Source: Lagopus muta (Eukaryota; Chordata; Aves; Galliformes; Phasianidae). From it: a DNA stretch of 64,000 bases. Under the pieces are notes generated by a model. That model ran no database searches. It was given only the letters and a program-made list of their open reading frames with translations, and had not been told where the DNA came from. Location: assembly GCF_023343835.1 (NCBI RefSeq), contig NC_064438.1, positions 16,473,077 to 16,537,076 of the forward strand, written 5' to 3'. The translations under genes and the position numbers were made by a program. Positions 1-64,000 of the stretch are shown here, in pieces. The first letter of the stretch is position 1. Every line of letters begins with the position of its first letter.

Positions 1-3000
1 GTTTTTTCCTGGACTCAGTAAGAGAAAATGGACCATCACGGTCTGCCTGCCTGCACTGCTAATAAAAAAATAGACCTTTGTTACTGCATAGCCCTTGGAA
101 AAGAGACCAGATACTACTGAAAGGATCTGGTGGAATTCAAAAGAAAGTGAAAGGATATATTTACTCTCATAAGAACACATAAGATTTCTTCAGGACTGCT
201 CTGTGGGCTTAAATTAAGTACTGGAGAACTCTCACTATATAATCCTGAGAGATATTAATAGTGAGAATTTTGGAAACAGATTAGAGGAAAGATCACTGGA
301 AATTGTTCTGTGCATTATATGAGTAGTCTTTAATTGTATATGAGGAAATATGTCTACTTAAGTATTAGACTATAAAAATACAGTCCTTGGAAAATTGTAT
401 ATGCCCTTACAACACGCATTTATCAAAAGTTTTAAAGAAAGGATGTAATAAGGATTTATTTATAATCCTTGTGTGCCACAGGGGCATGCTTTCAGTTGGT
501 TCAATAACATGGCTGATAATGTTAAAGAGGTACTGAATATTCATTGTATTTGATTGGATCGGTAGCACTTAATTGCTCTATAAGTGACAGAATAAAATGG
601 AGTTGCTTTCATTAAAAAACATCTGCTTCTGTTGGCTTCTTCTTTGCAAGAACTTCTCATAGAGAGCCAAGGGCTGATGAAGCAAACAGTACTTCTCAAC
701 ACTGCTAGCTAAAGACAGCTCTGTTGTAAGTACAAGAAATTGTAAATATACAGCATTGAATGGAAGGACAGATGGACATTTTTTGACAAGATAGGGAAGA
801 ACTACAAATGTAATTACCTTCCTGTTTATTATAACATTAGCAGATGTTTAAGCTACACCTTCTGCAATTTTATTAGTAATGATAAGCAAACTAAAAATAT
901 GCATTTAGAATCTAAGAGTCAAATACAGATAACTGAGTTGCACGTGCAGCTGGTTACTGCTCACGAGCTTCTGGTGAAATGCAACCAGCTCCCATAACCA
1001 TGGCTGGATAATGCCTTGATCTTTGTTCTTTTTAAACTTGTATTAGATTCAGAGTAAAATCTTCAACAATCCGTTCAATTAAATACATAGATCTTATTCT
1101 GCAGCTAGGAGGCTCTATTTTTCAATTTACAGTGATTAGGCATAGGGCATAATGCTGAACAGGATGACAGATGGTTCTGAGAAATCCTGAATAAATATTG
1201 GAATAAATTTTGTCTCAGCATCGCTATTCCAAAATACAGCTGCTGTTTTCACTAAATTACTGCTAATTCACAGTCACATATAAAATAGTCATGGTTCTTA
1301 GAATGTCAGGTTATAATTGCTGATGTTCAAATAGCATAAGGCAAAGTGCTCCAATGTTAAACCCATTGACTTCTTGTATGGCACAGATTCAGGTACCAAC
1401 TAATACAAAAAAAAACAAAACAAAACAAACACTGTATTTGCTTTTTCTTTTTTTTCTTTTTCTCTTTTTCTTTCTTTTTTTTTTTTTTTTTTTTTGTTGA
1501 CATTTATCTCAAGACAAGAGGAGCTTAATGGAGGCTATGCATTCTGTTTCATACGAACTCTGTGTCAAAGAGCACTAGCAGTGACCTGACTTTCTCCTGT
1601 TGCAGCTACGAACAGTTTAGGACATGTACAATGATAGGATACTGCAACATAGAGAATTCTAATAAATCTAAAAGCAAATTGGAAAAAAAATCATCTTGAG
1701 CACAGCTCAAAGGTGGGGACTTTCCACCTTTGGCAACACTCAGAACTCAGGTAAGGCTCTGAGGTTAGAGCTCAGAGGATGTGCTACCTACAGAAGCTGA
1801 TCTAGACAACTTCTTCAGTTTGTTTCCAATTTAATTACTGTATCAACCTACGAAAATCTAAAGAAATTCAATAGTTCAGAAAGTATTAAGTTAATTAAAC
1901 CTGATCTGTTACAGATTATGACTTAAGGTTGGCGGCCTTCTTCATTTCTAGCATTTTCCAAAATGCTCTGAGGCAAAACGAAAAAAGAAGACAGCAAAAT
2001 GATGCTGATAAACTATTTTCCTTCAGGAAAGCAGACTAAAGAAAGTACAGATAAAACGAGGCAAGGACAGAGAGAATATGAAAAGGGGCAGTGGTTCTAC
2101 AGCAGTGCAAAAGAATGACAAAGGAAGAGTAAAGGAGATTAAGAAGGCAAGTAAGGGAAGCTGGCAAGTAAAGATGCTGCATGTGCTGGGATCAATCACA
2201 ACAGTAACAAATGCAGATCATGTCGTAGCATAAATAGGCCGGAAACACTTGTAAGAAATGTGCTGTGCACAGGTCTTGTTCACACAGACAGGCATACAGG
2301 CAGACTGGAGAGACTGCCTATTTGAAATGCTTCACTTCTGAAGTATTAAGTAGGCCTGTATTATACATGACACCTTCCCTCAATCTGTTCTCTACAGAAG
2401 CCTCCACTTAAATCCCCTAATACTAGGTTTTTAAAGAGTCCTTTTCTACCTTATAGCTATTAAGTCTTTCCTAATAGCCACCCTCAGCAGATTTTTTTCT
2501 TGCAGATTAATCCAGTCCTACTTATTCCCATTAGACAGGGATAATAATCAATTTTCTTATTGTTTAGAGGAATATCATTTGTGGCTGCAATTATCTGACA
2601 TTAATTTAGGCCCCTAAAGGTGAGCTACATGTCAAGCATTTTATTGCAATTGATGGATAGCTAGCCAAATGGGTCACTGCAACCACACGTAGATGGTTAT
2701 ATTAGCTTAAGTGGTGTCACTCTTGACAGTATTGATTTCCTCTCCACCTATCGTAGGAGCTTGATATCTAACTCATATATAAGTAAGTTCCTCAAGCTAA
2801 GAAGCTGAATCCTACCCTGTATGTCCTATACTTCTTTATTCTCTAGAGTTTTCTTGGGGAACGTGATTATCTCAGACTCTCAAAGGCATTTTTTCCTGTA
2901 ATAAGAAAACTTGGGTGGGAGGCAGTGCTAAGCAAATTAAGTTGATGTGATGGAAAATTCAGTCCGATCTGGACCATGATTTTCTACAGTCTTGCTAGGG

Positions 3001-6000
3001 CTGTTTAAGAGATTTGTTGAGGAATTTGTTCATGTGCCTTTTTCTAACACACCATTTTAACAGACTGTCTGCACCTTAATAGCCTTTGCTTAGTGGTTTT
3101 GGTTTGCCTCAAACTTTCAGTCTTCTGTTAATGTCTCCCAAGCAAATAAACCCTGCATACCTCACGCTGGCTGAGCAGTGATCTAAATTAAGAGCACGGG
3201 CTCCCTCTGTAGCCGCTGGAAAGAATAAGCATTATTTGTGCCCACAAAAGACAAAAAGCCATGTACTCAAACAGAAAGTAAGCAGCTTTTTTTTTTTTTT
3301 CCCCCCTTATTGAATTCATAAACATTCATTTTCAGCGATAGGAAACCATTGCATGGGTATCTTATTTAATCTATCCTGTGCTATCATTGGCATTTTTATT
3401 CTGCAAAGCCATGGAAAATGGCACATGCAGCACAGAGATACTGACATTTCTCCCCCTCGCTCCACATTCAATCTTCAAATTTAAAAAAAAGGCCAATATG
3501 TCCAACTATATGTCAAAAGTTTTGATGGAAGCTAGGATCTTGGAAGCTATTAAGCATTTGTGTTCCCACTGAGAATCAGAAATGTTATGAGTGCTCAGCA
3601 CACATCAGGATCTCAGCATATATCCTAACAAACGTGACAGAAGTTTTGCCTGCTCCTGAGTCAGAAATGAGAACAAAGATAATTTTAAAGCAAATTTCAG
3701 CTTTGCCTGATCTCTTCTGAACCACGTATCTCAACAGACCGTAAGATTTGTTACTTCTATCAGAGCTGAAATGCTATATTTGAAAGTGGGCTCACTGAGA
3801 ATTGTTTTAAGCCTGAGATGAAACGATTTTGGCTTGGGAAACTTTGGGGTTGGTTTGGTGTTTTGAAGGTTTTCAGGTATGACGGGGAAAAGACTTAGAG
3901 GAAAGAAATCAGAGCATTATTGTTTCCCTATTTCTTTTTCCACTGAGAAGATGTGGGAGCACTCCCTGTTCAGCTAACATTTCCCTGTGTTAGACCAAAC
4001 GTGCCAAATCCTTTCCACTTCTGGAAAATTTTCTTTGTAAATTTTAAGAGATTTCAAAGCCACTGCAGAAATTCTGACAGTTATGATGCTGTTGTCAGAT
4101 AAGGAACTAATGTTACTTGCAACGTATGCAAGATTCTATTTTTTACAAACGGAGAGGGAGTGTCTCTGAAACCATTCCCTTCCTTGCGGGGCCCTATAAA
4201 TGACAGTGGTGGAGCAGAGGCTCTACTACATACAGCTACTTTGCCCAACTAGCAGTAATCTGGGGATGCAGGAGACTAGAAAATACAGTAGGATGTGCAA
4301 CAGGTATTGATCCACTACTGAGAGAACCAGAAACCCTGGACAAATGGTATTTTCTTAGAATTTCTATTTCAGAATCTCAGGGCTTTTCACAGGTTATTAG
4401 ATAAACTCTCATCGAGATAGCTTCTATTTCAGTCTGCCATCTTTAGGAAATTAAGCTTATGTAATTGCATTGGCTGGCAACCTGTCCTTGAATGGTTTGA
4501 AGCTGTTGGCTAGTCCTAAAATCTGACAAATATTTGATTCTCTTTTAAGTTTAAGAATCATCAATCAAGATTTTACACAGTATTATTGAGTGTATAGCAA
4601 TATGTAATATTGCAATAATGTAATAATGTAAAATAATATGCAATATATATTTTTTGAGAATATTCCTCCAAACCTTTTATTCTATTGTTCGCTTCTTAAA
4701 TACACAAGTGGCCTAAAATCAATGTGCATCCTGAAGTAAAAAACATTTTGAAAGATATAATATGTGATAATTTTGTTGTATTGATATATGTAGTGTGAAT
4801 AATAGCACTATTAACACACTGATTGGTGTAAGAACAGGAAATTATTAGTTGATATCAGTGTAATTCAGAAGAGAAAATGGCCCTTCATACAGAAGATATC
4901 TATAATATTTAGTTCTATTTGACACTGAGCTGCAGGTGGTAAAATGGGTAAAAGATACTCTCAGTGAAAATTGCCTACATTTTTCAGGAATTACAAATTG
5001 GAAAAGTGGGAGAAAAACAATAGTAAAAGCTCTGGAAGGATGAAGAAAATGACCTTTCACTTATTACTACCTTTTTCCTAAGGGGGAAAAAAAGCCACAA
5101 AGAAACCCCCCCCCCACCATATTTTCAGTTCCATATTCATTAAAGCAGCAGCAAATTCTACACATGTAAAGGAGCAAAATAATCCAGAGGTTTCTCAAAG
5201 ACTTAAAGAGTAAGCTACCTTAAAAATGATACAGATGTGTGATCTACATGACTTTCAGGTAAATGCAATGTCATCAGCTTCTGCCTTGTTAGGTTAATAA
5301 CAAGCAGCTAAGGTATCAAAGAGTGGGGTAATACTGCTGCTCTGTGACACAGCCTTTATTTACCAGCAAACTATCACTACATTTTTAGATCACTGAAGCT
5401 GTTCACAGTCTTGTTGGCATCTGGAATTCTTCGTTGCTCCTAGATACCCAAAGCTGTCAGTGTCTGTACTCGACTGGAAAGAAATGTCTTTCCTATTCAG
5501 AATTAGATTTAGTCCTATGAAGCCTTGCACTTGTGACCTCCATACTCAGCTATGGTACACTTCTGTATTCAGAGTTAAAACACCAATCTTAAAAATCTAC
5601 AATAGTTTCCAATGCAGAAAAAAACCGAAAACTCAAGTTGCTGGTGGCACTGCAAGTCAGTGGCCCACTAGTACATACTAAAATAGACTCAGAGATAGAC
5701 ATCTCCACAGCTCTTAAAAGAATCAACTCTTGTTAGTTGGATGATGGCCTCCCCCTAATAAAGCATTTTCTTTCTGTAACATCAAAGTTTTGCTGGAATT
5801 ACACCACCATATGGGAAACAATTTTGTCTTGTAACTGATCTCTCAAGTCTAGAATTCATTTTCATTGCTTATATAAAATTAGAGATTTTGCATACATACC
5901 TGAAGATGATCTTTAACAGTGTGGTCACACTTGATACCACCTGGGAAGAAAAACTCATTTTTCATGAAACTGAGCATCACTCTGTGAATACTTCTAGTGT

Positions 6001-6246
6001 TTTATTTACTATAGCCTCTATCCAGGCTGTACAGCTTCAATAAAGAAACAGCAGAATGATTTCTTCCTTTTTCACTTATTATCTCTCAGCAAGCTCTACA
6101 GGGAAGGAAGCTACTGTATCTCCAGCTCCTGCCAAAACATACCTCAAATCCACTCTTTTTTTTAGTGTTTTTCCAGAACATTATATAAACACTCATTCAT
6201 AGCTTATGGTTTTTGCCAATGAAAAATAAAATAAATCATATTACCA
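1..6246. other. Intergenic sequence upstream of GAL
   Basis: AT-rich sequence with no open reading frame that looks coding and no exon that I can recognise. It contains a pyrimidine-rich low-complexity run, short C and A homopolymers near 5100, and AT-rich stretches near 4.6 kb. By comparison with the human gene order, the next gene upstream of GAL would be PPP6R3, but I see no piece of it here. Confidence 0.6.
1438..1495. repeat. Pyrimidine-rich low-complexity tract
   Basis: Almost unbroken T and C, ending in a T run of more than 20. It is a simple-sequence tract with no clear target-site duplication, so I do not call it a retroposed tail. Confidence 0.8.
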
Positions 6247-6390
6247 CATAGAATCATAGAATCACCAAGGTTGGAAAAGACCTAGAAGATCATCCAGTCC
6301 AACCATTCATCTATTCCCAATAGCTCCCACTAAACCATGTCCCTCAACACAACATCCAGCCTTTCCTTGAACACATCCATTGCATCTAGA
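6247..6390 (-). mobile_element. CR1 LINE fragment, 3' end
   Basis: The segment starts with CATAGAATCATAGAATC, the complement of the CR1 3' terminal octamer-type repeat, followed by the complement of the usual CR1 3' tail (AAGGTTGGAAAAGACC and TCCAGTCCAACCAT). The element is therefore in minus orientation and truncated to its last 150 bp or so. The short ORFs here on both strands are CR1 shadows. Confidence 0.9.
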
Positions 6391-8380
6391 AGAAATTCTT
6401 GCTGTTCAACACATACTACCTTAGGATTTAACACTTCTTCACAAAATGAAACCAACAAATACATCAGTGGAGGAATCTGCATGCTGAAGAGCCATCTCAA
6501 TGGGAAAATAAACCATGTAGTTGAGCAGAAGGCCATTTTGGAAGCTAAGCAAGAAAAGGCAGGCTTCAGGCTAAATTCTAATTCTTCTCTCTAAGCAGCG
6601 AGGTTTAGAATTCTTAAAGAAGAAAAAAAAACAGGGAAAATTGTGGGAATGAGAACATCAATTGTAGGAAGGACTGATAAAATTATTTAATTGACACTAA
6701 CCTAAAGATAGATTGACACAAAATGTATAATGGGCAAATGACGGATTAAACGCTTGAGTAAACAAAGAGGCTTCCTTTTCCATCTGACTCTAGTGAAGAT
6801 GAAGAGGTCATTTGCCCCTGAAATTTGACAAGATGCAAGAATTGTGATGCAAAGTTGGAATAAAAAACACAGGTTAACACACATTGTTTCAAGTACTTTT
6901 CACCAGATCTTGAACAAACAAACAGTAGTCAAAGATAACAGAATTTATACATTTTTATAATACTGCTTGAATGCAAATTCTGACTTGGCTTTAATAATTT
7001 CTGTAATTACACTCAAATAACACATAGAAAACATTTTGTGTCTCAGAGATGCTTCAAGTTTCAAAGATTTCTGAGATGTCAAGAAAGCTAAGAAATTTCA
7101 TTCAGAAGTACATTTTTGATAAAGAAAAACAACTCTTCACAAAAAAAATACAGTGCTGTTTTCCAGATCTATCTATTCTGAGTTAAAAGGCTAATGTGAC
7201 AGCTGACAGAACATCCTCAACAAATAATACAAAACAACAAAGCAAATTTCTTGCTTCCCATTTATGTACACTAGCATTTAACAACTGTATAAAATAAACT
7301 TCATTCAAGCAGTTTTAGATCTGGAATTCAGTGATGATCAGATAATTGCAATGCTGTGGCTTCTGACAAAAGAAGTTGGAAAACAAAGCTATAAGACACA
7401 GCTTCTGCCATTAGCCAGTAATATGAACTTTACATTATTTGCTTCTAAACTAGTAGAAGATAGGATATTGTATTACCTGCTAGCAGCCTTTACTCTATAT
7501 CCAAGTTCACACACACGCTATAAAAGTTTGCAAAGAATATTAAGCAGCTTCAGAAAAAGGAGCTGGAAGTATAACATTCTGTACAACACCTCTTAGGCTC
7601 TTCATACTGAAAGAAGAGTTGAGGGGACTTACACTGAAAAAATATGACTTGGCAGGGTATATTCCCTGACACTGGGAAATGACGTTGGGATCTTTGCCTC
7701 GTAATTTGGTTTTGCTCATACATACACTGGCTATAAGCACAAATAAGATAAACAACTGAAATCTCACAGGCTGTAATTAAAATGCTGAGGCATGCCTCGT
7801 CACTGGGGAGAGCTTCATTACTATCCTTCACGCAAGACCTTAAGGACAAGAAAAAAGTGATATCTCAGATACAAAACATTGCTGTATTGCAGCCTAGGCA
7901 ATGAACAAACAAGCATATTTCTGACCCACTCCAAAACTAGCAAAGAAGTACAAAGCAGCAAGAAAGTACAATGACTGAGAATCTTTAGCTCTATTTGCTG
8001 TGATGCTGGGGCAAAGGCATGCGAGTCAAAGGCATTTTAAGGGACCGTGGGATGGGGAGTGTGTAAAGTCTTTTGCCTTCCCAAATGCAATGCCCAAACA
8101 CTGCAAATCTTGCTGGTGGGCATCACACACAGTTGTTTGTATTTAGTTCTGCTTCCATAGCAGATTCAGTGAAAAGCGAGCTGAATTCAGCTACGTCTGC
8201 TTGGTCTCCACTGATAAGCACACTGCAGCGCATGCCAGACTGCCCAGGACAGAGCTCCTCTCACTGCCAGCTAGCCCAGGGCCACCCTAATTATGGCTAA
8301 TTGCCCGGACAGTTATCTCTCTGCAGCCTGCGTCGTGCTTCCAAAAGCCTCTAATTGAATTGCTATAATTTTTGCCCTTC
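6391..8380. other. Intergenic sequence upstream of the GAL promoter
   Basis: No exon, RNA gene or repeat recognised. The base composition shifts to GC-rich after about 8.2 kb, on the approach to the GAL promoter. Confidence 0.5.
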
Positions 8381-8480
8381 CTAATGCAGTGGGTTGGTGA
8401 GGTAAAATGACCCACGGGAGGCGGAGAGTGGGGGGGCTCCGCAGCCCATAAAGAGCGGAGGGGACGAAGGGAGGGTGTGC
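8381..8480 (+). promoter_or_regulatory. GAL: GAL core promoter, predicted
   Basis: GC-rich segment with a TATA-like CATAAAG at 8447-8453 and purine/GC-rich upstream sequence, about 25-30 bp before the inferred start of the noncoding exon. A TGACCCACG-type element at 8408-8416 could be a nuclear-receptor half site or weak CRE-like site. The position is inferred from the TATA-like box and the galanin exon layout, not from transcript data. Confidence 0.55.
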
Positions 8481-8651
8481 AGAGCCGTGTCCGTGCACCG
8501 GGGCCATGCAGTGAGTGCCCACGGGGAGCAGCCATCGGGACTGCAGCTGTGGGACATCCCAGCATCCGTGGGACATTCCGGCAGCAGCCGTGGGACAGCC
8601 ATCTCGCCACCTGCCAGCTCCCTGTGAGACACCGTTGTGCCCCAGCTCAAG
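8478..8651 (+). other. GAL: GAL exon 1, noncoding 5'UTR (predicted)
   Basis: In galanin genes the first exon is noncoding and the start codon lies at the beginning of exon 2, which fits here. Two splice donors are possible: GTGAGT at 8511, which is the stronger consensus, or AAG/GTACTC at 8652. The longer form keeps a minimal upstream ORF, ATG CAG TGA at 8506-8514, that the shorter form would break. The transcription start is a guess from the TATA-like box. Confidence 0.5.
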
Positions 8652-8842
8652 GTACTCAGTCCCTTCCCACCTCTCAGCCTTGTCCCACCGCTCCCCAGAG
8701 GGAATCGGGGTGTGGGCCCTGCGGGATGAAGGCTCATCCTCACCCCTCATCAGTGGCCAGTTTGCTCACCTGCTATGCGGATCCAAGCTAGAAGCCAGGC
8801 AGCCAGCGACTTGAAGCTTACCCTGGTGCGGTTTCTTTTCAG

Positions 8843-8923
8843 ATGCAGAGGTGTGCGGGTTTCCTGTTTCTGTCTTTAATCCTTTGTGCCGCCCTGTCAG
8901 AAACATTCGGACTGGTTTTGTCT
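8843..8923 (+). CDS. GAL: GAL exon 2: signal peptide
   Basis: Twenty-seven codons, MQRCAGFLFLSLILC followed by AALSETFGLVLS; a typical hydrophobic signal. The acceptor TTTCTTTTCAG directly precedes the ATG and the donor is GTAAGT. It ends in phase 0. Confidence 0.95.
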
Positions 8924-11900
8924 GTAAGTATTCATCTCCCACGAGGGTCCTTTCCACTGGGCAGCATCCGTGCCAAAGCTGACAAGCGACAGTGAGCTCT
9001 TTCATGATATACCCTGCGTTTAGAGATACAGCAGTGAGACAAGACGTAGCACTCATACATTTGGGGCTGTTAATTACTTAAATACCAGGCTTTTGAATAA
9101 TAGCTCCCAAGTCACAAAGAATAAGAAACAAAGGTTTAGAGCAAAATTCAATGGGTACCCATCCCTGTCTGACTCAGAAAAGGTCAGATAAATGCTTTGA
9201 TATTATTATATTATTTATTTTTCACCATATTTCTTGTATTTCAAACCTTCAGAAGACACTTCTGGTAAGCGAGCATCCATTTGGGTGCTGTATGCCTTCT
9301 TGCCTTCAGAGCGTAGCTCAAGCACTAATCTACTTGCATTTTTCTTTCTTTGAGGCAAAAGAAAAAAGGGGCTGGACTTTGAACAGTGCTGGTTACCTAC
9401 TTGGGCCACGTAAGTCAAGTGCTCTTTCTCGTACTATTTCAAAACTCAGAAGTTTCTTCTTGTAAAACTTTTTGTTTGTTGTGTGCTACTCACTTCTCTG
9501 ACAACTACACTGAGCCTGCAAAGACTGAATGCTTGTTTAGATATTTATTACGTGCCTATTACAGAGCTGAGTTGCCTTAGGCAACAATTGTTTTCAGAAG
9601 AAGAGTCATGCTGTGAGACTTTATACACAGATGCACATCTAAGGCACTCTTTGTGCTACTGATCTGTAATTTCCATATGGCAAATACTTCATTTTACCTT
9701 TTTCCCCTTTTTCCTGGAAGTGTTACAAGACATCATAGCATCCCAGATGTCAGAGGAAGAGTGACAGAATGTGAAATTCTGGCATTACTCAACTTATTTC
9801 AGATTTCAGTTAAAATCTGTTTGAAAATGGCTTTAATATACTACTATTTAAAAAAAAAAATAATCCAAACAAATTAAACCAATTACAAAGTGCAAAGTCA
9901 TGGCTGTAACTGTAACACTTCATTGTGTGACACCAGGTACATACTATTCAAAATACAGCCACACATACTGGTTCACAATGATGAAAGATCATTGGATTAT
10001 AAGAAAATAGATGCTGTGTGTGCATTTGTAAGAAAATGCATGTACATTATAAGCAAAATGGAAATACAGTGCTAAGCTGTCTCAAATATCTGTCTTTCAT
10101 CATTTCTGGTTAATGTAATTACACTTTTTACCAATGTTTGTATATTCTCAGTCTCAGTGACACATGACCAATGCTGCAGCACCTACTGTAACTCTCCTTA
10201 TACAGACCACATAAAAGGATACATAAAACTGATTAACGCATCTTAAGTGTGTTAATTGGCATTGCAAATTTATGCCCCACAGCAGATCTAACCCAATTGA
10301 CAAATATGGAAATGTGCTTTTCAAATGCCGTTTATCTAAGACTGGGTAATAGGAATCATCCTTTGTTGCAGGTCGTATTGATCACCTTTTAATGATAAAG
10401 GAAATGCCCATTGCAAGGGGGAGAGAAGAGGCACCAGGGGCATGTAAGATAGTTTACATGAATAATCTTCAAAAATCTATCTGCAGCTTGTTCTTTACGT
10501 AAACACCTCGGCAACACTTTCTAATGGCAGGAGAAAGGATAGCAAAAACAGCCTTCCAGATTACACCCAAATGTACAGACTTACGTTTTACTTAGACCTT
10601 CCATTGAATTCAGTAACAGGTTTGACAAGTATGTACATGTAATGCAGGACAGAGTCTGAAAATGATAAAAATCATAACCGCAAATGTGGAAGAAAGGTTA
10701 TTTTAGTGACTTTTTTTTTTTGTACATAAGCATCTAACAAAAGTGTTCATTGTGATCTTTTCATTAAAATCCATGAGAGGTAAAGGTTGCTGCCAAGTCA
10801 ATTAACTCCTCTGATTTCTAATTTATTTGTCAGATGCAGTAGATAACCACAGATCTTTTAATGACAAACATGGTTTCACTGGTAAACGTGAAATACAGCC
10901 TGATGAGGATTTAAAAGCAGGTAATTAAATTCTGAAAGTTAGTACTGTTGATTTTTTAAGATGTCTTAATTTATTTACTGTCATTGATCTAAGTTAACTG
11001 CTTAGATATAAGGCTCCTCCTGCACTTTTGCAGATATCCCACTAAGTATTGGTGAGCAAGAAAATTTAAATTTCACCCACTCAGACTGTAAGTGTGCTTA
11101 AACTCTCTGTTGCCTTGGGAAAAGTGCCATAATTGTATTACTTTAAAAGCAGTATGATTTATTACACTTTAAATACATTGCTTTTTCTTTCTGCATACAC
11201 AGTTCAGTATATCAGACTTCACCCCAGACAATCAAGAGCTCATTTTTGTCTAAGAAATGAGATCATTCTTTCCAGTAGGGAAATCAACAGAAATAGGCAA
11301 ATATTTTTTTTGATTCTGATATTACAGAGCTGAAACCAACTGAATTAAAACTGTATGGCACTGCTTATGTTAGAAGATTATCAATCATTTAAAATAAGCT
11401 CTCCAAGTTAAGTTTCACATTGTTTCTGTATTTAAGCAATTTGCATTGTTTTTATTAAAGCTAGAGAACCGGCTTTGCCCAAAAACTAAGGCAAGTCAAT
11501 TAAAGTCAACTCAAATTAATATTTACCTCAGTTTTTGTGTTTCCAAAATGACTGCCGTTTTAGTGCTGGTTTGTAGTTATATTTTAAAACAACAACACCC
11601 AAACAAGAAGTATTTCCTCAACATCAGTACAAAGGTAATACTTCGCCAATCAGAAACAATAATAAAGGCAGGCAGCATTTGCAATCTAACAGTGTGGTGC
11701 ACAAGGCAATGCTGCCATTTGCGAATGAACTGCCAGCTCCTTCACTGAATTATATGATATTTAAGAATTTTGGAACTCTATGGAACTGCTGCTTGCCCAA
11801 ACTTACAAGAAAACATAACCAAACCTGTCTGGGTGGGACCTAAAAATACATATAACTGCCTCTGTTATTAACCATATTTTAGATGTTTTTCTCTTCAAGA

Positions 11901-14900
11901 AATGCTGCAAGCCCTCCTGATCAACTTGAGCTTATAAACTGTATTAGTCACATAATAATAGACTAAAAAAAAAAAAAAACAGCCCCCAAACCTTACCAAA
12001 ATCTATGAGAACATTTAAGGAAAAATCTTAAGCTACAAAACAAACAAACAAACAACTGTTTTGTTGCTAGAGTCTGCACGTAATTGGCTATACAAAAATC
12101 AGTCATATATACTCAGTGGAATGTGTGTATTCTCAAGTCCCTAATATATATATATATATGCAATAAATACCAGATGATAAATAAAATATGATGACTAGTA
12201 TGGTCATATTTATCATCATAAAAATCCATAACAAATGAGATCAGAATAAAATGAAATTAAGAAAAGAATTTCAAATGAAAACACAAGTGTTATTTACATA
12301 AAAGTTAACATGTTTCTGCCCATCCAAAGGCTGGAAGCTAAGACATCTAAACACAACTTCCACACAGATCCTTAAATGCTGACTCTATATCAGAAACTTT
12401 CTTGCTTTACAATTTCCCATCAATATTTTTCACATGGGCTGCACAGCTCCCTGTGGTCTGCATGTCACTACAGAAATGACTCATTTCTACGGTCAGGGAA
12501 GAATTCCCCCAGCATTCACCAGCTGCAAAACCTGCCTTTCAGACTATTTTCTGAGATGAAACATGTCCTCACTGATAACATCAAGGGACAGTATTTTCAC
12601 CAGTGTGATAATGGACTGTGAGTCAGATTCTGCTACCCACCTCTTCTATATGTAGAGAACTAAAACACTCTGCAAAATTACTACAATTTGTTCTCTAATA
12701 TGGAACAAGCTTCCACCTCGTTGATAAAAAGCAAGATGTCTCCACTTTTTAGGTTTCTTTTGTTTGCTTGTTTTTTTAATACACACAGCAAACATATAAC
12801 TCATTTTCCCAAGTAAACAACAAGCTTTGAGAACACTTGATTATTGGAGCAGTTTAAGAAGTATCAAAAAGCCAACTTGCACAAGATTACAGGGAGTAAA
12901 TAATACTTGTTATACATATGCAAAAGCACATCCTTCTGAGCTTTTAGATAAGCCCCAGACCCAGTTGTTAGGACTACAAATCACTTCTGTATCACTTAAC
13001 ATCTCACTGGGAACAATGTCAGACCTCATGCAGAACTTTTAACTATTTTGTAAAGCTGATGAATTTGCTACATTGACCCTTCCATTTCATCTCAAGCTAG
13101 CAGACACAAAAGAGGGAGTTGAGAACGAAGGATAACTCTCCTCTACAATTGAGGCTCACTGGCCTCAAGAATCATGACTGTTAAGCTGTCAAAGCAGTTC
13201 CTCTGCAGCAATGGCATACAAAGTGTGCAATTTCCATTTTGAGAATTGCAGCTGCATACCTGAAAGTTGCTTTGCCCTTCCATGAAAAGTGATGTTCCAT
13301 TTTAAGGATTTTTTTTTTCTAGATTGTCTTTCCAGGATCCTTATGAATTTAGTCACAATGTTGTATGCAATTAATAGATACATTTACGCCATATTAAGTA
13401 ATGACCAATTTATTTTTTTAGGAAATCTTGGAAGACCACTGGCTGACGAAAACATTGTGCGCACAATAATCGAATTTTTGACTTACTTGCATCTTAAAGG
13501 TAAGTGAATGCCTTTTAAATCCAGTTACTTATAGCAGAAGCACGGAAGATCTGTTTCTGTTGGCCTTTCTCCTGTGACATTCAGGACTAGTCTTGCATGT
13601 ACAAGTCTGCAGTAGATTTGCCTGTATTTCTGGGAGCAAGAGCGGGAGGAAGGGAGAGGAAGTCAGTTCTCCTTTAACATATCTAGGAATACATCTGACT
13701 TCATGAGTACAAGCAGTCCTGTCAAAATGTTAGCAAACAGCTCAAAATGCTGCTGGCAAAAGTATGGGAAGTCACAGAGCTCTGGCAAGGTTTGTAAAAC
13801 TGAGCTCACAGCTGATCTTGTCAGAACAGCAGTTTCATTATATCATTAGGTAAAGTAGAATTCTGTCTGCTTCTGATTTCGTTCATTTTAATCACAATTC
13901 TTGGTTTCTTCATAAATTTCTCAAAAAAAAACCCAAAACTTTCACACAAAAAAAGACAACTACATATTTTAAAATGTCTTCTGCCATCCTAAAACCATCT
14001 ATGAAATATTTTAAACGCTAACATATTTGCAAAGAACATAATGAGGAGAAAAATGATATTTTCTTTGCAAGTGATTGCAGAATTCTGTTTCAGGAAGCAG
14101 GCCATCTATTACTTCTATACTCTTCTCTTTGAATACAACAAATTATAAGCAATTTTGTCATGTGCATATGGTGTGGAATAGTAAGAATACGATGTGGAAT
14201 AGTAAGAAAAAACAAGGTGTTATATATCACTTTCATTATAAAAAAAGACATTCAATAGACCTATGAAATTTCTGTATGCCTAGGAAATAAAATTCTAGAC
14301 ACTCTGGCATAATTTTCTAAATGATTTGCATTCACCAAAGCAAAATAATTTTCACTACTAAAAACAACAACCCAATGCTTACTTAATCAAATTTGCCTTT
14401 GTTACAAAAACTCCTTACAGCTAGTGCTAAAGGCCTGAGAGAATTCAAATATATACATATGTTTAAAGAACATTATTAGCATGTATATTCACTGTGGATA
14501 AATAAAGATCTTGTTTAGCACTGAAAAGGAGCCCTAGACATTTATCTCCATACCTTGCTGTCTGAGCCTAGGGAAGCAAAAGCAATAACTGGATAAAAAA
14601 GGAAAGAATGCAAAACATGCAGAGTGTTAGAGTCCACTGTGGTGAATAGGCTAAGACCTACTGAGCTGTTGGGCAAGAAAATGAAATGCATCTCATAGAA
14701 ATACAAATTATTTCTTCCCTGGGACGAATGAGGAAAAAAAAGTGCAGAATAACTGTAACTATCAATTCCCTATTTAGCATAGTAATGCCAAACACCTTCT
14801 TTTATTCAGAAAAGATGGTATTGTTATCTGTCCTTGGAATACAGGAAAATTGTACCTCCAGAACATATAAAAATGGCTTTTCTTTGAGATAGTTCTTGTA

Positions 14901-15689
14901 TTCCCAGGTTATAAAAGACAGAATATTGTCACACTGTCCCCTAACCTAATACCTAACAGGTACTGCCAAAACCTAGTACAAACTTTTACACCAAATCTGA
15001 TCTGTGAATTTTGGAGGTGAAAAACACACTTTGATACTACACCTCTGTGGTGGAGATGCTTTAACCTTTTCCCTCAAATGTCACCTTACCACATTAAATA
15101 TATTCAAGTAGGTATGTTCCTTTGAAGGTGGTGTGTGAACCCACTCATGGAATTCAGCATCAGGGAATGGTGATACTCAGATTACATACAAATTTCTACC
15201 TATCTACAAGATGAAGTGATTGTTTCAGGTATTATCTCTATAAGAAATGCCTTAGAGATCACAAAAAGTGGCTTCAGCCATTTTTCTTGAAAATTACTCC
15301 CTCCAGTTTTAAAGTCTTGCCCATGTAAATCTGGAAGTAGAACAGCATGTGGCTGTCACTAATATTAAAACCTTTGAAGCTTGGTATCAGTAGTGTCATC
15401 TGTCACTGTAATTTCTTTTTTTTTAGTAACATTACAATATTTAACAGGCTGTTAACATTTAAAAGAAATAAAAAGTTCAGAAAGTAACCTATCAAAAGTG
15501 CAAAGATTTGCCACTTACAGTTAACAGAAAATATTTTTAAAAATGTGTACTACTGCAACTGGATCTTATGACTTACTTGACAATATTATTATGCATACTT
15601 ACACATCTGCTAATTCATTGTTTTCCTTCTTCGAAGAGGTGGGAGCACTTGACAATTTATCTTCACCAGAGGAAACAAACCAGTCTTGA
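8843..15689 (+). CDS. GAL: Prepro-galanin, full gene (five coding exons)
   Basis: Secreted neuropeptide precursor for galanin and galanin message-associated peptide (GMAP); galanin acts on GALR-type G-protein-coupled receptors. Coding exons 8843-8923, 9355-9409, 10834-10920, 13422-13499 and 15637-15689 join in frame to 117 codons plus stop (human precursor: 123). All have AG acceptors and GT donors, with intron phases 0, 1, 1, 1. Residues 1-27 contain a hydrophobic signal peptide; the KR in AKEKR precedes mature galanin, which starts [20 protein letters not shown] and ends GFT, followed by GKR, the amidation and dibasic cleavage signal. The rest is GMAP, with the conserved block IVRTIIEFLTYLHLKE. 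The start is the ATG directly after the exon 2 acceptor. Human gene order (GAL next to TESMIN and CPT1A) agrees. Confidence 0.97.
9355..9409 (+). CDS. GAL: GAL exon 3: KR site and galanin N-terminus
   Basis: Encodes AKEKR and [13 protein letters not shown], the receptor-binding part of galanin. Acceptor TTTCTTTGAG, donor GTAAGT. It ends in phase 1, splitting the His14 codon. Confidence 0.96.
10372..10443 (+). CDS. GAL: Candidate alternative cassette exon of GAL, 72 nt
   Basis: Lies in the intron that splits the galanin peptide. It has a good acceptor (CATCCTTTGTTGCAG) and donor (CAT/GTAAGA), is exactly 24 codons, and is phase 1 on both sides, so it can be included or skipped without a frameshift. 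Inclusion changes galanin after [13 protein letters not shown] to RRIDHLLMIKEMP and so on, ending REEAPGA, then Y in place of His14 and back into AVDNHR. The new RR directly after Pro13 is a potential cleavage site. I have an unverified memory that a longer avian galanin precursor form has been described. Without transcripts this remains a strong prediction only. Confidence 0.65.
10834..10920 (+). CDS. GAL: GAL exon 4: galanin C-terminus, GKR site, GMAP start
   Basis: Encodes HAVDNHRSFNDKHGFT, then GKR (amide donor Gly plus dibasic cleavage), then EIQPDEDLKA of GMAP. It is 87 nt, phase 1 on both sides, with acceptor ATTTATTTGTCAG and donor GTAATT. Confidence 0.95.
11034..11087 (+). CDS. GAL: Candidate alternative exon of GAL, 54 nt, stop-forming
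   Basis: It has an excellent acceptor (CTCCTGCACTTTTGCAG) and a near-consensus donor (ACT/GTAAGT). From exon 4 it reads on in frame as DIPLSIGEQENLNFTHSD, and its last base T joins GA of exon 5, or AG of exon 6, to give an immediate stop. Inclusion would keep galanin intact but replace the conserved GMAP block with a short new tail. It could also be an unused pseudo-exon. Confidence 0.4.
12143..12159. repeat. Short (TA)n microsatellite
   Basis: About eight TA units inside a GAL intron. An (AAAC)n run lies just upstream, near 12038-12054. Confidence 0.85.
13422..13499 (+). CDS. GAL: GAL exon 5: conserved GMAP block
   Basis: Encodes NLGRPLADENIVRTIIEFLT then YLHLK, the most conserved part of GMAP in vertebrates. 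It is 78 nt, phase 1 on both sides, with a T-rich acceptor ending TTTTTTTAG and donor GTAAGT. Confidence 0.95.
15637..15689 (+). CDS. GAL: GAL exon 6: GMAP C-terminus and stop
   Basis: Completes the precursor with EVGALDNLSSPEETNQS and a TGA stop. The acceptor TTCCTTCTTCGAAG was chosen over the AG two bases further in because only this choice keeps the frame and the galanin-type C-terminus. Confidence 0.92.
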
Positions 15690-15882
15690 AGAAGAAAATA
15701 TTTTTATTCTGTTGTAGTGCAAATCTGATTCAATTCTAAACAAAAGATCCAGAAGAACAGAAGATGAGACGTATTGTTTTCATTAATCTGAGAAATGGTA
15801 AATGATGTTCTGCCTCTTTGGTTTTGTTTTTCTCTCCTGTAATGTTATGGTGTAAAATTTTGGCTTGGTAGGTAAATGATAA

Positions 15883-15894
15883 AATAAAAATAAA
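15883..15894 (+). terminator. GAL: GAL polyadenylation signals
   Basis: Two overlapping AATAAA hexamers about 195 nt after the stop codon. They would end the transcript near 15.91 kb, giving a short 3'UTR as is usual for galanin. Confidence 0.8.
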
Positions 15895-15914
15895 CAGCAA
15901 CGTCTTTGTTCTGT

Positions 15915-18900
15915 TTCCCTTTAACAAGCGCACGATAATTCACATACAAAACCCAGGCTAAATGAAAAGATTATGCTGCATCTCATAAAATAGAACATAA
16001 ATACTACATATGGAACATCTTAGCTTACTGAGACACAGGAAAAGTTCAGTCTCAGACTGTTACCATCATACAATGTTTTTAGGTCACATCTTCTTGTACT
16101 TCTATACTTCATGGAAATCTTTCTTCCTGTTCATCTGCTTACAGACACGAAATGAGCTCATGTTCCTTTTGTATTTCATATTATTCACCTGTAATAAACC
16201 AGTCCAGAGGCTGAAGCTTACTTTTACACAATATAAATGTATCTTGGTTTACACAAACTACGTGTTTAGTTTTCCTATTCCTATGCCATCACAAATACTG
16301 GGTCTGTACACTTTAATGAAGAGGTTCTACTGGCTACTCCAGAATTAAAATTACATGTTATGAAGTGCCTTAATTTGAGTCTAGCAAAGCACCTGAAGAC
16401 ATTTAATTCCTCCAAAGAGTTCTGATGTATCAGGACCACAATGCGAGGCCCATAAAGTGTAAATGGCACAGCAGAATTGAGGAGAACTTTTAGAGTACGA
16501 AGAGTCTTATAAAGGTTCTTCACATTTGACTTTGACATTCTACTTAGCACAGTGAAATATCATCCTTTCATAATGCTGTTTTCTGGAGCACACAGACTGA
16601 CAGAAACGTTGCAGAACATTATTACGTAATCTGTTTTTCACTTTTAGCATAGCTGAGTATGTTCTAGATGCCAAGCCATTAGCAACTAATGTGAAACCAC
16701 AAGGCCATTTTGCCCTGTCAGTCCATCTTTGCTCTTCCTCCAATAATCACTCTGACTATGATTCAGTGTCTGATACACACCTTCAGAAGCATACGAAGTA
16801 TTTTCCATCACATTCAATAGGCTTTTGGGGAAGGCTTTCGGGGAAGGCTTTTTTCCCCCTACGCTATGTGGTAAACTTATGAGATTCCGAAACATGAAAA
16901 CAATACAGTGAACTCTAATTTGTGTACATTAGCATTGTTCAACACTTCAAAATTCATTTTTGCTAGTAATTTCCTTATCTCCAGTCATAAATTTGAACCA
17001 TGGTTTACTAAAATCAAGAGGAACTTTCAGCACCAAGCTCATGAAATTTGGAACGATTCTGTAGGAATGTCTACTTGAAGTTCTAAATGCACAGATTACT
17101 TGAAATGCTGAAGACTCATAGGATTAGGTCCCTTGCAAGATTTCCAGAGTTGTCTGGGCAAGGAGGTCCACAAGTTCTTACACATCACACCAAACAGTTA
17201 AGTGCACCTATTACAAATTTATATACGTATATCCACAAAAGCTGTCTTTTAGCTGCCCAAAGCAATCCATGTGCTCACATTCAAACATGTTTTGGTAATA
17301 ATACTCCAAAATACAGAGACATGTGGAATTTTAGAAGTATTTCTTCATTCTCCAGAGCTTTGGCCTTTGGAAATACAAAGGGCCAGAACTGTAAACAAGT
17401 ATTCTTTGCAGCCAACTTCAGTAAGTCTTATTTTATTGCTCTTCTTTTATTTAAAGCATGGCTTACATTTCCACAACTCAGACATAAATTTTGTAGACAG
17501 CTGGAATGACATCTCCATAATCAGACTCTCAAAAAAATACCTAATTAAAAATGCCCTTTAAACTATGATTTGAAAGCCATTTGTTTCATCACAGCAAAGA
17601 GAAGGCAGAAAGATTTGTTTCAATCAAAAATTTAAAACAAAAAACCCAAAACCAACTCCTAACCATTTTGTCTACATTTCATTCACTTGCACATTCCCCT
17701 GTATCATATCTCACTTCCATTGAGGATTAGATCAACCTTTGGTCTGCACTAAAGATAAAAGCCAAGGTCTAAAAAACAAGTAAAACTTTGTTGCAGTGTT
17801 TGCTAATGCAATGAAATTATTTGGCATACAAATTTAATACTGAAAATGAACAGGAGGCTCGCATGATTCTGAACAACTGGATAATAAAATGGAAGATGAA
17901 ATTAAATGCTGATGCAAGCAAAGTAATATGCACAGAGGAAAACAATTCTAATTTCGCATACACATAATCATGGTCTAAATTATCTCCAGAAAAACAGCTT
18001 AGACTCATTGTGCATGGTTCTCTAAAAATGTCATTCTAAACCCCAGCAGTATTTACAAAGGCAAATGGAATGCTAGGAATTATAATGAAAGCAGGCAAAA
18101 ACTCAAAAACATCACTATCCTACCATTCCCATCTTTGACACCAGTTGTACTTCTGGTCACTGCACTGAAAAAAAGAGGGTACTCTAGAACCAGAAAAGCA
18201 ATCAAGAAATGTGGTGAGGGTCTTCAGCAGCAGGAAACAATTACAAGCAGAGAGACTAAAGAGGCCGTGACTCATTAGCTGAAGAGATGGGTACAATGGG
18301 ACATTATAGTCTTAAACGTCACACTTGCAGTGTCTAACGAATTTATTCCGTACTGTAACCCAGGAACTAATGATTACCTAATAAAATGATCACGTAACAT
18401 TTTAGAACCCCACTCCAGAAGGAGGAGTACCTCTCTGCGCACTTCACAGTGAAACTGTGGTACTGGAAGGCATTGCAGAGGCCATGCTGCAGAAGCAGTT
18501 ACACTTAGAAGGAAAGTCCCTCAAAAACAATTGCTCCAAATGAACCTACTGGCTCAGAAAGGCTAACTGGATTGCTCCTTAGTGTATAATCAACTTGTGT
18601 GCGTACAGAGCTGTAATACAACCCTTGCAACTGTGATTCAGGGCTTAATTAAAGCAGGGATTCGTCATTTGCATAGCAGCTAGCGTCAGTTTACAAAAGA
18701 AACTTGGAAAATCCACTTTTTTTGGCTAAAAATGATAAAGGAATTAAGACTTCGTTCAGACAAAAAAGGTACAGCTTTAATATAGTGTTTCACTTGTCAG
18801 ACAGTCTCACCGATATTTGTTTAAATGCAGAGCAGTTCAATGCAGAAGGGTATTTCCAGATGGTGCACTTGATACAGAACAGTCTATTCAGATTAGGAAA

Positions 18901-21287
18901 CCATTAAGCAGCTGACAGGGTACATGCATTTTCCCACCTGTCTACTCATGTAAAGGTCAGACTGCAAAATTAGCATACAAAAATTAGATAGGGACTCAGA
19001 ATAATGAGGAAGCTTTATACAGGAATTGACATAACTCTGCTTTCAAGTTTAACGTTGCAATAGTTGGAAGCAAACTACAGCCCTGTTTCATATGACCAGC
19101 ACACTGACTTCCCAAGCTAATGGAGAACCTCGTGACAGCTCACAAAGGACTCTGACAATTTCTTAGCTGTACTTTCAGACAATTTTCAATTACTTAGCTG
19201 CTTTTCAGACAAGACAAGGAGATAATGAGGTGAGACAGTACATGAAGTAACACGTTAATAACTCACAGCAAAAGCTATGGATTAGTTTTATATAATTTCA
19301 GAGAATGGGACAAAAAAAAAAAAAAAAAAAAGCAAGTCAGAAATGGGCACCAGGGAATAGTTTGTAATTTACCCAGGATATAAATTACCTCAAGGGATTT
19401 CTAAGGCAGACGTGATGCTTGAAAGGAAGTTGAGAGCTAAGCGTTATCAGCAGAACAAATGAAATTTCACCAATTGGTGAAGTTCATCAATAAATTGCAG
19501 CTCTTTTTCTGTCACTATTTTGTGTCCTATCATTTACTTTTAAATTTGTAATGCATATAATAACAACTCTGATACTTACTTCGGTGAGGAGCGAGGATCA
19601 TTTCTATTGCTATAAGTTCCTATGATAGCCCTTTAGTCTTATTTCGGTTACGGGGGATTATATCCTGCTTTACTAAGCACCCCTGTTCTGAAAGATCGAA
19701 GATTTAGGAACCAGCATTTTTGGGGTGGATTTCACACTAGCTGATCTCCACTGCTACTAAAACCATTCAGAATGTAGACTCCAAAGCTTTGTGCAAGAGC
19801 TGCATGCACTTCTTCTGTATACAGAAATGAGTATTTGGGGGACACTCATGCTAGGCAGCTTCTTTTAGGATTCCTTAAAGCAACTTCAGGTACTTAAGAG
19901 GGCAGTTGTGCTAAGTGAAGAGCTGTATCATCATCTGCTCTCAGCTACCCAAAAGTGTGGGCCCTGACTGAATTCAGAACAACAGGCATTTTTGCTAGCT
20001 TCTGCAAATGCAGAAGGAACCTCGGCCCAAAGACTTAAGAATAAGCAAAAGCAAGGAGGAAAAATCATCATGATTTTAAAGCTCAGGATTACAGTTTTTA
20101 TTATAGTTTTTTTTATTATTACTTTCCAAAACGCAGTTTTTCAAGTTGTGCCTGCTTGGCCTTCATGCTAGTTATGCATTTATTTAATATTTAAAAATAC
20201 ACTTCTATAAAGTCAGCATATATGTGACAAATCCTGGCCTACCAAAACTTAGTAAAGCCGTACTGATGACTTTCAGATAGGTTTATGTATATCAGTTAAG
20301 ATCTGACACATCCAGTGGAGCAGTGTTATAATAAAATCTCATTCATAAGATCTCATAGCTTAGGATTAATATGATTTCAAAATAAAACCTATAGCCATTC
20401 TCGTTCCCTAAACAATTCTCCTCCTTCCTGCCTGCTGCAATGCAGATTACCCATGAAATCTTTTTGTTTTGTGCCTTCAAAACCATCTGATTCAATCTGT
20501 TAAAGAAATCATACTGTTCTGTATGTTTAGAAATATCCCCATGTCCATTAAATCTTAATTAGGTTTATGTAGTGCAAACTGTTTCTCTTTTTTTCCCCCA
20601 AACATTTACATTTTCTTTGTCTTTTGCAGCATTTCCATTTGAACTCCTTTTCCACCACACATCATAGAGTATCTTATCCCTGATTACAGCACTCAACATT
20701 TGTTTCCAAATTAACTTTGGTTAAACATTACAAATTTGTTGTGTCAATCACTGTTTTGACATCCTTCTCCCCACTCCAGTTGCCTATTAGCATAATGCAC
20801 ACTAATTACCAGTAAGCTGTATTTATGACAACATTGGCAAGCCAGGTGTTCTTTATTGAGCAGAAAAGCAGATTTAACATACTTTTTCTGTGACCTGTAA
20901 TAGCTATTATGCATAGGCACTAGTCTTTTCCTCAGTCACGAAAAGGCTGATGCCCCTTACAGAAAAAATTATGCATATATATTTTAAGACATTTTGCCTT
21001 TTGTAAATTCAAAGTGGAATCACATCTGTGAACAGGCTTGAAATACATCCACTGAGAATGATGCTCTTATGCTACAGAATTTGGGAAAAATACTTTTTTT
21101 GCTGAGCCTTCATCTGGATTTGTAATAAAAACATAAAGACTTGCACCTATTAAAGTTAAAACTCACACCTAATTATAGATTTCTCAAGCCCTGTAAGAAA
21201 CTAGTCAATAAATTCTTCATCACCAAAAAGCATTCTCAGGTACGGAACAATAATTTTATTTCTGCCTTTCTCAAACCCATCTGAACC
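15915..21287. other. Intergenic sequence between GAL and SPX2, first part
   Basis: AT-rich sequence with scattered chance ORFs, the longest about 140 codons at 17087-17509 with no recognisable motif. An A run of about 20 lies near 19312-19331. I see no exon, RNA gene or large repeat. Confidence 0.5.
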
Positions 21288-21655
21288 TAATGAGGTTCAA
21301 CAAAGCAAAACGTGAGGTTGTGCACTTGGGTCATAATAATCCCAGGTGTGGATACAGACTGGGAGAAGAACTCCTTGAGAGCAGCAATGCTGAGGACCTA
21401 GGAGTCCTGGCAGATGAAAAACTTAACACAAGCCAGCAAAGAAGAGGTCTGTCAGTGGTGAAGTGCTGTAACAGTTTGCCTGGTCAGATTGTGGATGCCC
21501 TGTCCCTGGAGGTGTTTAAAGCCAGCTAGGACAGGCCCCAGGCAATCTGATCCAGTACTCCATCTGGTGGTTGGCAACCCTGCCTGTAGCAGGGGGGTTG
21601 GAACCTGATGATCCTTGGGGGTCCTTTCCAACCCAAGCTGTTCTGTGAGAAGGGT
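21288..21655 (+). mobile_element. CR1 LINE fragment with internal deletion
   Basis: The left part encodes a CR1 ORF2 C-terminal segment ([18 protein letters not shown], then [16 protein letters not shown]). It jumps directly to the CR1 3' part (GTGGATGCCCTGTCCCTGGA, then GGGGGTTGGAACCTGATGAT and CCTTTCCAACCC). It is 5' truncated and internally deleted, and not active. Confidence 0.92.
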
Positions 21656-22397
21656 TTCCAGAATAAAAGGTTTAAGTATTTGCAGGGTCAAGGTTTATAG
21701 CTTTTGTTCCTCCCTGTTCTGAATAAATGGTTTGAGTTTTAGACTACATAGAACACATCAGGGTGTTCCATGCAAAATGTTTAAGTGCCATAATTTTTGT
21801 GCTTTAATACACGCTTTCACCTGAATGCACAGAAGGCTGACAGCTGGGCAGACTGCAGTATTTGGAAGTCCTGTGCTTCCGAATGTAACAGAAGATTAGA
21901 TGGCCGCAAGGTGGAAGTGTTGCTCTACTTGAAAAAGAAGCTTGCTTATTTAACATTTTAATCAGTATAAATGGCTGATTTACTTGGAATTGCAAGTACG
22001 AACAAAACAGTCTGTACTTGCTAACAGCACAAAATGCACCAGCTGTATTTGACTGAATATTGTTATTAAATTACTTTTGTATTAGAGTGACAAAAACTGA
22101 AAACGTCATTGGCTGAAAGACAATGAAAACAAGAATGCTTTACCTATACTTCAGTGAGGAGGAAAACTTGCATTTTACAGTATGTATAGGGAAGATTCGA
22201 GTAATATTCAGAGGGCAGTATAGTTGCTGCTTGCAAAAATAGTCCAGTTAAGAAGCAACACAGCAGCTTCCAAAACTTCATAGTGAAAATCTCCCACTGT
22301 AAATAAGCTTTCTTTTAAATCTGTTATTAAGTGCCTGCACGTGAATACAGAGAGCTACACTATCTTGCTGATCGGATAACTGGTTTACATATGCTAC

Positions 22398-22400
<3 letters not shown>

Positions 22401-22432
<32 letters not shown>

Positions 22433-22441
22433 AAAAAAAAA
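22401..22441. repeat. Long A homopolymer
   Basis: Thirty A, one G, then ten A. The sequence before it does not look like a processed transcript, so I do not call a retropseudogene. Confidence 0.9.
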
Positions 22442-22610
22442 GATTTTCAGGATTCAAGAAACATCCCCCAAAGAGATGACGATCTTTATTGATGTTTAGA
22501 TGTTTGCAACAGCCCAGAGCTGTAAATATCAATATTTCTCTGGTGGCAACTCTCTTTTAGAGGTGGACTCCTCTGAAAGACCAGTGTAAAGCAGTCTGTG
22601 TGGAGCTCCT

Positions 22611-22631
22611 GGGGGGTTGGGGGGGAGGGGG
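22611..22631 (+). repeat. G-rich run with quadruplex potential
   Basis: Three G runs (6, 7 and 5 G) separated by TT and A. The length of the runs allows a four-stranded G-quadruplex fold. Confidence 0.6.
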
Positions 22632-23814
22632 TAACACTCACAGCTGCCAGGAAGAAAGATGTAAGTGGGCAGGAATACAACTCTCAGGACTGCTGAAGCA
22701 GGATTTCAACAGAAAAAAAAATTACGCAACACTGAAAATGTATTTTGTGTTCATTCAAAAAACTGAAGTGTAGGGCATTGAGAGAGCAGCCGCAACTTTC
22801 TGAAGAGATCACTGGGCACGGCTTTGGCAAAGTTGCTACACGCAGCTGCTTTCCTCTTTTGCATGTCTCACAACTTGGTCAGCTGGATGCAATCATACTC
22901 GTTTAGAGCCAAACAGCTGTGATTCTGTGATTTGCTGCTCTCCACACAAAGGATTTCTGGATTTACCCTTGTGGTTGACCAACACAGACACTAACAACAG
23001 CACATAAGAGGACTTTAGTTTCTGGGAACCATTTTGCCCTACAACTATCTGGTAAATGATGGCCTGCCAGAAGATTTGGAGACTGCGATATTACAACAAA
23101 GTTTTATTGTAACAGTGTTCAAAGCACACTGAACTAAATAAAAATACGTGGATGGCATATTGCAAAGGTATGAAAAACATGAATGCCTGCAAAAAGAGAG
23201 AATATCCAGTAACAAGAGTACCACAAGTATGGAAATAGGACTGACATAGAAATGGAACACAACAGACCAGATGCAGACTGCACACCCTGCAGACAAAATC
23301 TAATGTGCACAAATACATGTACAGATAAACATTCAGTTGATCTTATGGCAAATCTGAGCATTCCAAATCATAAATTAAGACACAGGTTTTGAGGCAGTGG
23401 AAATAGGTCTACTGTCTGATAATTAAGAAAAAAAAAATCAGCAGCTCTGAATTCTATAATGAGCATTTCAGAAATTTTTTACTGAAACGTTAAGTCTCTG
23501 GACTCCAAAACCACATTGGTGTTAGACGGGAAAAAATGAGTTTCTAGGAAATGAAGGTATGCATATATGTGCTTAATAGGGGTTATGACCCACATGAAGT
23601 GATGCTTCATTTTTAATCATGCTCTTCAGCAACGATTATGAGGGGAAGGAATTTTATTACTAGGTTTTACAGACAGAAATGGTAAGAAAAAAATATTCTT
23701 GCAATTTAAAATTTAGTCTAGATCGGTGGGTGTGTGGGAATTTGGATCTTTAACTCTTCCATTCAATTGCTAGCAATGGAACTGTTGACAGCGTAGCACT
23801 CTATCAGACAAAGG

Positions 23815-23909
23815 GTTGGGATTTTGGGTGGCCCTGTCTGGGTGGTTGGACTCCATGATCCTTGTGGTCCCTTCCAACTTGGGCTGTTCTGTGATTCTGC
23901 GATTTGAGG
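23815..23909 (+). mobile_element. CR1 LINE 3' end scrap
   Basis: Contains the CR1 3' tail pattern GGTTGGACTCCATGATCCTT, TTCCAACTTGGGCTGTTCTG and the terminal GTGATTCTGCGATT. About 95 bp remain. Confidence 0.85.
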
Positions 23910-26900
23910 GAAACAAAAAATTATGAAGCTAAGTTTTATCAGCATAGATCATTCACTTCTTCTGAGGCCAGTTGTGCAAACCCCTTCCTCTGAAGTCAAG
24001 GCACCATCTGCACAACTAGAGATTATCTCAGCTGCAAGCATCAGAACCAGGCCTCTTAACCTTGGCTAAATGATGTTGAATGACTGCATCAATTACCTGT
24101 GATAAGCCAGTGACTGGATCACATGATTAGTAGTTCACTCATCTTCTAGCTATCTAATTCATGGTTAATGACTGCTTTTCAAACACTCTTTACCATTGGG
24201 AATCAATTCATAAATCATCCCCTATTCACATAGGAGTTCACTGTCTGAAGAAAAAGTCTACGTAATGATGTGGATTTTATGCTTGTCATCTCTCTAGAAA
24301 GCAGCACATCTGGGGGGGAATGGGAAGAAAGCCACAAAACAAATTACACTACCTTGCCTCACAGCACTTTCTTTTTTGCTTGGCACAAGAAGATTCTCAC
24401 TTAAGCATACGACAGCTAGTCTCCTTTTCCACAAGGCTTTCTGCATTTATTTTTTTTTTCCCTCCTGTTCTTTAAGAGTTCACATATACTGTTTCTACCT
24501 AATCATATTTTTTCTTTGGTAAAATTTAATCATCTTCTAGCTTTGCTTTTTTTCCCCCTCCTCCAGACTCACTGACCCATAAATCAAGAATTTTAAGTAT
24601 TAAAATAAATCCGTGCCTCTTCCTGTAAAAGAGGTAAGAATGCAGTGGCTTCTATACAACCGAACAGAGGGAAAATAGATTACATGTGGTGTCCAGCATT
24701 TGAATTTGAACAACCAGGCTGATTTGACAGTTGTAGCATGAATAAACTGCTTTTGGACAGGGCAATATAGAGTAGACACTAGTACTGGACAATAAATAGG
24801 CAAACTAGTACAGTAAGGTTAAAGGATTTACTTTCAAGGACTGCAGAAAGCACCAATCTCCTCACCCATCAAGTCAATTTGCTACAGCTGGCATCCAGTC
24901 TGTATAAGCACTTTCCTATGTAGCAAAGTAGCAGACCATTAATAAGAAGGATTAATTTTTCTGTCATATGGGAACACTCTCAGGGTGAAGTGCAGTTAAA
25001 ATTCTCAGGCCTGTCACGTTGCAGCTTTCCAGCAAATCAGGAGTGAAGCTAACTTTCACATGAAAGCAGCTGGGAGCTAAGGATGACGAGAAGGTAGAGA
25101 GATGCAGTTTCCACACCAAAAAGGGCAAAATTTTGTAATATCTAAGAAAGAGAGGCAGAGCAGGTACAGTGATGATAACTAGGTTCAGCTAACAGTCCAC
25201 ACTGCCAGACAATCTTGGAGGGATGAAGCAGTCTGAGACAAAGTGAGATAAATGCATTTTAAAGTCAGTGTCAAGCAGGCTTTGCAATGACAGCAACATA
25301 GATTTAGCAAATGCCTGTGTGAGAGCTTCAGCTGAAAAGCTCCTCCTAGGTAAAGTGTTCCCCCAGGTATTGAAAGCAGCCCAATTCTCAGGAGGTGTTG
25401 GGCTCTGCACTCTGGGCTTAACACTGAACAAATCTTGACTTCCTGTGGTACTAAAGTTTCATCTGCATTGTGCAATGAAATGCTGTTCAGAGACATCTGT
25501 TACTCATAAGTGAATTAGATTTGCTTCTCAGTCCAATGATTTTGGCACAGCCCTGCAGTGTGCTATGGAGGAATAAGCCCCTGAAAATCAGCGCCACAAG
25601 TAGATGAATGCAAAATCCAAATGGGCAGAGCTGTCTATTTATTATTCCTAATTATGGCCATACAAACTCAAGACAGTTTAATATTTTTCATGTAGCTTAT
25701 AGCTTTGCTGAGTTCATTCAAAATGTGACATTTCTGACAGAGATTAAAGGGGCTATGGGTGCCCTCAGGTCATCAGCATATATTATATGCTAATATATTC
25801 AGAATAGACAAATGCCACATCTTTCTTCAGAGCAGTGAATACATTTCATATTGTGCTACATTATTAGTGCCATTAGAGTGCTTACTGTCCTGAATGGTCA
25901 CCACAATACAGATGTTCTGAAATAGCTAGTTCACAGAAACCAATCTAGAAAGTTCCATCTTCCTTTATCATAACACACCTGATGTTCCTTTTGTATTTAC
26001 TATAGAGATAATCAAAATCCAGTCAATTCAGCCCTAAGAAAGAAGAATAAACTGAATAAGGGAAAAAATGATTTGTGCACAGGCACAGGGGAAAAACCTG
26101 CCAAGTCTCTTTCACAGTTAAGTTAGCATTAATGTGTGGATGTGAATAAGATTAAATTATTAATAAATGATCAAAGCAATCACTGAAATGACATTATGGA
26201 AGTTTCCTTGGTCAAATTGCTACAGATTCCTTTTGTTTACTTCAGAAAAGACAGGAAAGAAAAAAGGAGACTGTAACAACAGTGCTCTATCCCCTCCTGC
26301 AACTCAGGAGGAAGCAAGTGGGAAACTTGTTTAGAGCTTGCAAAGGAAGATAAGGGACCTGTGATATAAAAGGACACCTATTAAAGACTCTTGGTGAAGG
26401 AGAGGAGAGTTTCTGCAGTACCTCACTGAAGCATTTAAAGGGCTGAACACTATAGCAGTGAGACCTTTGCCTGCTCATACACAGGAAAACAGTTGCAAGT
26501 AAACATTAACAGGCATTGTAATAAACCCTCAGGAGCAAATTTGCACAAACAAGGGAAAGGTATTCATACAACGTAAGTGCCTCAAATCTTGATCAGGTGG
26601 GCGTGTGTGTAAATTCATATTTGTTCATCATGCAGATATGATTATCAAGGTGGTTGCAGTGAAAAAGAGTTCAAATCTAGCAAAGAAGATTTGAACAAGC
26701 AGAGAAAGCATTCTCTGTGCTTACAGAGAAGGGCAAAGAAAAGTGTAGTGCATGGCTAAATGGTAAGGAAGTGATAGTTAATGAGGAAGAAATCACGTAC
26801 TATCCTACTTTCAGAATATGGTAGCCTAGAGATCAAATAAAGTGGTTTATTGCCAACTGTAATCAAAGCATTGTTGCAGCCACTGCAAATATGAATTACG

Positions 26901-27879
26901 CTTACAAGAAAGCAAGCTAAAAAGAAATAGACTTGGCAAGGCATTCTAGATCCTTCATGTAAAGAAAACACACCAAATTATACTTTACCATTTTCTCCAC
27001 AGCCATGAATGTCAAAAGTCTATTCTAAAACCAAATATCTTAGCCAGCGTGATACTTCATAAAGACAAGCCTTCAGGGAAAACCATGACAGCCAATACAA
27101 CCAATACAGTTTGCAAATCAGAGGCCTTCATCAGAACCGATACCAGTGAAAAATCTTGCCAGTTTAAGTGGGGTCTGAGTCTAGCCAGAAAGAATAGGAA
27201 AGTTGATTTTTCCTCATTTTGATTCAACATATAGCAAAGTAGAATATGGACAGAGTAGATATCTTCCCGATTTGAGAAAGTGGTTTGGGTTAAAAGAGAG
27301 TTAATCTCCATAGCTGTGAATTGTCTCTAGTTTTAATGATCCAGCTCCCAGTAAATTTATGCAAAATATTCTCCAGTGTTTCTGGAGAACGCAAGTAACA
27401 CCTGCTTCCAAGTTGACATTATCTCTCCCATAAGAAGTAGCAGCATACACAAAAAGCCACCTGCAACTTTTTTTTTTTTTTAAACACCCATAACATAGGA
27501 AAGTCAGATGCTAGACTTCATCCCTTCAAGGACTTGTTTATAAAATATCACCCTCAGGTTTTTTTTTTTTTTGTTTGCTTTGTTTTAAACAAAGAGCTGC
27601 TCAGCAGCCACAGTGATGTTTCTTGCCTATAATCCAGCTCCCCAAATTCTAAATCATTACAGTTAGCCAGAATGACCCACAGTTTTCACCTGGGGACGTG
27701 ACTTTTCCTCTTTTAAATTTCCTAAGTTCCTGTCACATTCACACCATAAAAAGGTGTGGAATGTTAACAATTAGACCTTAATTGTTCTGCAGTATGGTCT
27801 CTAACTTTCAGTACTTCCCCCCCCCCAAATATGAAAATAAAACAAAACGAAGCAACTCTATTTTCTATAGTTACAGAAG

Positions 27880-28200
27880 CCTCACTTTGAACCTTGGGAA
27901 GGTGATAGAACAGCTCATTCCCAAAACCATTTCCAGGCACAGGAGAACAAAAATCATTAGAAGTAGTCATCATGGATCCACCAAGGGGAACTCACACCTT
28001 GATAAACCTCTGTAATGAAGTCACCAACCCGATGTGTGAGTGGGGACCAGAGGATATTGTCTCTCTGGACTTCTGCAATGCCTTTGACGCCGTGCCCCAA
28101 AAGATGCCCATAGAGAAGCTGCTGGAGCATGGGCTGGATGAGCGGACGGAGGTGAATCAAAAACTGACTGAACAGCCAGGCCCAGAGGGCAGCAGTCAAT
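27880..28200 (+). mobile_element. CR1 LINE fragment from the reverse transcriptase region
   Basis: The translation shows a decayed reverse-transcriptase stretch: SHHGSTKGNSHLDKPL, then a frame shift into WGPEDIVSLDFCNAFDAVPQ and LLEHGLDERTEVN. These match the CR1/LINE pattern of an FTKGKS-type block followed by LDFSKAFD. This is an internal piece of ORF2 without the 3' end. Confidence 0.8.
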
Positions 28201-29385
28201 GACACAGAAGTGCACACATTTGAGCAATCATACTCAAATCTCATCCTTTCAAGCTGCGTTTCTAATGTTACCAAATACAGAAAAGCAAGAATCTTTTAAA
28301 TACTTTATCTCCCTTGCACTTTAGCTTTATTTTACTCTGGCAAAATACTTTGCTATAGTTCTTAGCTTGATTTTCATATACAGATATAGAGAAAACCTTT
28401 TATTTTGTGGCAGAAACACATTTTAGTTTCGGAAAGATCTGTAAGGATAAAAAGTTAATCTTTACTTCCTTACATATATAATGCTGTAACACAATGGAAA
28501 ACATAGCAAAAACAGCAGAGCAGCAAAGTCACAGGCTGCAACAAGTGAGGACTTGCTCAAATGCAACAGCCACATGCACAGAAACAAAGCAACTACTTAC
28601 CCTGAGGCAGCCTCCAGCAGACAGAAATCTTGAGTGATCCCCCTACCTCCACCACCAACTCTTAAATGAGGTCTGGGAAGGGGTGGATCCTGGCTCCCCT
28701 CCCCCACCCTTCTGGTCACACAGGTGCATTGCATTACATGCAGCTGAGCTTCCCTGCTTTGGCCCTGCCTTCCCACCAGGTGCTCAATCACTGGTTCAAA
28801 CTTTGACTTGCATTTCCCCTACATCACCTCATCGTTTTAAAAAGAAAAACTTTAAACAGCAAAAAAAAACCAAAAAACCCCTTTCTTTCTGAATACTACA
28901 GTTAGTGTAATCACATAAATGCATACAGTCATTGCTTTTGCAATCAAATGAGTAAAGGCCTGAAAGAGGAACACCAAAAAAGTGAAGACATACTCCTATG
29001 TAATGAGCTAGGGAACAATAAAAGAATAAAAACAAAAATAATAATAAATTCATGATCTAATGAGAAGATCATGAAAGTAAAATAAAATTTTTACAAATAC
29101 ATGAATTCTATGACATCACAAAACTTACAAAAAAAAAAATGAAAACAGGGAGAATGTGACAGAAAATTACACTGGTAGTAGAGTCAGGAAAAAGAAAAAA
29201 CTACGTTAATTACTTGTTTTGTGTAGTAGAAGAGAGGACTGAATATTGCAATTTCATGTATGCACCACCTACTAAGAATGCTTGACATTTAGTCAACTTG
29301 TGGTTGTTTTTTTTTGTTTTTGCTTTGCTTTTAGGTACAGGTTGTTTCCAGATCTCCTGGGGCCAACTGTCATTAACTACTCTGG
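28201..29385. other. Sequence upstream of SPX2
   Basis: Outside the repeat copy at 28625-28800 I see no gene or exon here. The stretch 28810-29200 is A-rich low-complexity sequence. It presumably includes the upstream control region of SPX2, but no specific site can be supported. Confidence 0.45.
28625..28800 (-). repeat. Copy A of a dispersed repeat near SPX2
   Basis: Read on the minus strand, this segment (TTGAACCAGTGATTGAGCAC, AATGCACCTGTGTGACCAGA, GAGCCAGGATCCACC, CAGACCTCATTTAAGAG) aligns with the segment at 32505-32690 in the same order. It is GC-richer than its surroundings. I do not recognise the family; an LTR-like or SINE-like origin is possible. Confidence 0.6.
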
Positions 29386-29393
29386 TATAAAAG
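29386..29393 (+). promoter_or_regulatory. SPX2: TATA box of SPX2
   Basis: TATAAAAG, a full-consensus TATA box, 254 bp before the likely start codon. It predicts a transcription start near 29415-29420 and a 5'UTR of about 220 nt that stays in the first exon up to 29639. This strong match suggests a tightly regulated, tissue-restricted promoter, as for other neuropeptide genes. Confidence 0.6.
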
Positions 29394-29639
29394 AGGCTGA
29401 CATAATTTCTAGTCTTAATCACAAAAGGTGGTAAATACTTTATACCTAATTCTCACAATGAATCTGCATGCATACATTATTGCCTGCAAGACAGGCAACT
29501 GTAAAGGACCATGACTGACTGAACTGAGATTTGTACATTTTATCATTGTCAGCTACTGAGCTCTTCGTATGTGAAAAAGTAGCAAAGCAGATCTTTGACT
29601 ATTCGGATGATAGAAGAGACTGACAGAAGTCGTGGTAGA

Positions 29640-29642
29640 ATG
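29640..29642 (+). CDS. SPX2: SPX2 exon 1: start codon at the splice donor
   Basis: The exon ends AGA ATG directly before GTAAGA, so only the start Met is coded here. It has A at -3 and joins AAA (Lys) to give the MK start seen in spexin precursors. A second in-frame ATG at 29607 lies in a weaker context and would add a charged 11-residue leader before the hydrophobic core. Confidence 0.75.
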
Positions 29643-32600
29643 GTAAGAAGTTTAGAGTGCATGCATGCAGACGTTTATAATAGTCACTGTTTCATTTTGC
29701 TTACTGCATCAGGAAAGAAAAAAACAGCTAATATTGTGTTTGTTTTCTTTCAGAAAACTAAAGCTGTTGTGCTTTTTGCTTGTGTCATCTTCATGGTTTT
29801 TCTTATTGTTGAAATCGGGTGTGCTCCAAAGGTAAACAGTGTTAAAGGTGTCTTTATTGTATAAGAGGGTTTGCTTCTTGTGAAATAACAGCCAGTTTCT
29901 TTCTATAACTTACAGGGTAAAACCATAGTGAGAAATTGGGGCCCACAATCAATTCTATATCTCAAAGGACGCTGTAAGTTATATTCAAAACCTGTTCTGT
30001 GGACAATGAAGCTATATGCTGATTTGGACTAAGAAGTTAAAAATTTGTTAATGTATTTTTCAAATGTCACTGAAAATCAAAGCATGTTAAACAGATTGCT
30101 TATGGCATGTCAGCTATGACAAATGAAATAATGCAGATCAATATCCTATATTAGGCAGTTGCTATAAGAAACTTCTTGTAAGCGTATTTGCATTATACAT
30201 AAGTTGTTTTAGCAGACGTTTATGGTATCATCTTTTACTCAGATATATACTCATTTTATAATGCCTCTCATGAACAAACCACACAGTACTAATTGCAGAA
30301 TTAAAATATACTTAATTCTTGTGGCAATTTGATGGCATTGGGCTGAAATATGCTGTTTATCTTTCTGTTTGTATTCAACCTCCCAAATACAAACAGTGAT
30401 CTACCTTTCTACATGCAAACTGAATGATGCATTTTATTACAAGGTTTGAAATACCTGTTCTGATTACTTTTAAAGCCAGCTAGCAAATAGGTGTTTTGCT
30501 TTGTTGAAATTTAGAAGAATCTTCACAGTAAGCAATCATCTCTTTATACTAAGTAACCAGAAAAAGACAAATGCTTGTGAGTAATAAGTGAGAGGACTGT
30601 GAAGTTGGCTTCTGTTTGCCAACAGAATGTCACTGAGTAGGCAGCCCTTCTAAAAATATCTTTAAAAACAAGACATTTGAATTAATGAGGTACTTGAAGA
30701 AGAGAGGCTCTATAGCACACCTACTCAGTATCTTCAGATATTACTCAGGTGACATTTGCTCTAGAGATTGAGGACTGCAGTTGATCTACTCTTTTGACTT
30801 CCAGAGTATATGTACAGTATTAAGTGAACAATTCAAAGAGTGATTGATGGTCCAAGAGTTTTTTGCTGTAATGCTATATGCCCTATGATTTGTAATTTCT
30901 GAAGACCGTCTGGATTTACGAGTTTCATTCTAGGCTAAGATATTATTAGAATTATTTTGAAGTGATTTGATGTGAAATCAAAATATTTCAGAGATGCATG
31001 CACAATAGATCTGAGGTAAATTTGTTTTTAATTTAAGTCACTGGATTATTCCCTCGAGTAGGAGTTTCTGTTCCATGATCACATCACTTCTTTCCAAATC
31101 TAAATTAGTCAGAAGATACAATCATACAAACAGATATGTTGAACTCATCTGCAATCTAAATAGAGTGTGCAGACTAAGACTCTTCTAATCACACCAGAAA
31201 AAGTACTGACCAAAACCATTGTATACTGAAGATGAGAATGAGTCATCAATAAGCAATTGTGGTAGATGTTGTAACTGTCGCTCATTGTATGATTTTGGGA
31301 GATATGTTCTTAATTTTTTTTGTCTCTCTTGTACAATACACAAGTGACAGTGGTACTTGAAAAGTAAGAAACTCTGACATTTAAGACAGACATCTTCTAG
31401 TTCTAACCACAACAAACCATGAAGCTGATCAGGTTTACAGACCAAATTTTTTTTTCCAAGTAATTTGAGTTCTCCCATTCTTTCTTCTCTAAATCTATAC
31501 TTCCTATAGGCACTGTGCAGAATATACAGATGTTTGAAAAGGGCAGTGTAAAATGATCTGTCTGACTATGCTATACAGAGAAACTAAGCGAGGGCCAGTG
31601 CCTTGCCTTTTAAAGTCAACGTCTATGTTCTGTAGGAGCTGCACAAGTATTCTTCCACCTACGTCTGGTTTTCCTCATGTATATGGTAAATTTGTACCTG
31701 TTGCTTTGGACTGCATGCAGCTGCTGATGGAACCATTTTTCTGAATTTTCTTTCTCTCTCATTTATCACTAGATGGCAGGAGATACACCTCTGAAAAGGA
31801 TGAACAGTATTACAAGCTTAACCTGGAGGACTTCAGCGCATTTTTAAAAAGTAATTTCTGAAGAAAAACATACATAATTTGCAAGTGTATTACCTGTAGC
31901 TATTTCTCTGTTGATTTCTATCATAGCAAAAGCAGAATCTTGAGGAACTGGGTATTTCTAACTCCACAGAATTTACGCTGCTGACGTTCTGTTTCCTGGT
32001 TTGGTACGCTGACTTAAATTTAGGGAAAAGTAGATTGAGGTCAGGATTTTTCCAAGTGCTAAGAATGATTTTGTTCCTGCTGCCTTTTACAACTTAAACC
32101 AAGCACACAGCACTGCCCTCTCTCCAAAACCACTGGTATTCTAAGAATTCAACTATTTATTGGAGAAAACAAAAAGAACACTGGTGGTCTTTCTGCATAA
32201 ACAGAGTTGAGAAAAGGCCAGCAGCAGTTTTGTGCACATTCAGAGCCAAAAAGGAAAAAGACTATAGCAGGAAGACATCTGGGGATAAGAAAAAAAGAAA
32301 GATGGAGAGTTTCACTTCAAGGTCTTCCTAGAATAGTGATTGTGGAAATATTACCAGAAAATTAGTGGCAGAAACAAAGCTCTAAAGAGAATGGGTTTTC
32401 CCAGCAACAGTTCAGCCAACCATAGAGAATGAACACAGCTTCAGTTTTAGTGATTTAGATCATGGTGATATTGTTGGAAAGTGTAAGGGAACTGCTGAAT
32501 CACACTTGAACCCCTGATTGACCACCTGAGGCAAGCAATCAGTCAGCCACGGAAGCACAGGTGAGGGTAATTCACCTGTGCTACTGGAAGGAGTGGAGCC

Positions 32601-33263
32601 TGGCTGCACCTCTCCTAGACCCCGTTTAAGTGCTGACTGCCACTGAGGAAGGTCTCTTCTGGAGATTGCTCCCTGTGGAGAATGTTGTAAGCCTATGACA
32701 TTGGTAAGCATTTTCCATTTAATATGTTCCTGTTGTAGTAATCTTACTTAGCCTAGCTTTCCTGGATATCTCTTAATTCTAACATCTGTATATTCATTGA
32801 TTATACAGAAAGTTAATGGAAAATAGACCACAAGTAACAAAAAAGCAATTTTATGCATAGGTAACCCTTTCCTCACCATTGGGTTGCTGTTGTGGAGAAA
32901 AATGCCACAATTCAGTTAAGCCTGTGAAAAACATTCAAGATTAAGTCAAGGTTAAGCTTTCAACACCCTATTATTGGTCTAGCTAAGCACATACTTTCTA
33001 TATGAGCAAGAACAATATTCTAGGCTTTTAAAACTGACAGATGTGTATCTACAGCTGCTGTAGTACAGGTACAGGACCCAAACCCAATATCTGAGGATGT
33101 CAGAGAATAGATCACAGCTTCAGTGCAGCTAGAATGGGTTACGAAAATGAATCATAGATAACAAATTTTGCTTCTTACAGAATATCCAGATAATATATAT
33201 GACTTTGTGTTGTCTGTTTGTTCGTTTTTTTTTTTTCCTTTAGGCTGTGTTCAACACCGCTGA
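29640..33263 (+). CDS. SPX2: Spexin 2 precursor (galanin/spexin-family neuropeptide), full gene
   Basis: Secreted neuropeptide precursor. Exons 29640-29642 (ATG only), 29754-29831, 29916-29973, 31773-31850 and 33244-33263 join in frame to 78 codons plus stop; all introns are GT-AG, phases 0, 0, 1, 1. Residues 1-24 form a signal peptide, MKTKAVVLFACVIFMVFLIV followed by EIGCAPK, resembling the spexin signal region that also ends CAPQ. A single Arg in KTIVR precedes the mature peptide NWGPQSILYLKGRY, followed by GRR, an amidation and dibasic cleavage site. Spexin 1 is NWTPQAMLYLKGAQ; the Gly3 and the GRY-GRR ending fit spexin 2. The tail after GRR is short (YTSEKDEQYYKLNLEDF, then SAFLKSCVQHR), so the precursor is shorter than spexin 1 (116 residues in human). 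Family ligands act on GALR2/3-type receptors. An in-frame upstream ATG at 29607 could add 11 residues. Confidence 0.9.
29754..29831 (+). CDS. SPX2: SPX2 exon 2: signal peptide
   Basis: Twenty-six codons, KTKAVVLFACVIFMVFLIV then EIGCAPK. Acceptor TTTGTTTTCTTTCAG, donor GTAAAC, phase 0 at the end. GAL also ends its signal-peptide exon in phase 0. Confidence 0.88.
29916..29973 (+). CDS. SPX2: SPX2 exon 3: mature peptide
   Basis: Encodes GKTIVRNWGPQSILYLKGR and ends in phase 1 within the Tyr codon, so the intron interrupts the mature peptide, as in galanin. Acceptor TTCTATAACTTACAG, donor GTAAGT. Confidence 0.92.
31773..31850 (+). CDS. SPX2: SPX2 exon 4: GRR site and tail
   Basis: Completes the Tyr and encodes GRR, then YTSEKDEQYYKLNLEDFSAF and LK. 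It is 78 nt, phase 1 on both sides, the same length and phase as the GMAP exon of GAL, which also ends in Leu-Lys. Acceptor CTCATTTATCACTAG, donor GTAATT. Confidence 0.88.
32505..32690 (+). repeat. Copy B of a dispersed repeat, in the last SPX2 intron
   Basis: TTGAACCCCTGATTGACCAC, AATTCACCTGTGCTACTGGA, GTGGAGCCTGGCTGCACC and TAGACCCCGTTTAAGTG align in order with the minus strand of 28625-28800. The two copies are in inverted orientation and lie on either side of SPX2 exons 1-4. The family is not recognised. Confidence 0.6.
33244..33263 (+). CDS. SPX2: SPX2 exon 5: last residues and stop
   Basis: Adds SCVQHR and a TGA stop after a long T-rich acceptor (run of T, then CCTTTAG). The splice site is strong and the exon is followed by poly(A) signals, but so short a coding part is less certain than the earlier exons. 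Confidence 0.72.
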
Positions 33264-33367
33264 ACATCCTGAAAATCAGAAGATTTAAAGCCCAAAGCAT
33301 GGGCTTTATTTGAACCAAAACAAAGCTTTCCTTTATTTACTACAAACATCTCATTCTGAGAAACAAT

Positions 33368-33495
33368 AATAAATACTTTAACTGAATGTTAATACTGCAA
33401 ATGTCACAGTGTAAGTCTCTTTAAGGATGTGCATGCTTTATATCATCTTGTTCCAAGATGTAAGTTCATTAAACTTACACTTGAAAGTTAATAAA
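33368..33495 (+). terminator. SPX2: SPX2 polyadenylation signals
   Basis: AATAAA at 33368-33373 and again at 33490-33495, about 105 and 230 nt after the stop. The transcript would end near 33.39 or 33.51 kb. Confidence 0.7.
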
Positions 33496-33519
33496 ACTAA
33501 ATGCTTACTAATACAACTC

Positions 33520-36500
33520 ATCTTGTTTTCTTTCCTTACGTTATATGGAAGATACGACATAAAGGTACATACAAGCTTTTAAATTATTTATAATTTCCTT
33601 AGTTGTCTGTGGAAAGCAGAGAAACATAAGCATTTTGTTGGCTCTTAGAGAAGCCTTTTCCAAAACTTGTCACATGTGATGCTGCAATATTCATCTAACT
33701 TCATGAACTGTATTTAGCTTCTCCCTGTGTCCGAGCCTATCACTCTCCTGTACCAGTCTGCCAAAGACAACGAGGTGTCTCCCTGGAGCTACAGATGTGA
33801 CTCTCACAGCAAATGCTGAGTATCTTCTATGACATGACACACGGAAATGATTGCATTATCTTTAGAGGTTAGTTCAACACAGATACAATGTGTTTGCCCC
33901 TTACTCAAGAAATTGCTAGAAACATTAACTGTCAGAAGAGCCATCTACCAGATCATATTTCAGATATTTTAATACAACTGAATTTGTAGTGCATGCTTTC
34001 TTTTCCAGCTTCATTAAAACAGAGTTTAGAAATCTGAGTAGACATTTAAAAGATTTTGTTGCTGCCAATTTCATGAACCTTCCTAAAAACATGCTATATT
34101 CTTGCCTGAGATCTAGAAAAACACGAACATCTCAAGAAAGCTGCTTCTGACCTTTTCTATACAAATGGTAGTTCTTATTATTTACCTATTGAAAAGTCAA
34201 CTTAGCTTCTCACTCATTATAGTAACACAGGGCAGCTGCCCCATGCAAAGTTAAATCCATGTACCTCTGTGTAATCCATTTACTTCCATGTGAAGTTAAG
34301 AAATTATCCAGGATTACATAGTCTGATGTTGCTGCCTGATAAATAGGCTGTCACAATTCTGCATTCAATGAAGTTTGTTGATGCCACCTATACAGTACAG
34401 CCGTACTCTAGTAAAGCATTTCACTGAACTGAAGGAAACAATGAATGACACTATACAAATACAAGACTATCCCCGAAAGAGACAAAGTTATGGAAGTGGG
34501 TGAAGTGCAGAGGGACAAAGCAGGGAATGAGCAAGTCCCTGCATAGTATCACTGGCTTTCATAACTAACTGAAATTGAGTGAAAGGCTCCCACCAATTTC
34601 ACTTGATTGCTTAAAACTGACTGCATCAGAAAGGAAAACTTTTCCTCATTGCTTATCCTAGTACTATAATGCAGAAAAGAGCACATTCAAGATGCCATGT
34701 GTAGCTCTGAAAATCTCGCTAGTAGCTCCAATTGCAAGGACGGCTCCATGGAAGAAATTATTTCAACAGCCCATATAGGATCATAGAATGGCTAGGGTTG
34801 AAAAGGACGACAAGGATCATCTAGTTTCAACCCCCCTGCTATGTGCAGGGTCACCAACCACCAGACCAGGCTGCCCAGAGCCACATCCAGCATGGCCTTG
34901 AATATAAATACGGGCCCATGCCATTCCTAAGGGAGCGAGGCACACGTCATATTAACTCAGATTTTCATAAAGAAGGGAGCAGTTAAGCATCACCATTTCC
35001 TGGGCAGCCAGAGCTTGCCACTGCCTGTACCTCTCCCAGCTTATAGATGAGAGGTCACTTCCCAGCTCTCCCCATTTACACTTACTCTATATCTCTTGCT
35101 CTGATGAAGAAGACAGCTGTTAAATGTGCTCATATGCACTTAGAGCAAAGAACAGTTATGTGCAAGTTGCAGAACTGAACAAAGCAGTTCTACAAGACAG
35201 ATGCTCAGTAAAAAGTAGTTTCAAGCTCTAAAGAAACCCAAGTATTTCTTAAATGAAGGAGAAATGATAAAACCTAGAAGTGGCAAAAAGATCTGTCTAT
35301 TCATTTCTACTGAAGACAGAAAAAATAATTTCTGCATAAGATGCATACACATGTGTGTGCACATTATGTATATATGTACATGTAATTGGGAAAAAAACAA
35401 AAAGATCAATAACAATCTTACTCCTAGAGACACAACAGCATTCCCCTTAATTCAGAAAAGTCTGGAAAATGGAAATATTTGCTGCCACTCTGAATTTTAC
35501 AAAGAATAGTGACTAACTAAGCTGTATTAATAATTTGAACGTTATTACTGACTCTGACAATACACAATGTGTACCTTTTCCTTAATTATATCTGCAGTAG
35601 CATGGACAGTTTCCAAATCACGGCAGACCTGCAGCAACCTCTGATGATGATGATGATTATATTCACTGCAGTCAGTATCTCTCAAGAATTGCCTGTTTCT
35701 GCTTTTGACAGTATGTAAATCTTAATAGGCTTCTGAAACAGGCACAAGAGAAAATGTATGCAGTGATGAAGTAAGGCTGGAAGAGCAATATGAAAATGGG
35801 GAAGAATAAACACTAAATAGGAACAGCTTCACAATGTAGTTGTTTTCTGTTTCCCCAGTCCTGTTGGGAGAAGCCCCGCACCAGAGAAACACAGTATTTT
35901 CTTTCATCATAACTCTTTATGAAAAAAATATTTCTGAAGTAGCTACTCTGATTCCGTGTGATTTCTGATCATTTCAAAGGAGCCACTTCTTTCACCATAA
36001 GCATTGCTAATAGGTGACAACTACATACAACACTTGCATCAAATGAATTTAGCTTAAATTGATGCTTTTTCCATCTGCTGTGTTGACAGAACAATCCATA
36101 TGTAGTTGGTGGGCTTTACCTTCATAATCAAAACAATTTGGAGCACCATGTTATTCTTATCAGTTTTGCACATCCTATAATGAAGGAAAACAAATGAGCA
36201 ATTCTTTCTACTCCAAGGCTATCAGCTTGCACTCAGCAATTCAAATATGGTACAGTAAGGAGCAGAAAGTAAAATTTGCAAGTACTTGCATCAGGCAACA
36301 CCCTTTCACCTGCTCAAACCCAAACAGAAGCTGTGGGTGCCCAGTGGCACCTTCTGTCTATGAATTTGGATGCTGCATAATAGCTGTGAAAAGACTAAAA
36401 CCCTTTCTAGATTACTTAGAGAAGCTTACAGAGGATGGTTTGTCTGCTTTTCCTCAGCTGATACATTAAACACCTAATACTGCATCAATGTGAAATATCA

Positions 36501-39500
36501 TATTTTCCCCCAAGACACAAGAAAAGTTGAAAGCTGTAGCACAAATTAAATTCTGTTGCACATAGACTAATTAGAAGCTGACCCCAGTATTCATGAGGTT
36601 TGCCATATGAACAAATTAATAACTATTTAATTCAATATAACAATAAATCCATATCAGATTTGCTGGACCATCCAGATCAAAGAAGAATACATCTTTTGCA
36701 CAATAAATCTACTTCAAAGGCAAACATCTGTGGCTTTCAAAACAGAGAACACAACTTCATTCATGTATTTCAAATACATTTCTTCCATACTGGAAGCCTA
36801 AATACAAAAGATTTTTTTTTCTTTATGGAATAGGAATGCGCAGCTTCAAATCACAGTTTTGTTTCCATGTTCCTTTCAAATGTAAAAACTTCCCCTCCCC
36901 CACATCAATAATGTAATTACAGCTTCATGTTTCTCTTGTTACAAAGAATTGAAACGTTGCACTGCCTTTTACCAGCTTCCTTGCCAGGACAGAATACAGA
37001 GGGATGTGTTTCTAGCTACAGTAATTACCTTAATTTTGTAGGAACACAAGATTGCTGTGTAATCGGCTATTACTAATGCAATTACTCTGAAAAAATGGCT
37101 CACAACAAGATGTGTCAGGGGTGCTTCTACATCAGCACAGATTGTAGTAATTCAATAATGAGTCACATTTGGTCTCTGAAGTGAGTAATACTGACTGGCA
37201 AACATCCACACTATAAAGAAGATACATGAAAGCATCATTTTGGGGGTATGCTTATAGGGTAAGCTACAGGGTTTTGCAAATTCACCATATACCTTTTGCT
37301 CTCCCTAAAATATTAGCAGTATTTCTGTAATTTCTGCTACAGTAGAGGGCTCAGTTCAGAGCCCCATTGTGTTAGGTATTTGCTCAGGATCTGCTGCTTC
37401 TAGCTTGTTGTAAAGACCTGACTAAGATCCCATTTAAGTAAATGGGCTAGATGTTTTATGGACTGAGCCTGAAACAACTGGAAGATTGCAGGAAAAGCAT
37501 AAGTCATCTTGTTATATAGAATGGACAAGAATTCTAAGAAGGTTGTATTCGAGAAGGTCCTTTTCCTTGAAACAAGGCCATGGAAGTTCAGCAAATCTCT
37601 TTCAGGTTCTGCCAGGAAGCCTGCAGCAGAGCTAACAGAACTTAGTTCTCCGAAGTCCTCATGTTTCTCCTTAGCCACAAAGCACAGAGCTCTGTGCTGT
37701 TCACTTTATTAGGAACGTCTAACTACTAGCACATCTCAAAGGGCAGGTCTGATACAGCTTCATTAGTTACTGACTGTGATTGTTAAAAGGAATGATAATA
37801 ACTAAACAAAAAAGTATGCCACAGCAGGTTGCCATGCTGCAACATTTGGAAAAGGACAGCTGTACACAGATGGTCTCCATGCATCCTGTCCTACTGATGA
37901 CATACAGCTCAACAGAATGAGCTGACTTAATGTTGCTTTGCCACATACCAGAAATACAGACATGCCCAAAATACTGAACATACACATAAAGTCTAATTGC
38001 AACAGGTATCACAGTTATTTCTGCCTTTAGAAAAATAATGTTGAAAAAAAAACCAAACCCCCCCCCGCCCCCCAAAAAAAACAAACCAAAGAAAATTCAC
38101 CTAATGGCAGAAGTCAAATTATGACAAATTATGAGTTTTATTGTACAGTAAGATTGCTAACACTGTCAGTGCAGTAAAACATCATGTAAGTCATCTAATT
38201 ATTGTATATGTGTTCGAAGTTTGTCACTTTCAGTAATACTCATTACTTGTTAAGGTACAGATGCCCAGACTTTAGCCAGCTTTAGCCCAGTAGGGTAGAA
38301 GTGTGAGAAACTGCCACATATTGCAGACAAGGGAAAGGCCCAGCCACAATCTGAGCTAACCTAATAGAATAACGTGAGAAGTTTTTAGATGTAAAACACT
38401 GAAAATGTAGAACCAGGAAGTCCCTTTGAGTGAAAAATGAAAATATCGTTAAAAGGCACGGGCTGATTTACTGCAGTCACCAGCAAGGTTGAAACTACCA
38501 AACAAGGATGGAAGAAGAGGAGGAAGAAGGAATGATGGTGAGTATAAAATGGGGACACGCTGTCTATTTGTTTCCTACTGAACAGATCTTTGCCTAACCA
38601 AATCAACCTGGAGCAGCACAATATACCTGCTGTGCTGACCACACTCTGAGGATCCCAGTGCTGTGAGAAGCCTCCGCCTTCACCCAGGAGGTGTCCTTAA
38701 ACTCAGGTTTTGCTCCCTCCTGAGCTACTTCTCAGACATACCTATGCCCACCTACAAACCGTGTTGATCTTGGCTCACTTATTTGAATTCCTGGTTTGAC
38801 TTTGTATTTACCTCATCACTACAGACTTGCCAAGCAACAAGCAGATCATTTTATTAGTCCCAAGAGCTCTCCATGCTGAGGCACCATGCACATTGCTGGT
38901 GTGGACTGTAGGCACAGGGAGGTGGATCTTCAGACACGGTCCCTTGTTGATGATGTGTACAGTTTCAAAGGGCCCACAGAACATCTGCTTTACATTCCCC
39001 AAAGACTTCCCAGCAGTTTGTTGTACATTTCACACACAACTCAAGCGATTCAAAACAAAACTGTGATACAGAAAGAATCAGAGACTGAGAGCATCAACAA
39101 CAACAGATAAGTTTTGGAACTGGCGGAGCATAAAAAATTTCACAGATGGTCCTACATAGATCTACATTATAAAAGAAAATTTTCAGAATTCCCAGTGAAT
39201 TCTGTATCTTACGTGGTTGAAAATTCATTCATGATACCAAAGCGATCAATCTGAGCATGCACAGTTAAACAGAATTTGTATCTCTGGAAAGGGAATACAC
39301 TCCGCTTGCATCTTTCCTCAGCATGTAGCAGTGTTGAGAGGTTCTAAGAATGACATATAAAGGAGAAGAAATATTTTTCTGGGTGCCATTGATGACTAGT
39401 AAAAGCTGTAAAGTATGAGATTAATGCAAGACAAATACAGCATAATATACTATCTCTCATTTTGAAAATCCCCTGAATATGCCAGAACACAGATACCCAA

Positions 39501-39696
39501 ACTCCTGTGCCACACACCTAATTTACTATCCCCATCAAACATGCTTAAATTATGCAATTATTTCTACATAAAAGGGCTACTTCTAAACGCAATGCTGGAC
39601 CATCTTCCCACTGACATTGCATTACATTGTGAGTGTCCAGCCTTTTGGCTTGCCTGGCCACACTGAACTCATCTGCAAAGGTTGCCGCATTCTGCA
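33520..39696. other. Intergenic sequence between SPX2 and TESMIN
   Basis: SPX2 (+) and TESMIN (-) converge on this stretch. Besides a CR1 scrap there are small simple repeats, such as a GAT run near 35643 and C/A homopolymers near 38050. No exon or RNA gene is recognised; the ORFs are short and without motifs. Confidence 0.5.
34778..34915 (-). mobile_element. CR1 LINE 3' end scrap
   Basis: Starts with GGATCATAGAATGGCTAGGG, the complement of a CR1 3' terminus, followed by the complement of the CR1 tail (CCCCCCTGCTATGTGCAGGG, GGCTGCCCAGAGCCACATCC). Confidence 0.88.
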
Positions 39697-40233
39697 AAGG
39701 TTGGTCTGAAAGTAATGCCTCTTAATTATTGCCATGGAAATGGCAAACAATGTAAAGAGTAAAATCGCACGACTAGAGCAAATTCGCAGCTACAAAACTG
39801 TTTTTCAGTACACTCACCACCATTAGGTATGCATTTTCACCAGCAGTGAACAAGAGCCCACATGCCCATGTTTGTAACAATCTGCACCAGCAGAGATGAG
39901 CCACTGCTGCTGTTGCCACTGCTGAAGCACACCATTCACCACCTCCCTGTGCTCACATCCACTGTTTCATCAGCATAGACATTCAGCAAGCATTGATGAA
40001 TTTCAATTTTTTCCATGTGGAGGAAACCAATTCCATACCTTTGCTTCATGTACACTTCGATGTCAGACGCCATTTTGTGAGACTGCTCCTCTGCTGCCAC
40101 CTGTCTCTCAGCAGCAAGATGTAACAGAATGTTGGCAGGAAGGTTCAACCTCTCAAGCCACACCACCAACATCCACCTCTGGCACTGTGGGCCAATGGAA
40201 CAAAATAGAAAGCATTACTTTCAGAGTAGCCTT
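39697..40233 (-). mobile_element. Mariner-type element (Galluhop-like), internally deleted
   Basis: The ends form an imperfect terminal inverted repeat of about 23 bp: AAGGTTGGTCTGAAAGTAAT on the left and, read on the minus strand, AAGGCTACTCTGAAAGTAAT on the right. Between them, on the minus strand, is a mariner transposase N-terminus. At 537 bp it is far shorter than a full mariner of about 1.3 kb, so most of the transposase, including its catalytic part, is missing. It is non-autonomous and old. Confidence 0.8.
39936..40073 (-). pseudogene. Mariner transposase N-terminal remnant
   Basis: From the ATG at 40073 the frame reads MASDIEVYMKQRYGIGFLHM, then IHQCLLNVYADETVDVSTGR and W before a stop. 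The IHxxLxxVYxxxTVDVSTxRxW pattern is the helix-turn-helix DNA-binding part of mariner transposases. The D-D-D catalytic domain is absent. Confidence 0.75.
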
Positions 40234-41915
<1,682 letters not shown>

Positions 41916-41931
41916 ACACACAGAGAATATC

Positions 41932-41937
41932 TTTATT
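41932..41937 (-). terminator. TESMIN: TESMIN polyadenylation signal, predicted
   Basis: AATAAA on the minus strand, about 547 nt after the TESMIN stop. An ATTAAA variant at 42044-42049 is a closer alternative. The 3'UTR would cover about 41915-42483. Confidence 0.5.
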
Positions 41938-42483
41938 CTTTCAAGCTTAAAGCCAAAAATATCCAAGCAAATATTAAACCAGCACAAAACATCTAAAATT
42001 AAAGAGCATTAATTTTTATATAATTTCATATATTTTATATAATTTTAATATATAATCTAAATGACATGGCAGCAATCATAACAATATGGCAGCAATAAGA
42101 GAAATAAGTTGCCAAATCAGAGAAGAAACAACGCTAAATCAGCAGATTTGCCAGCCATCGCTGGAAGTTGAACTGTTTCACAACCAGTAACAACCCAACT
42201 AAGATAGCAACTTCTTTCTCAATGCTTACTGGCTCTCCACTCACATAAACATTCAACAGAGTCATTCTAAGTTAAATTTACTTTAAACTGCAGTCTATGT
42301 AAAGACTGAACAATTGGCCCAGAAAACCCCAAGTTTCACTTACATCAGCATAATTCAGAAAGAATGCAGCTGAGATCAGTGAAATTAGTCCTATGAAAAT
42401 TCAAGGTAAGATCATTTAGATTATGACAGTATATCAGTATTACTACTCATTGACTTTATAATGCATTGAACATTATTCAACTT

Positions 42484-42658
42484 TCAGTCTTTCAATTGCA
42501 CATGTAGGATCTCGGATAAACACCTCCCAAATTCCTTCATGATCATGCGTTCAGCTACACGGACAGAGTAACCTCCTTTTTCTGCCTCTTCAGCTTGCAC
42601 CAGAAGACGAGCACATGTTGCTTTCACATCTTCCAAAGAAACAGATACAGCTGGTTCC
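42484..42658 (-). CDS. TESMIN: TESMIN coding exon 12: conserved C-terminal tail
   Basis: Reads [35 protein letters not shown] and [17 protein letters not shown] to a TGA stop. It is a helical tail shared with LIN54. Acceptor TTTTTCCACGTCAG. Confidence 0.93.
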
Positions 42659-45600
42659 CTGACGTGGAAAAAGAAACTAGGATAAAATATATGCATTTTA
42701 AATACAGAAAATAATTTAAAAGACAAACTGCAAACCTCTTATCCAAGAGCTGGAATGCACAGAGCTGACTCAGACCAGCTGCTCTGTTACAGTGAGACAC
42801 ATCCCTGTAGAAATCTCCATTTTACACTGAATAGTTTTTACTTCCAATGGTTTGCTTCTCAATTTTTCTAATTAATCACATGGAAGACTGTGTTCACACC
42901 AGAGAGTTGATCTCTACAAATGCTGACCAGTAAGTGTAGCAGGGAAAGGTTATACAATAAACAGCTTTTAGTTAAGCCAGCAACAGTCAGATCCTACATC
43001 ATGTGCAAAGAAAGTCTTAGTCAGAATCTAGGAGGTACTAACTGTATCAGATTACTGCTGTTGAAAGAAGTAGAATCAAGTCTCTCAAGGGTTCTCTGAA
43101 TGGCACCTTACCAACAGTTCTTTGAAAAAAGCTCTTGAAACTACCAGTTGTTAACACCGTAACTCCTTGCGCTACATTAATAGCAACACTCACTCCATTG
43201 GAACCATCTGTCCAATCAGCATATTACCCACAGCAGAAATTATTCAAATATTTTCAAAAGAGATCATCAGAATGCTTTTAAAACAGAATTGGCATAAGAA
43301 TTTCAAGGCAGTGGTTAATGCAAAGAAAATACTGAATGCAAACTGAGAATTTAAAAGCCCAGAGTAAATCTCACTAAGATCAAATAAAAGATGCTTTAAT
43401 TAATTTGAACTTTTATTAACAGGTGTTTTTCTTTAGTAAGTCAATGACTAAAAACAACCAACCAAAAATACAACTGCATTACTAAGTATAACATTAGGAT
43501 AGTATGGTCTTCTTGAAAAACATTGCAAGCAAACGGCCAAAGTAAAATTGACAAGTAGCGAGCCGAAGGACGAAGAGATGGAAGGAGGAGCGGTATAAAC
43601 ATGCTCATTAAATGAAATCCACAAACTTTCTAACATACTTCTACGAGCAGTTTTGTAAGGAATAAATGGGAGGCAGGGCATGAAGAGAACTGAGTATGTG
43701 AACAGTACAAAAATAAGTGCTGTTTTTTTAAGCAGAACTCATATCCCTGAACTCTTCATATTATATTCCTAAAGGATAGGAACTGCCTCCCCCTTAGATA
43801 TTTTTTATTTACTTGGAAGGGCAAAAACTATGTGACTTCTTTTATATAAACTGTCTGTCATTTTAGTCACCATTTCTTAGATAAATACAATAGAAATTCA
43901 TTAGTGAATAATGACCCATTACAAATTAAAATCCTTTTGGATGTGGTGCTCAGGGACATGATTCAGCAGAGGACTGTTAGAGTTAGGGTAGTTTGGTTAT
44001 GTTTCGGTTGGACTCAATTATCTTGAAGGCCTTTTTCTAAACGGAGCAGGTTGAAATAAATGAATAACAGCTAACTGAAAAATTAATGAAGTCAGATCAA
44101 TATATTATCTGTTGTATTTCCAAATATTCACCTGTCTTTCTCCAGTTTTGGTGAAGTTTCAAATGTTGTTGTCAAAATTGGGTTATTTTCATCATTATTT
44201 CCAATATCCATGCAGTTTAGTGTGGTCAGCTGGGTTTTTTTACCTGGACTTTCTTCATAATTTTTGCAACCAATGCATTTGCAAATAGAGGAACATGCAA
44301 TCTTTGCCTGGCAAATATAGAATACTTAGAATAAAAATGTATAAAACTTGAATGCAACATAAGCTAAGCAACAACTAGAGGTAAATCTCCAGGACTTATT
44401 CTAGATGCACGTGTCTTGGATACTCCCAGAGAGAGACCATCAGTATCAATGTAAGGAAACAAGTTTGTTCCTTGCAGGAATCCTTTTTGGAGAATGATGA
44501 TTCTCTTTGCTCTGTATATTGGACAAATCAATGCCCCTATAAACTCGTGGTTTGAGCAAAGACTATCTGAGTAGGCAGAAATACATTCCTCTTTTCATCT
44601 GGAGCACAGCACTGGCTGAGAGCTCATAATACTGAACATTTTAACTGATCAACTTCAGCTAGAATTAATTACTTGAAGTCATGAGAAGACATGGCAAGAG
44701 AGAGACTGCTTCCCTTGCATTCAAAAAAAATTTATGATGAACTATTCAAAGAGATGAGTAATTCTTTTTAAAGACTACTGTTTACAGAATACAATGAATG
44801 TGAATGTGATAACCACTGACAGGAAAATCCAACAGACTCACCTCAAAGCACTCACAATAATTCTTGAGACATCCTGAACGCTTGCAGTTACATCCTTTGT
44901 TATGATGAGGTTTAATATCTCCCAGTTTGCTCTGTCCAATCTTTGGTAGAAAAGCTTCTGGGTTTCTATCAAGGCAGACCTAAACCAAAAAGCATTACAT
45001 TAAGAGACATTCAAAGACTGTTTTATAGCATCTGAGTGACTCCCAGTATTTAGCAAAGAAATTCTTGTTTTCACTTGGTGATAAGAGAAACATACGTAAG
45101 TTTCCCAAAGTGTGTGAAGGCAACAATTCAAAGATTCCAGGATTCAGAGCTGAGTGGGATCTACCATGATTTTATGGACTATCCTAACTCCAGCTGGTGA
45201 CCGGTCACAAATGGTGTTCTGCAGGGGGCAGTGCTGGGGCCTGTCCTCTTCAATATCTTTATTGATGACCTGGATGTGGGCATTGAGTGCACTCTCAGTA
45301 AATATGCAGATGACACCAAGTTGGCTGGAGGTGTGGATCTGCCTGGGGGTAGCAAAGCCCTGCAGAGGGATCTAAACAGGCTGGAGAGCTGAGCTAAAGC
45401 CAATGCGGCGAGGTTCAACAAGGCCAAATGCCGGGTCCTGCACTTCGGCCACAACAACCCCAGGCAACGCTACAGACTTAGGGCAGAGTGGCTGGAAGAT
45501 GGTGTAGAAGAAATGGACTTGGGGGTGTTGATTGATGGCTGGCTGAACACGAGCCAGCAGTGTGCCCAGGTGGCCAATAAGGCCAATGGCATCCTGGCTT

Positions 45601-48600
45601 GTATCAGAAACTGTTCCCAGCAGGAACAGGGAAGTGATTGTCCCCCTGTACTCAGCTCTGGTGAGGCTGCATCTCCAGTACTGTGTCCAGTTTTGGGCTT
45701 CCCACTGCAAGAAAGACACTGAGGCCCTGGTTCAAAGAAGGGCAACAAAGCAGATGAGGGGTCTGGAGCACAGGCCTTATGAAGAGTGGCTGAAGGAGCT
45801 GGGATTGTTCAGTTTGGAGAAGAGGAGGCTCAGGGGAGACGTTATTACTCTGTATAACTACCTGAAGGGAGGTTGTAGTGAGCTTGGGGTCAGCCTCTTC
45901 TCTTGTGCAACTGGTGATAGGACTGGAGGGAATGGCTTCAAGCTGCGCCAGGGGAGATTTAGGTTGGACGTTAGGAAATACTGCTTTTATGAAAGAGTGG
46001 TCAGGCACTGGAATGGGCGGCCCAGGGAAGTGGTGCAGTCACCAGCCCTGGAGGTGTTCAAGGAACGGTTGGATTTTGTGTTGAGGGACATGGTTTAGTG
46101 AGAACTATTGGTGATAGGTGGATGGTTGGACTGGGTGATCTTGTAGGTCTTCTCCAACCTTGCTGTTCCTGTAATTCTGTAAATGACCCACACATCTGTT
46201 ATTCTTTTGGGGCTGTTTTTGTCCCTCTGTTGATACTACTTTCATCAGAAACAAAAAGAAAAATGCACCCATCCATATATAGCTATAGACATCTCAGAGT
46301 TATTAACCATATAATGGTCTAATACAAAGCTGATACTCAGAAATCAGCACTGGCTATTCCACTGGACATTAGCTTTTTTCAGGTCCTACTATCTCACTGT
46401 ACAATATTAAAGAGAGGCACAGAAATTGATATGCTTTTCTGAAGGACAAATCTCTCACACACTATCATGATAATATCTGCGGCAGTGAAAGGAGTGCTTG
46501 GACTGCTACAACCTCACCAATTCAACTGCTGAGAAGCATTTGATTTCAAAACCCAGTTGTAGCATATCAATACCAAAAACTACTGAGGCTTTGCCTGGTT
46601 GCATTCAGCAAAATTCAAATTGAATGAACTTCTTGTACGGTCCAGAGATGATGTGAATGATACAAAAGAGATCTGGATAGGTGCACACAAGAAACACTAA
46701 GCCACCAATATATCGTTATTTTAGAGTATCAGTAGGTAGAGATGTTTCTTTTTCACTTTAAATCTTACATAACAGATACATATTAGTATAAAATAAATAA
46801 TTGCCCAGAGTATGCAGTTTGATAACATTCAAAAATTAGCCCCTGTTCAGTATTGCACTAATAAAATCAGCTTCCAAATGTAAAGTCTCACTGCTTCTCA
46901 GAAGTAAAGGGTTCAGTGCTGTTGTGATGAGCACAAGCTTTGCTTTGCTTTGTTGTTTAGTCAACCAGAAAGACTAGCACAGACAACTACCAAGGATCTG
47001 CAAATTAAAATAATAATTCAGAGAATGATAATTTCATAGAATCATAGAATGGTTTGGGTTGAAAAGGGGCTTTAAGATCACCTAGTTTCAGCCCCTGCTA
47101 TAAGCAGGGACAGCTCTCTCTAGACCAGGTTGCTCACAGCCCCATGCAGTCTGGCCTTGAATGCTTACACAGAGGGGGCATCCACAACATCTCTGTACAA
47201 CCTGTTCCAGTGTCTCACCACTCTCACAGTAAAGAATTTCTTCCTAATATCTAGTTTAAATCTACCCTCTTCCAGCTTTAAACCATTTCCCCTTGTCCTG
47301 TTACTACACGGCCTTCTAAAAAGTCCCTCCCCAGCTTTCCTGTAGGCCCTCTCAGGTCCTATACAATGCCCCACAGACCTTCTCTTCTCTGGACTGAAGA
47401 GCCCCAGCTCTCCTCTCTCACTCTGTCCTCATAGGGGAGGTGCTCCAGCCCTCTGATGTGAACATCCTCTGGACCTGTTCCAACAGCTCCATGTCCTTGT
47501 GTGAAGGACACAGAAATGGAAGCAATACTCCAGGTAGGGTCTTATGAGAGCTGAGCAGAGGGGCAGAATCACCTCCCTCAACCTGCTGGTCACACTTCTG
47601 TGCTGTGACCCAGGATACAGTTGGCCTTCTGGGCTGCAAGTGCACATTGCCAGCTCATGCTGAGTTTTTCATCAACCAACATCATCAACCTAATTCTGAC
47701 TTTGGGACACAAATTTTCCTTCAAGTGAAAACATTTTCTGAAATTAAATTTGGAGTTGCACATTTTGTTCCAAGAATGAAAATTATCATTCCATTAATAT
47801 ACTACTAGCTGTAATCAAAAGTATCAGAGGCTCCTTAAAAGTAGATTAAAAGAGAAAAAAGTTATCTTTTATGTAAGAAAAAATATAGCAGCAGCAGTTG
47901 GTGATATTTTGTATAAAAATGACATATTTCAAAGACTGTAACTAGAGGAAAAAAAACTAGTGTATTTTTCATACACAAAGCTGATATTGGTACATACAGT
48001 ATTTTATATTTATTTATTTACCTTAATGGCTTTAAAGCGTTCAGTTTCATGAAGTGGATTGTTGTAGCAATTATTGCAATTGCAGTTGTTGCAAAAGTCA
48101 CCACTGGCAAAGCATTCACAATATCTACAATCAACATATAAACACAACTTCAGAAATGAAAAGATTAACTGGTTTTAAATGTTACTCTACTTCAAGGCAG
48201 AGTTTATAGCTCCTACCCCTCCTCTGTTATTCAATCATATCCAAATATACTCAAAGACCTTCTCTCTAACTCTCATTCATTTTCACATTGTTTTACAAAC
48301 ACCCACTCCACAAACGGATCAAATTTGAATCCTCATGTACGCATCTGTGTGCATTTTATGTATGCATGTAAATACATAATAAGATTCTGCACAATAGTTA
48401 TGTAGATTATTGCTGCACAGAAGTGAGATAGAGAAATGATACTTCAATATACAGCATTTTCATTCTATACATGATTTTCTAGAACAATGCCTTCTAGGTT
48501 CTCTTCATATTTTCCATGGTTTTAATTACATTAGTCATCCACATCTACACCCTGAATTGTGAATTCATGTGATATTAGCTGACATAAACTGTTGATCTTT

Positions 48601-51600
48601 AACTAAAGATCAGGTGAGCGATTTTTGCCCCATATAGCTTGTTCATTAGAATACACTTATTGTATGTTTATTCTTTCAAAAATACACTGCTATTAATATT
48701 TATTAAATGTTGCTAAGCTATTACTCACAGTTTAAGACACTGAGATTTTGTGCAGTTACATGGTTTCTTAGACTTGGTAATCCCCGAACCAAAAGGTTGG
48801 CTACACAGGTTGAAAGAGGAAGAAAATAAGAAAATAAGTATACAAATCATGGATTGGTCTATACTTTTGAAAGCTTGCAACATTCTCCCCCCCCCCCTCC
48901 TGTGATCCACCAGTGGTCATTCCTAGGGGCAGGTCAGCAACCACTCAGAACCCAGTAACTGCAGCACAACTGCAAAGCACTCTCATCTATCACACCGGGC
49001 TCGCATCTGCCTTGCATTTAAAAACCATCTGCAATTAAGGTTTATTAAAAGAATCCTGTTATTGTTAGAAATAAAAGCTAAACACATGTTAATTATATTT
49101 TAAAACATATCAATTAACTCCGAAAATTAAATGCTTTTCGGACACATTTACAGCACAGTTGCATTGATCCTAAGAAATCCTGGAAGCCTTGACCACCAGT
49201 AAATGGAATAATGGCTACCATGATGAGTACACAAATCACTCTTGCCAAATTGTGTGAGAAGCAGCTATATTACACAAAATGTCTAAGAGTCTTTAGACTC
49301 TTTAGACTCTTAGAGCCAGTATAAAATTCAAAGCTCATAATGGACTAAGCGTTGCAAGCATCTTACCCAGCTGAAGTCATTTCCACTTGCAGATTCGATT
49401 CTGGTTGGAAAGTGGAAGTGCTAGCTACTGATTGTAAGTATTCATGTTCAAACTGTTCAAGATAAAATATATACAGCTTGCTTATATTAAATTTTAGAAG
49501 TAGACTACTGTGAGTTAAAAAAAGCAATACAAAGAAAATGTTCTGAGGATGCTTTGTTTGCCACGTAAAGCTATAAAATTCATGGAAGCATAAGGCTGCG
49601 AAAACTGCATGCATTTCTCTTTGAAACTGCTCAGTACATCAGGACTCTCGTTTCTTCCACTGTAAAGCATCAGGAACAGCCACCAGTGCTGCAGTATTTG
49701 CACATTGTTTTCAGTGTACTGATAATTCTAAGTTCAGTTGCTTTTAATTGTAGTAATCAACAAAAACTGGCTAGTGACTTGATGATGTACATTCTGTTCA
49801 GCTGCAATATGGCATTTAATTGGTTGAAGACTAAACAATTTAAATAAAATGTATTAGCTTACAGGCCATCGAAACAGAATGCAGATCTATTTTCTCTTCA
49901 GACAGAGAGGGTCCAGAGGAGGGCCACCAGAGGGCAGGAGCACCTCTCGTACGAGGAAAGGTTGAGGAAACTGGGCTTGTTTAGCTTGGAGAAGGATCCA
50001 GGGAGACCTCATTGTGGCCTTCCAGTACTTGAAGGGAGCGTATAAACAGGAGGGGAACGGCTGTTTATGAGGGTGGATAGTGATAGGACAAGGGGGAAAT
50101 GGTATTAAACTGAGACAGGGGAAGTTTAAGTTAGATATGAGGAGGAAGGTTTTCACACAGAAGGTGGTGTCACACTGGAACAGGTTGCCCAAGGAGGCTG
50201 TGGATGCCCCATCCCTGGAGGCATTCAAGGCCAGGCTGGATGTGGCTCTGGGCAGCCTGGTCTGCTGGTTGGCGACCCTGCACATAGCAGAGGGTTGGAA
50301 CTGGATGATCACTGTGGTCCTTTTCAACCCAGGCCATTCTGTGATTCTATGATATAATAGCCTAGTAAAACAGGTACAAGGAAGTGCTGTGAGTACTTGT
50401 AAATAATAGCTATTTTAACTAGTTATCAATCTAGCTGCCAATAAGGAAGAAGAAAATTAATATATTTAAAGCAAGAGAAGAAATCCAAGGAACAACAGGC
50501 TGGGGATAAAATCAGAGAGAACTGCAATGCTGTCTACATCTCTAGAAAATTTAGACACCAATTTGTCAGTACTCTACTTTTAGTGATGAAAGACTCTATA
50601 GTTCATTGCTCCATCTGGCTCTTGGGTTTTTAATTTCCTCTTTTACGAGGGTGGCTGTTACCCACAAACCATCTGCTGTGTTTGCACTGACATTACATTC
50701 ATTTAACACAAATCAGAAGTTAACAGGTAAACATTTGCAATGATTTTTGCTACCAGCTCTGTTGGAAATGACAAGAGAAATCAAACACCTACAAAGATTT
50801 TTAGTCTTCTGTTTTCATTTTTAAAAATAAATTGAAATACAGTTCTATCACTCCACTAGCAAATAATAATTGAGAAAATGATAAAGACTTACTGACTATT
50901 AAATCCTACTCAACAAATACAGAGCAAGGAATCCTACTGGAAGAAAACATTCTCATTCTGGTAAAAGTCAATGTGTTTTCCTCCACCTCTCAAAAGAGTT
51001 ACAGAATAGTTCTCAGAAATACTGTAATTTATATAAATACCAAATTTGAGTCTGAAAAATTGGAATTGCACTTTTAAATTCTGTTATTACTTATAGAAAA
51101 TTCTCAAATCGGAGAGTTTGTACACAGGAAGCACGCAGGATTGTAAAACTAACCTGCCTAAAATGTATTTAGAAAATGCATACAATTGTTACCTCCTGAC
51201 ATTAGACACAAGAACCTATTTAAAGAAAAGGAAAATTTATACTGTGCTGTATACGTGACAAGAATAAAGCTGCTTTACCTCTTGTTTGTTCGAATCCAGG
51301 TTACCTGAAACAGGCAAAAGCTGCCCCAGTACAGCTGTTACAGGGCTGCCCACATCTGAAAAGATGACATTTAACTGACTGCTCACAAGTATTAAGTTTA
51401 GTTTATGCATTCAACTTTCTCAATTAAGCATATAGGCAAATGGGTAGCTTCAACTTTTTGTATTAATAAAAAACAAAAATCTAACCCACAATCTTTCCTG
51501 ACAGTGTCTGTCTTTTTGCACTATCTACTCAGTTTAGCGTGGGGAGCAAACTTACTCCACAGTTGTACCAAAGAAGGACCTAGCAGTTCATTCTTCAGAA

Positions 51601-54600
51601 AAGTTTTTCTCAATTAGAAAAAGAAAACTGACAATACAAAACAACTCCTTCACAGAAGAACTCAACTCTTCACCAATTTTTTAGCTAGGAATGTGGACAC
51701 ATGCTTTTACTCCATGACATCAAGTACATCTAATTAGAAACTGCATAGACTTATAATATTTTGATATGAAAAATGACCAAAGCAGATGTTTATCCTGAGC
51801 TCTTTTATGAATTCCCAGAATTCTGTCAGAGCATCTAGAAAGGAGGTATTTAGCCTGTTAAAAAAACAACGACAGAGAAACAACAACTGAAAATCTATGA
51901 AGAAACCCATGGCTGTAAGAATAGAGTTCTGTGCAAGTCCCAGTGAGGCACTGCATTTAAGGAAATCAGTATCTTAGGCTACGTAGAAAAAAGTAAGCAT
52001 TACTCCATTAGTCTCACTGAGATGACAAGATTAATCTAGGTTTAAAGAAACTTTTAGATACAACTTCTGGACCTACATCCTTTACTTACTGGGAAGATCA
52101 GTAAAATGAAATGAAGACAGGGCAAATAAAAAGTAAAACAAACAAACAGTCAGTGCTCTCCTCAGACTTTTCTTCCCTAATGTTGCAGCAAATTAATGAG
52201 AGCTTGAATGTTTTTTATAGGCACATTTTCTGTAATTTGAATGTACCTGATTTACTCTTCCAATAAATAGAAATAAACATGCTCCATAAGTAGGGCATCT
52301 GCTGAGATTCAAACACTCAGCACCTACTGGCACCATGAGCAGTGCTTGTATGGTGCCCACTAACAAAAGGCTTTGATTTTACAGTGAGATTGACACACAC
52401 CACTGAAATAAGGAGATACTGATAAGTGAGGAAGTAATGTTTATGTTTCTGTGGAAGCTATATTTGGGTAAAGAAATATTTAAGTAAACTTAAGTAGTGT
52501 TGCTCCTAAGATGTAAATGTATTATTCCACTAAATATTTGAATAGATAAACAATGAGCTTTGAGATCTCAGAAACCACCTTCTTTAAAAACGGATGGAAT
52601 TTCAAGTTCACTGAAGGACAGAAAAATTTGTGGGACATTTAGAATCCCAAGGCTGGAGGATATCCAACAGCCCTCAATGATGTTCCTCATTTATAGTGAA
52701 ACAGTGACACTGCGTGGTATGCTAGGCTAAATGCAACTGTATGCAGGCACTTTCTGCTAAGCCTTTTCATAAAAGAAGTTGATCTGTATATTAAAAATTA
52801 TCATTACATTCAACACGTCCATTACATCATTTTCATAACATTTAAATGCCTAGATTTTGTTTTAATTACTACAAAATAAAGTAAAACAATAACTTGTGAT
52901 AGCTATACGATTTTCACCTCACCTTTGCTCACTGCTGATAAGAAATTAAACACGTGCACTTGCAAGTTAACTACGGTCTGCTATCTGACAAGCTAGAGAT
53001 AACTTTAACTTTGATTTTACCAGATTGAAGATAAGGACGTTGGTCTTCATACTGTGGGATGAGATGTATTGTTTTTAGATCCTGTGTGCCACAATCCTTT
53101 ATACAGAGCATTTGAGTACCTCCTTCCAGTTGGCAGATCATCTGGAAGAAGTAAACAATGATAGCCTCCCATCTGAGAAACTGCAACTCTAAGCATAGAC
53201 AGAACGGTTTTTGTAAGAGTAGCATGCTTCATAAAGCTGCACCATCACACGCTGAAGTCTCTCAGACAAATGGATCATTGTACACAAAGGTGTCTTCTTT
53301 TTGACCCTTTCAACTTGTTTGGTTTTGGAAGAATCTGTGATACTGTAGCTCTTCAACCTAGGGTGAGATGCACTCCTGGTCCTCTAAACTGTTCTATGAG
53401 GCTTTGTGTAACATGTTCTAACTAGTTTTCTTCTATGCTGGCCTAACATTCAATTCCCTACCCAAAACAAACCCAATTTCTCTTCAGTGTTTCATGTCAT
53501 TTATTCAGATGCGACTGTAAATCAAGACTGTTCCTTTGTGAAGTAATCTTCATATTACTGTATGTAGCTTTCAAGTAGAAAATAACATTTTATATGTAAA
53601 ACAGCACTTTGACTAAATAAAAATTAGTCTCTGAGTCTGAGCAAAGCACTGTCTAATCAGTGTTGACATAAAACTTACTAAGTGGGATTTTGGTGCATGC
53701 ATGGTACAAGCAAGCTAACATTTGCTTAGCATATAATTCTTCTATCAGTTACCAGACATAAATTACCAGGGGGCTGGAATAATTTCTGTGTAAATATCCA
53801 GATTCCTCTGTCACACCATGCAGTGCTAATAACTCGCAGTTAGACTCGTCAGTATTTGAACTCTGAAAAATTGCTCCATCCTCGTGATTCTCCGTAGCAT
53901 TTCTAATTGCATCTCTTACTTCAGTCTGAAAAAACAAGTGTTATACCATAACAGGCACTCCTTAAAATCTTCATTGAATTGCAGGCATATACCATGAATT
54001 TAGAAATCAAATGCATACTTACTATTTCATCATAGACAGAAGCACTAGTCTGAGGCAAGCCGTAGACACCACTGAAGCATTCTTGTACATGAAATAAAGA
54101 AAGTTTTGTTTATTAAGGCATCTGTTTGCTTTTGCTTGGCTTTAATGCCAGGAGCTGGCTCACAGTATCAAGAAGATTTTGATGTCACCGCAGCGTTACA
54201 GTCTTACAATATTTAGTATTCTCTTGTAGCAGACTTTGGAAATACAGGCTTCCATGTGTGTTCGATGCCTCCAAAAGGTTTATCGTGACCGTCTGACAAA
54301 GGTCATTTAGCAATGACAGTACGTTAGCGAGGCTGATGTGTATGTCAGCTTCCACTGAAAGCTGTACTGCTATCATACAAAGGACAGCTGGGAGACTTAA
54401 TGCATAATAAAGAACAAGGGAAAATCAAAAGTAAGCCTGAACTCTGTGTCTGAAGCAACAAGAACACACATGAACAAACACTGATCTGTTTCACAACTTT
54501 CTCCTTTCAGACTTTTTTAGCTCTATGACCATTATCAGAAGGGGCTCATGCTGCAACTTCCCAAATCCAGAAATTATTTTATTCAGACATTCATACCCTT

Positions 54601-57465
54601 TTCTAACCCTGTAAGAGGAGTTAAAATAAAGTAATAAAACAAACAAACAAACAAACAAATAATCCCACTCAGAGCTGTGGCACTTACCATTAAAGCAATC
54701 TGGCAAGTTTTTTGACTGCATAGGACTGTTTTGGATTCCTTTAAACTGATCATAATAAATACAGTTATTCTCATCTTCAGCTGGAGGTATTAATGATCTG
54801 AATGCCTGAAGAAAAGAATGTTTTATAACTACTTTATATATTACACATCTCCTTTAAAAAAAAAAAAAACAAAAACACAGAGATAAACAGAAACTGATTT
54901 ATAGTGATCTTCAAGTTGAAAATTATTTGTATTTCTAAATTATAATTAAGCACATAAATGCTGCAGAATAACCAGCATTACCAGATACTATTGACAAGTG
55001 TCTTTTACTTCTCCTTCTGTTCAGTGCGCAGTTATGCTTTAGATCTAACACTTTGGTAACTATAAGAGCATCAAATCTAACACCTACATTTCAATTTTCC
55101 ATGATCAAGTAAATGAACAGAAATGAAACAAATAGAAACCAACTATTCTGTAGTTTGAAGTTAGAACTGAGATTGTTTGAACCGGACAAATTTCTTTCCA
55201 TCTCTGTTTCCTGCTGCCTCTGCTTAACACTGACAGTAGTTCAGGGGGATAAACAAGCAGTATAGAAACAGCCAACTGGCTTTAATTCAGCAAAATTAGT
55301 GTTCATAACATGATTATAATTTTGTTCTAATAATTTCAGGAAACATAGCAGATGAAGGAAACTGATTCAGTGTGGTAAGCTGTAAGGATAGCAGGAAAAG
55401 AGGTGGTTGAGAGATTCCAAATTTCATTTTTAGACCATTGTGTAGAAGAAGTGAGCCAAACACATTTTCTTTACCCCCAGCTTGACTTTGAAGAAAGGAA
55501 TTATTACACCCTAATCATATATGTTCTTGAGAGATTTGAAACTTACTAATAGTTCCAAAGAATGAAGAGTTTGATTATTAAAGAACTACTGATAATATTG
55601 GACATGCATTTAAAGAATCTCTGAAGCTAGAGCTCTCTGTAAACCTTAACCTGAATTCAGAAAGCAAGCTAAAACACATAAGGTTAATGCCAAGGAAGAC
55701 CTCAAACATTTTCAGATGAAATGGCACCAGGAAATGCTCTACAGCTGCCACCTGATTTTCAGTCTGGCACCTTGGTGGGATATGGCAAGAAACAAGCATT
55801 GGACCCATTCTCAACCAAGTGATTTTTGTTAATTTTTGGTGAGTTTTAATGCCTTTTTGAATTTCTGAACCTTAAAGTAGCAACGTTTGTTAAAATATTT
55901 ACATTGGAAAGAAACTGGTGCACTTAGTTATTTCAAAATAGCTTCCCAGAGGACACAGTATTCCCCCAGAAGCTGCCTACAGAGCACAAGCTGAATTAGG
56001 TGATTTCCTTAGGTACAAGCACATCTAAGTATTCTAAATATGAATAGTCTGCATTAAGCAGATGGATTTGATCCCCTGACCATCACTGAAAGTTTAATGC
56101 TGCACGTCTTTATAGGTAGTAATTAATTAATAGATGATGTTACCTTCAAAGCACGCCACCTACAAAACTACTTCCTCTACAGATATTTAACAACACAGGC
56201 CACAGTTTACCATTGCAAATAAATTAATTGCAAACACATTCAGACTACACTAAGATGACAAGCATGTCAGCTGCACAACTAAAGAACAAAAGTTAACGTA
56301 ATGGAGAAGAGAAGGCTCTGGGGAGACCTCACTGTGGCTTTACAACATTTGAAGGGAGCATAAAGACAAGAGCGTGGAATGGTTTAAAATTAAGACAGGG
56401 AAGATTTAGGTTAAATATTAGGAGGAAGTTTTTCACTCAGAGGGTGGTGATGCAGTGGAACAAGTTGCCCAAGGAGGCTGTGGATGCCCCATCCCTGGAG
56501 GCATTCAAGGCCAGGCTGGATGTGGCTCTGGGCAGCCTGGGCTGCTGGTTGGTGATCCTGCACATAGCAGGGGGTTGGAACTGGATGATCACTGTGGCCT
56601 TTTTCAACACAGGCCATTCTATGATACTATGTTTCTACTTTGTCCAACAATCAGATGGTTGCTAATATCAACAGTAATAGATAAAACTGAAGCAGGTACT
56701 GCATGGTAACTTTCTTTCTTAATAAGCAAAATACCCAGCCATTTAAAAATAGTGCTCCCAAACACAGGCAAGAAAGAACAGCAAACAGAACTGTATGTTC
56801 ACTGCATGTTATTTATAGCACAAGGAAACTAATTTGATTTCTATGTGCACTACTAAGTTCATTCTAGTATAAGATTTATGACATTACTTCAAAGATTACA
56901 TGGATCCCATCTCAAGTTTTAATGTGGTGATCTTCCACCTATAAATTACAAAGAAGCATACACATGAAAATACTTATTTTATGCATCTTACAGGTACGGC
57001 TCCAACATTTTGATTGACTGCTCCTTCTGAAGAGAAAACACTTGAAGTTGGAACACTGCAATTTTTATGCTGTGTCACCACAGAAGAAAGGAAATGGTCA
57101 CCATCTGAAGGCAGGTAAGGTGAATGCGTATAATCAGCTTCTTCTGGAAGATTTAATGCTTTGTATTTTTCAAGATCTTCATTGTCACAGCTATTGTTTC
57201 CATGTGGATATATTTCAACTGCTATTGTATTCTGATTTTCAGTGGGAAGAGGATTCTCAAAGTGATCCAACAAAGACTCTTCCACATTTATAGCGTATAA
57301 CTGATTGCCTTGACTGGATGGCAATCCTTCTTCAACAGGATTATTAATTATTGTGGTTTCCAAACTGAGGTTTTCAGAACTATCAAGAACATTCTGATGT
57401 AATATTTCAGTTAGAAATCCATCATCTGTAGCTGATCTTATGTCAAACAATATTTGATTCTCCAT
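42484..57465 (-). CDS. TESMIN: Tesmin, CXC-domain protein (twelve coding exons)
   Basis: Tesmin (also MTL5) is a germ-cell protein of the LIN54/tesmin family, linked to male meiosis; its CXC modules bind zinc and DNA in the nucleus. Twelve exons join in frame: 57465-56992, 54805-54688, 54081-54023, 53925-53767, 53141-53021, 51355-51279, 49452-49367, 48800-48729, 48124-48022, 44979-44842, 44307-44132, 42658-42484, giving 585 codons plus stop (human about 508). All have GT-AG borders. CXC1 reads [20 protein letters not shown] with a second Cys cluster; CXC2 reads [20 protein letters not shown] then [15 protein letters not shown]. Both keep nine Cys and the Tyr that in LIN54 inserts into the DNA minor groove. 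The linker [15 protein letters not shown] and the tail [17 protein letters not shown] are family hallmarks. The N-terminal 300 or so residues are acidic and poorly conserved. The position between GAL and CPT1A favours TESMIN over LIN54. An upstream in-frame TAA supports the start at 57465. Confidence 0.95.
43938..44045 (+). mobile_element. Decayed CR1 LINE 3' scrap
   Basis: GTGCTCAGGGACATGATTCA and GGTTGGACTCAATTATCTTG with GGCCTTTTTCTAAAC match the CR1 3' tail in order, but with many changes. It lies in the last TESMIN intron. Confidence 0.65.
44132..44307 (-). CDS. TESMIN: TESMIN coding exon 11: second half of CXC2
   Basis: Starts [19 protein letters not shown], completing the CXC2 cysteine set, then a polar spacer. 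Acceptor TATATTTGCCAG, donor GTGAAT. It ends in phase 2. Confidence 0.94.
44842..44979 (-). CDS. TESMIN: TESMIN coding exon 10: linker and first half of CXC2
   Basis: Encodes [18 protein letters not shown], then a spacer, then [19 protein letters not shown]. It is 46 codons, phase 0 on both sides. Donor GTGAGT. Confidence 0.96.
45150..46185 (+). mobile_element. CR1 LINE, about 1 kb 3' portion
   Basis: The longest CR1 copy in the window. It carries the end of ORF2 in broken frames ([79 protein letters not shown]) and the 3' tail GGTTGGACTGGGTGATCTTG. Stops and frameshifts show it is dead. It sits antisense in a TESMIN intron; the ORFs of up to 178 codons here belong to it. Confidence 0.95.
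47036..47690 (-). mobile_element. CR1 LINE, about 650 bp 3' portion
   Basis: Begins with the complement of the CR1 terminus (CATAGAATCATAGAATGG). On the minus strand it reads the ORF2 end ([20 protein letters not shown]) and the upstream GKLS-type region. It is in the same orientation as TESMIN, inside an intron. Confidence 0.93.
48022..48124 (-). CDS. TESMIN: TESMIN coding exon 9: second half of CXC1
   Basis: Reads [19 protein letters not shown] then [15 protein letters not shown]. The exon border falls within the Leu codon just before the DNA-contacting Tyr. Acceptor ATGTTGATTGTAG, donor GTAAAT. Confidence 0.96.
48729..48800 (-). CDS. TESMIN: TESMIN coding exon 8: first half of CXC1
   Basis: Encodes [20 protein letters not shown] then CLK and two bases of Leu. 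Acceptor CAACCTGTGTAG, donor GTGAGT. It is phase 2 on both sides. Confidence 0.95.
49283..49313. repeat. Short perfect inverted repeat
   Basis: CTAAGAGTCT and AGACTCTTAG flank an 11-bp centre that repeats part of the arm (TTTAGACTC occurs twice in tandem). It could form a hairpin. It lies in a TESMIN intron, about 50 bp from an exon. Confidence 0.8.
49367..49452 (-). CDS. TESMIN: TESMIN coding exon 7
   Basis: Reads [19 protein letters not shown] then [10 protein letters not shown]. Acceptor TTTTATCTTGAACAG, donor GTAAGA. It ends in phase 2 and joins exon 8 in frame. Confidence 0.88.
49900..50355 (+). mobile_element. CR1 LINE, about 450 bp 3' end
   Basis: Contains the CR1 ORF2 end ([40 protein letters not shown]) and finishes with GGCCATTCTGTGATTCTATG. 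It is antisense in a TESMIN intron. A copy with a nearly identical 3' end lies at 56300-56632. Confidence 0.94.
51279..51355 (-). CDS. TESMIN: TESMIN coding exon 6
   Basis: Reads (D)[20 protein letters not shown] then SNKQE. An internal GTAACC offers a weaker alternative donor, but the downstream GTAAAG keeps the frame to exon 7. Acceptor GTCATCTTTTCAG. Confidence 0.88.
53021..53141 (-). CDS. TESMIN: TESMIN coding exon 5
   Basis: Reads [20 protein letters not shown] then [20 protein letters not shown]. Acceptor TTTACTTCTTCCAG, donor GTAAAA. The CQLEGGxQMLCI stretch fits the tesmin family as I recall it. Confidence 0.9.
53767..53925 (-). CDS. TESMIN: TESMIN coding exon 4
   Basis: Fifty-three codons starting [20 protein letters not shown] and ending LHRNYSSPL; acidic and polar, no domain. 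Acceptor CTTGTTTTTTCAG, donor GTAATT, phase 0 on both sides. Confidence 0.88.
54023..54081 (-). CDS. TESMIN: TESMIN coding exon 3
   Basis: Reads (E)[19 protein letters not shown]. Its acceptor (TTCATGTACAAG) is rather weak, so skipping is possible; the donor GTAAGT is strong. Confidence 0.82.
54637..54659. repeat. (AAAC)n microsatellite
   Basis: Five to six AAAC units in the TESMIN intron next to coding exon 2, within 30 bp of its donor. Confidence 0.85.
54688..54805 (-). CDS. TESMIN: TESMIN coding exon 2
   Basis: Reads [20 protein letters not shown] then [19 protein letters not shown]. Acceptor CATTCTTTTCTTCAG, donor GTAAGT. It ends in phase 1. Confidence 0.88.
56300..56632 (+). mobile_element. 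CR1 LINE, about 330 bp 3' end
   Basis: Carries GAGAAGAGAAGGCTCTGGGG, GAGGCTGTGGATGCCCCATC, GGTTGGAACTGGATGATCAC and the terminal GGCCATTCTATGATACTATG. It is antisense in the first coding-region intron of TESMIN. Confidence 0.93.
56992..57465 (-). CDS. TESMIN: TESMIN coding exon 1: N-terminus
   Basis: One hundred and fifty-eight codons from [20 protein letters not shown] to [11 protein letters not shown], rich in Asp, Glu, Ser and Asn with no domain. An in-frame TAA lies 33 bases upstream of the ATG, so translation starts here unless a small upstream exon splices in after that stop. Donor GTAAGA. This is the least conserved part of the protein. Confidence 0.85.
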
Positions 57466-57899
57466 AGTCACAGGCAGACAGTCAGGTGCGTCTTATTTAC
57501 TTGAAGATCATTAATTTTTCTATCCCACTATTCTTCCAGATAATTTAGATATCCTAAAAGGGAATGAAATAAGTCTTGACCAAACAAGTATGTGCAGTAC
57601 TGAAGATTAACTCAATTAACACGAAACTGAAGAATACAACACTGAAGCAGCTGTTTCGGTCTTGAAAAGCCACCAAGCCAACACAAACAGATGCTTTTAG
57701 CATAAGAACAACTTTGCAACTGCTTGCGTTGCAGCATTCATGGCATTCAGGCTTCAAATAGAATTTAGCTGCTTGGTTTTAGCACTCAAAAAGAGAAAGA
57801 AAAATCTGACACAGCACAGAGCTTGGAGAGGAGCAGTCCCATTGTCAGTCTCGTATAACTGAGCACCGTAAGCTCAGATCACCTATGCTCCCCACGTCA

Positions 57900-58265
57900 C
57901 CACTGTCAGGTGGAGACAAGGCACCCCTCTGCCCTCCGTGCTCCACAGCGCCTGCAAGACAGCAGCCGAGCCCCACCTGCTCCGCTATCACTGCAACTCC
58001 TGGATGTGGGCTAGGCTAACAACAGGATGCTGAGGCTCACGACACGAAACCAGCCCTCTTCCTTCACTCTACCCACCTCTGCAGCTCCTCCCTGCGCTCT
58101 GTGAGAAGGCGAGGAACCGCCGCGTGCCCGACCGTTACAGGGCGCCGCGCGCGCGCGGTAACGGTCGACCCGCGCGCGCGCTCGGCTCGCGCCCCAGGGA
58201 CGGCGGCGCGCTCCTGACGGAGGAGCCACGTACCCACAACAGTATGGAGAGGAGCCACGTGCTCC
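57900..58265 (-). promoter_or_regulatory. TESMIN: CpG island, likely TESMIN promoter and exon 1
   Basis: The most CpG-dense segment of the window, including alternating CG runs at 58146-58157 and 58171-58181. A perfect E-box CACGTG lies at 58256-58261, and a 12-bp direct repeat GAGGAGCCACGT occurs at 58220-58231 and 58249-58260. Candidate minus-strand donors of a noncoding exon 1 are AGAG/GTGGGT near 58077 and GCAG/GTGGGG near 57976. The short Arg/Ala-rich ORFs here are composition artefacts. Confidence 0.65.
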
Positions 58266-58544
58266 ATAGCTGTCATTTCAGACCAGGACCGATTGCTAGC
58301 AGGCAGTCCCACTGAAACTTTCTACCAGCTATCCCACCTCGAGTTGTTTCTATTAAACCTGAAAAATTGCTCATTAGCACGTTCTCTGTTAACTAGCAAA
58401 GCGTCTACATTTAAAACACTTCTTAAATAAGCTGAGGAGCATCCTGCTACAGCTCTGAATTGGATTTAACTACAATGATTTCGCAAGCCCAGTAAAGCAA
58501 GGGAGCCTGGAAAGAAAATACAGAAGACAGGAAACACTCTACTT

Positions 58545-61485
58545 AGTAGTGATAATTGTGAAACTTTATTTTTTGAAGTCACTGAAGAGGGTAGAACATT
58601 GGGACAGACTATTGAATGTAAATAACCAACCACAGAAGTAGAGTAAGTGAACAAGATAAAAAACAGCTGAAAGTAATACATTTTATACAAGGAAGCAATT
58701 GGTACAAAGGCTGAATTAGAACCATGATTTTCAAGGTCAGGCTCGCACACCTCCACGGTTCTGTAGAAGCCCAACCCTTAAGAGTACTCAGTTTGGAATA
58801 ACCTCAGTCCTGGACAACGGCAGCCTCTAGATGCACCAAATCTCAGCTATTCCATCATATTAAAGAGCTGAAATAATGAATTCTGCAAATTCATGTTTAA
58901 AGGATTCCATCAATTCCAAAAAACTGGTATTTAACCAACAGGTTAATTTATTATTATCCATACTTAGCCATCCCTCACTTAGAGCTCTTTTCACTAACTG
59001 AGAGCAGGTGATTCAAGGTTTAGTTAAGGATGAACAGCTGTTCTAAAATACAGACATTAAAGTACACTGTGCTAGAAAGTTCATTCAATTCTAAGTATTT
59101 TCCATTACATTCCTATGGCTTTTGAGCAAAAAAGCAAGTAGTTTTACTGTATGTACACCATATTGAACATCAAGTTTTAAATTACTTATTAACAGCCTAC
59201 ATTCACTGTGGATTTCTAAGATTTACATCCAGAAAGCATATTTTATTTACACGCCGCTGACATCTTCAAGAATGAAATAAGATCCTACCTGTTTAGGAAT
59301 TACGATCTAACTCAAATTAAAAAAGAAAAAAGAAAGAAGATACAATTAACAGCACTCCTTTAAACATTTACAATAAAAAACAACTTTCTGTGCCAATTGT
59401 ACTTTAAGAATGTAAAATTGCATTGATAACTGCACTAAATACAATTAGACATGAAACATTTAAAACCTGAGAGTCAAATCTAAACTTTTTCTTTTTTTTC
59501 TTTTTTTTTTTTTCTTTTTTTTTGGAAAATCCTAGAAGCCCTGTGTTAATTTAAGCACAGACTGGTTAGTGGTCAATAAAAAAAACAGTGCATTATTTCT
59601 GCAGCTCCAGAAAAACACATCGCTATAACATTGATGCAGTAATTTGGTAAATGTTAGCTGCAGTAAGGCTTATTTTAAAGTCTCCTTTCCCACAAACTTC
59701 ATCCAATCAAATAATGGGCATCTTTGGCCAATTCCTACGGGGGAACCTGTATTTATGTAAGCATGTATTTGCTTATGTATGCGTTTAGGACCTTTGCTGA
59801 GGTTTTCCACCTCAAACATACACATAACAGGTGTTTCAACAGCTAGATCAGAGTGAAAAAAAAAACAACACACATGTAGAGGCATATCAAGTTAGAAATA
59901 CTGGCCAGAAAAAGAAATCCAAAAAACCTAATGAGAAGTTTCACAGCACCCCCAGAGAGCTTTCAAAATGAGCACAGCTCTGGAGCAACATTACTAAATA
60001 TTTTGTACCTTTTACTCCCAGAAAAATAAATTTGCCCTCATAGGTGCACTGTATCGTGTGATCTAAAAAAGTAATGACACCGATAAAAGTTTGAGGAAGA
60101 GTAGCATAGCACACCAAGTTACTTCAGTTTTGTAGCAATCATTTTACTTCTGCACTTACAAATACGCCCCTTTTTCAGTGAAACTGTCTGCCCTATTCCC
60201 ACCCCCATTTTTGTTGCGTGTTTCAGAAACTGCCTGACACAAAGGGCCACGCAGAAGAGGTTTGAGAAGGCCATAATTTCCCCATTCTGGAGCTATTTTC
60301 CGTTGCCTTCACAGCCTGTTTCATGCAGAGAGCTGACCGTGCAATTCTGGTCCTTTCAGGCTGAAACCTAGCAAACTGCAATTGCTCAGCCTCTACATGC
60401 AGCATTGATTCATAGATTATCTAACAGGTCTGAGTTTAAATATATTTACATTCCCTAGGACCCAGAAACTCTTCTCTCAGCGAATCACTAATACCACTCA
60501 GCTAAATGAGATCATGAGTATCCACAGCTCTGAAAAGATACTCCTGCACTTTAGAGAATGGTCTTTGCCATGTAAGAGGAGATCATCTCATCAGAGCTTT
60601 GAACCTAGCTGCACCATACACAAGCAAATTCAATTCTACTTATATCATAGCCCCCTAATTTATAATTTCAGAACTAGATCTGCATTGCTATTTCCCCTCC
60701 ACAAAAATAATGTAAAACCAACTCCCAGCATAAGCTTTTCTCCCGTGTTTAGGGTATTTCTTTTACTAAGGCACTGGCACAAACAAGCACACAGGTTCAT
60801 TTATATGGATATAAAATCAATCATGTGGCAAACATGCTTATAAGTAACACGGAAAGTTTGATACCTGCTAATTTGCATATTTTACTACTTTGCTGTAGCA
60901 CATAGTTCTTCCCAAAAAGAAACACACCAGTTGGATGTGTTGCACTAGGTTCTGATTTTGTTTTTTTTTTCTAATCTCATGAAGAAATTACCTTTAAAGA
61001 TGTTAATGAAGGTAAACAGCCAGAAGAGTTGTCATTTGTTGAAATAAAGCAGTAGATACTCTGAAGAACATCCTGCTATCAATGCATACCGAATCAAATC
61101 TTTTAAAGGCTTTGAGTTTAAGACTTGATATGTTTTATCCCTTCCATTCTGGAACACAAGTGGACTCAAATAATTTTAAGTACAAGAAAAAAAATGAGAA
61201 AAAAACTGAGTTAGAATATACATGCCTTCGTGCAATAGTGGTATACTTCATCCCTAGAAATGTATAAAATTGCAAAAGTTGCCCTTTGTGGAACTAAATG
61301 CTTCCAAACTACTAAAAAAAATATTCATGAAACATTCAAACCATGGCTATAGTTTTCATAGAAGATCAACTCGATGTGACTCAGTTTCTTCACCAGCTAG
61401 TGTTTTTGCAAACCTTGCTTTCATTCGCTGTTCAGAAGAGTTTCCATCCCAACGATGGGAGTTTGCTTGGTGGCAATAACCCAAA
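58545..61485 (-). other. CPT1A: CPT1A 3'UTR
   Basis: From the CPT1A stop codon to a minus-strand AATAAA at 58565-58570. About 2.9 kb, AT-rich, with an A-rich minus-strand run at 59486-59523. No other gene is recognised within it, so I read the whole stretch as UTR; a poly(A) site closer to the stop is possible. Confidence 0.65.
58565..58570 (-). terminator. CPT1A: CPT1A polyadenylation signal, predicted
   Basis: AATAAA on the minus strand, placing the transcript end near 58.55 kb, only about 0.3 kb before the TESMIN CpG island on the same strand. Confidence 0.6.
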
Positions 61486-61572
61486 TCATTTGGTACAGTT
61501 TTTAGGAGGTTGAAACAAACCCATGATGTCAACCATTGCTTTTTGGATGTTCTTTCCAAAGCGATGAGAATC
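61486..61572 (-). CDS. CPT1A: CPT1A last coding exon
   Basis: Twenty-eight codons and a stop: [20 protein letters not shown] then QPPKNCTK. The acceptor is TTTATTTATTTATTAAG. Confidence 0.94.
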   Translation of the reverse strand, partial: DSHRFGKNIQKAMVDIMGLFQPPKNCTK

Positions 61573-64000
61573 CTTAATAAATAAATAAAAATACAATGAG
61601 ATACAATGAGCTGTGCTCTCTGGTAAAGTTATCTTATAAGCAAAAGAAAGAATTTCAATATTTTGTGACTTTGGAACACAGGCTTTGATCACATCTGTTA
61701 CCATAAAACAGGTAATTTAAACTGCAAAAATTTGAATGCTATGTAAGTTAATCCAGGTTTATGCTATTATTGACTGGTAAATTCTACATTATGCTATTAT
61801 GTTTTTTTACATACAGAACTGAGAATTTAGCTTTGAAATCAAATGCATCTATTACTTAAAAAAAAATAATAAAAAAAAAACCCCTAAAACGTCTAGTTCA
61901 TACAAGATGATTTTATCTAAGCCATTTCTCACAACACAAAAGAATGCCCAGAAAGTATAAAACAACCTAAAAATACTGAAAAAGGAAAAAAAAAAAAAAA
62001 AAAAAAGAAATTGCATTTGAGTTCCTGTTGGAATCCTGAATCCATTGGAAGAACAACATGAAGTACAGGAAATGAAAATCACAATTACTTAAACATTAAG
62101 AAACTATTCCAAGAGATGAATAGTACAGGGAAGAAAAAGATTATGAATATAAATCATTAGCTACATTATAAAACCTACTACAGGAAGCTCTAATAATATC
62201 AAGGACAAGAACATAAGGCGTTGCCTTCTCTCTGTGGACTTTTGCCTTGACTGATAAGAGTACAGGGAAACTTAATGTATAAATTAAATGGCATCTGAAG
62301 AACAGTTTGAAGCACACATGAACAGAGTCATATTTTCTAATATGTAATGATTAACCAGAGGCACCAAGATCTATCAGACAAGTTAAGGTCTATGTACTCC
62401 TGCCAAAACCGAGTATGCTGGTAAGTCATAAAACAAAGGGGAAGGACAAACTGAAGCTCACTCAATGCTGATCTCTGCAACAGAAGTGATGGATGACATC
62501 ACTACATCTCAATAGATGGGTGCTATTCTGATAAATTATGATACTTAAGTTTCCCAAGCACAGATTAAAATTTATCCATCAACTTCCGTCAGAACTATTC
62601 AGGCTAAGGAGATTCAAAGAATAAAGAATACACCACTGAATTATCTTTACCACTGCAGCCAGAGGCAAATCAAAGCTAAACTGCAATAACAAAAGCCAGG
62701 AGACACCTATCCTACTGCTTACGGGACAGATAGGAGTCATTTCAGAGGAATTCCGGAGAACTACATGTGCACAACTATGACCTTAGGCTTTTTTTATTTT
62801 TATTTTTTACATCTGACAGAAAGGGGAAGTATTGTACCGTTCCCTTGGTTCATCAAGTCACTAAATTTATAGAAGCTGAGAAAAGCATTAATATACAGCA
62901 TATGACAAAGAAAGAAGCAGAGTATAACTGTATGTTGCAAGTCCTAACATTTTTAGTAGACAGTGAGTAGAAGAGTTTTACAAGCAGATATCAGAGCAGG
63001 AGAAGATTGTCCCTTACCGTTTCAGAACAAGAGAATTTGCTGGAGACATGGAAATGGATGGAGTTTTCATCTAAGATTATGTAAGAAACACCATAACCAT
63101 CATCAGCCACCTAAGGGAAGAAAAATGACAAGTCTTGAACTTAGTTTTCCTTCACTTTCTAAACCGATCAAGCAACGGCCACAAAACCAGCTTTCAGCTT
63201 GACAAGCCAGCCAAAATACACAATAATTATTCTGATTTCTGAGTGCCGAAGAGTAGTCCTGTGATGCCCTCACCGTTCTTTTAACAGAAATGCTTTTTGA
63301 AACAGACGAATCCAGTCTATCACATGGAGAAGCCTGCCTAACAGAGTTAACAAGAATATTACCAATTTCCATATTCAAATCTTGGTGAAAGACTATAGCC
63401 AGTCAGAAGCTCATTTACAACTCTAACAGTACACTAGCTCCACAAAACTGTTTTATTCTTATCCTAGCCACTACTCATATTTAGGAAGGCAAGCAGACAA
63501 TCTGATTAGCTTAATTCAGAGGAAAACATGAACAATTATTTTTTTAAAATTAATTAAAAATTATAAATAAAAAAAATCTCATCACAGTGAAATACTTACT
63601 TTCCACAAATCACAATCTTAAAATCTAGTGTAAGTAGTAAACTGCTTGTCACTTTAATAATAGTTTGACATACTAAATCTGCAGGCATAGATACTATGAC
63701 AGAAGCCTCCAGTTTATCAGCCCTCCTGTGGAGCCTTACACCACATTTGATAACTGCATATTTCCTTAAGGATGATCCATTTTTTAGTGGGACAAGGGAA
63801 AAAGGTGATGTTGGTTTTTCTGAGCACATTCACATAATTAGAAAACTTTAAACACACTTTTGAAGTGTATATTGCACTTCTAATGTGCAACATTAGGGGA
63901 CTATGGGTCTGAAACAAAACTGTTCTTAAAAGGGATATTTGTATTTAGTAAACATACAGGTCCAAATCCTCCACCAGAAGATAACATCTCAGGGTTCTTC
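61486..64000 (-). CDS. CPT1A: Carnitine O-palmitoyltransferase 1A, last three coding exons (partial gene)
   Basis: CPT1A transfers long-chain acyl groups from CoA to carnitine at the mitochondrial outer membrane, the rate-limiting step of fatty-acid entry for beta-oxidation. Only the C-terminus is in the window: exons 64000-63958 (cut by the edge), 63110-63018 and 61572-61486, joined in phase 0. They read [14 protein letters not shown], then [31 protein letters not shown], then [20 protein letters not shown] and QPPKNCTK with a TGA stop. [16 protein letters not shown] is a hallmark of the carnitine acyltransferase C-terminal lobe; the catalytic His and the two membrane segments lie outside the window. 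The position next to TESMIN supports CPT1A over CPT1B or CPT1C. Confidence 0.95.
61986..62007. repeat. A homopolymer in a CPT1A intron
   Basis: About 22 A bases; no retroposed sequence next to it is recognised. The surrounding intron (61573-63017) holds nothing else that I can name. Confidence 0.85.
63018..63110 (-). CDS. CPT1A: CPT1A penultimate coding exon
   Basis: Thirty-one codons starting [20 protein letters not shown], with acceptor CTTCCCTTAG and donor GTAAGG, phase 0 on both sides. The intron 63111-63957 shows no other feature. Confidence 0.96.
63958..64000 (-). CDS. CPT1A: CPT1A exon, cut by the window edge
   Basis: The 3' part of an exon, ending [14 protein letters not shown] before the donor GTATGT. 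Its upstream part lies beyond the window. Confidence 0.93.

Follow-up and report, generated by a model that had tools for sequence, protein, structure and literature searches.

Why do the genes for two neuropeptide precursors, galanin (GAL) and spexin 2 (SPX2), stand side by side on one strand of a bird genome, and does their position record how the two peptides arose? The question is raised by a stretch of 64,000 nucleotides from Lagopus muta, hereafter the window (C9:16473077-16537076; 0 N; G+C content 37.7%), which was analyzed together with the rest of the assembly (1.03 Gb in 165 contigs). In papers that cite Kim et al. 2014, the linkage of GAL and SPX2 is described, and with it a local duplication predating the vertebrate genome duplications (PMC4131245, PMC7044129, PMC9174643, PMC10003256), and SPX2 is reported missing from human and mouse (PMC10003256). 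Both the pairing and its explanation by an old local duplication are thus already published, and the locus is in this sense ordinary. As a surviving remnant, it allows the split between galanin and spexin to be traced by location and intron position rather than by peptides that are very short. The use of location for this purpose is known; what is added here is a comparison of exon phases among GAL, SPX1 and SPX2 within one genome and a corrected SPX2 gene model, the latter being of importance for primer design and precursor annotation.

The GAL-SPX2 locus and its gene models

The window is a GAL-SPX2-TESMIN-CPT1 block of a bird genome in which the two peptide genes are open. From left to right it carries GAL and SPX2 on the plus strand and then, on the minus strand, a TESMIN-like gene and a carnitine acyltransferase gene present by its 3' end, the last of which we take, by its place, to be CPT1A (Table 1); the human order is presumably GAL-TESMIN-CPT1A. 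One piece of the TESMIN-like gene reached 31.4 bits against Pfam (cut-off 23.5) and a second 20.6 bits, under the cut-off, while the Pfam scan of a third piece, at 42.5 kb, gave no match.

Table 1. Features of the window, with positions counted from its first nucleotide.
Feature	Position	Strand	Remarks
GAL coding exon 1	8843..8923	+	signal peptide, 27 codons, ends in phase 0
GAL coding exon 2	9355..9409	+	galanin residues 1-13, phase 0-1, PF01296
Possible in-frame GAL cassette exon	10372..10443	+	72 nt, phase 1-1, open, acceptable splice sites
GAL coding exon 3	10834..10920	+	remaining galanin, then GKR site and first part of GMAP, phase 1-1
GAL coding exon 4	13422..13499	+	GMAP, phase 1-1
GAL last coding exon and stop	15637..15689	+	AATAAA at 15883 and 15889
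SPX2 start codon	29640..29642	+	last three bases of first exon, intron phase 0
SPX2 signal-peptide exon	29754..29831	+	26 codons, phase 0-0
SPX2 mature-peptide exon	29916..29973	+	residues 1-13, phase 0-1, PF15171
SPX2 last coding exon (published chicken model)	31773..31861	+	residue 14, GRR, C-terminal propeptide, stop at 31859-31861
Fifth SPX2 exon of the initial annotation (doubtful)	33244..33263	+	absent from published cDNA; may belong to a minor isoform
TESMIN-like gene (approximate span, ends set by eye)	42487..57492	-	TCR cysteine-rich domain in two pieces
Carnitine acyltransferase 3' end (approximate)	61489..63120	-	PF00755, 34.9 bits, cut-off 22.3

Galanin is defined by the N-terminus GWTLNSAGYLLGP and a length of 29 residues, followed by an amidation and dibasic site. 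The product of the GAL gene has exactly this form, with the GWTLNSAGYLLGP N-terminus, 29 residues and the site GKR. Its five coding exons (81, 55, 87, 78 and 53 nt; intron phases 0, 1, 1, 1) run from the ATG at 8843 to the stop at 15687-15689 and encode 117 amino acids, which scored 72.3 bits against the Pfam Galanin family (cut-off 20.5) and 95.8 bits against GMAP (cut-off 25). Since an acceptor AG immediately precedes the ATG, an upstream non-coding exon probably exists, and an extra exon at 11034-11087 was rejected because it results in a premature stop. Among solved structures, galanin matched two distinct galanin chains as well as transportan, the latter across residues 1-13.

Read to the TGA at 31859-31861, SPX2 encodes 75 amino acids in a coding sequence of 228 nt, made up of the start codon and exons of 78, 58 and 89 nt with intron phases 0, 0 and 1, and its product scored 31.9 bits against the Pfam Spexin family (cut-off 27). 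The mature 14-mer of spexins is bordered by Arg and by GRR or GKR (PMC6593056), and here it lies between Arg33 and Gly48-Arg49-Arg50, that is, with Arg on one side and GRR on the other. Residues typical of SPX2 are Gly3, Ser6, Arg13 and Tyr or His at position 14 (PMC7044129), and all of them are present in the peptide NWGPQSILYLKGRY. A comparison of the precursor with solved structures gave no relevant match, the best being to an alpha-amylase (E 0.19).

The initial annotation had taken the exon from 31773 to be of phase 1-1 and had spliced it at 31850 to a fifth exon at 33244-33263, which yields 78 amino acids and disagrees with the published chicken product of 75 amino acids from four exons (PMC10003256). 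With a hand-entered weight matrix, the donor required for this exon scored -1.1, the lowest of nine (the others ranging from 0.6 to 7.7), and its acceptor 8.8, the highest of ten. Neither AATAAA nor ATTAAA occurs from 31773 to 33367, and the 668-nt 3'UTR of chicken SPX2 (PMC10003256) would, by its length, put the end of the transcript near 32529 here. The fifth exon is doubtful, but a second isoform that includes it may exist, given its top-scoring acceptor and the lack of either polyadenylation motif over that range. On the published model, the GAL-SPX2 feature should end at 31861 and not at 33263.

From the GAL stop (15689) to the SPX2 ATG (29640) the interval measures 13,950 bp, and both genes are on the + strand, in agreement with the claim that they adjoin in the same orientation about 14 kb apart. 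Stop-to-stop frames with a length of 55 codons or above number 61 in the interval, slightly more than the 35-54 obtained from 20 mononucleotide shuffles. Ten of these 61, namely the 14 longest minus four on the minus strand, were scanned against Pfam (E 0.1); eight had no match, and the other two gave three matches, all under the cut-off (best E 0.0082). Because this check was a Pfam scan of long frames, the further claim that no gene lies between GAL and SPX2 is supported for genes with long, domain-bearing exons, non-coding and short-exon genes being beyond the reach of the scan.

Relatedness of GAL, SPX1 and SPX2

The cores of the two peptides do align, identities being found at 5 of the 13 positions (p about 0.003-0.005 on permutation of one core, for the pre-chosen register only), and positions 2, 9, 10 and 12 are conserved across SPX1, SPX2 and GAL (PMC6593056). 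Over the whole precursors, the GAL-SPX2 score of 29 was matched by 422 of 5000 shuffles (171 of 2000 in another run) and the GAL-SPX1 score by 248 of 5000, neither being significant, whereas the score of 101 between SPX1 and SPX2 was reached by none of 5000, and 9 of 14 residues are identical in the mature peptides of these two. Judged by its predicted precursor, SPX2 is far nearer to SPX1, which lies on another contig, than to its neighbour GAL. A blastn comparison of the GAL locus with the SPX2 locus revealed no DNA similarity (best E 0.1). The propeptide exons at the C-terminal ends of GAL (78 nt) and SPX1 (84 nt), both of phase 1-1, were compared as possible homologues, and their homology was rejected for want of sequence support (p 0.60); the corresponding comparisons gave p 0.06 for SPX1 and SPX2 and p 0.27 for GAL and SPX2.

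SPX1 is found in the same genome at C1:66414672-66417911, on the minus strand. A genome-wide spexin search gave three matches, all of them to SPX1, and did not return SPX2's own short exon; GOT1 (PF04178), tried as a landmark for SPX1, pointed to the wrong place on that contig, and a Pfam search returned no galanin-domain locus there. The coding exons of SPX1 are ATGAAG (MK) followed by 81, 58, 63 and 84 nt, with intron phases 0, 0, 1, 1 and 1 in a model without the last exon.

Gene structure is stronger evidence of kinship between galanin and spexin than sequence. The exon models bear out a phase-0 intron after the signal-peptide exon and a phase-1 intron splitting the mature peptide in both GAL and SPX2, as had been described, and SPX1 shares them: in all three genes the first follows 27-29 signal codons (start codon included) and the second interrupts codon 14 of the mature sequence. 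SPX1 and SPX2 are alike, too, in their 58-nt mature-peptide exon. Two further phase-1 introns are common to GAL and SPX1, and it is by these, and by its longer C-terminus, that SPX1 differs from SPX2. The statement that the next exon is of phase 1-1 in both window genes can be kept for GAL; for SPX2 it depended on the doubtful fifth exon, and it is SPX1 that has such an exon. The position of the first intron varies, lying just before the ATG in GAL, just after it in SPX2 and after two codons in SPX1. The proposed mapping of exon phases covers GAL, SPX1 and SPX2; GALP drops out, as no second Galanin-domain locus was returned by the Pfam search of the genome (20 candidates scored). In spexin, exons 1-2 have been described as encoding the signal peptide and exons 3-4 the mature peptide (PMC6593056). 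We found no comparison of GAL and SPX introns in those parts of the literature that were searched, though Kim et al. 2014 may contain one.

The link between GAL and the spexins is one that rests on the short core, the intron positions and the place. Could unrelated peptides have converged on the core recognized by galanin receptors and become neighbours by chance or translocation? The non-significant similarity of the whole GAL and SPX2 precursors, the mere five identities in the core and the lack of C-terminal exon similarity would all suit such a history, but it is opposed by the codon-14 intron of identical phase in GAL, SPX1 and SPX2, by the four phases that match between GAL and SPX1, and by a linkage kept across bony vertebrates (PMC10003256, PMC7044129), and we consider it improbable.

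Origin of the pairing

The explanation that we hold to be very probable as a whole is a local origin of GAL and SPX before the genome duplications, followed by the split of SPX1 and SPX2, with SPX2 staying beside galanin. An ancestral GAL/SPX gene would have been duplicated locally ahead of the vertebrate genome duplications, hence the proposed reason why GAL and SPX2 are neighbours; the genome duplications would then have split spexin into SPX1 and SPX2, the latter retaining galanin at its side. The order of these duplications is one that we infer. It follows from the greater nearness of SPX2 to SPX1, and from the lack of DNA similarity between the two loci, that GAL and SPX2 are best regarded as neighbours from before the genome duplications. 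Both precursors would be secreted and cut at basic sites to release peptides with a shared W2-Y9-L10-G12 core, and these would act on galanin receptors. The initial annotation had presented the tandem as physical evidence of local duplication, which stands as far as an old common origin is concerned and matches the published model; the tandem alone is no evidence that SPX2 was copied from GAL.

A recent tandem copying of GAL into SPX2 within the bird lineage, for which one may cite the adjacent position, the shared strand and the partial match in exon phases, hardly deserves credence, as the nearest relative of SPX2 is SPX1, no residual DNA similarity was found (blastn best E 0.1) and SPX2 is reported to share a chromosome with GAL in zebrafish, Xenopus, anole and coelacanth (PMC10003256) and to adjoin gal in zebrafish (PMC7044129). 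A misassembly or translocation limited to this assembly is equally hard to credit, for the window is free of N, the same 59.6-Mb contig carries a SAPS-domain (PPP6R-type) gene at C9:16.422-16.432 Mb, to the left of the GAL start codon at a distance of about 50 kb, the pairing has been published for chicken and zebrafish (PMC10003256, PMC7044129), and the suspicion that SPX2 might be found elsewhere in all other vertebrates fails with zebrafish spx2, which is beside gal (PMC7044129).

For the preferred old local duplication, the surroundings of the two spexin genes were also considered. The four loci that gave the seven LDH-family hits include C1:66.35 Mb, which is 69 kb away from SPX1, and C9:12.46 Mb, which is 4.0 Mb away from GAL. 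The 14 loci with the 15 hits of the inward-rectifier (IRK) family include C1:66.27 Mb and C9:11.79 Mb; we take these neighbours to be LDHB and KCNJ8 on C1 and LDHA and KCNJ11 on C9. These positions fit two paralogous blocks around SPX1 and GAL, a fit that is weak on its own because the families have many loci and are probably linked; the chance of such a coincidence was put at about 1 in 30 in the case of LDH and is higher for IRK, the two not being independent. A kisspeptin remnant was sought in the window by a six-frame scan with two kisspeptin cores and was rejected, the best score being 24 as against 26-39 in six mononucleotide shuffles. The intron of the kisspeptin signal exon is implied not to be of phase 0, unlike that of GAL and SPX (PMC9400282), so that the kisspeptin part of the KISS/GAL/SPX model gains no help from the intron comparison.

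A candidate cassette exon in GAL

The 1.4-kb intron between GAL coding exon 2 (galanin residues 1-13) and coding exon 3 (residues 14-29) contains a 72-nt candidate cassette exon (Table 1), the inclusion of which would add 24 residues following galanin residue 13, beginning with a possible Arg-Arg cleavage site. It is the one open candidate of phase 1-1 in this intron, compared with one in 13.5 kb of control sequence, a rate at which about 0.1 such candidates would be expected by chance; the cut-off was crude and would lose some of the real exons scored alongside. A DNA search of the genome for other copies returned the cassette itself as its single match. On these grounds, it is conceivable, if unlikely, that the cassette is a real regulated exon, from which the precursor would give either a 53-residue galanin or free galanin(1-13). 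If so, free galanin(1-13) would be of the size of spexin and would end at the position of the intron shared with spexin, and two adjoining genes would yield two short galanin-receptor ligands of near-equal length. Galanin isoforms produced through alternative splicing were reportedly the subject of a 2021 sea-bass paper, to go by its title. Alternatively spliced forms of galanin have been described in a cichlid (PMC4992253), and no description of a bird splice form was found in the searched literature, including the available parts of PMC9174643 and PMC4992253.

Comparison with chicken and zebrafish

On the whole, the initial annotation described something real, with the right names, an interpretation right in outline and one doubtful exon. 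Among the closest known systems is the chicken, whose SPX2 cDNA encodes 75 amino acids in a 228-nt coding sequence spread over four exons, with R33 and G48R49R50 as processing sites (PMC10003256). All values published for the coding region of this cDNA are matched here, the comparison being one of lengths and sites, and in the chicken, as here, GAL is close by on the same chromosome (PMC10003256). Chicken SPX2 activates GALR2, GALR2-like (most strongly, with an EC50 of 53 nM) and GALR3, while GALR1 and GALR1-like are not efficiently activated, and its peripheral injection suppressed feeding (PMC10003256); nothing in the window contradicts the same function for the product predicted here. In zebrafish, spx2 lies on chromosome 25 between gal and ldhd, and is thus beside gal as in the window, whereas its other flank is formed by ldhd and here by the TESMIN-like gene (PMC7044129).

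Candidate exons and repeats

Downstream of the spexin 2 gene (SPX2), a segment proposed in the initial annotation as a fifth exon remains a candidate for a minor isoform; AATAAA lies beyond its reading frame, at 33368, and the published chicken SPX2 cDNA (PMC10003256) has no corresponding segment. Inclusion of the candidate cassette in the galanin gene (GAL) would add 24 residues after galanin residue 13, the insert starting with Arg-Arg, and a genome-wide DNA search found no second copy of the cassette.

Candidate exons and repeats (CR1-type resemblance judged by eye; putative class)
Feature	Position	Strand	Location	Basis
High-scoring acceptor with short phase-1 reading frame	33244-33263	+	3' of SPX2	
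Possible in-frame cassette exon, 72 nt	10372-10443	+	GAL	
Long GAAA tetranucleotide repeat	41013-41136 (approximate)		SPX2-TESMIN interval	by eye
CR1-like interspersed repeat	45200-46200 (approximate)		inside TESMIN-like gene span	by eye
CR1-like interspersed repeat	47030-47670 (approximate)		inside TESMIN-like gene span	by eye
CR1-like interspersed repeat	49890-50360 (approximate)		inside TESMIN-like gene span	by eye
CR1-like interspersed repeat	56300-56640 (approximate)		inside TESMIN-like gene span	by eye

Comparison among related genes

The candidate SPX2 segment would agree with the extra phase-1 intron of the spexin 1 gene (SPX1). The first intron flanks the start codon on opposite sides in GAL and SPX2, lying directly 5' of the ATG in the former (position 8842) and directly 3' in the latter (position 29643).
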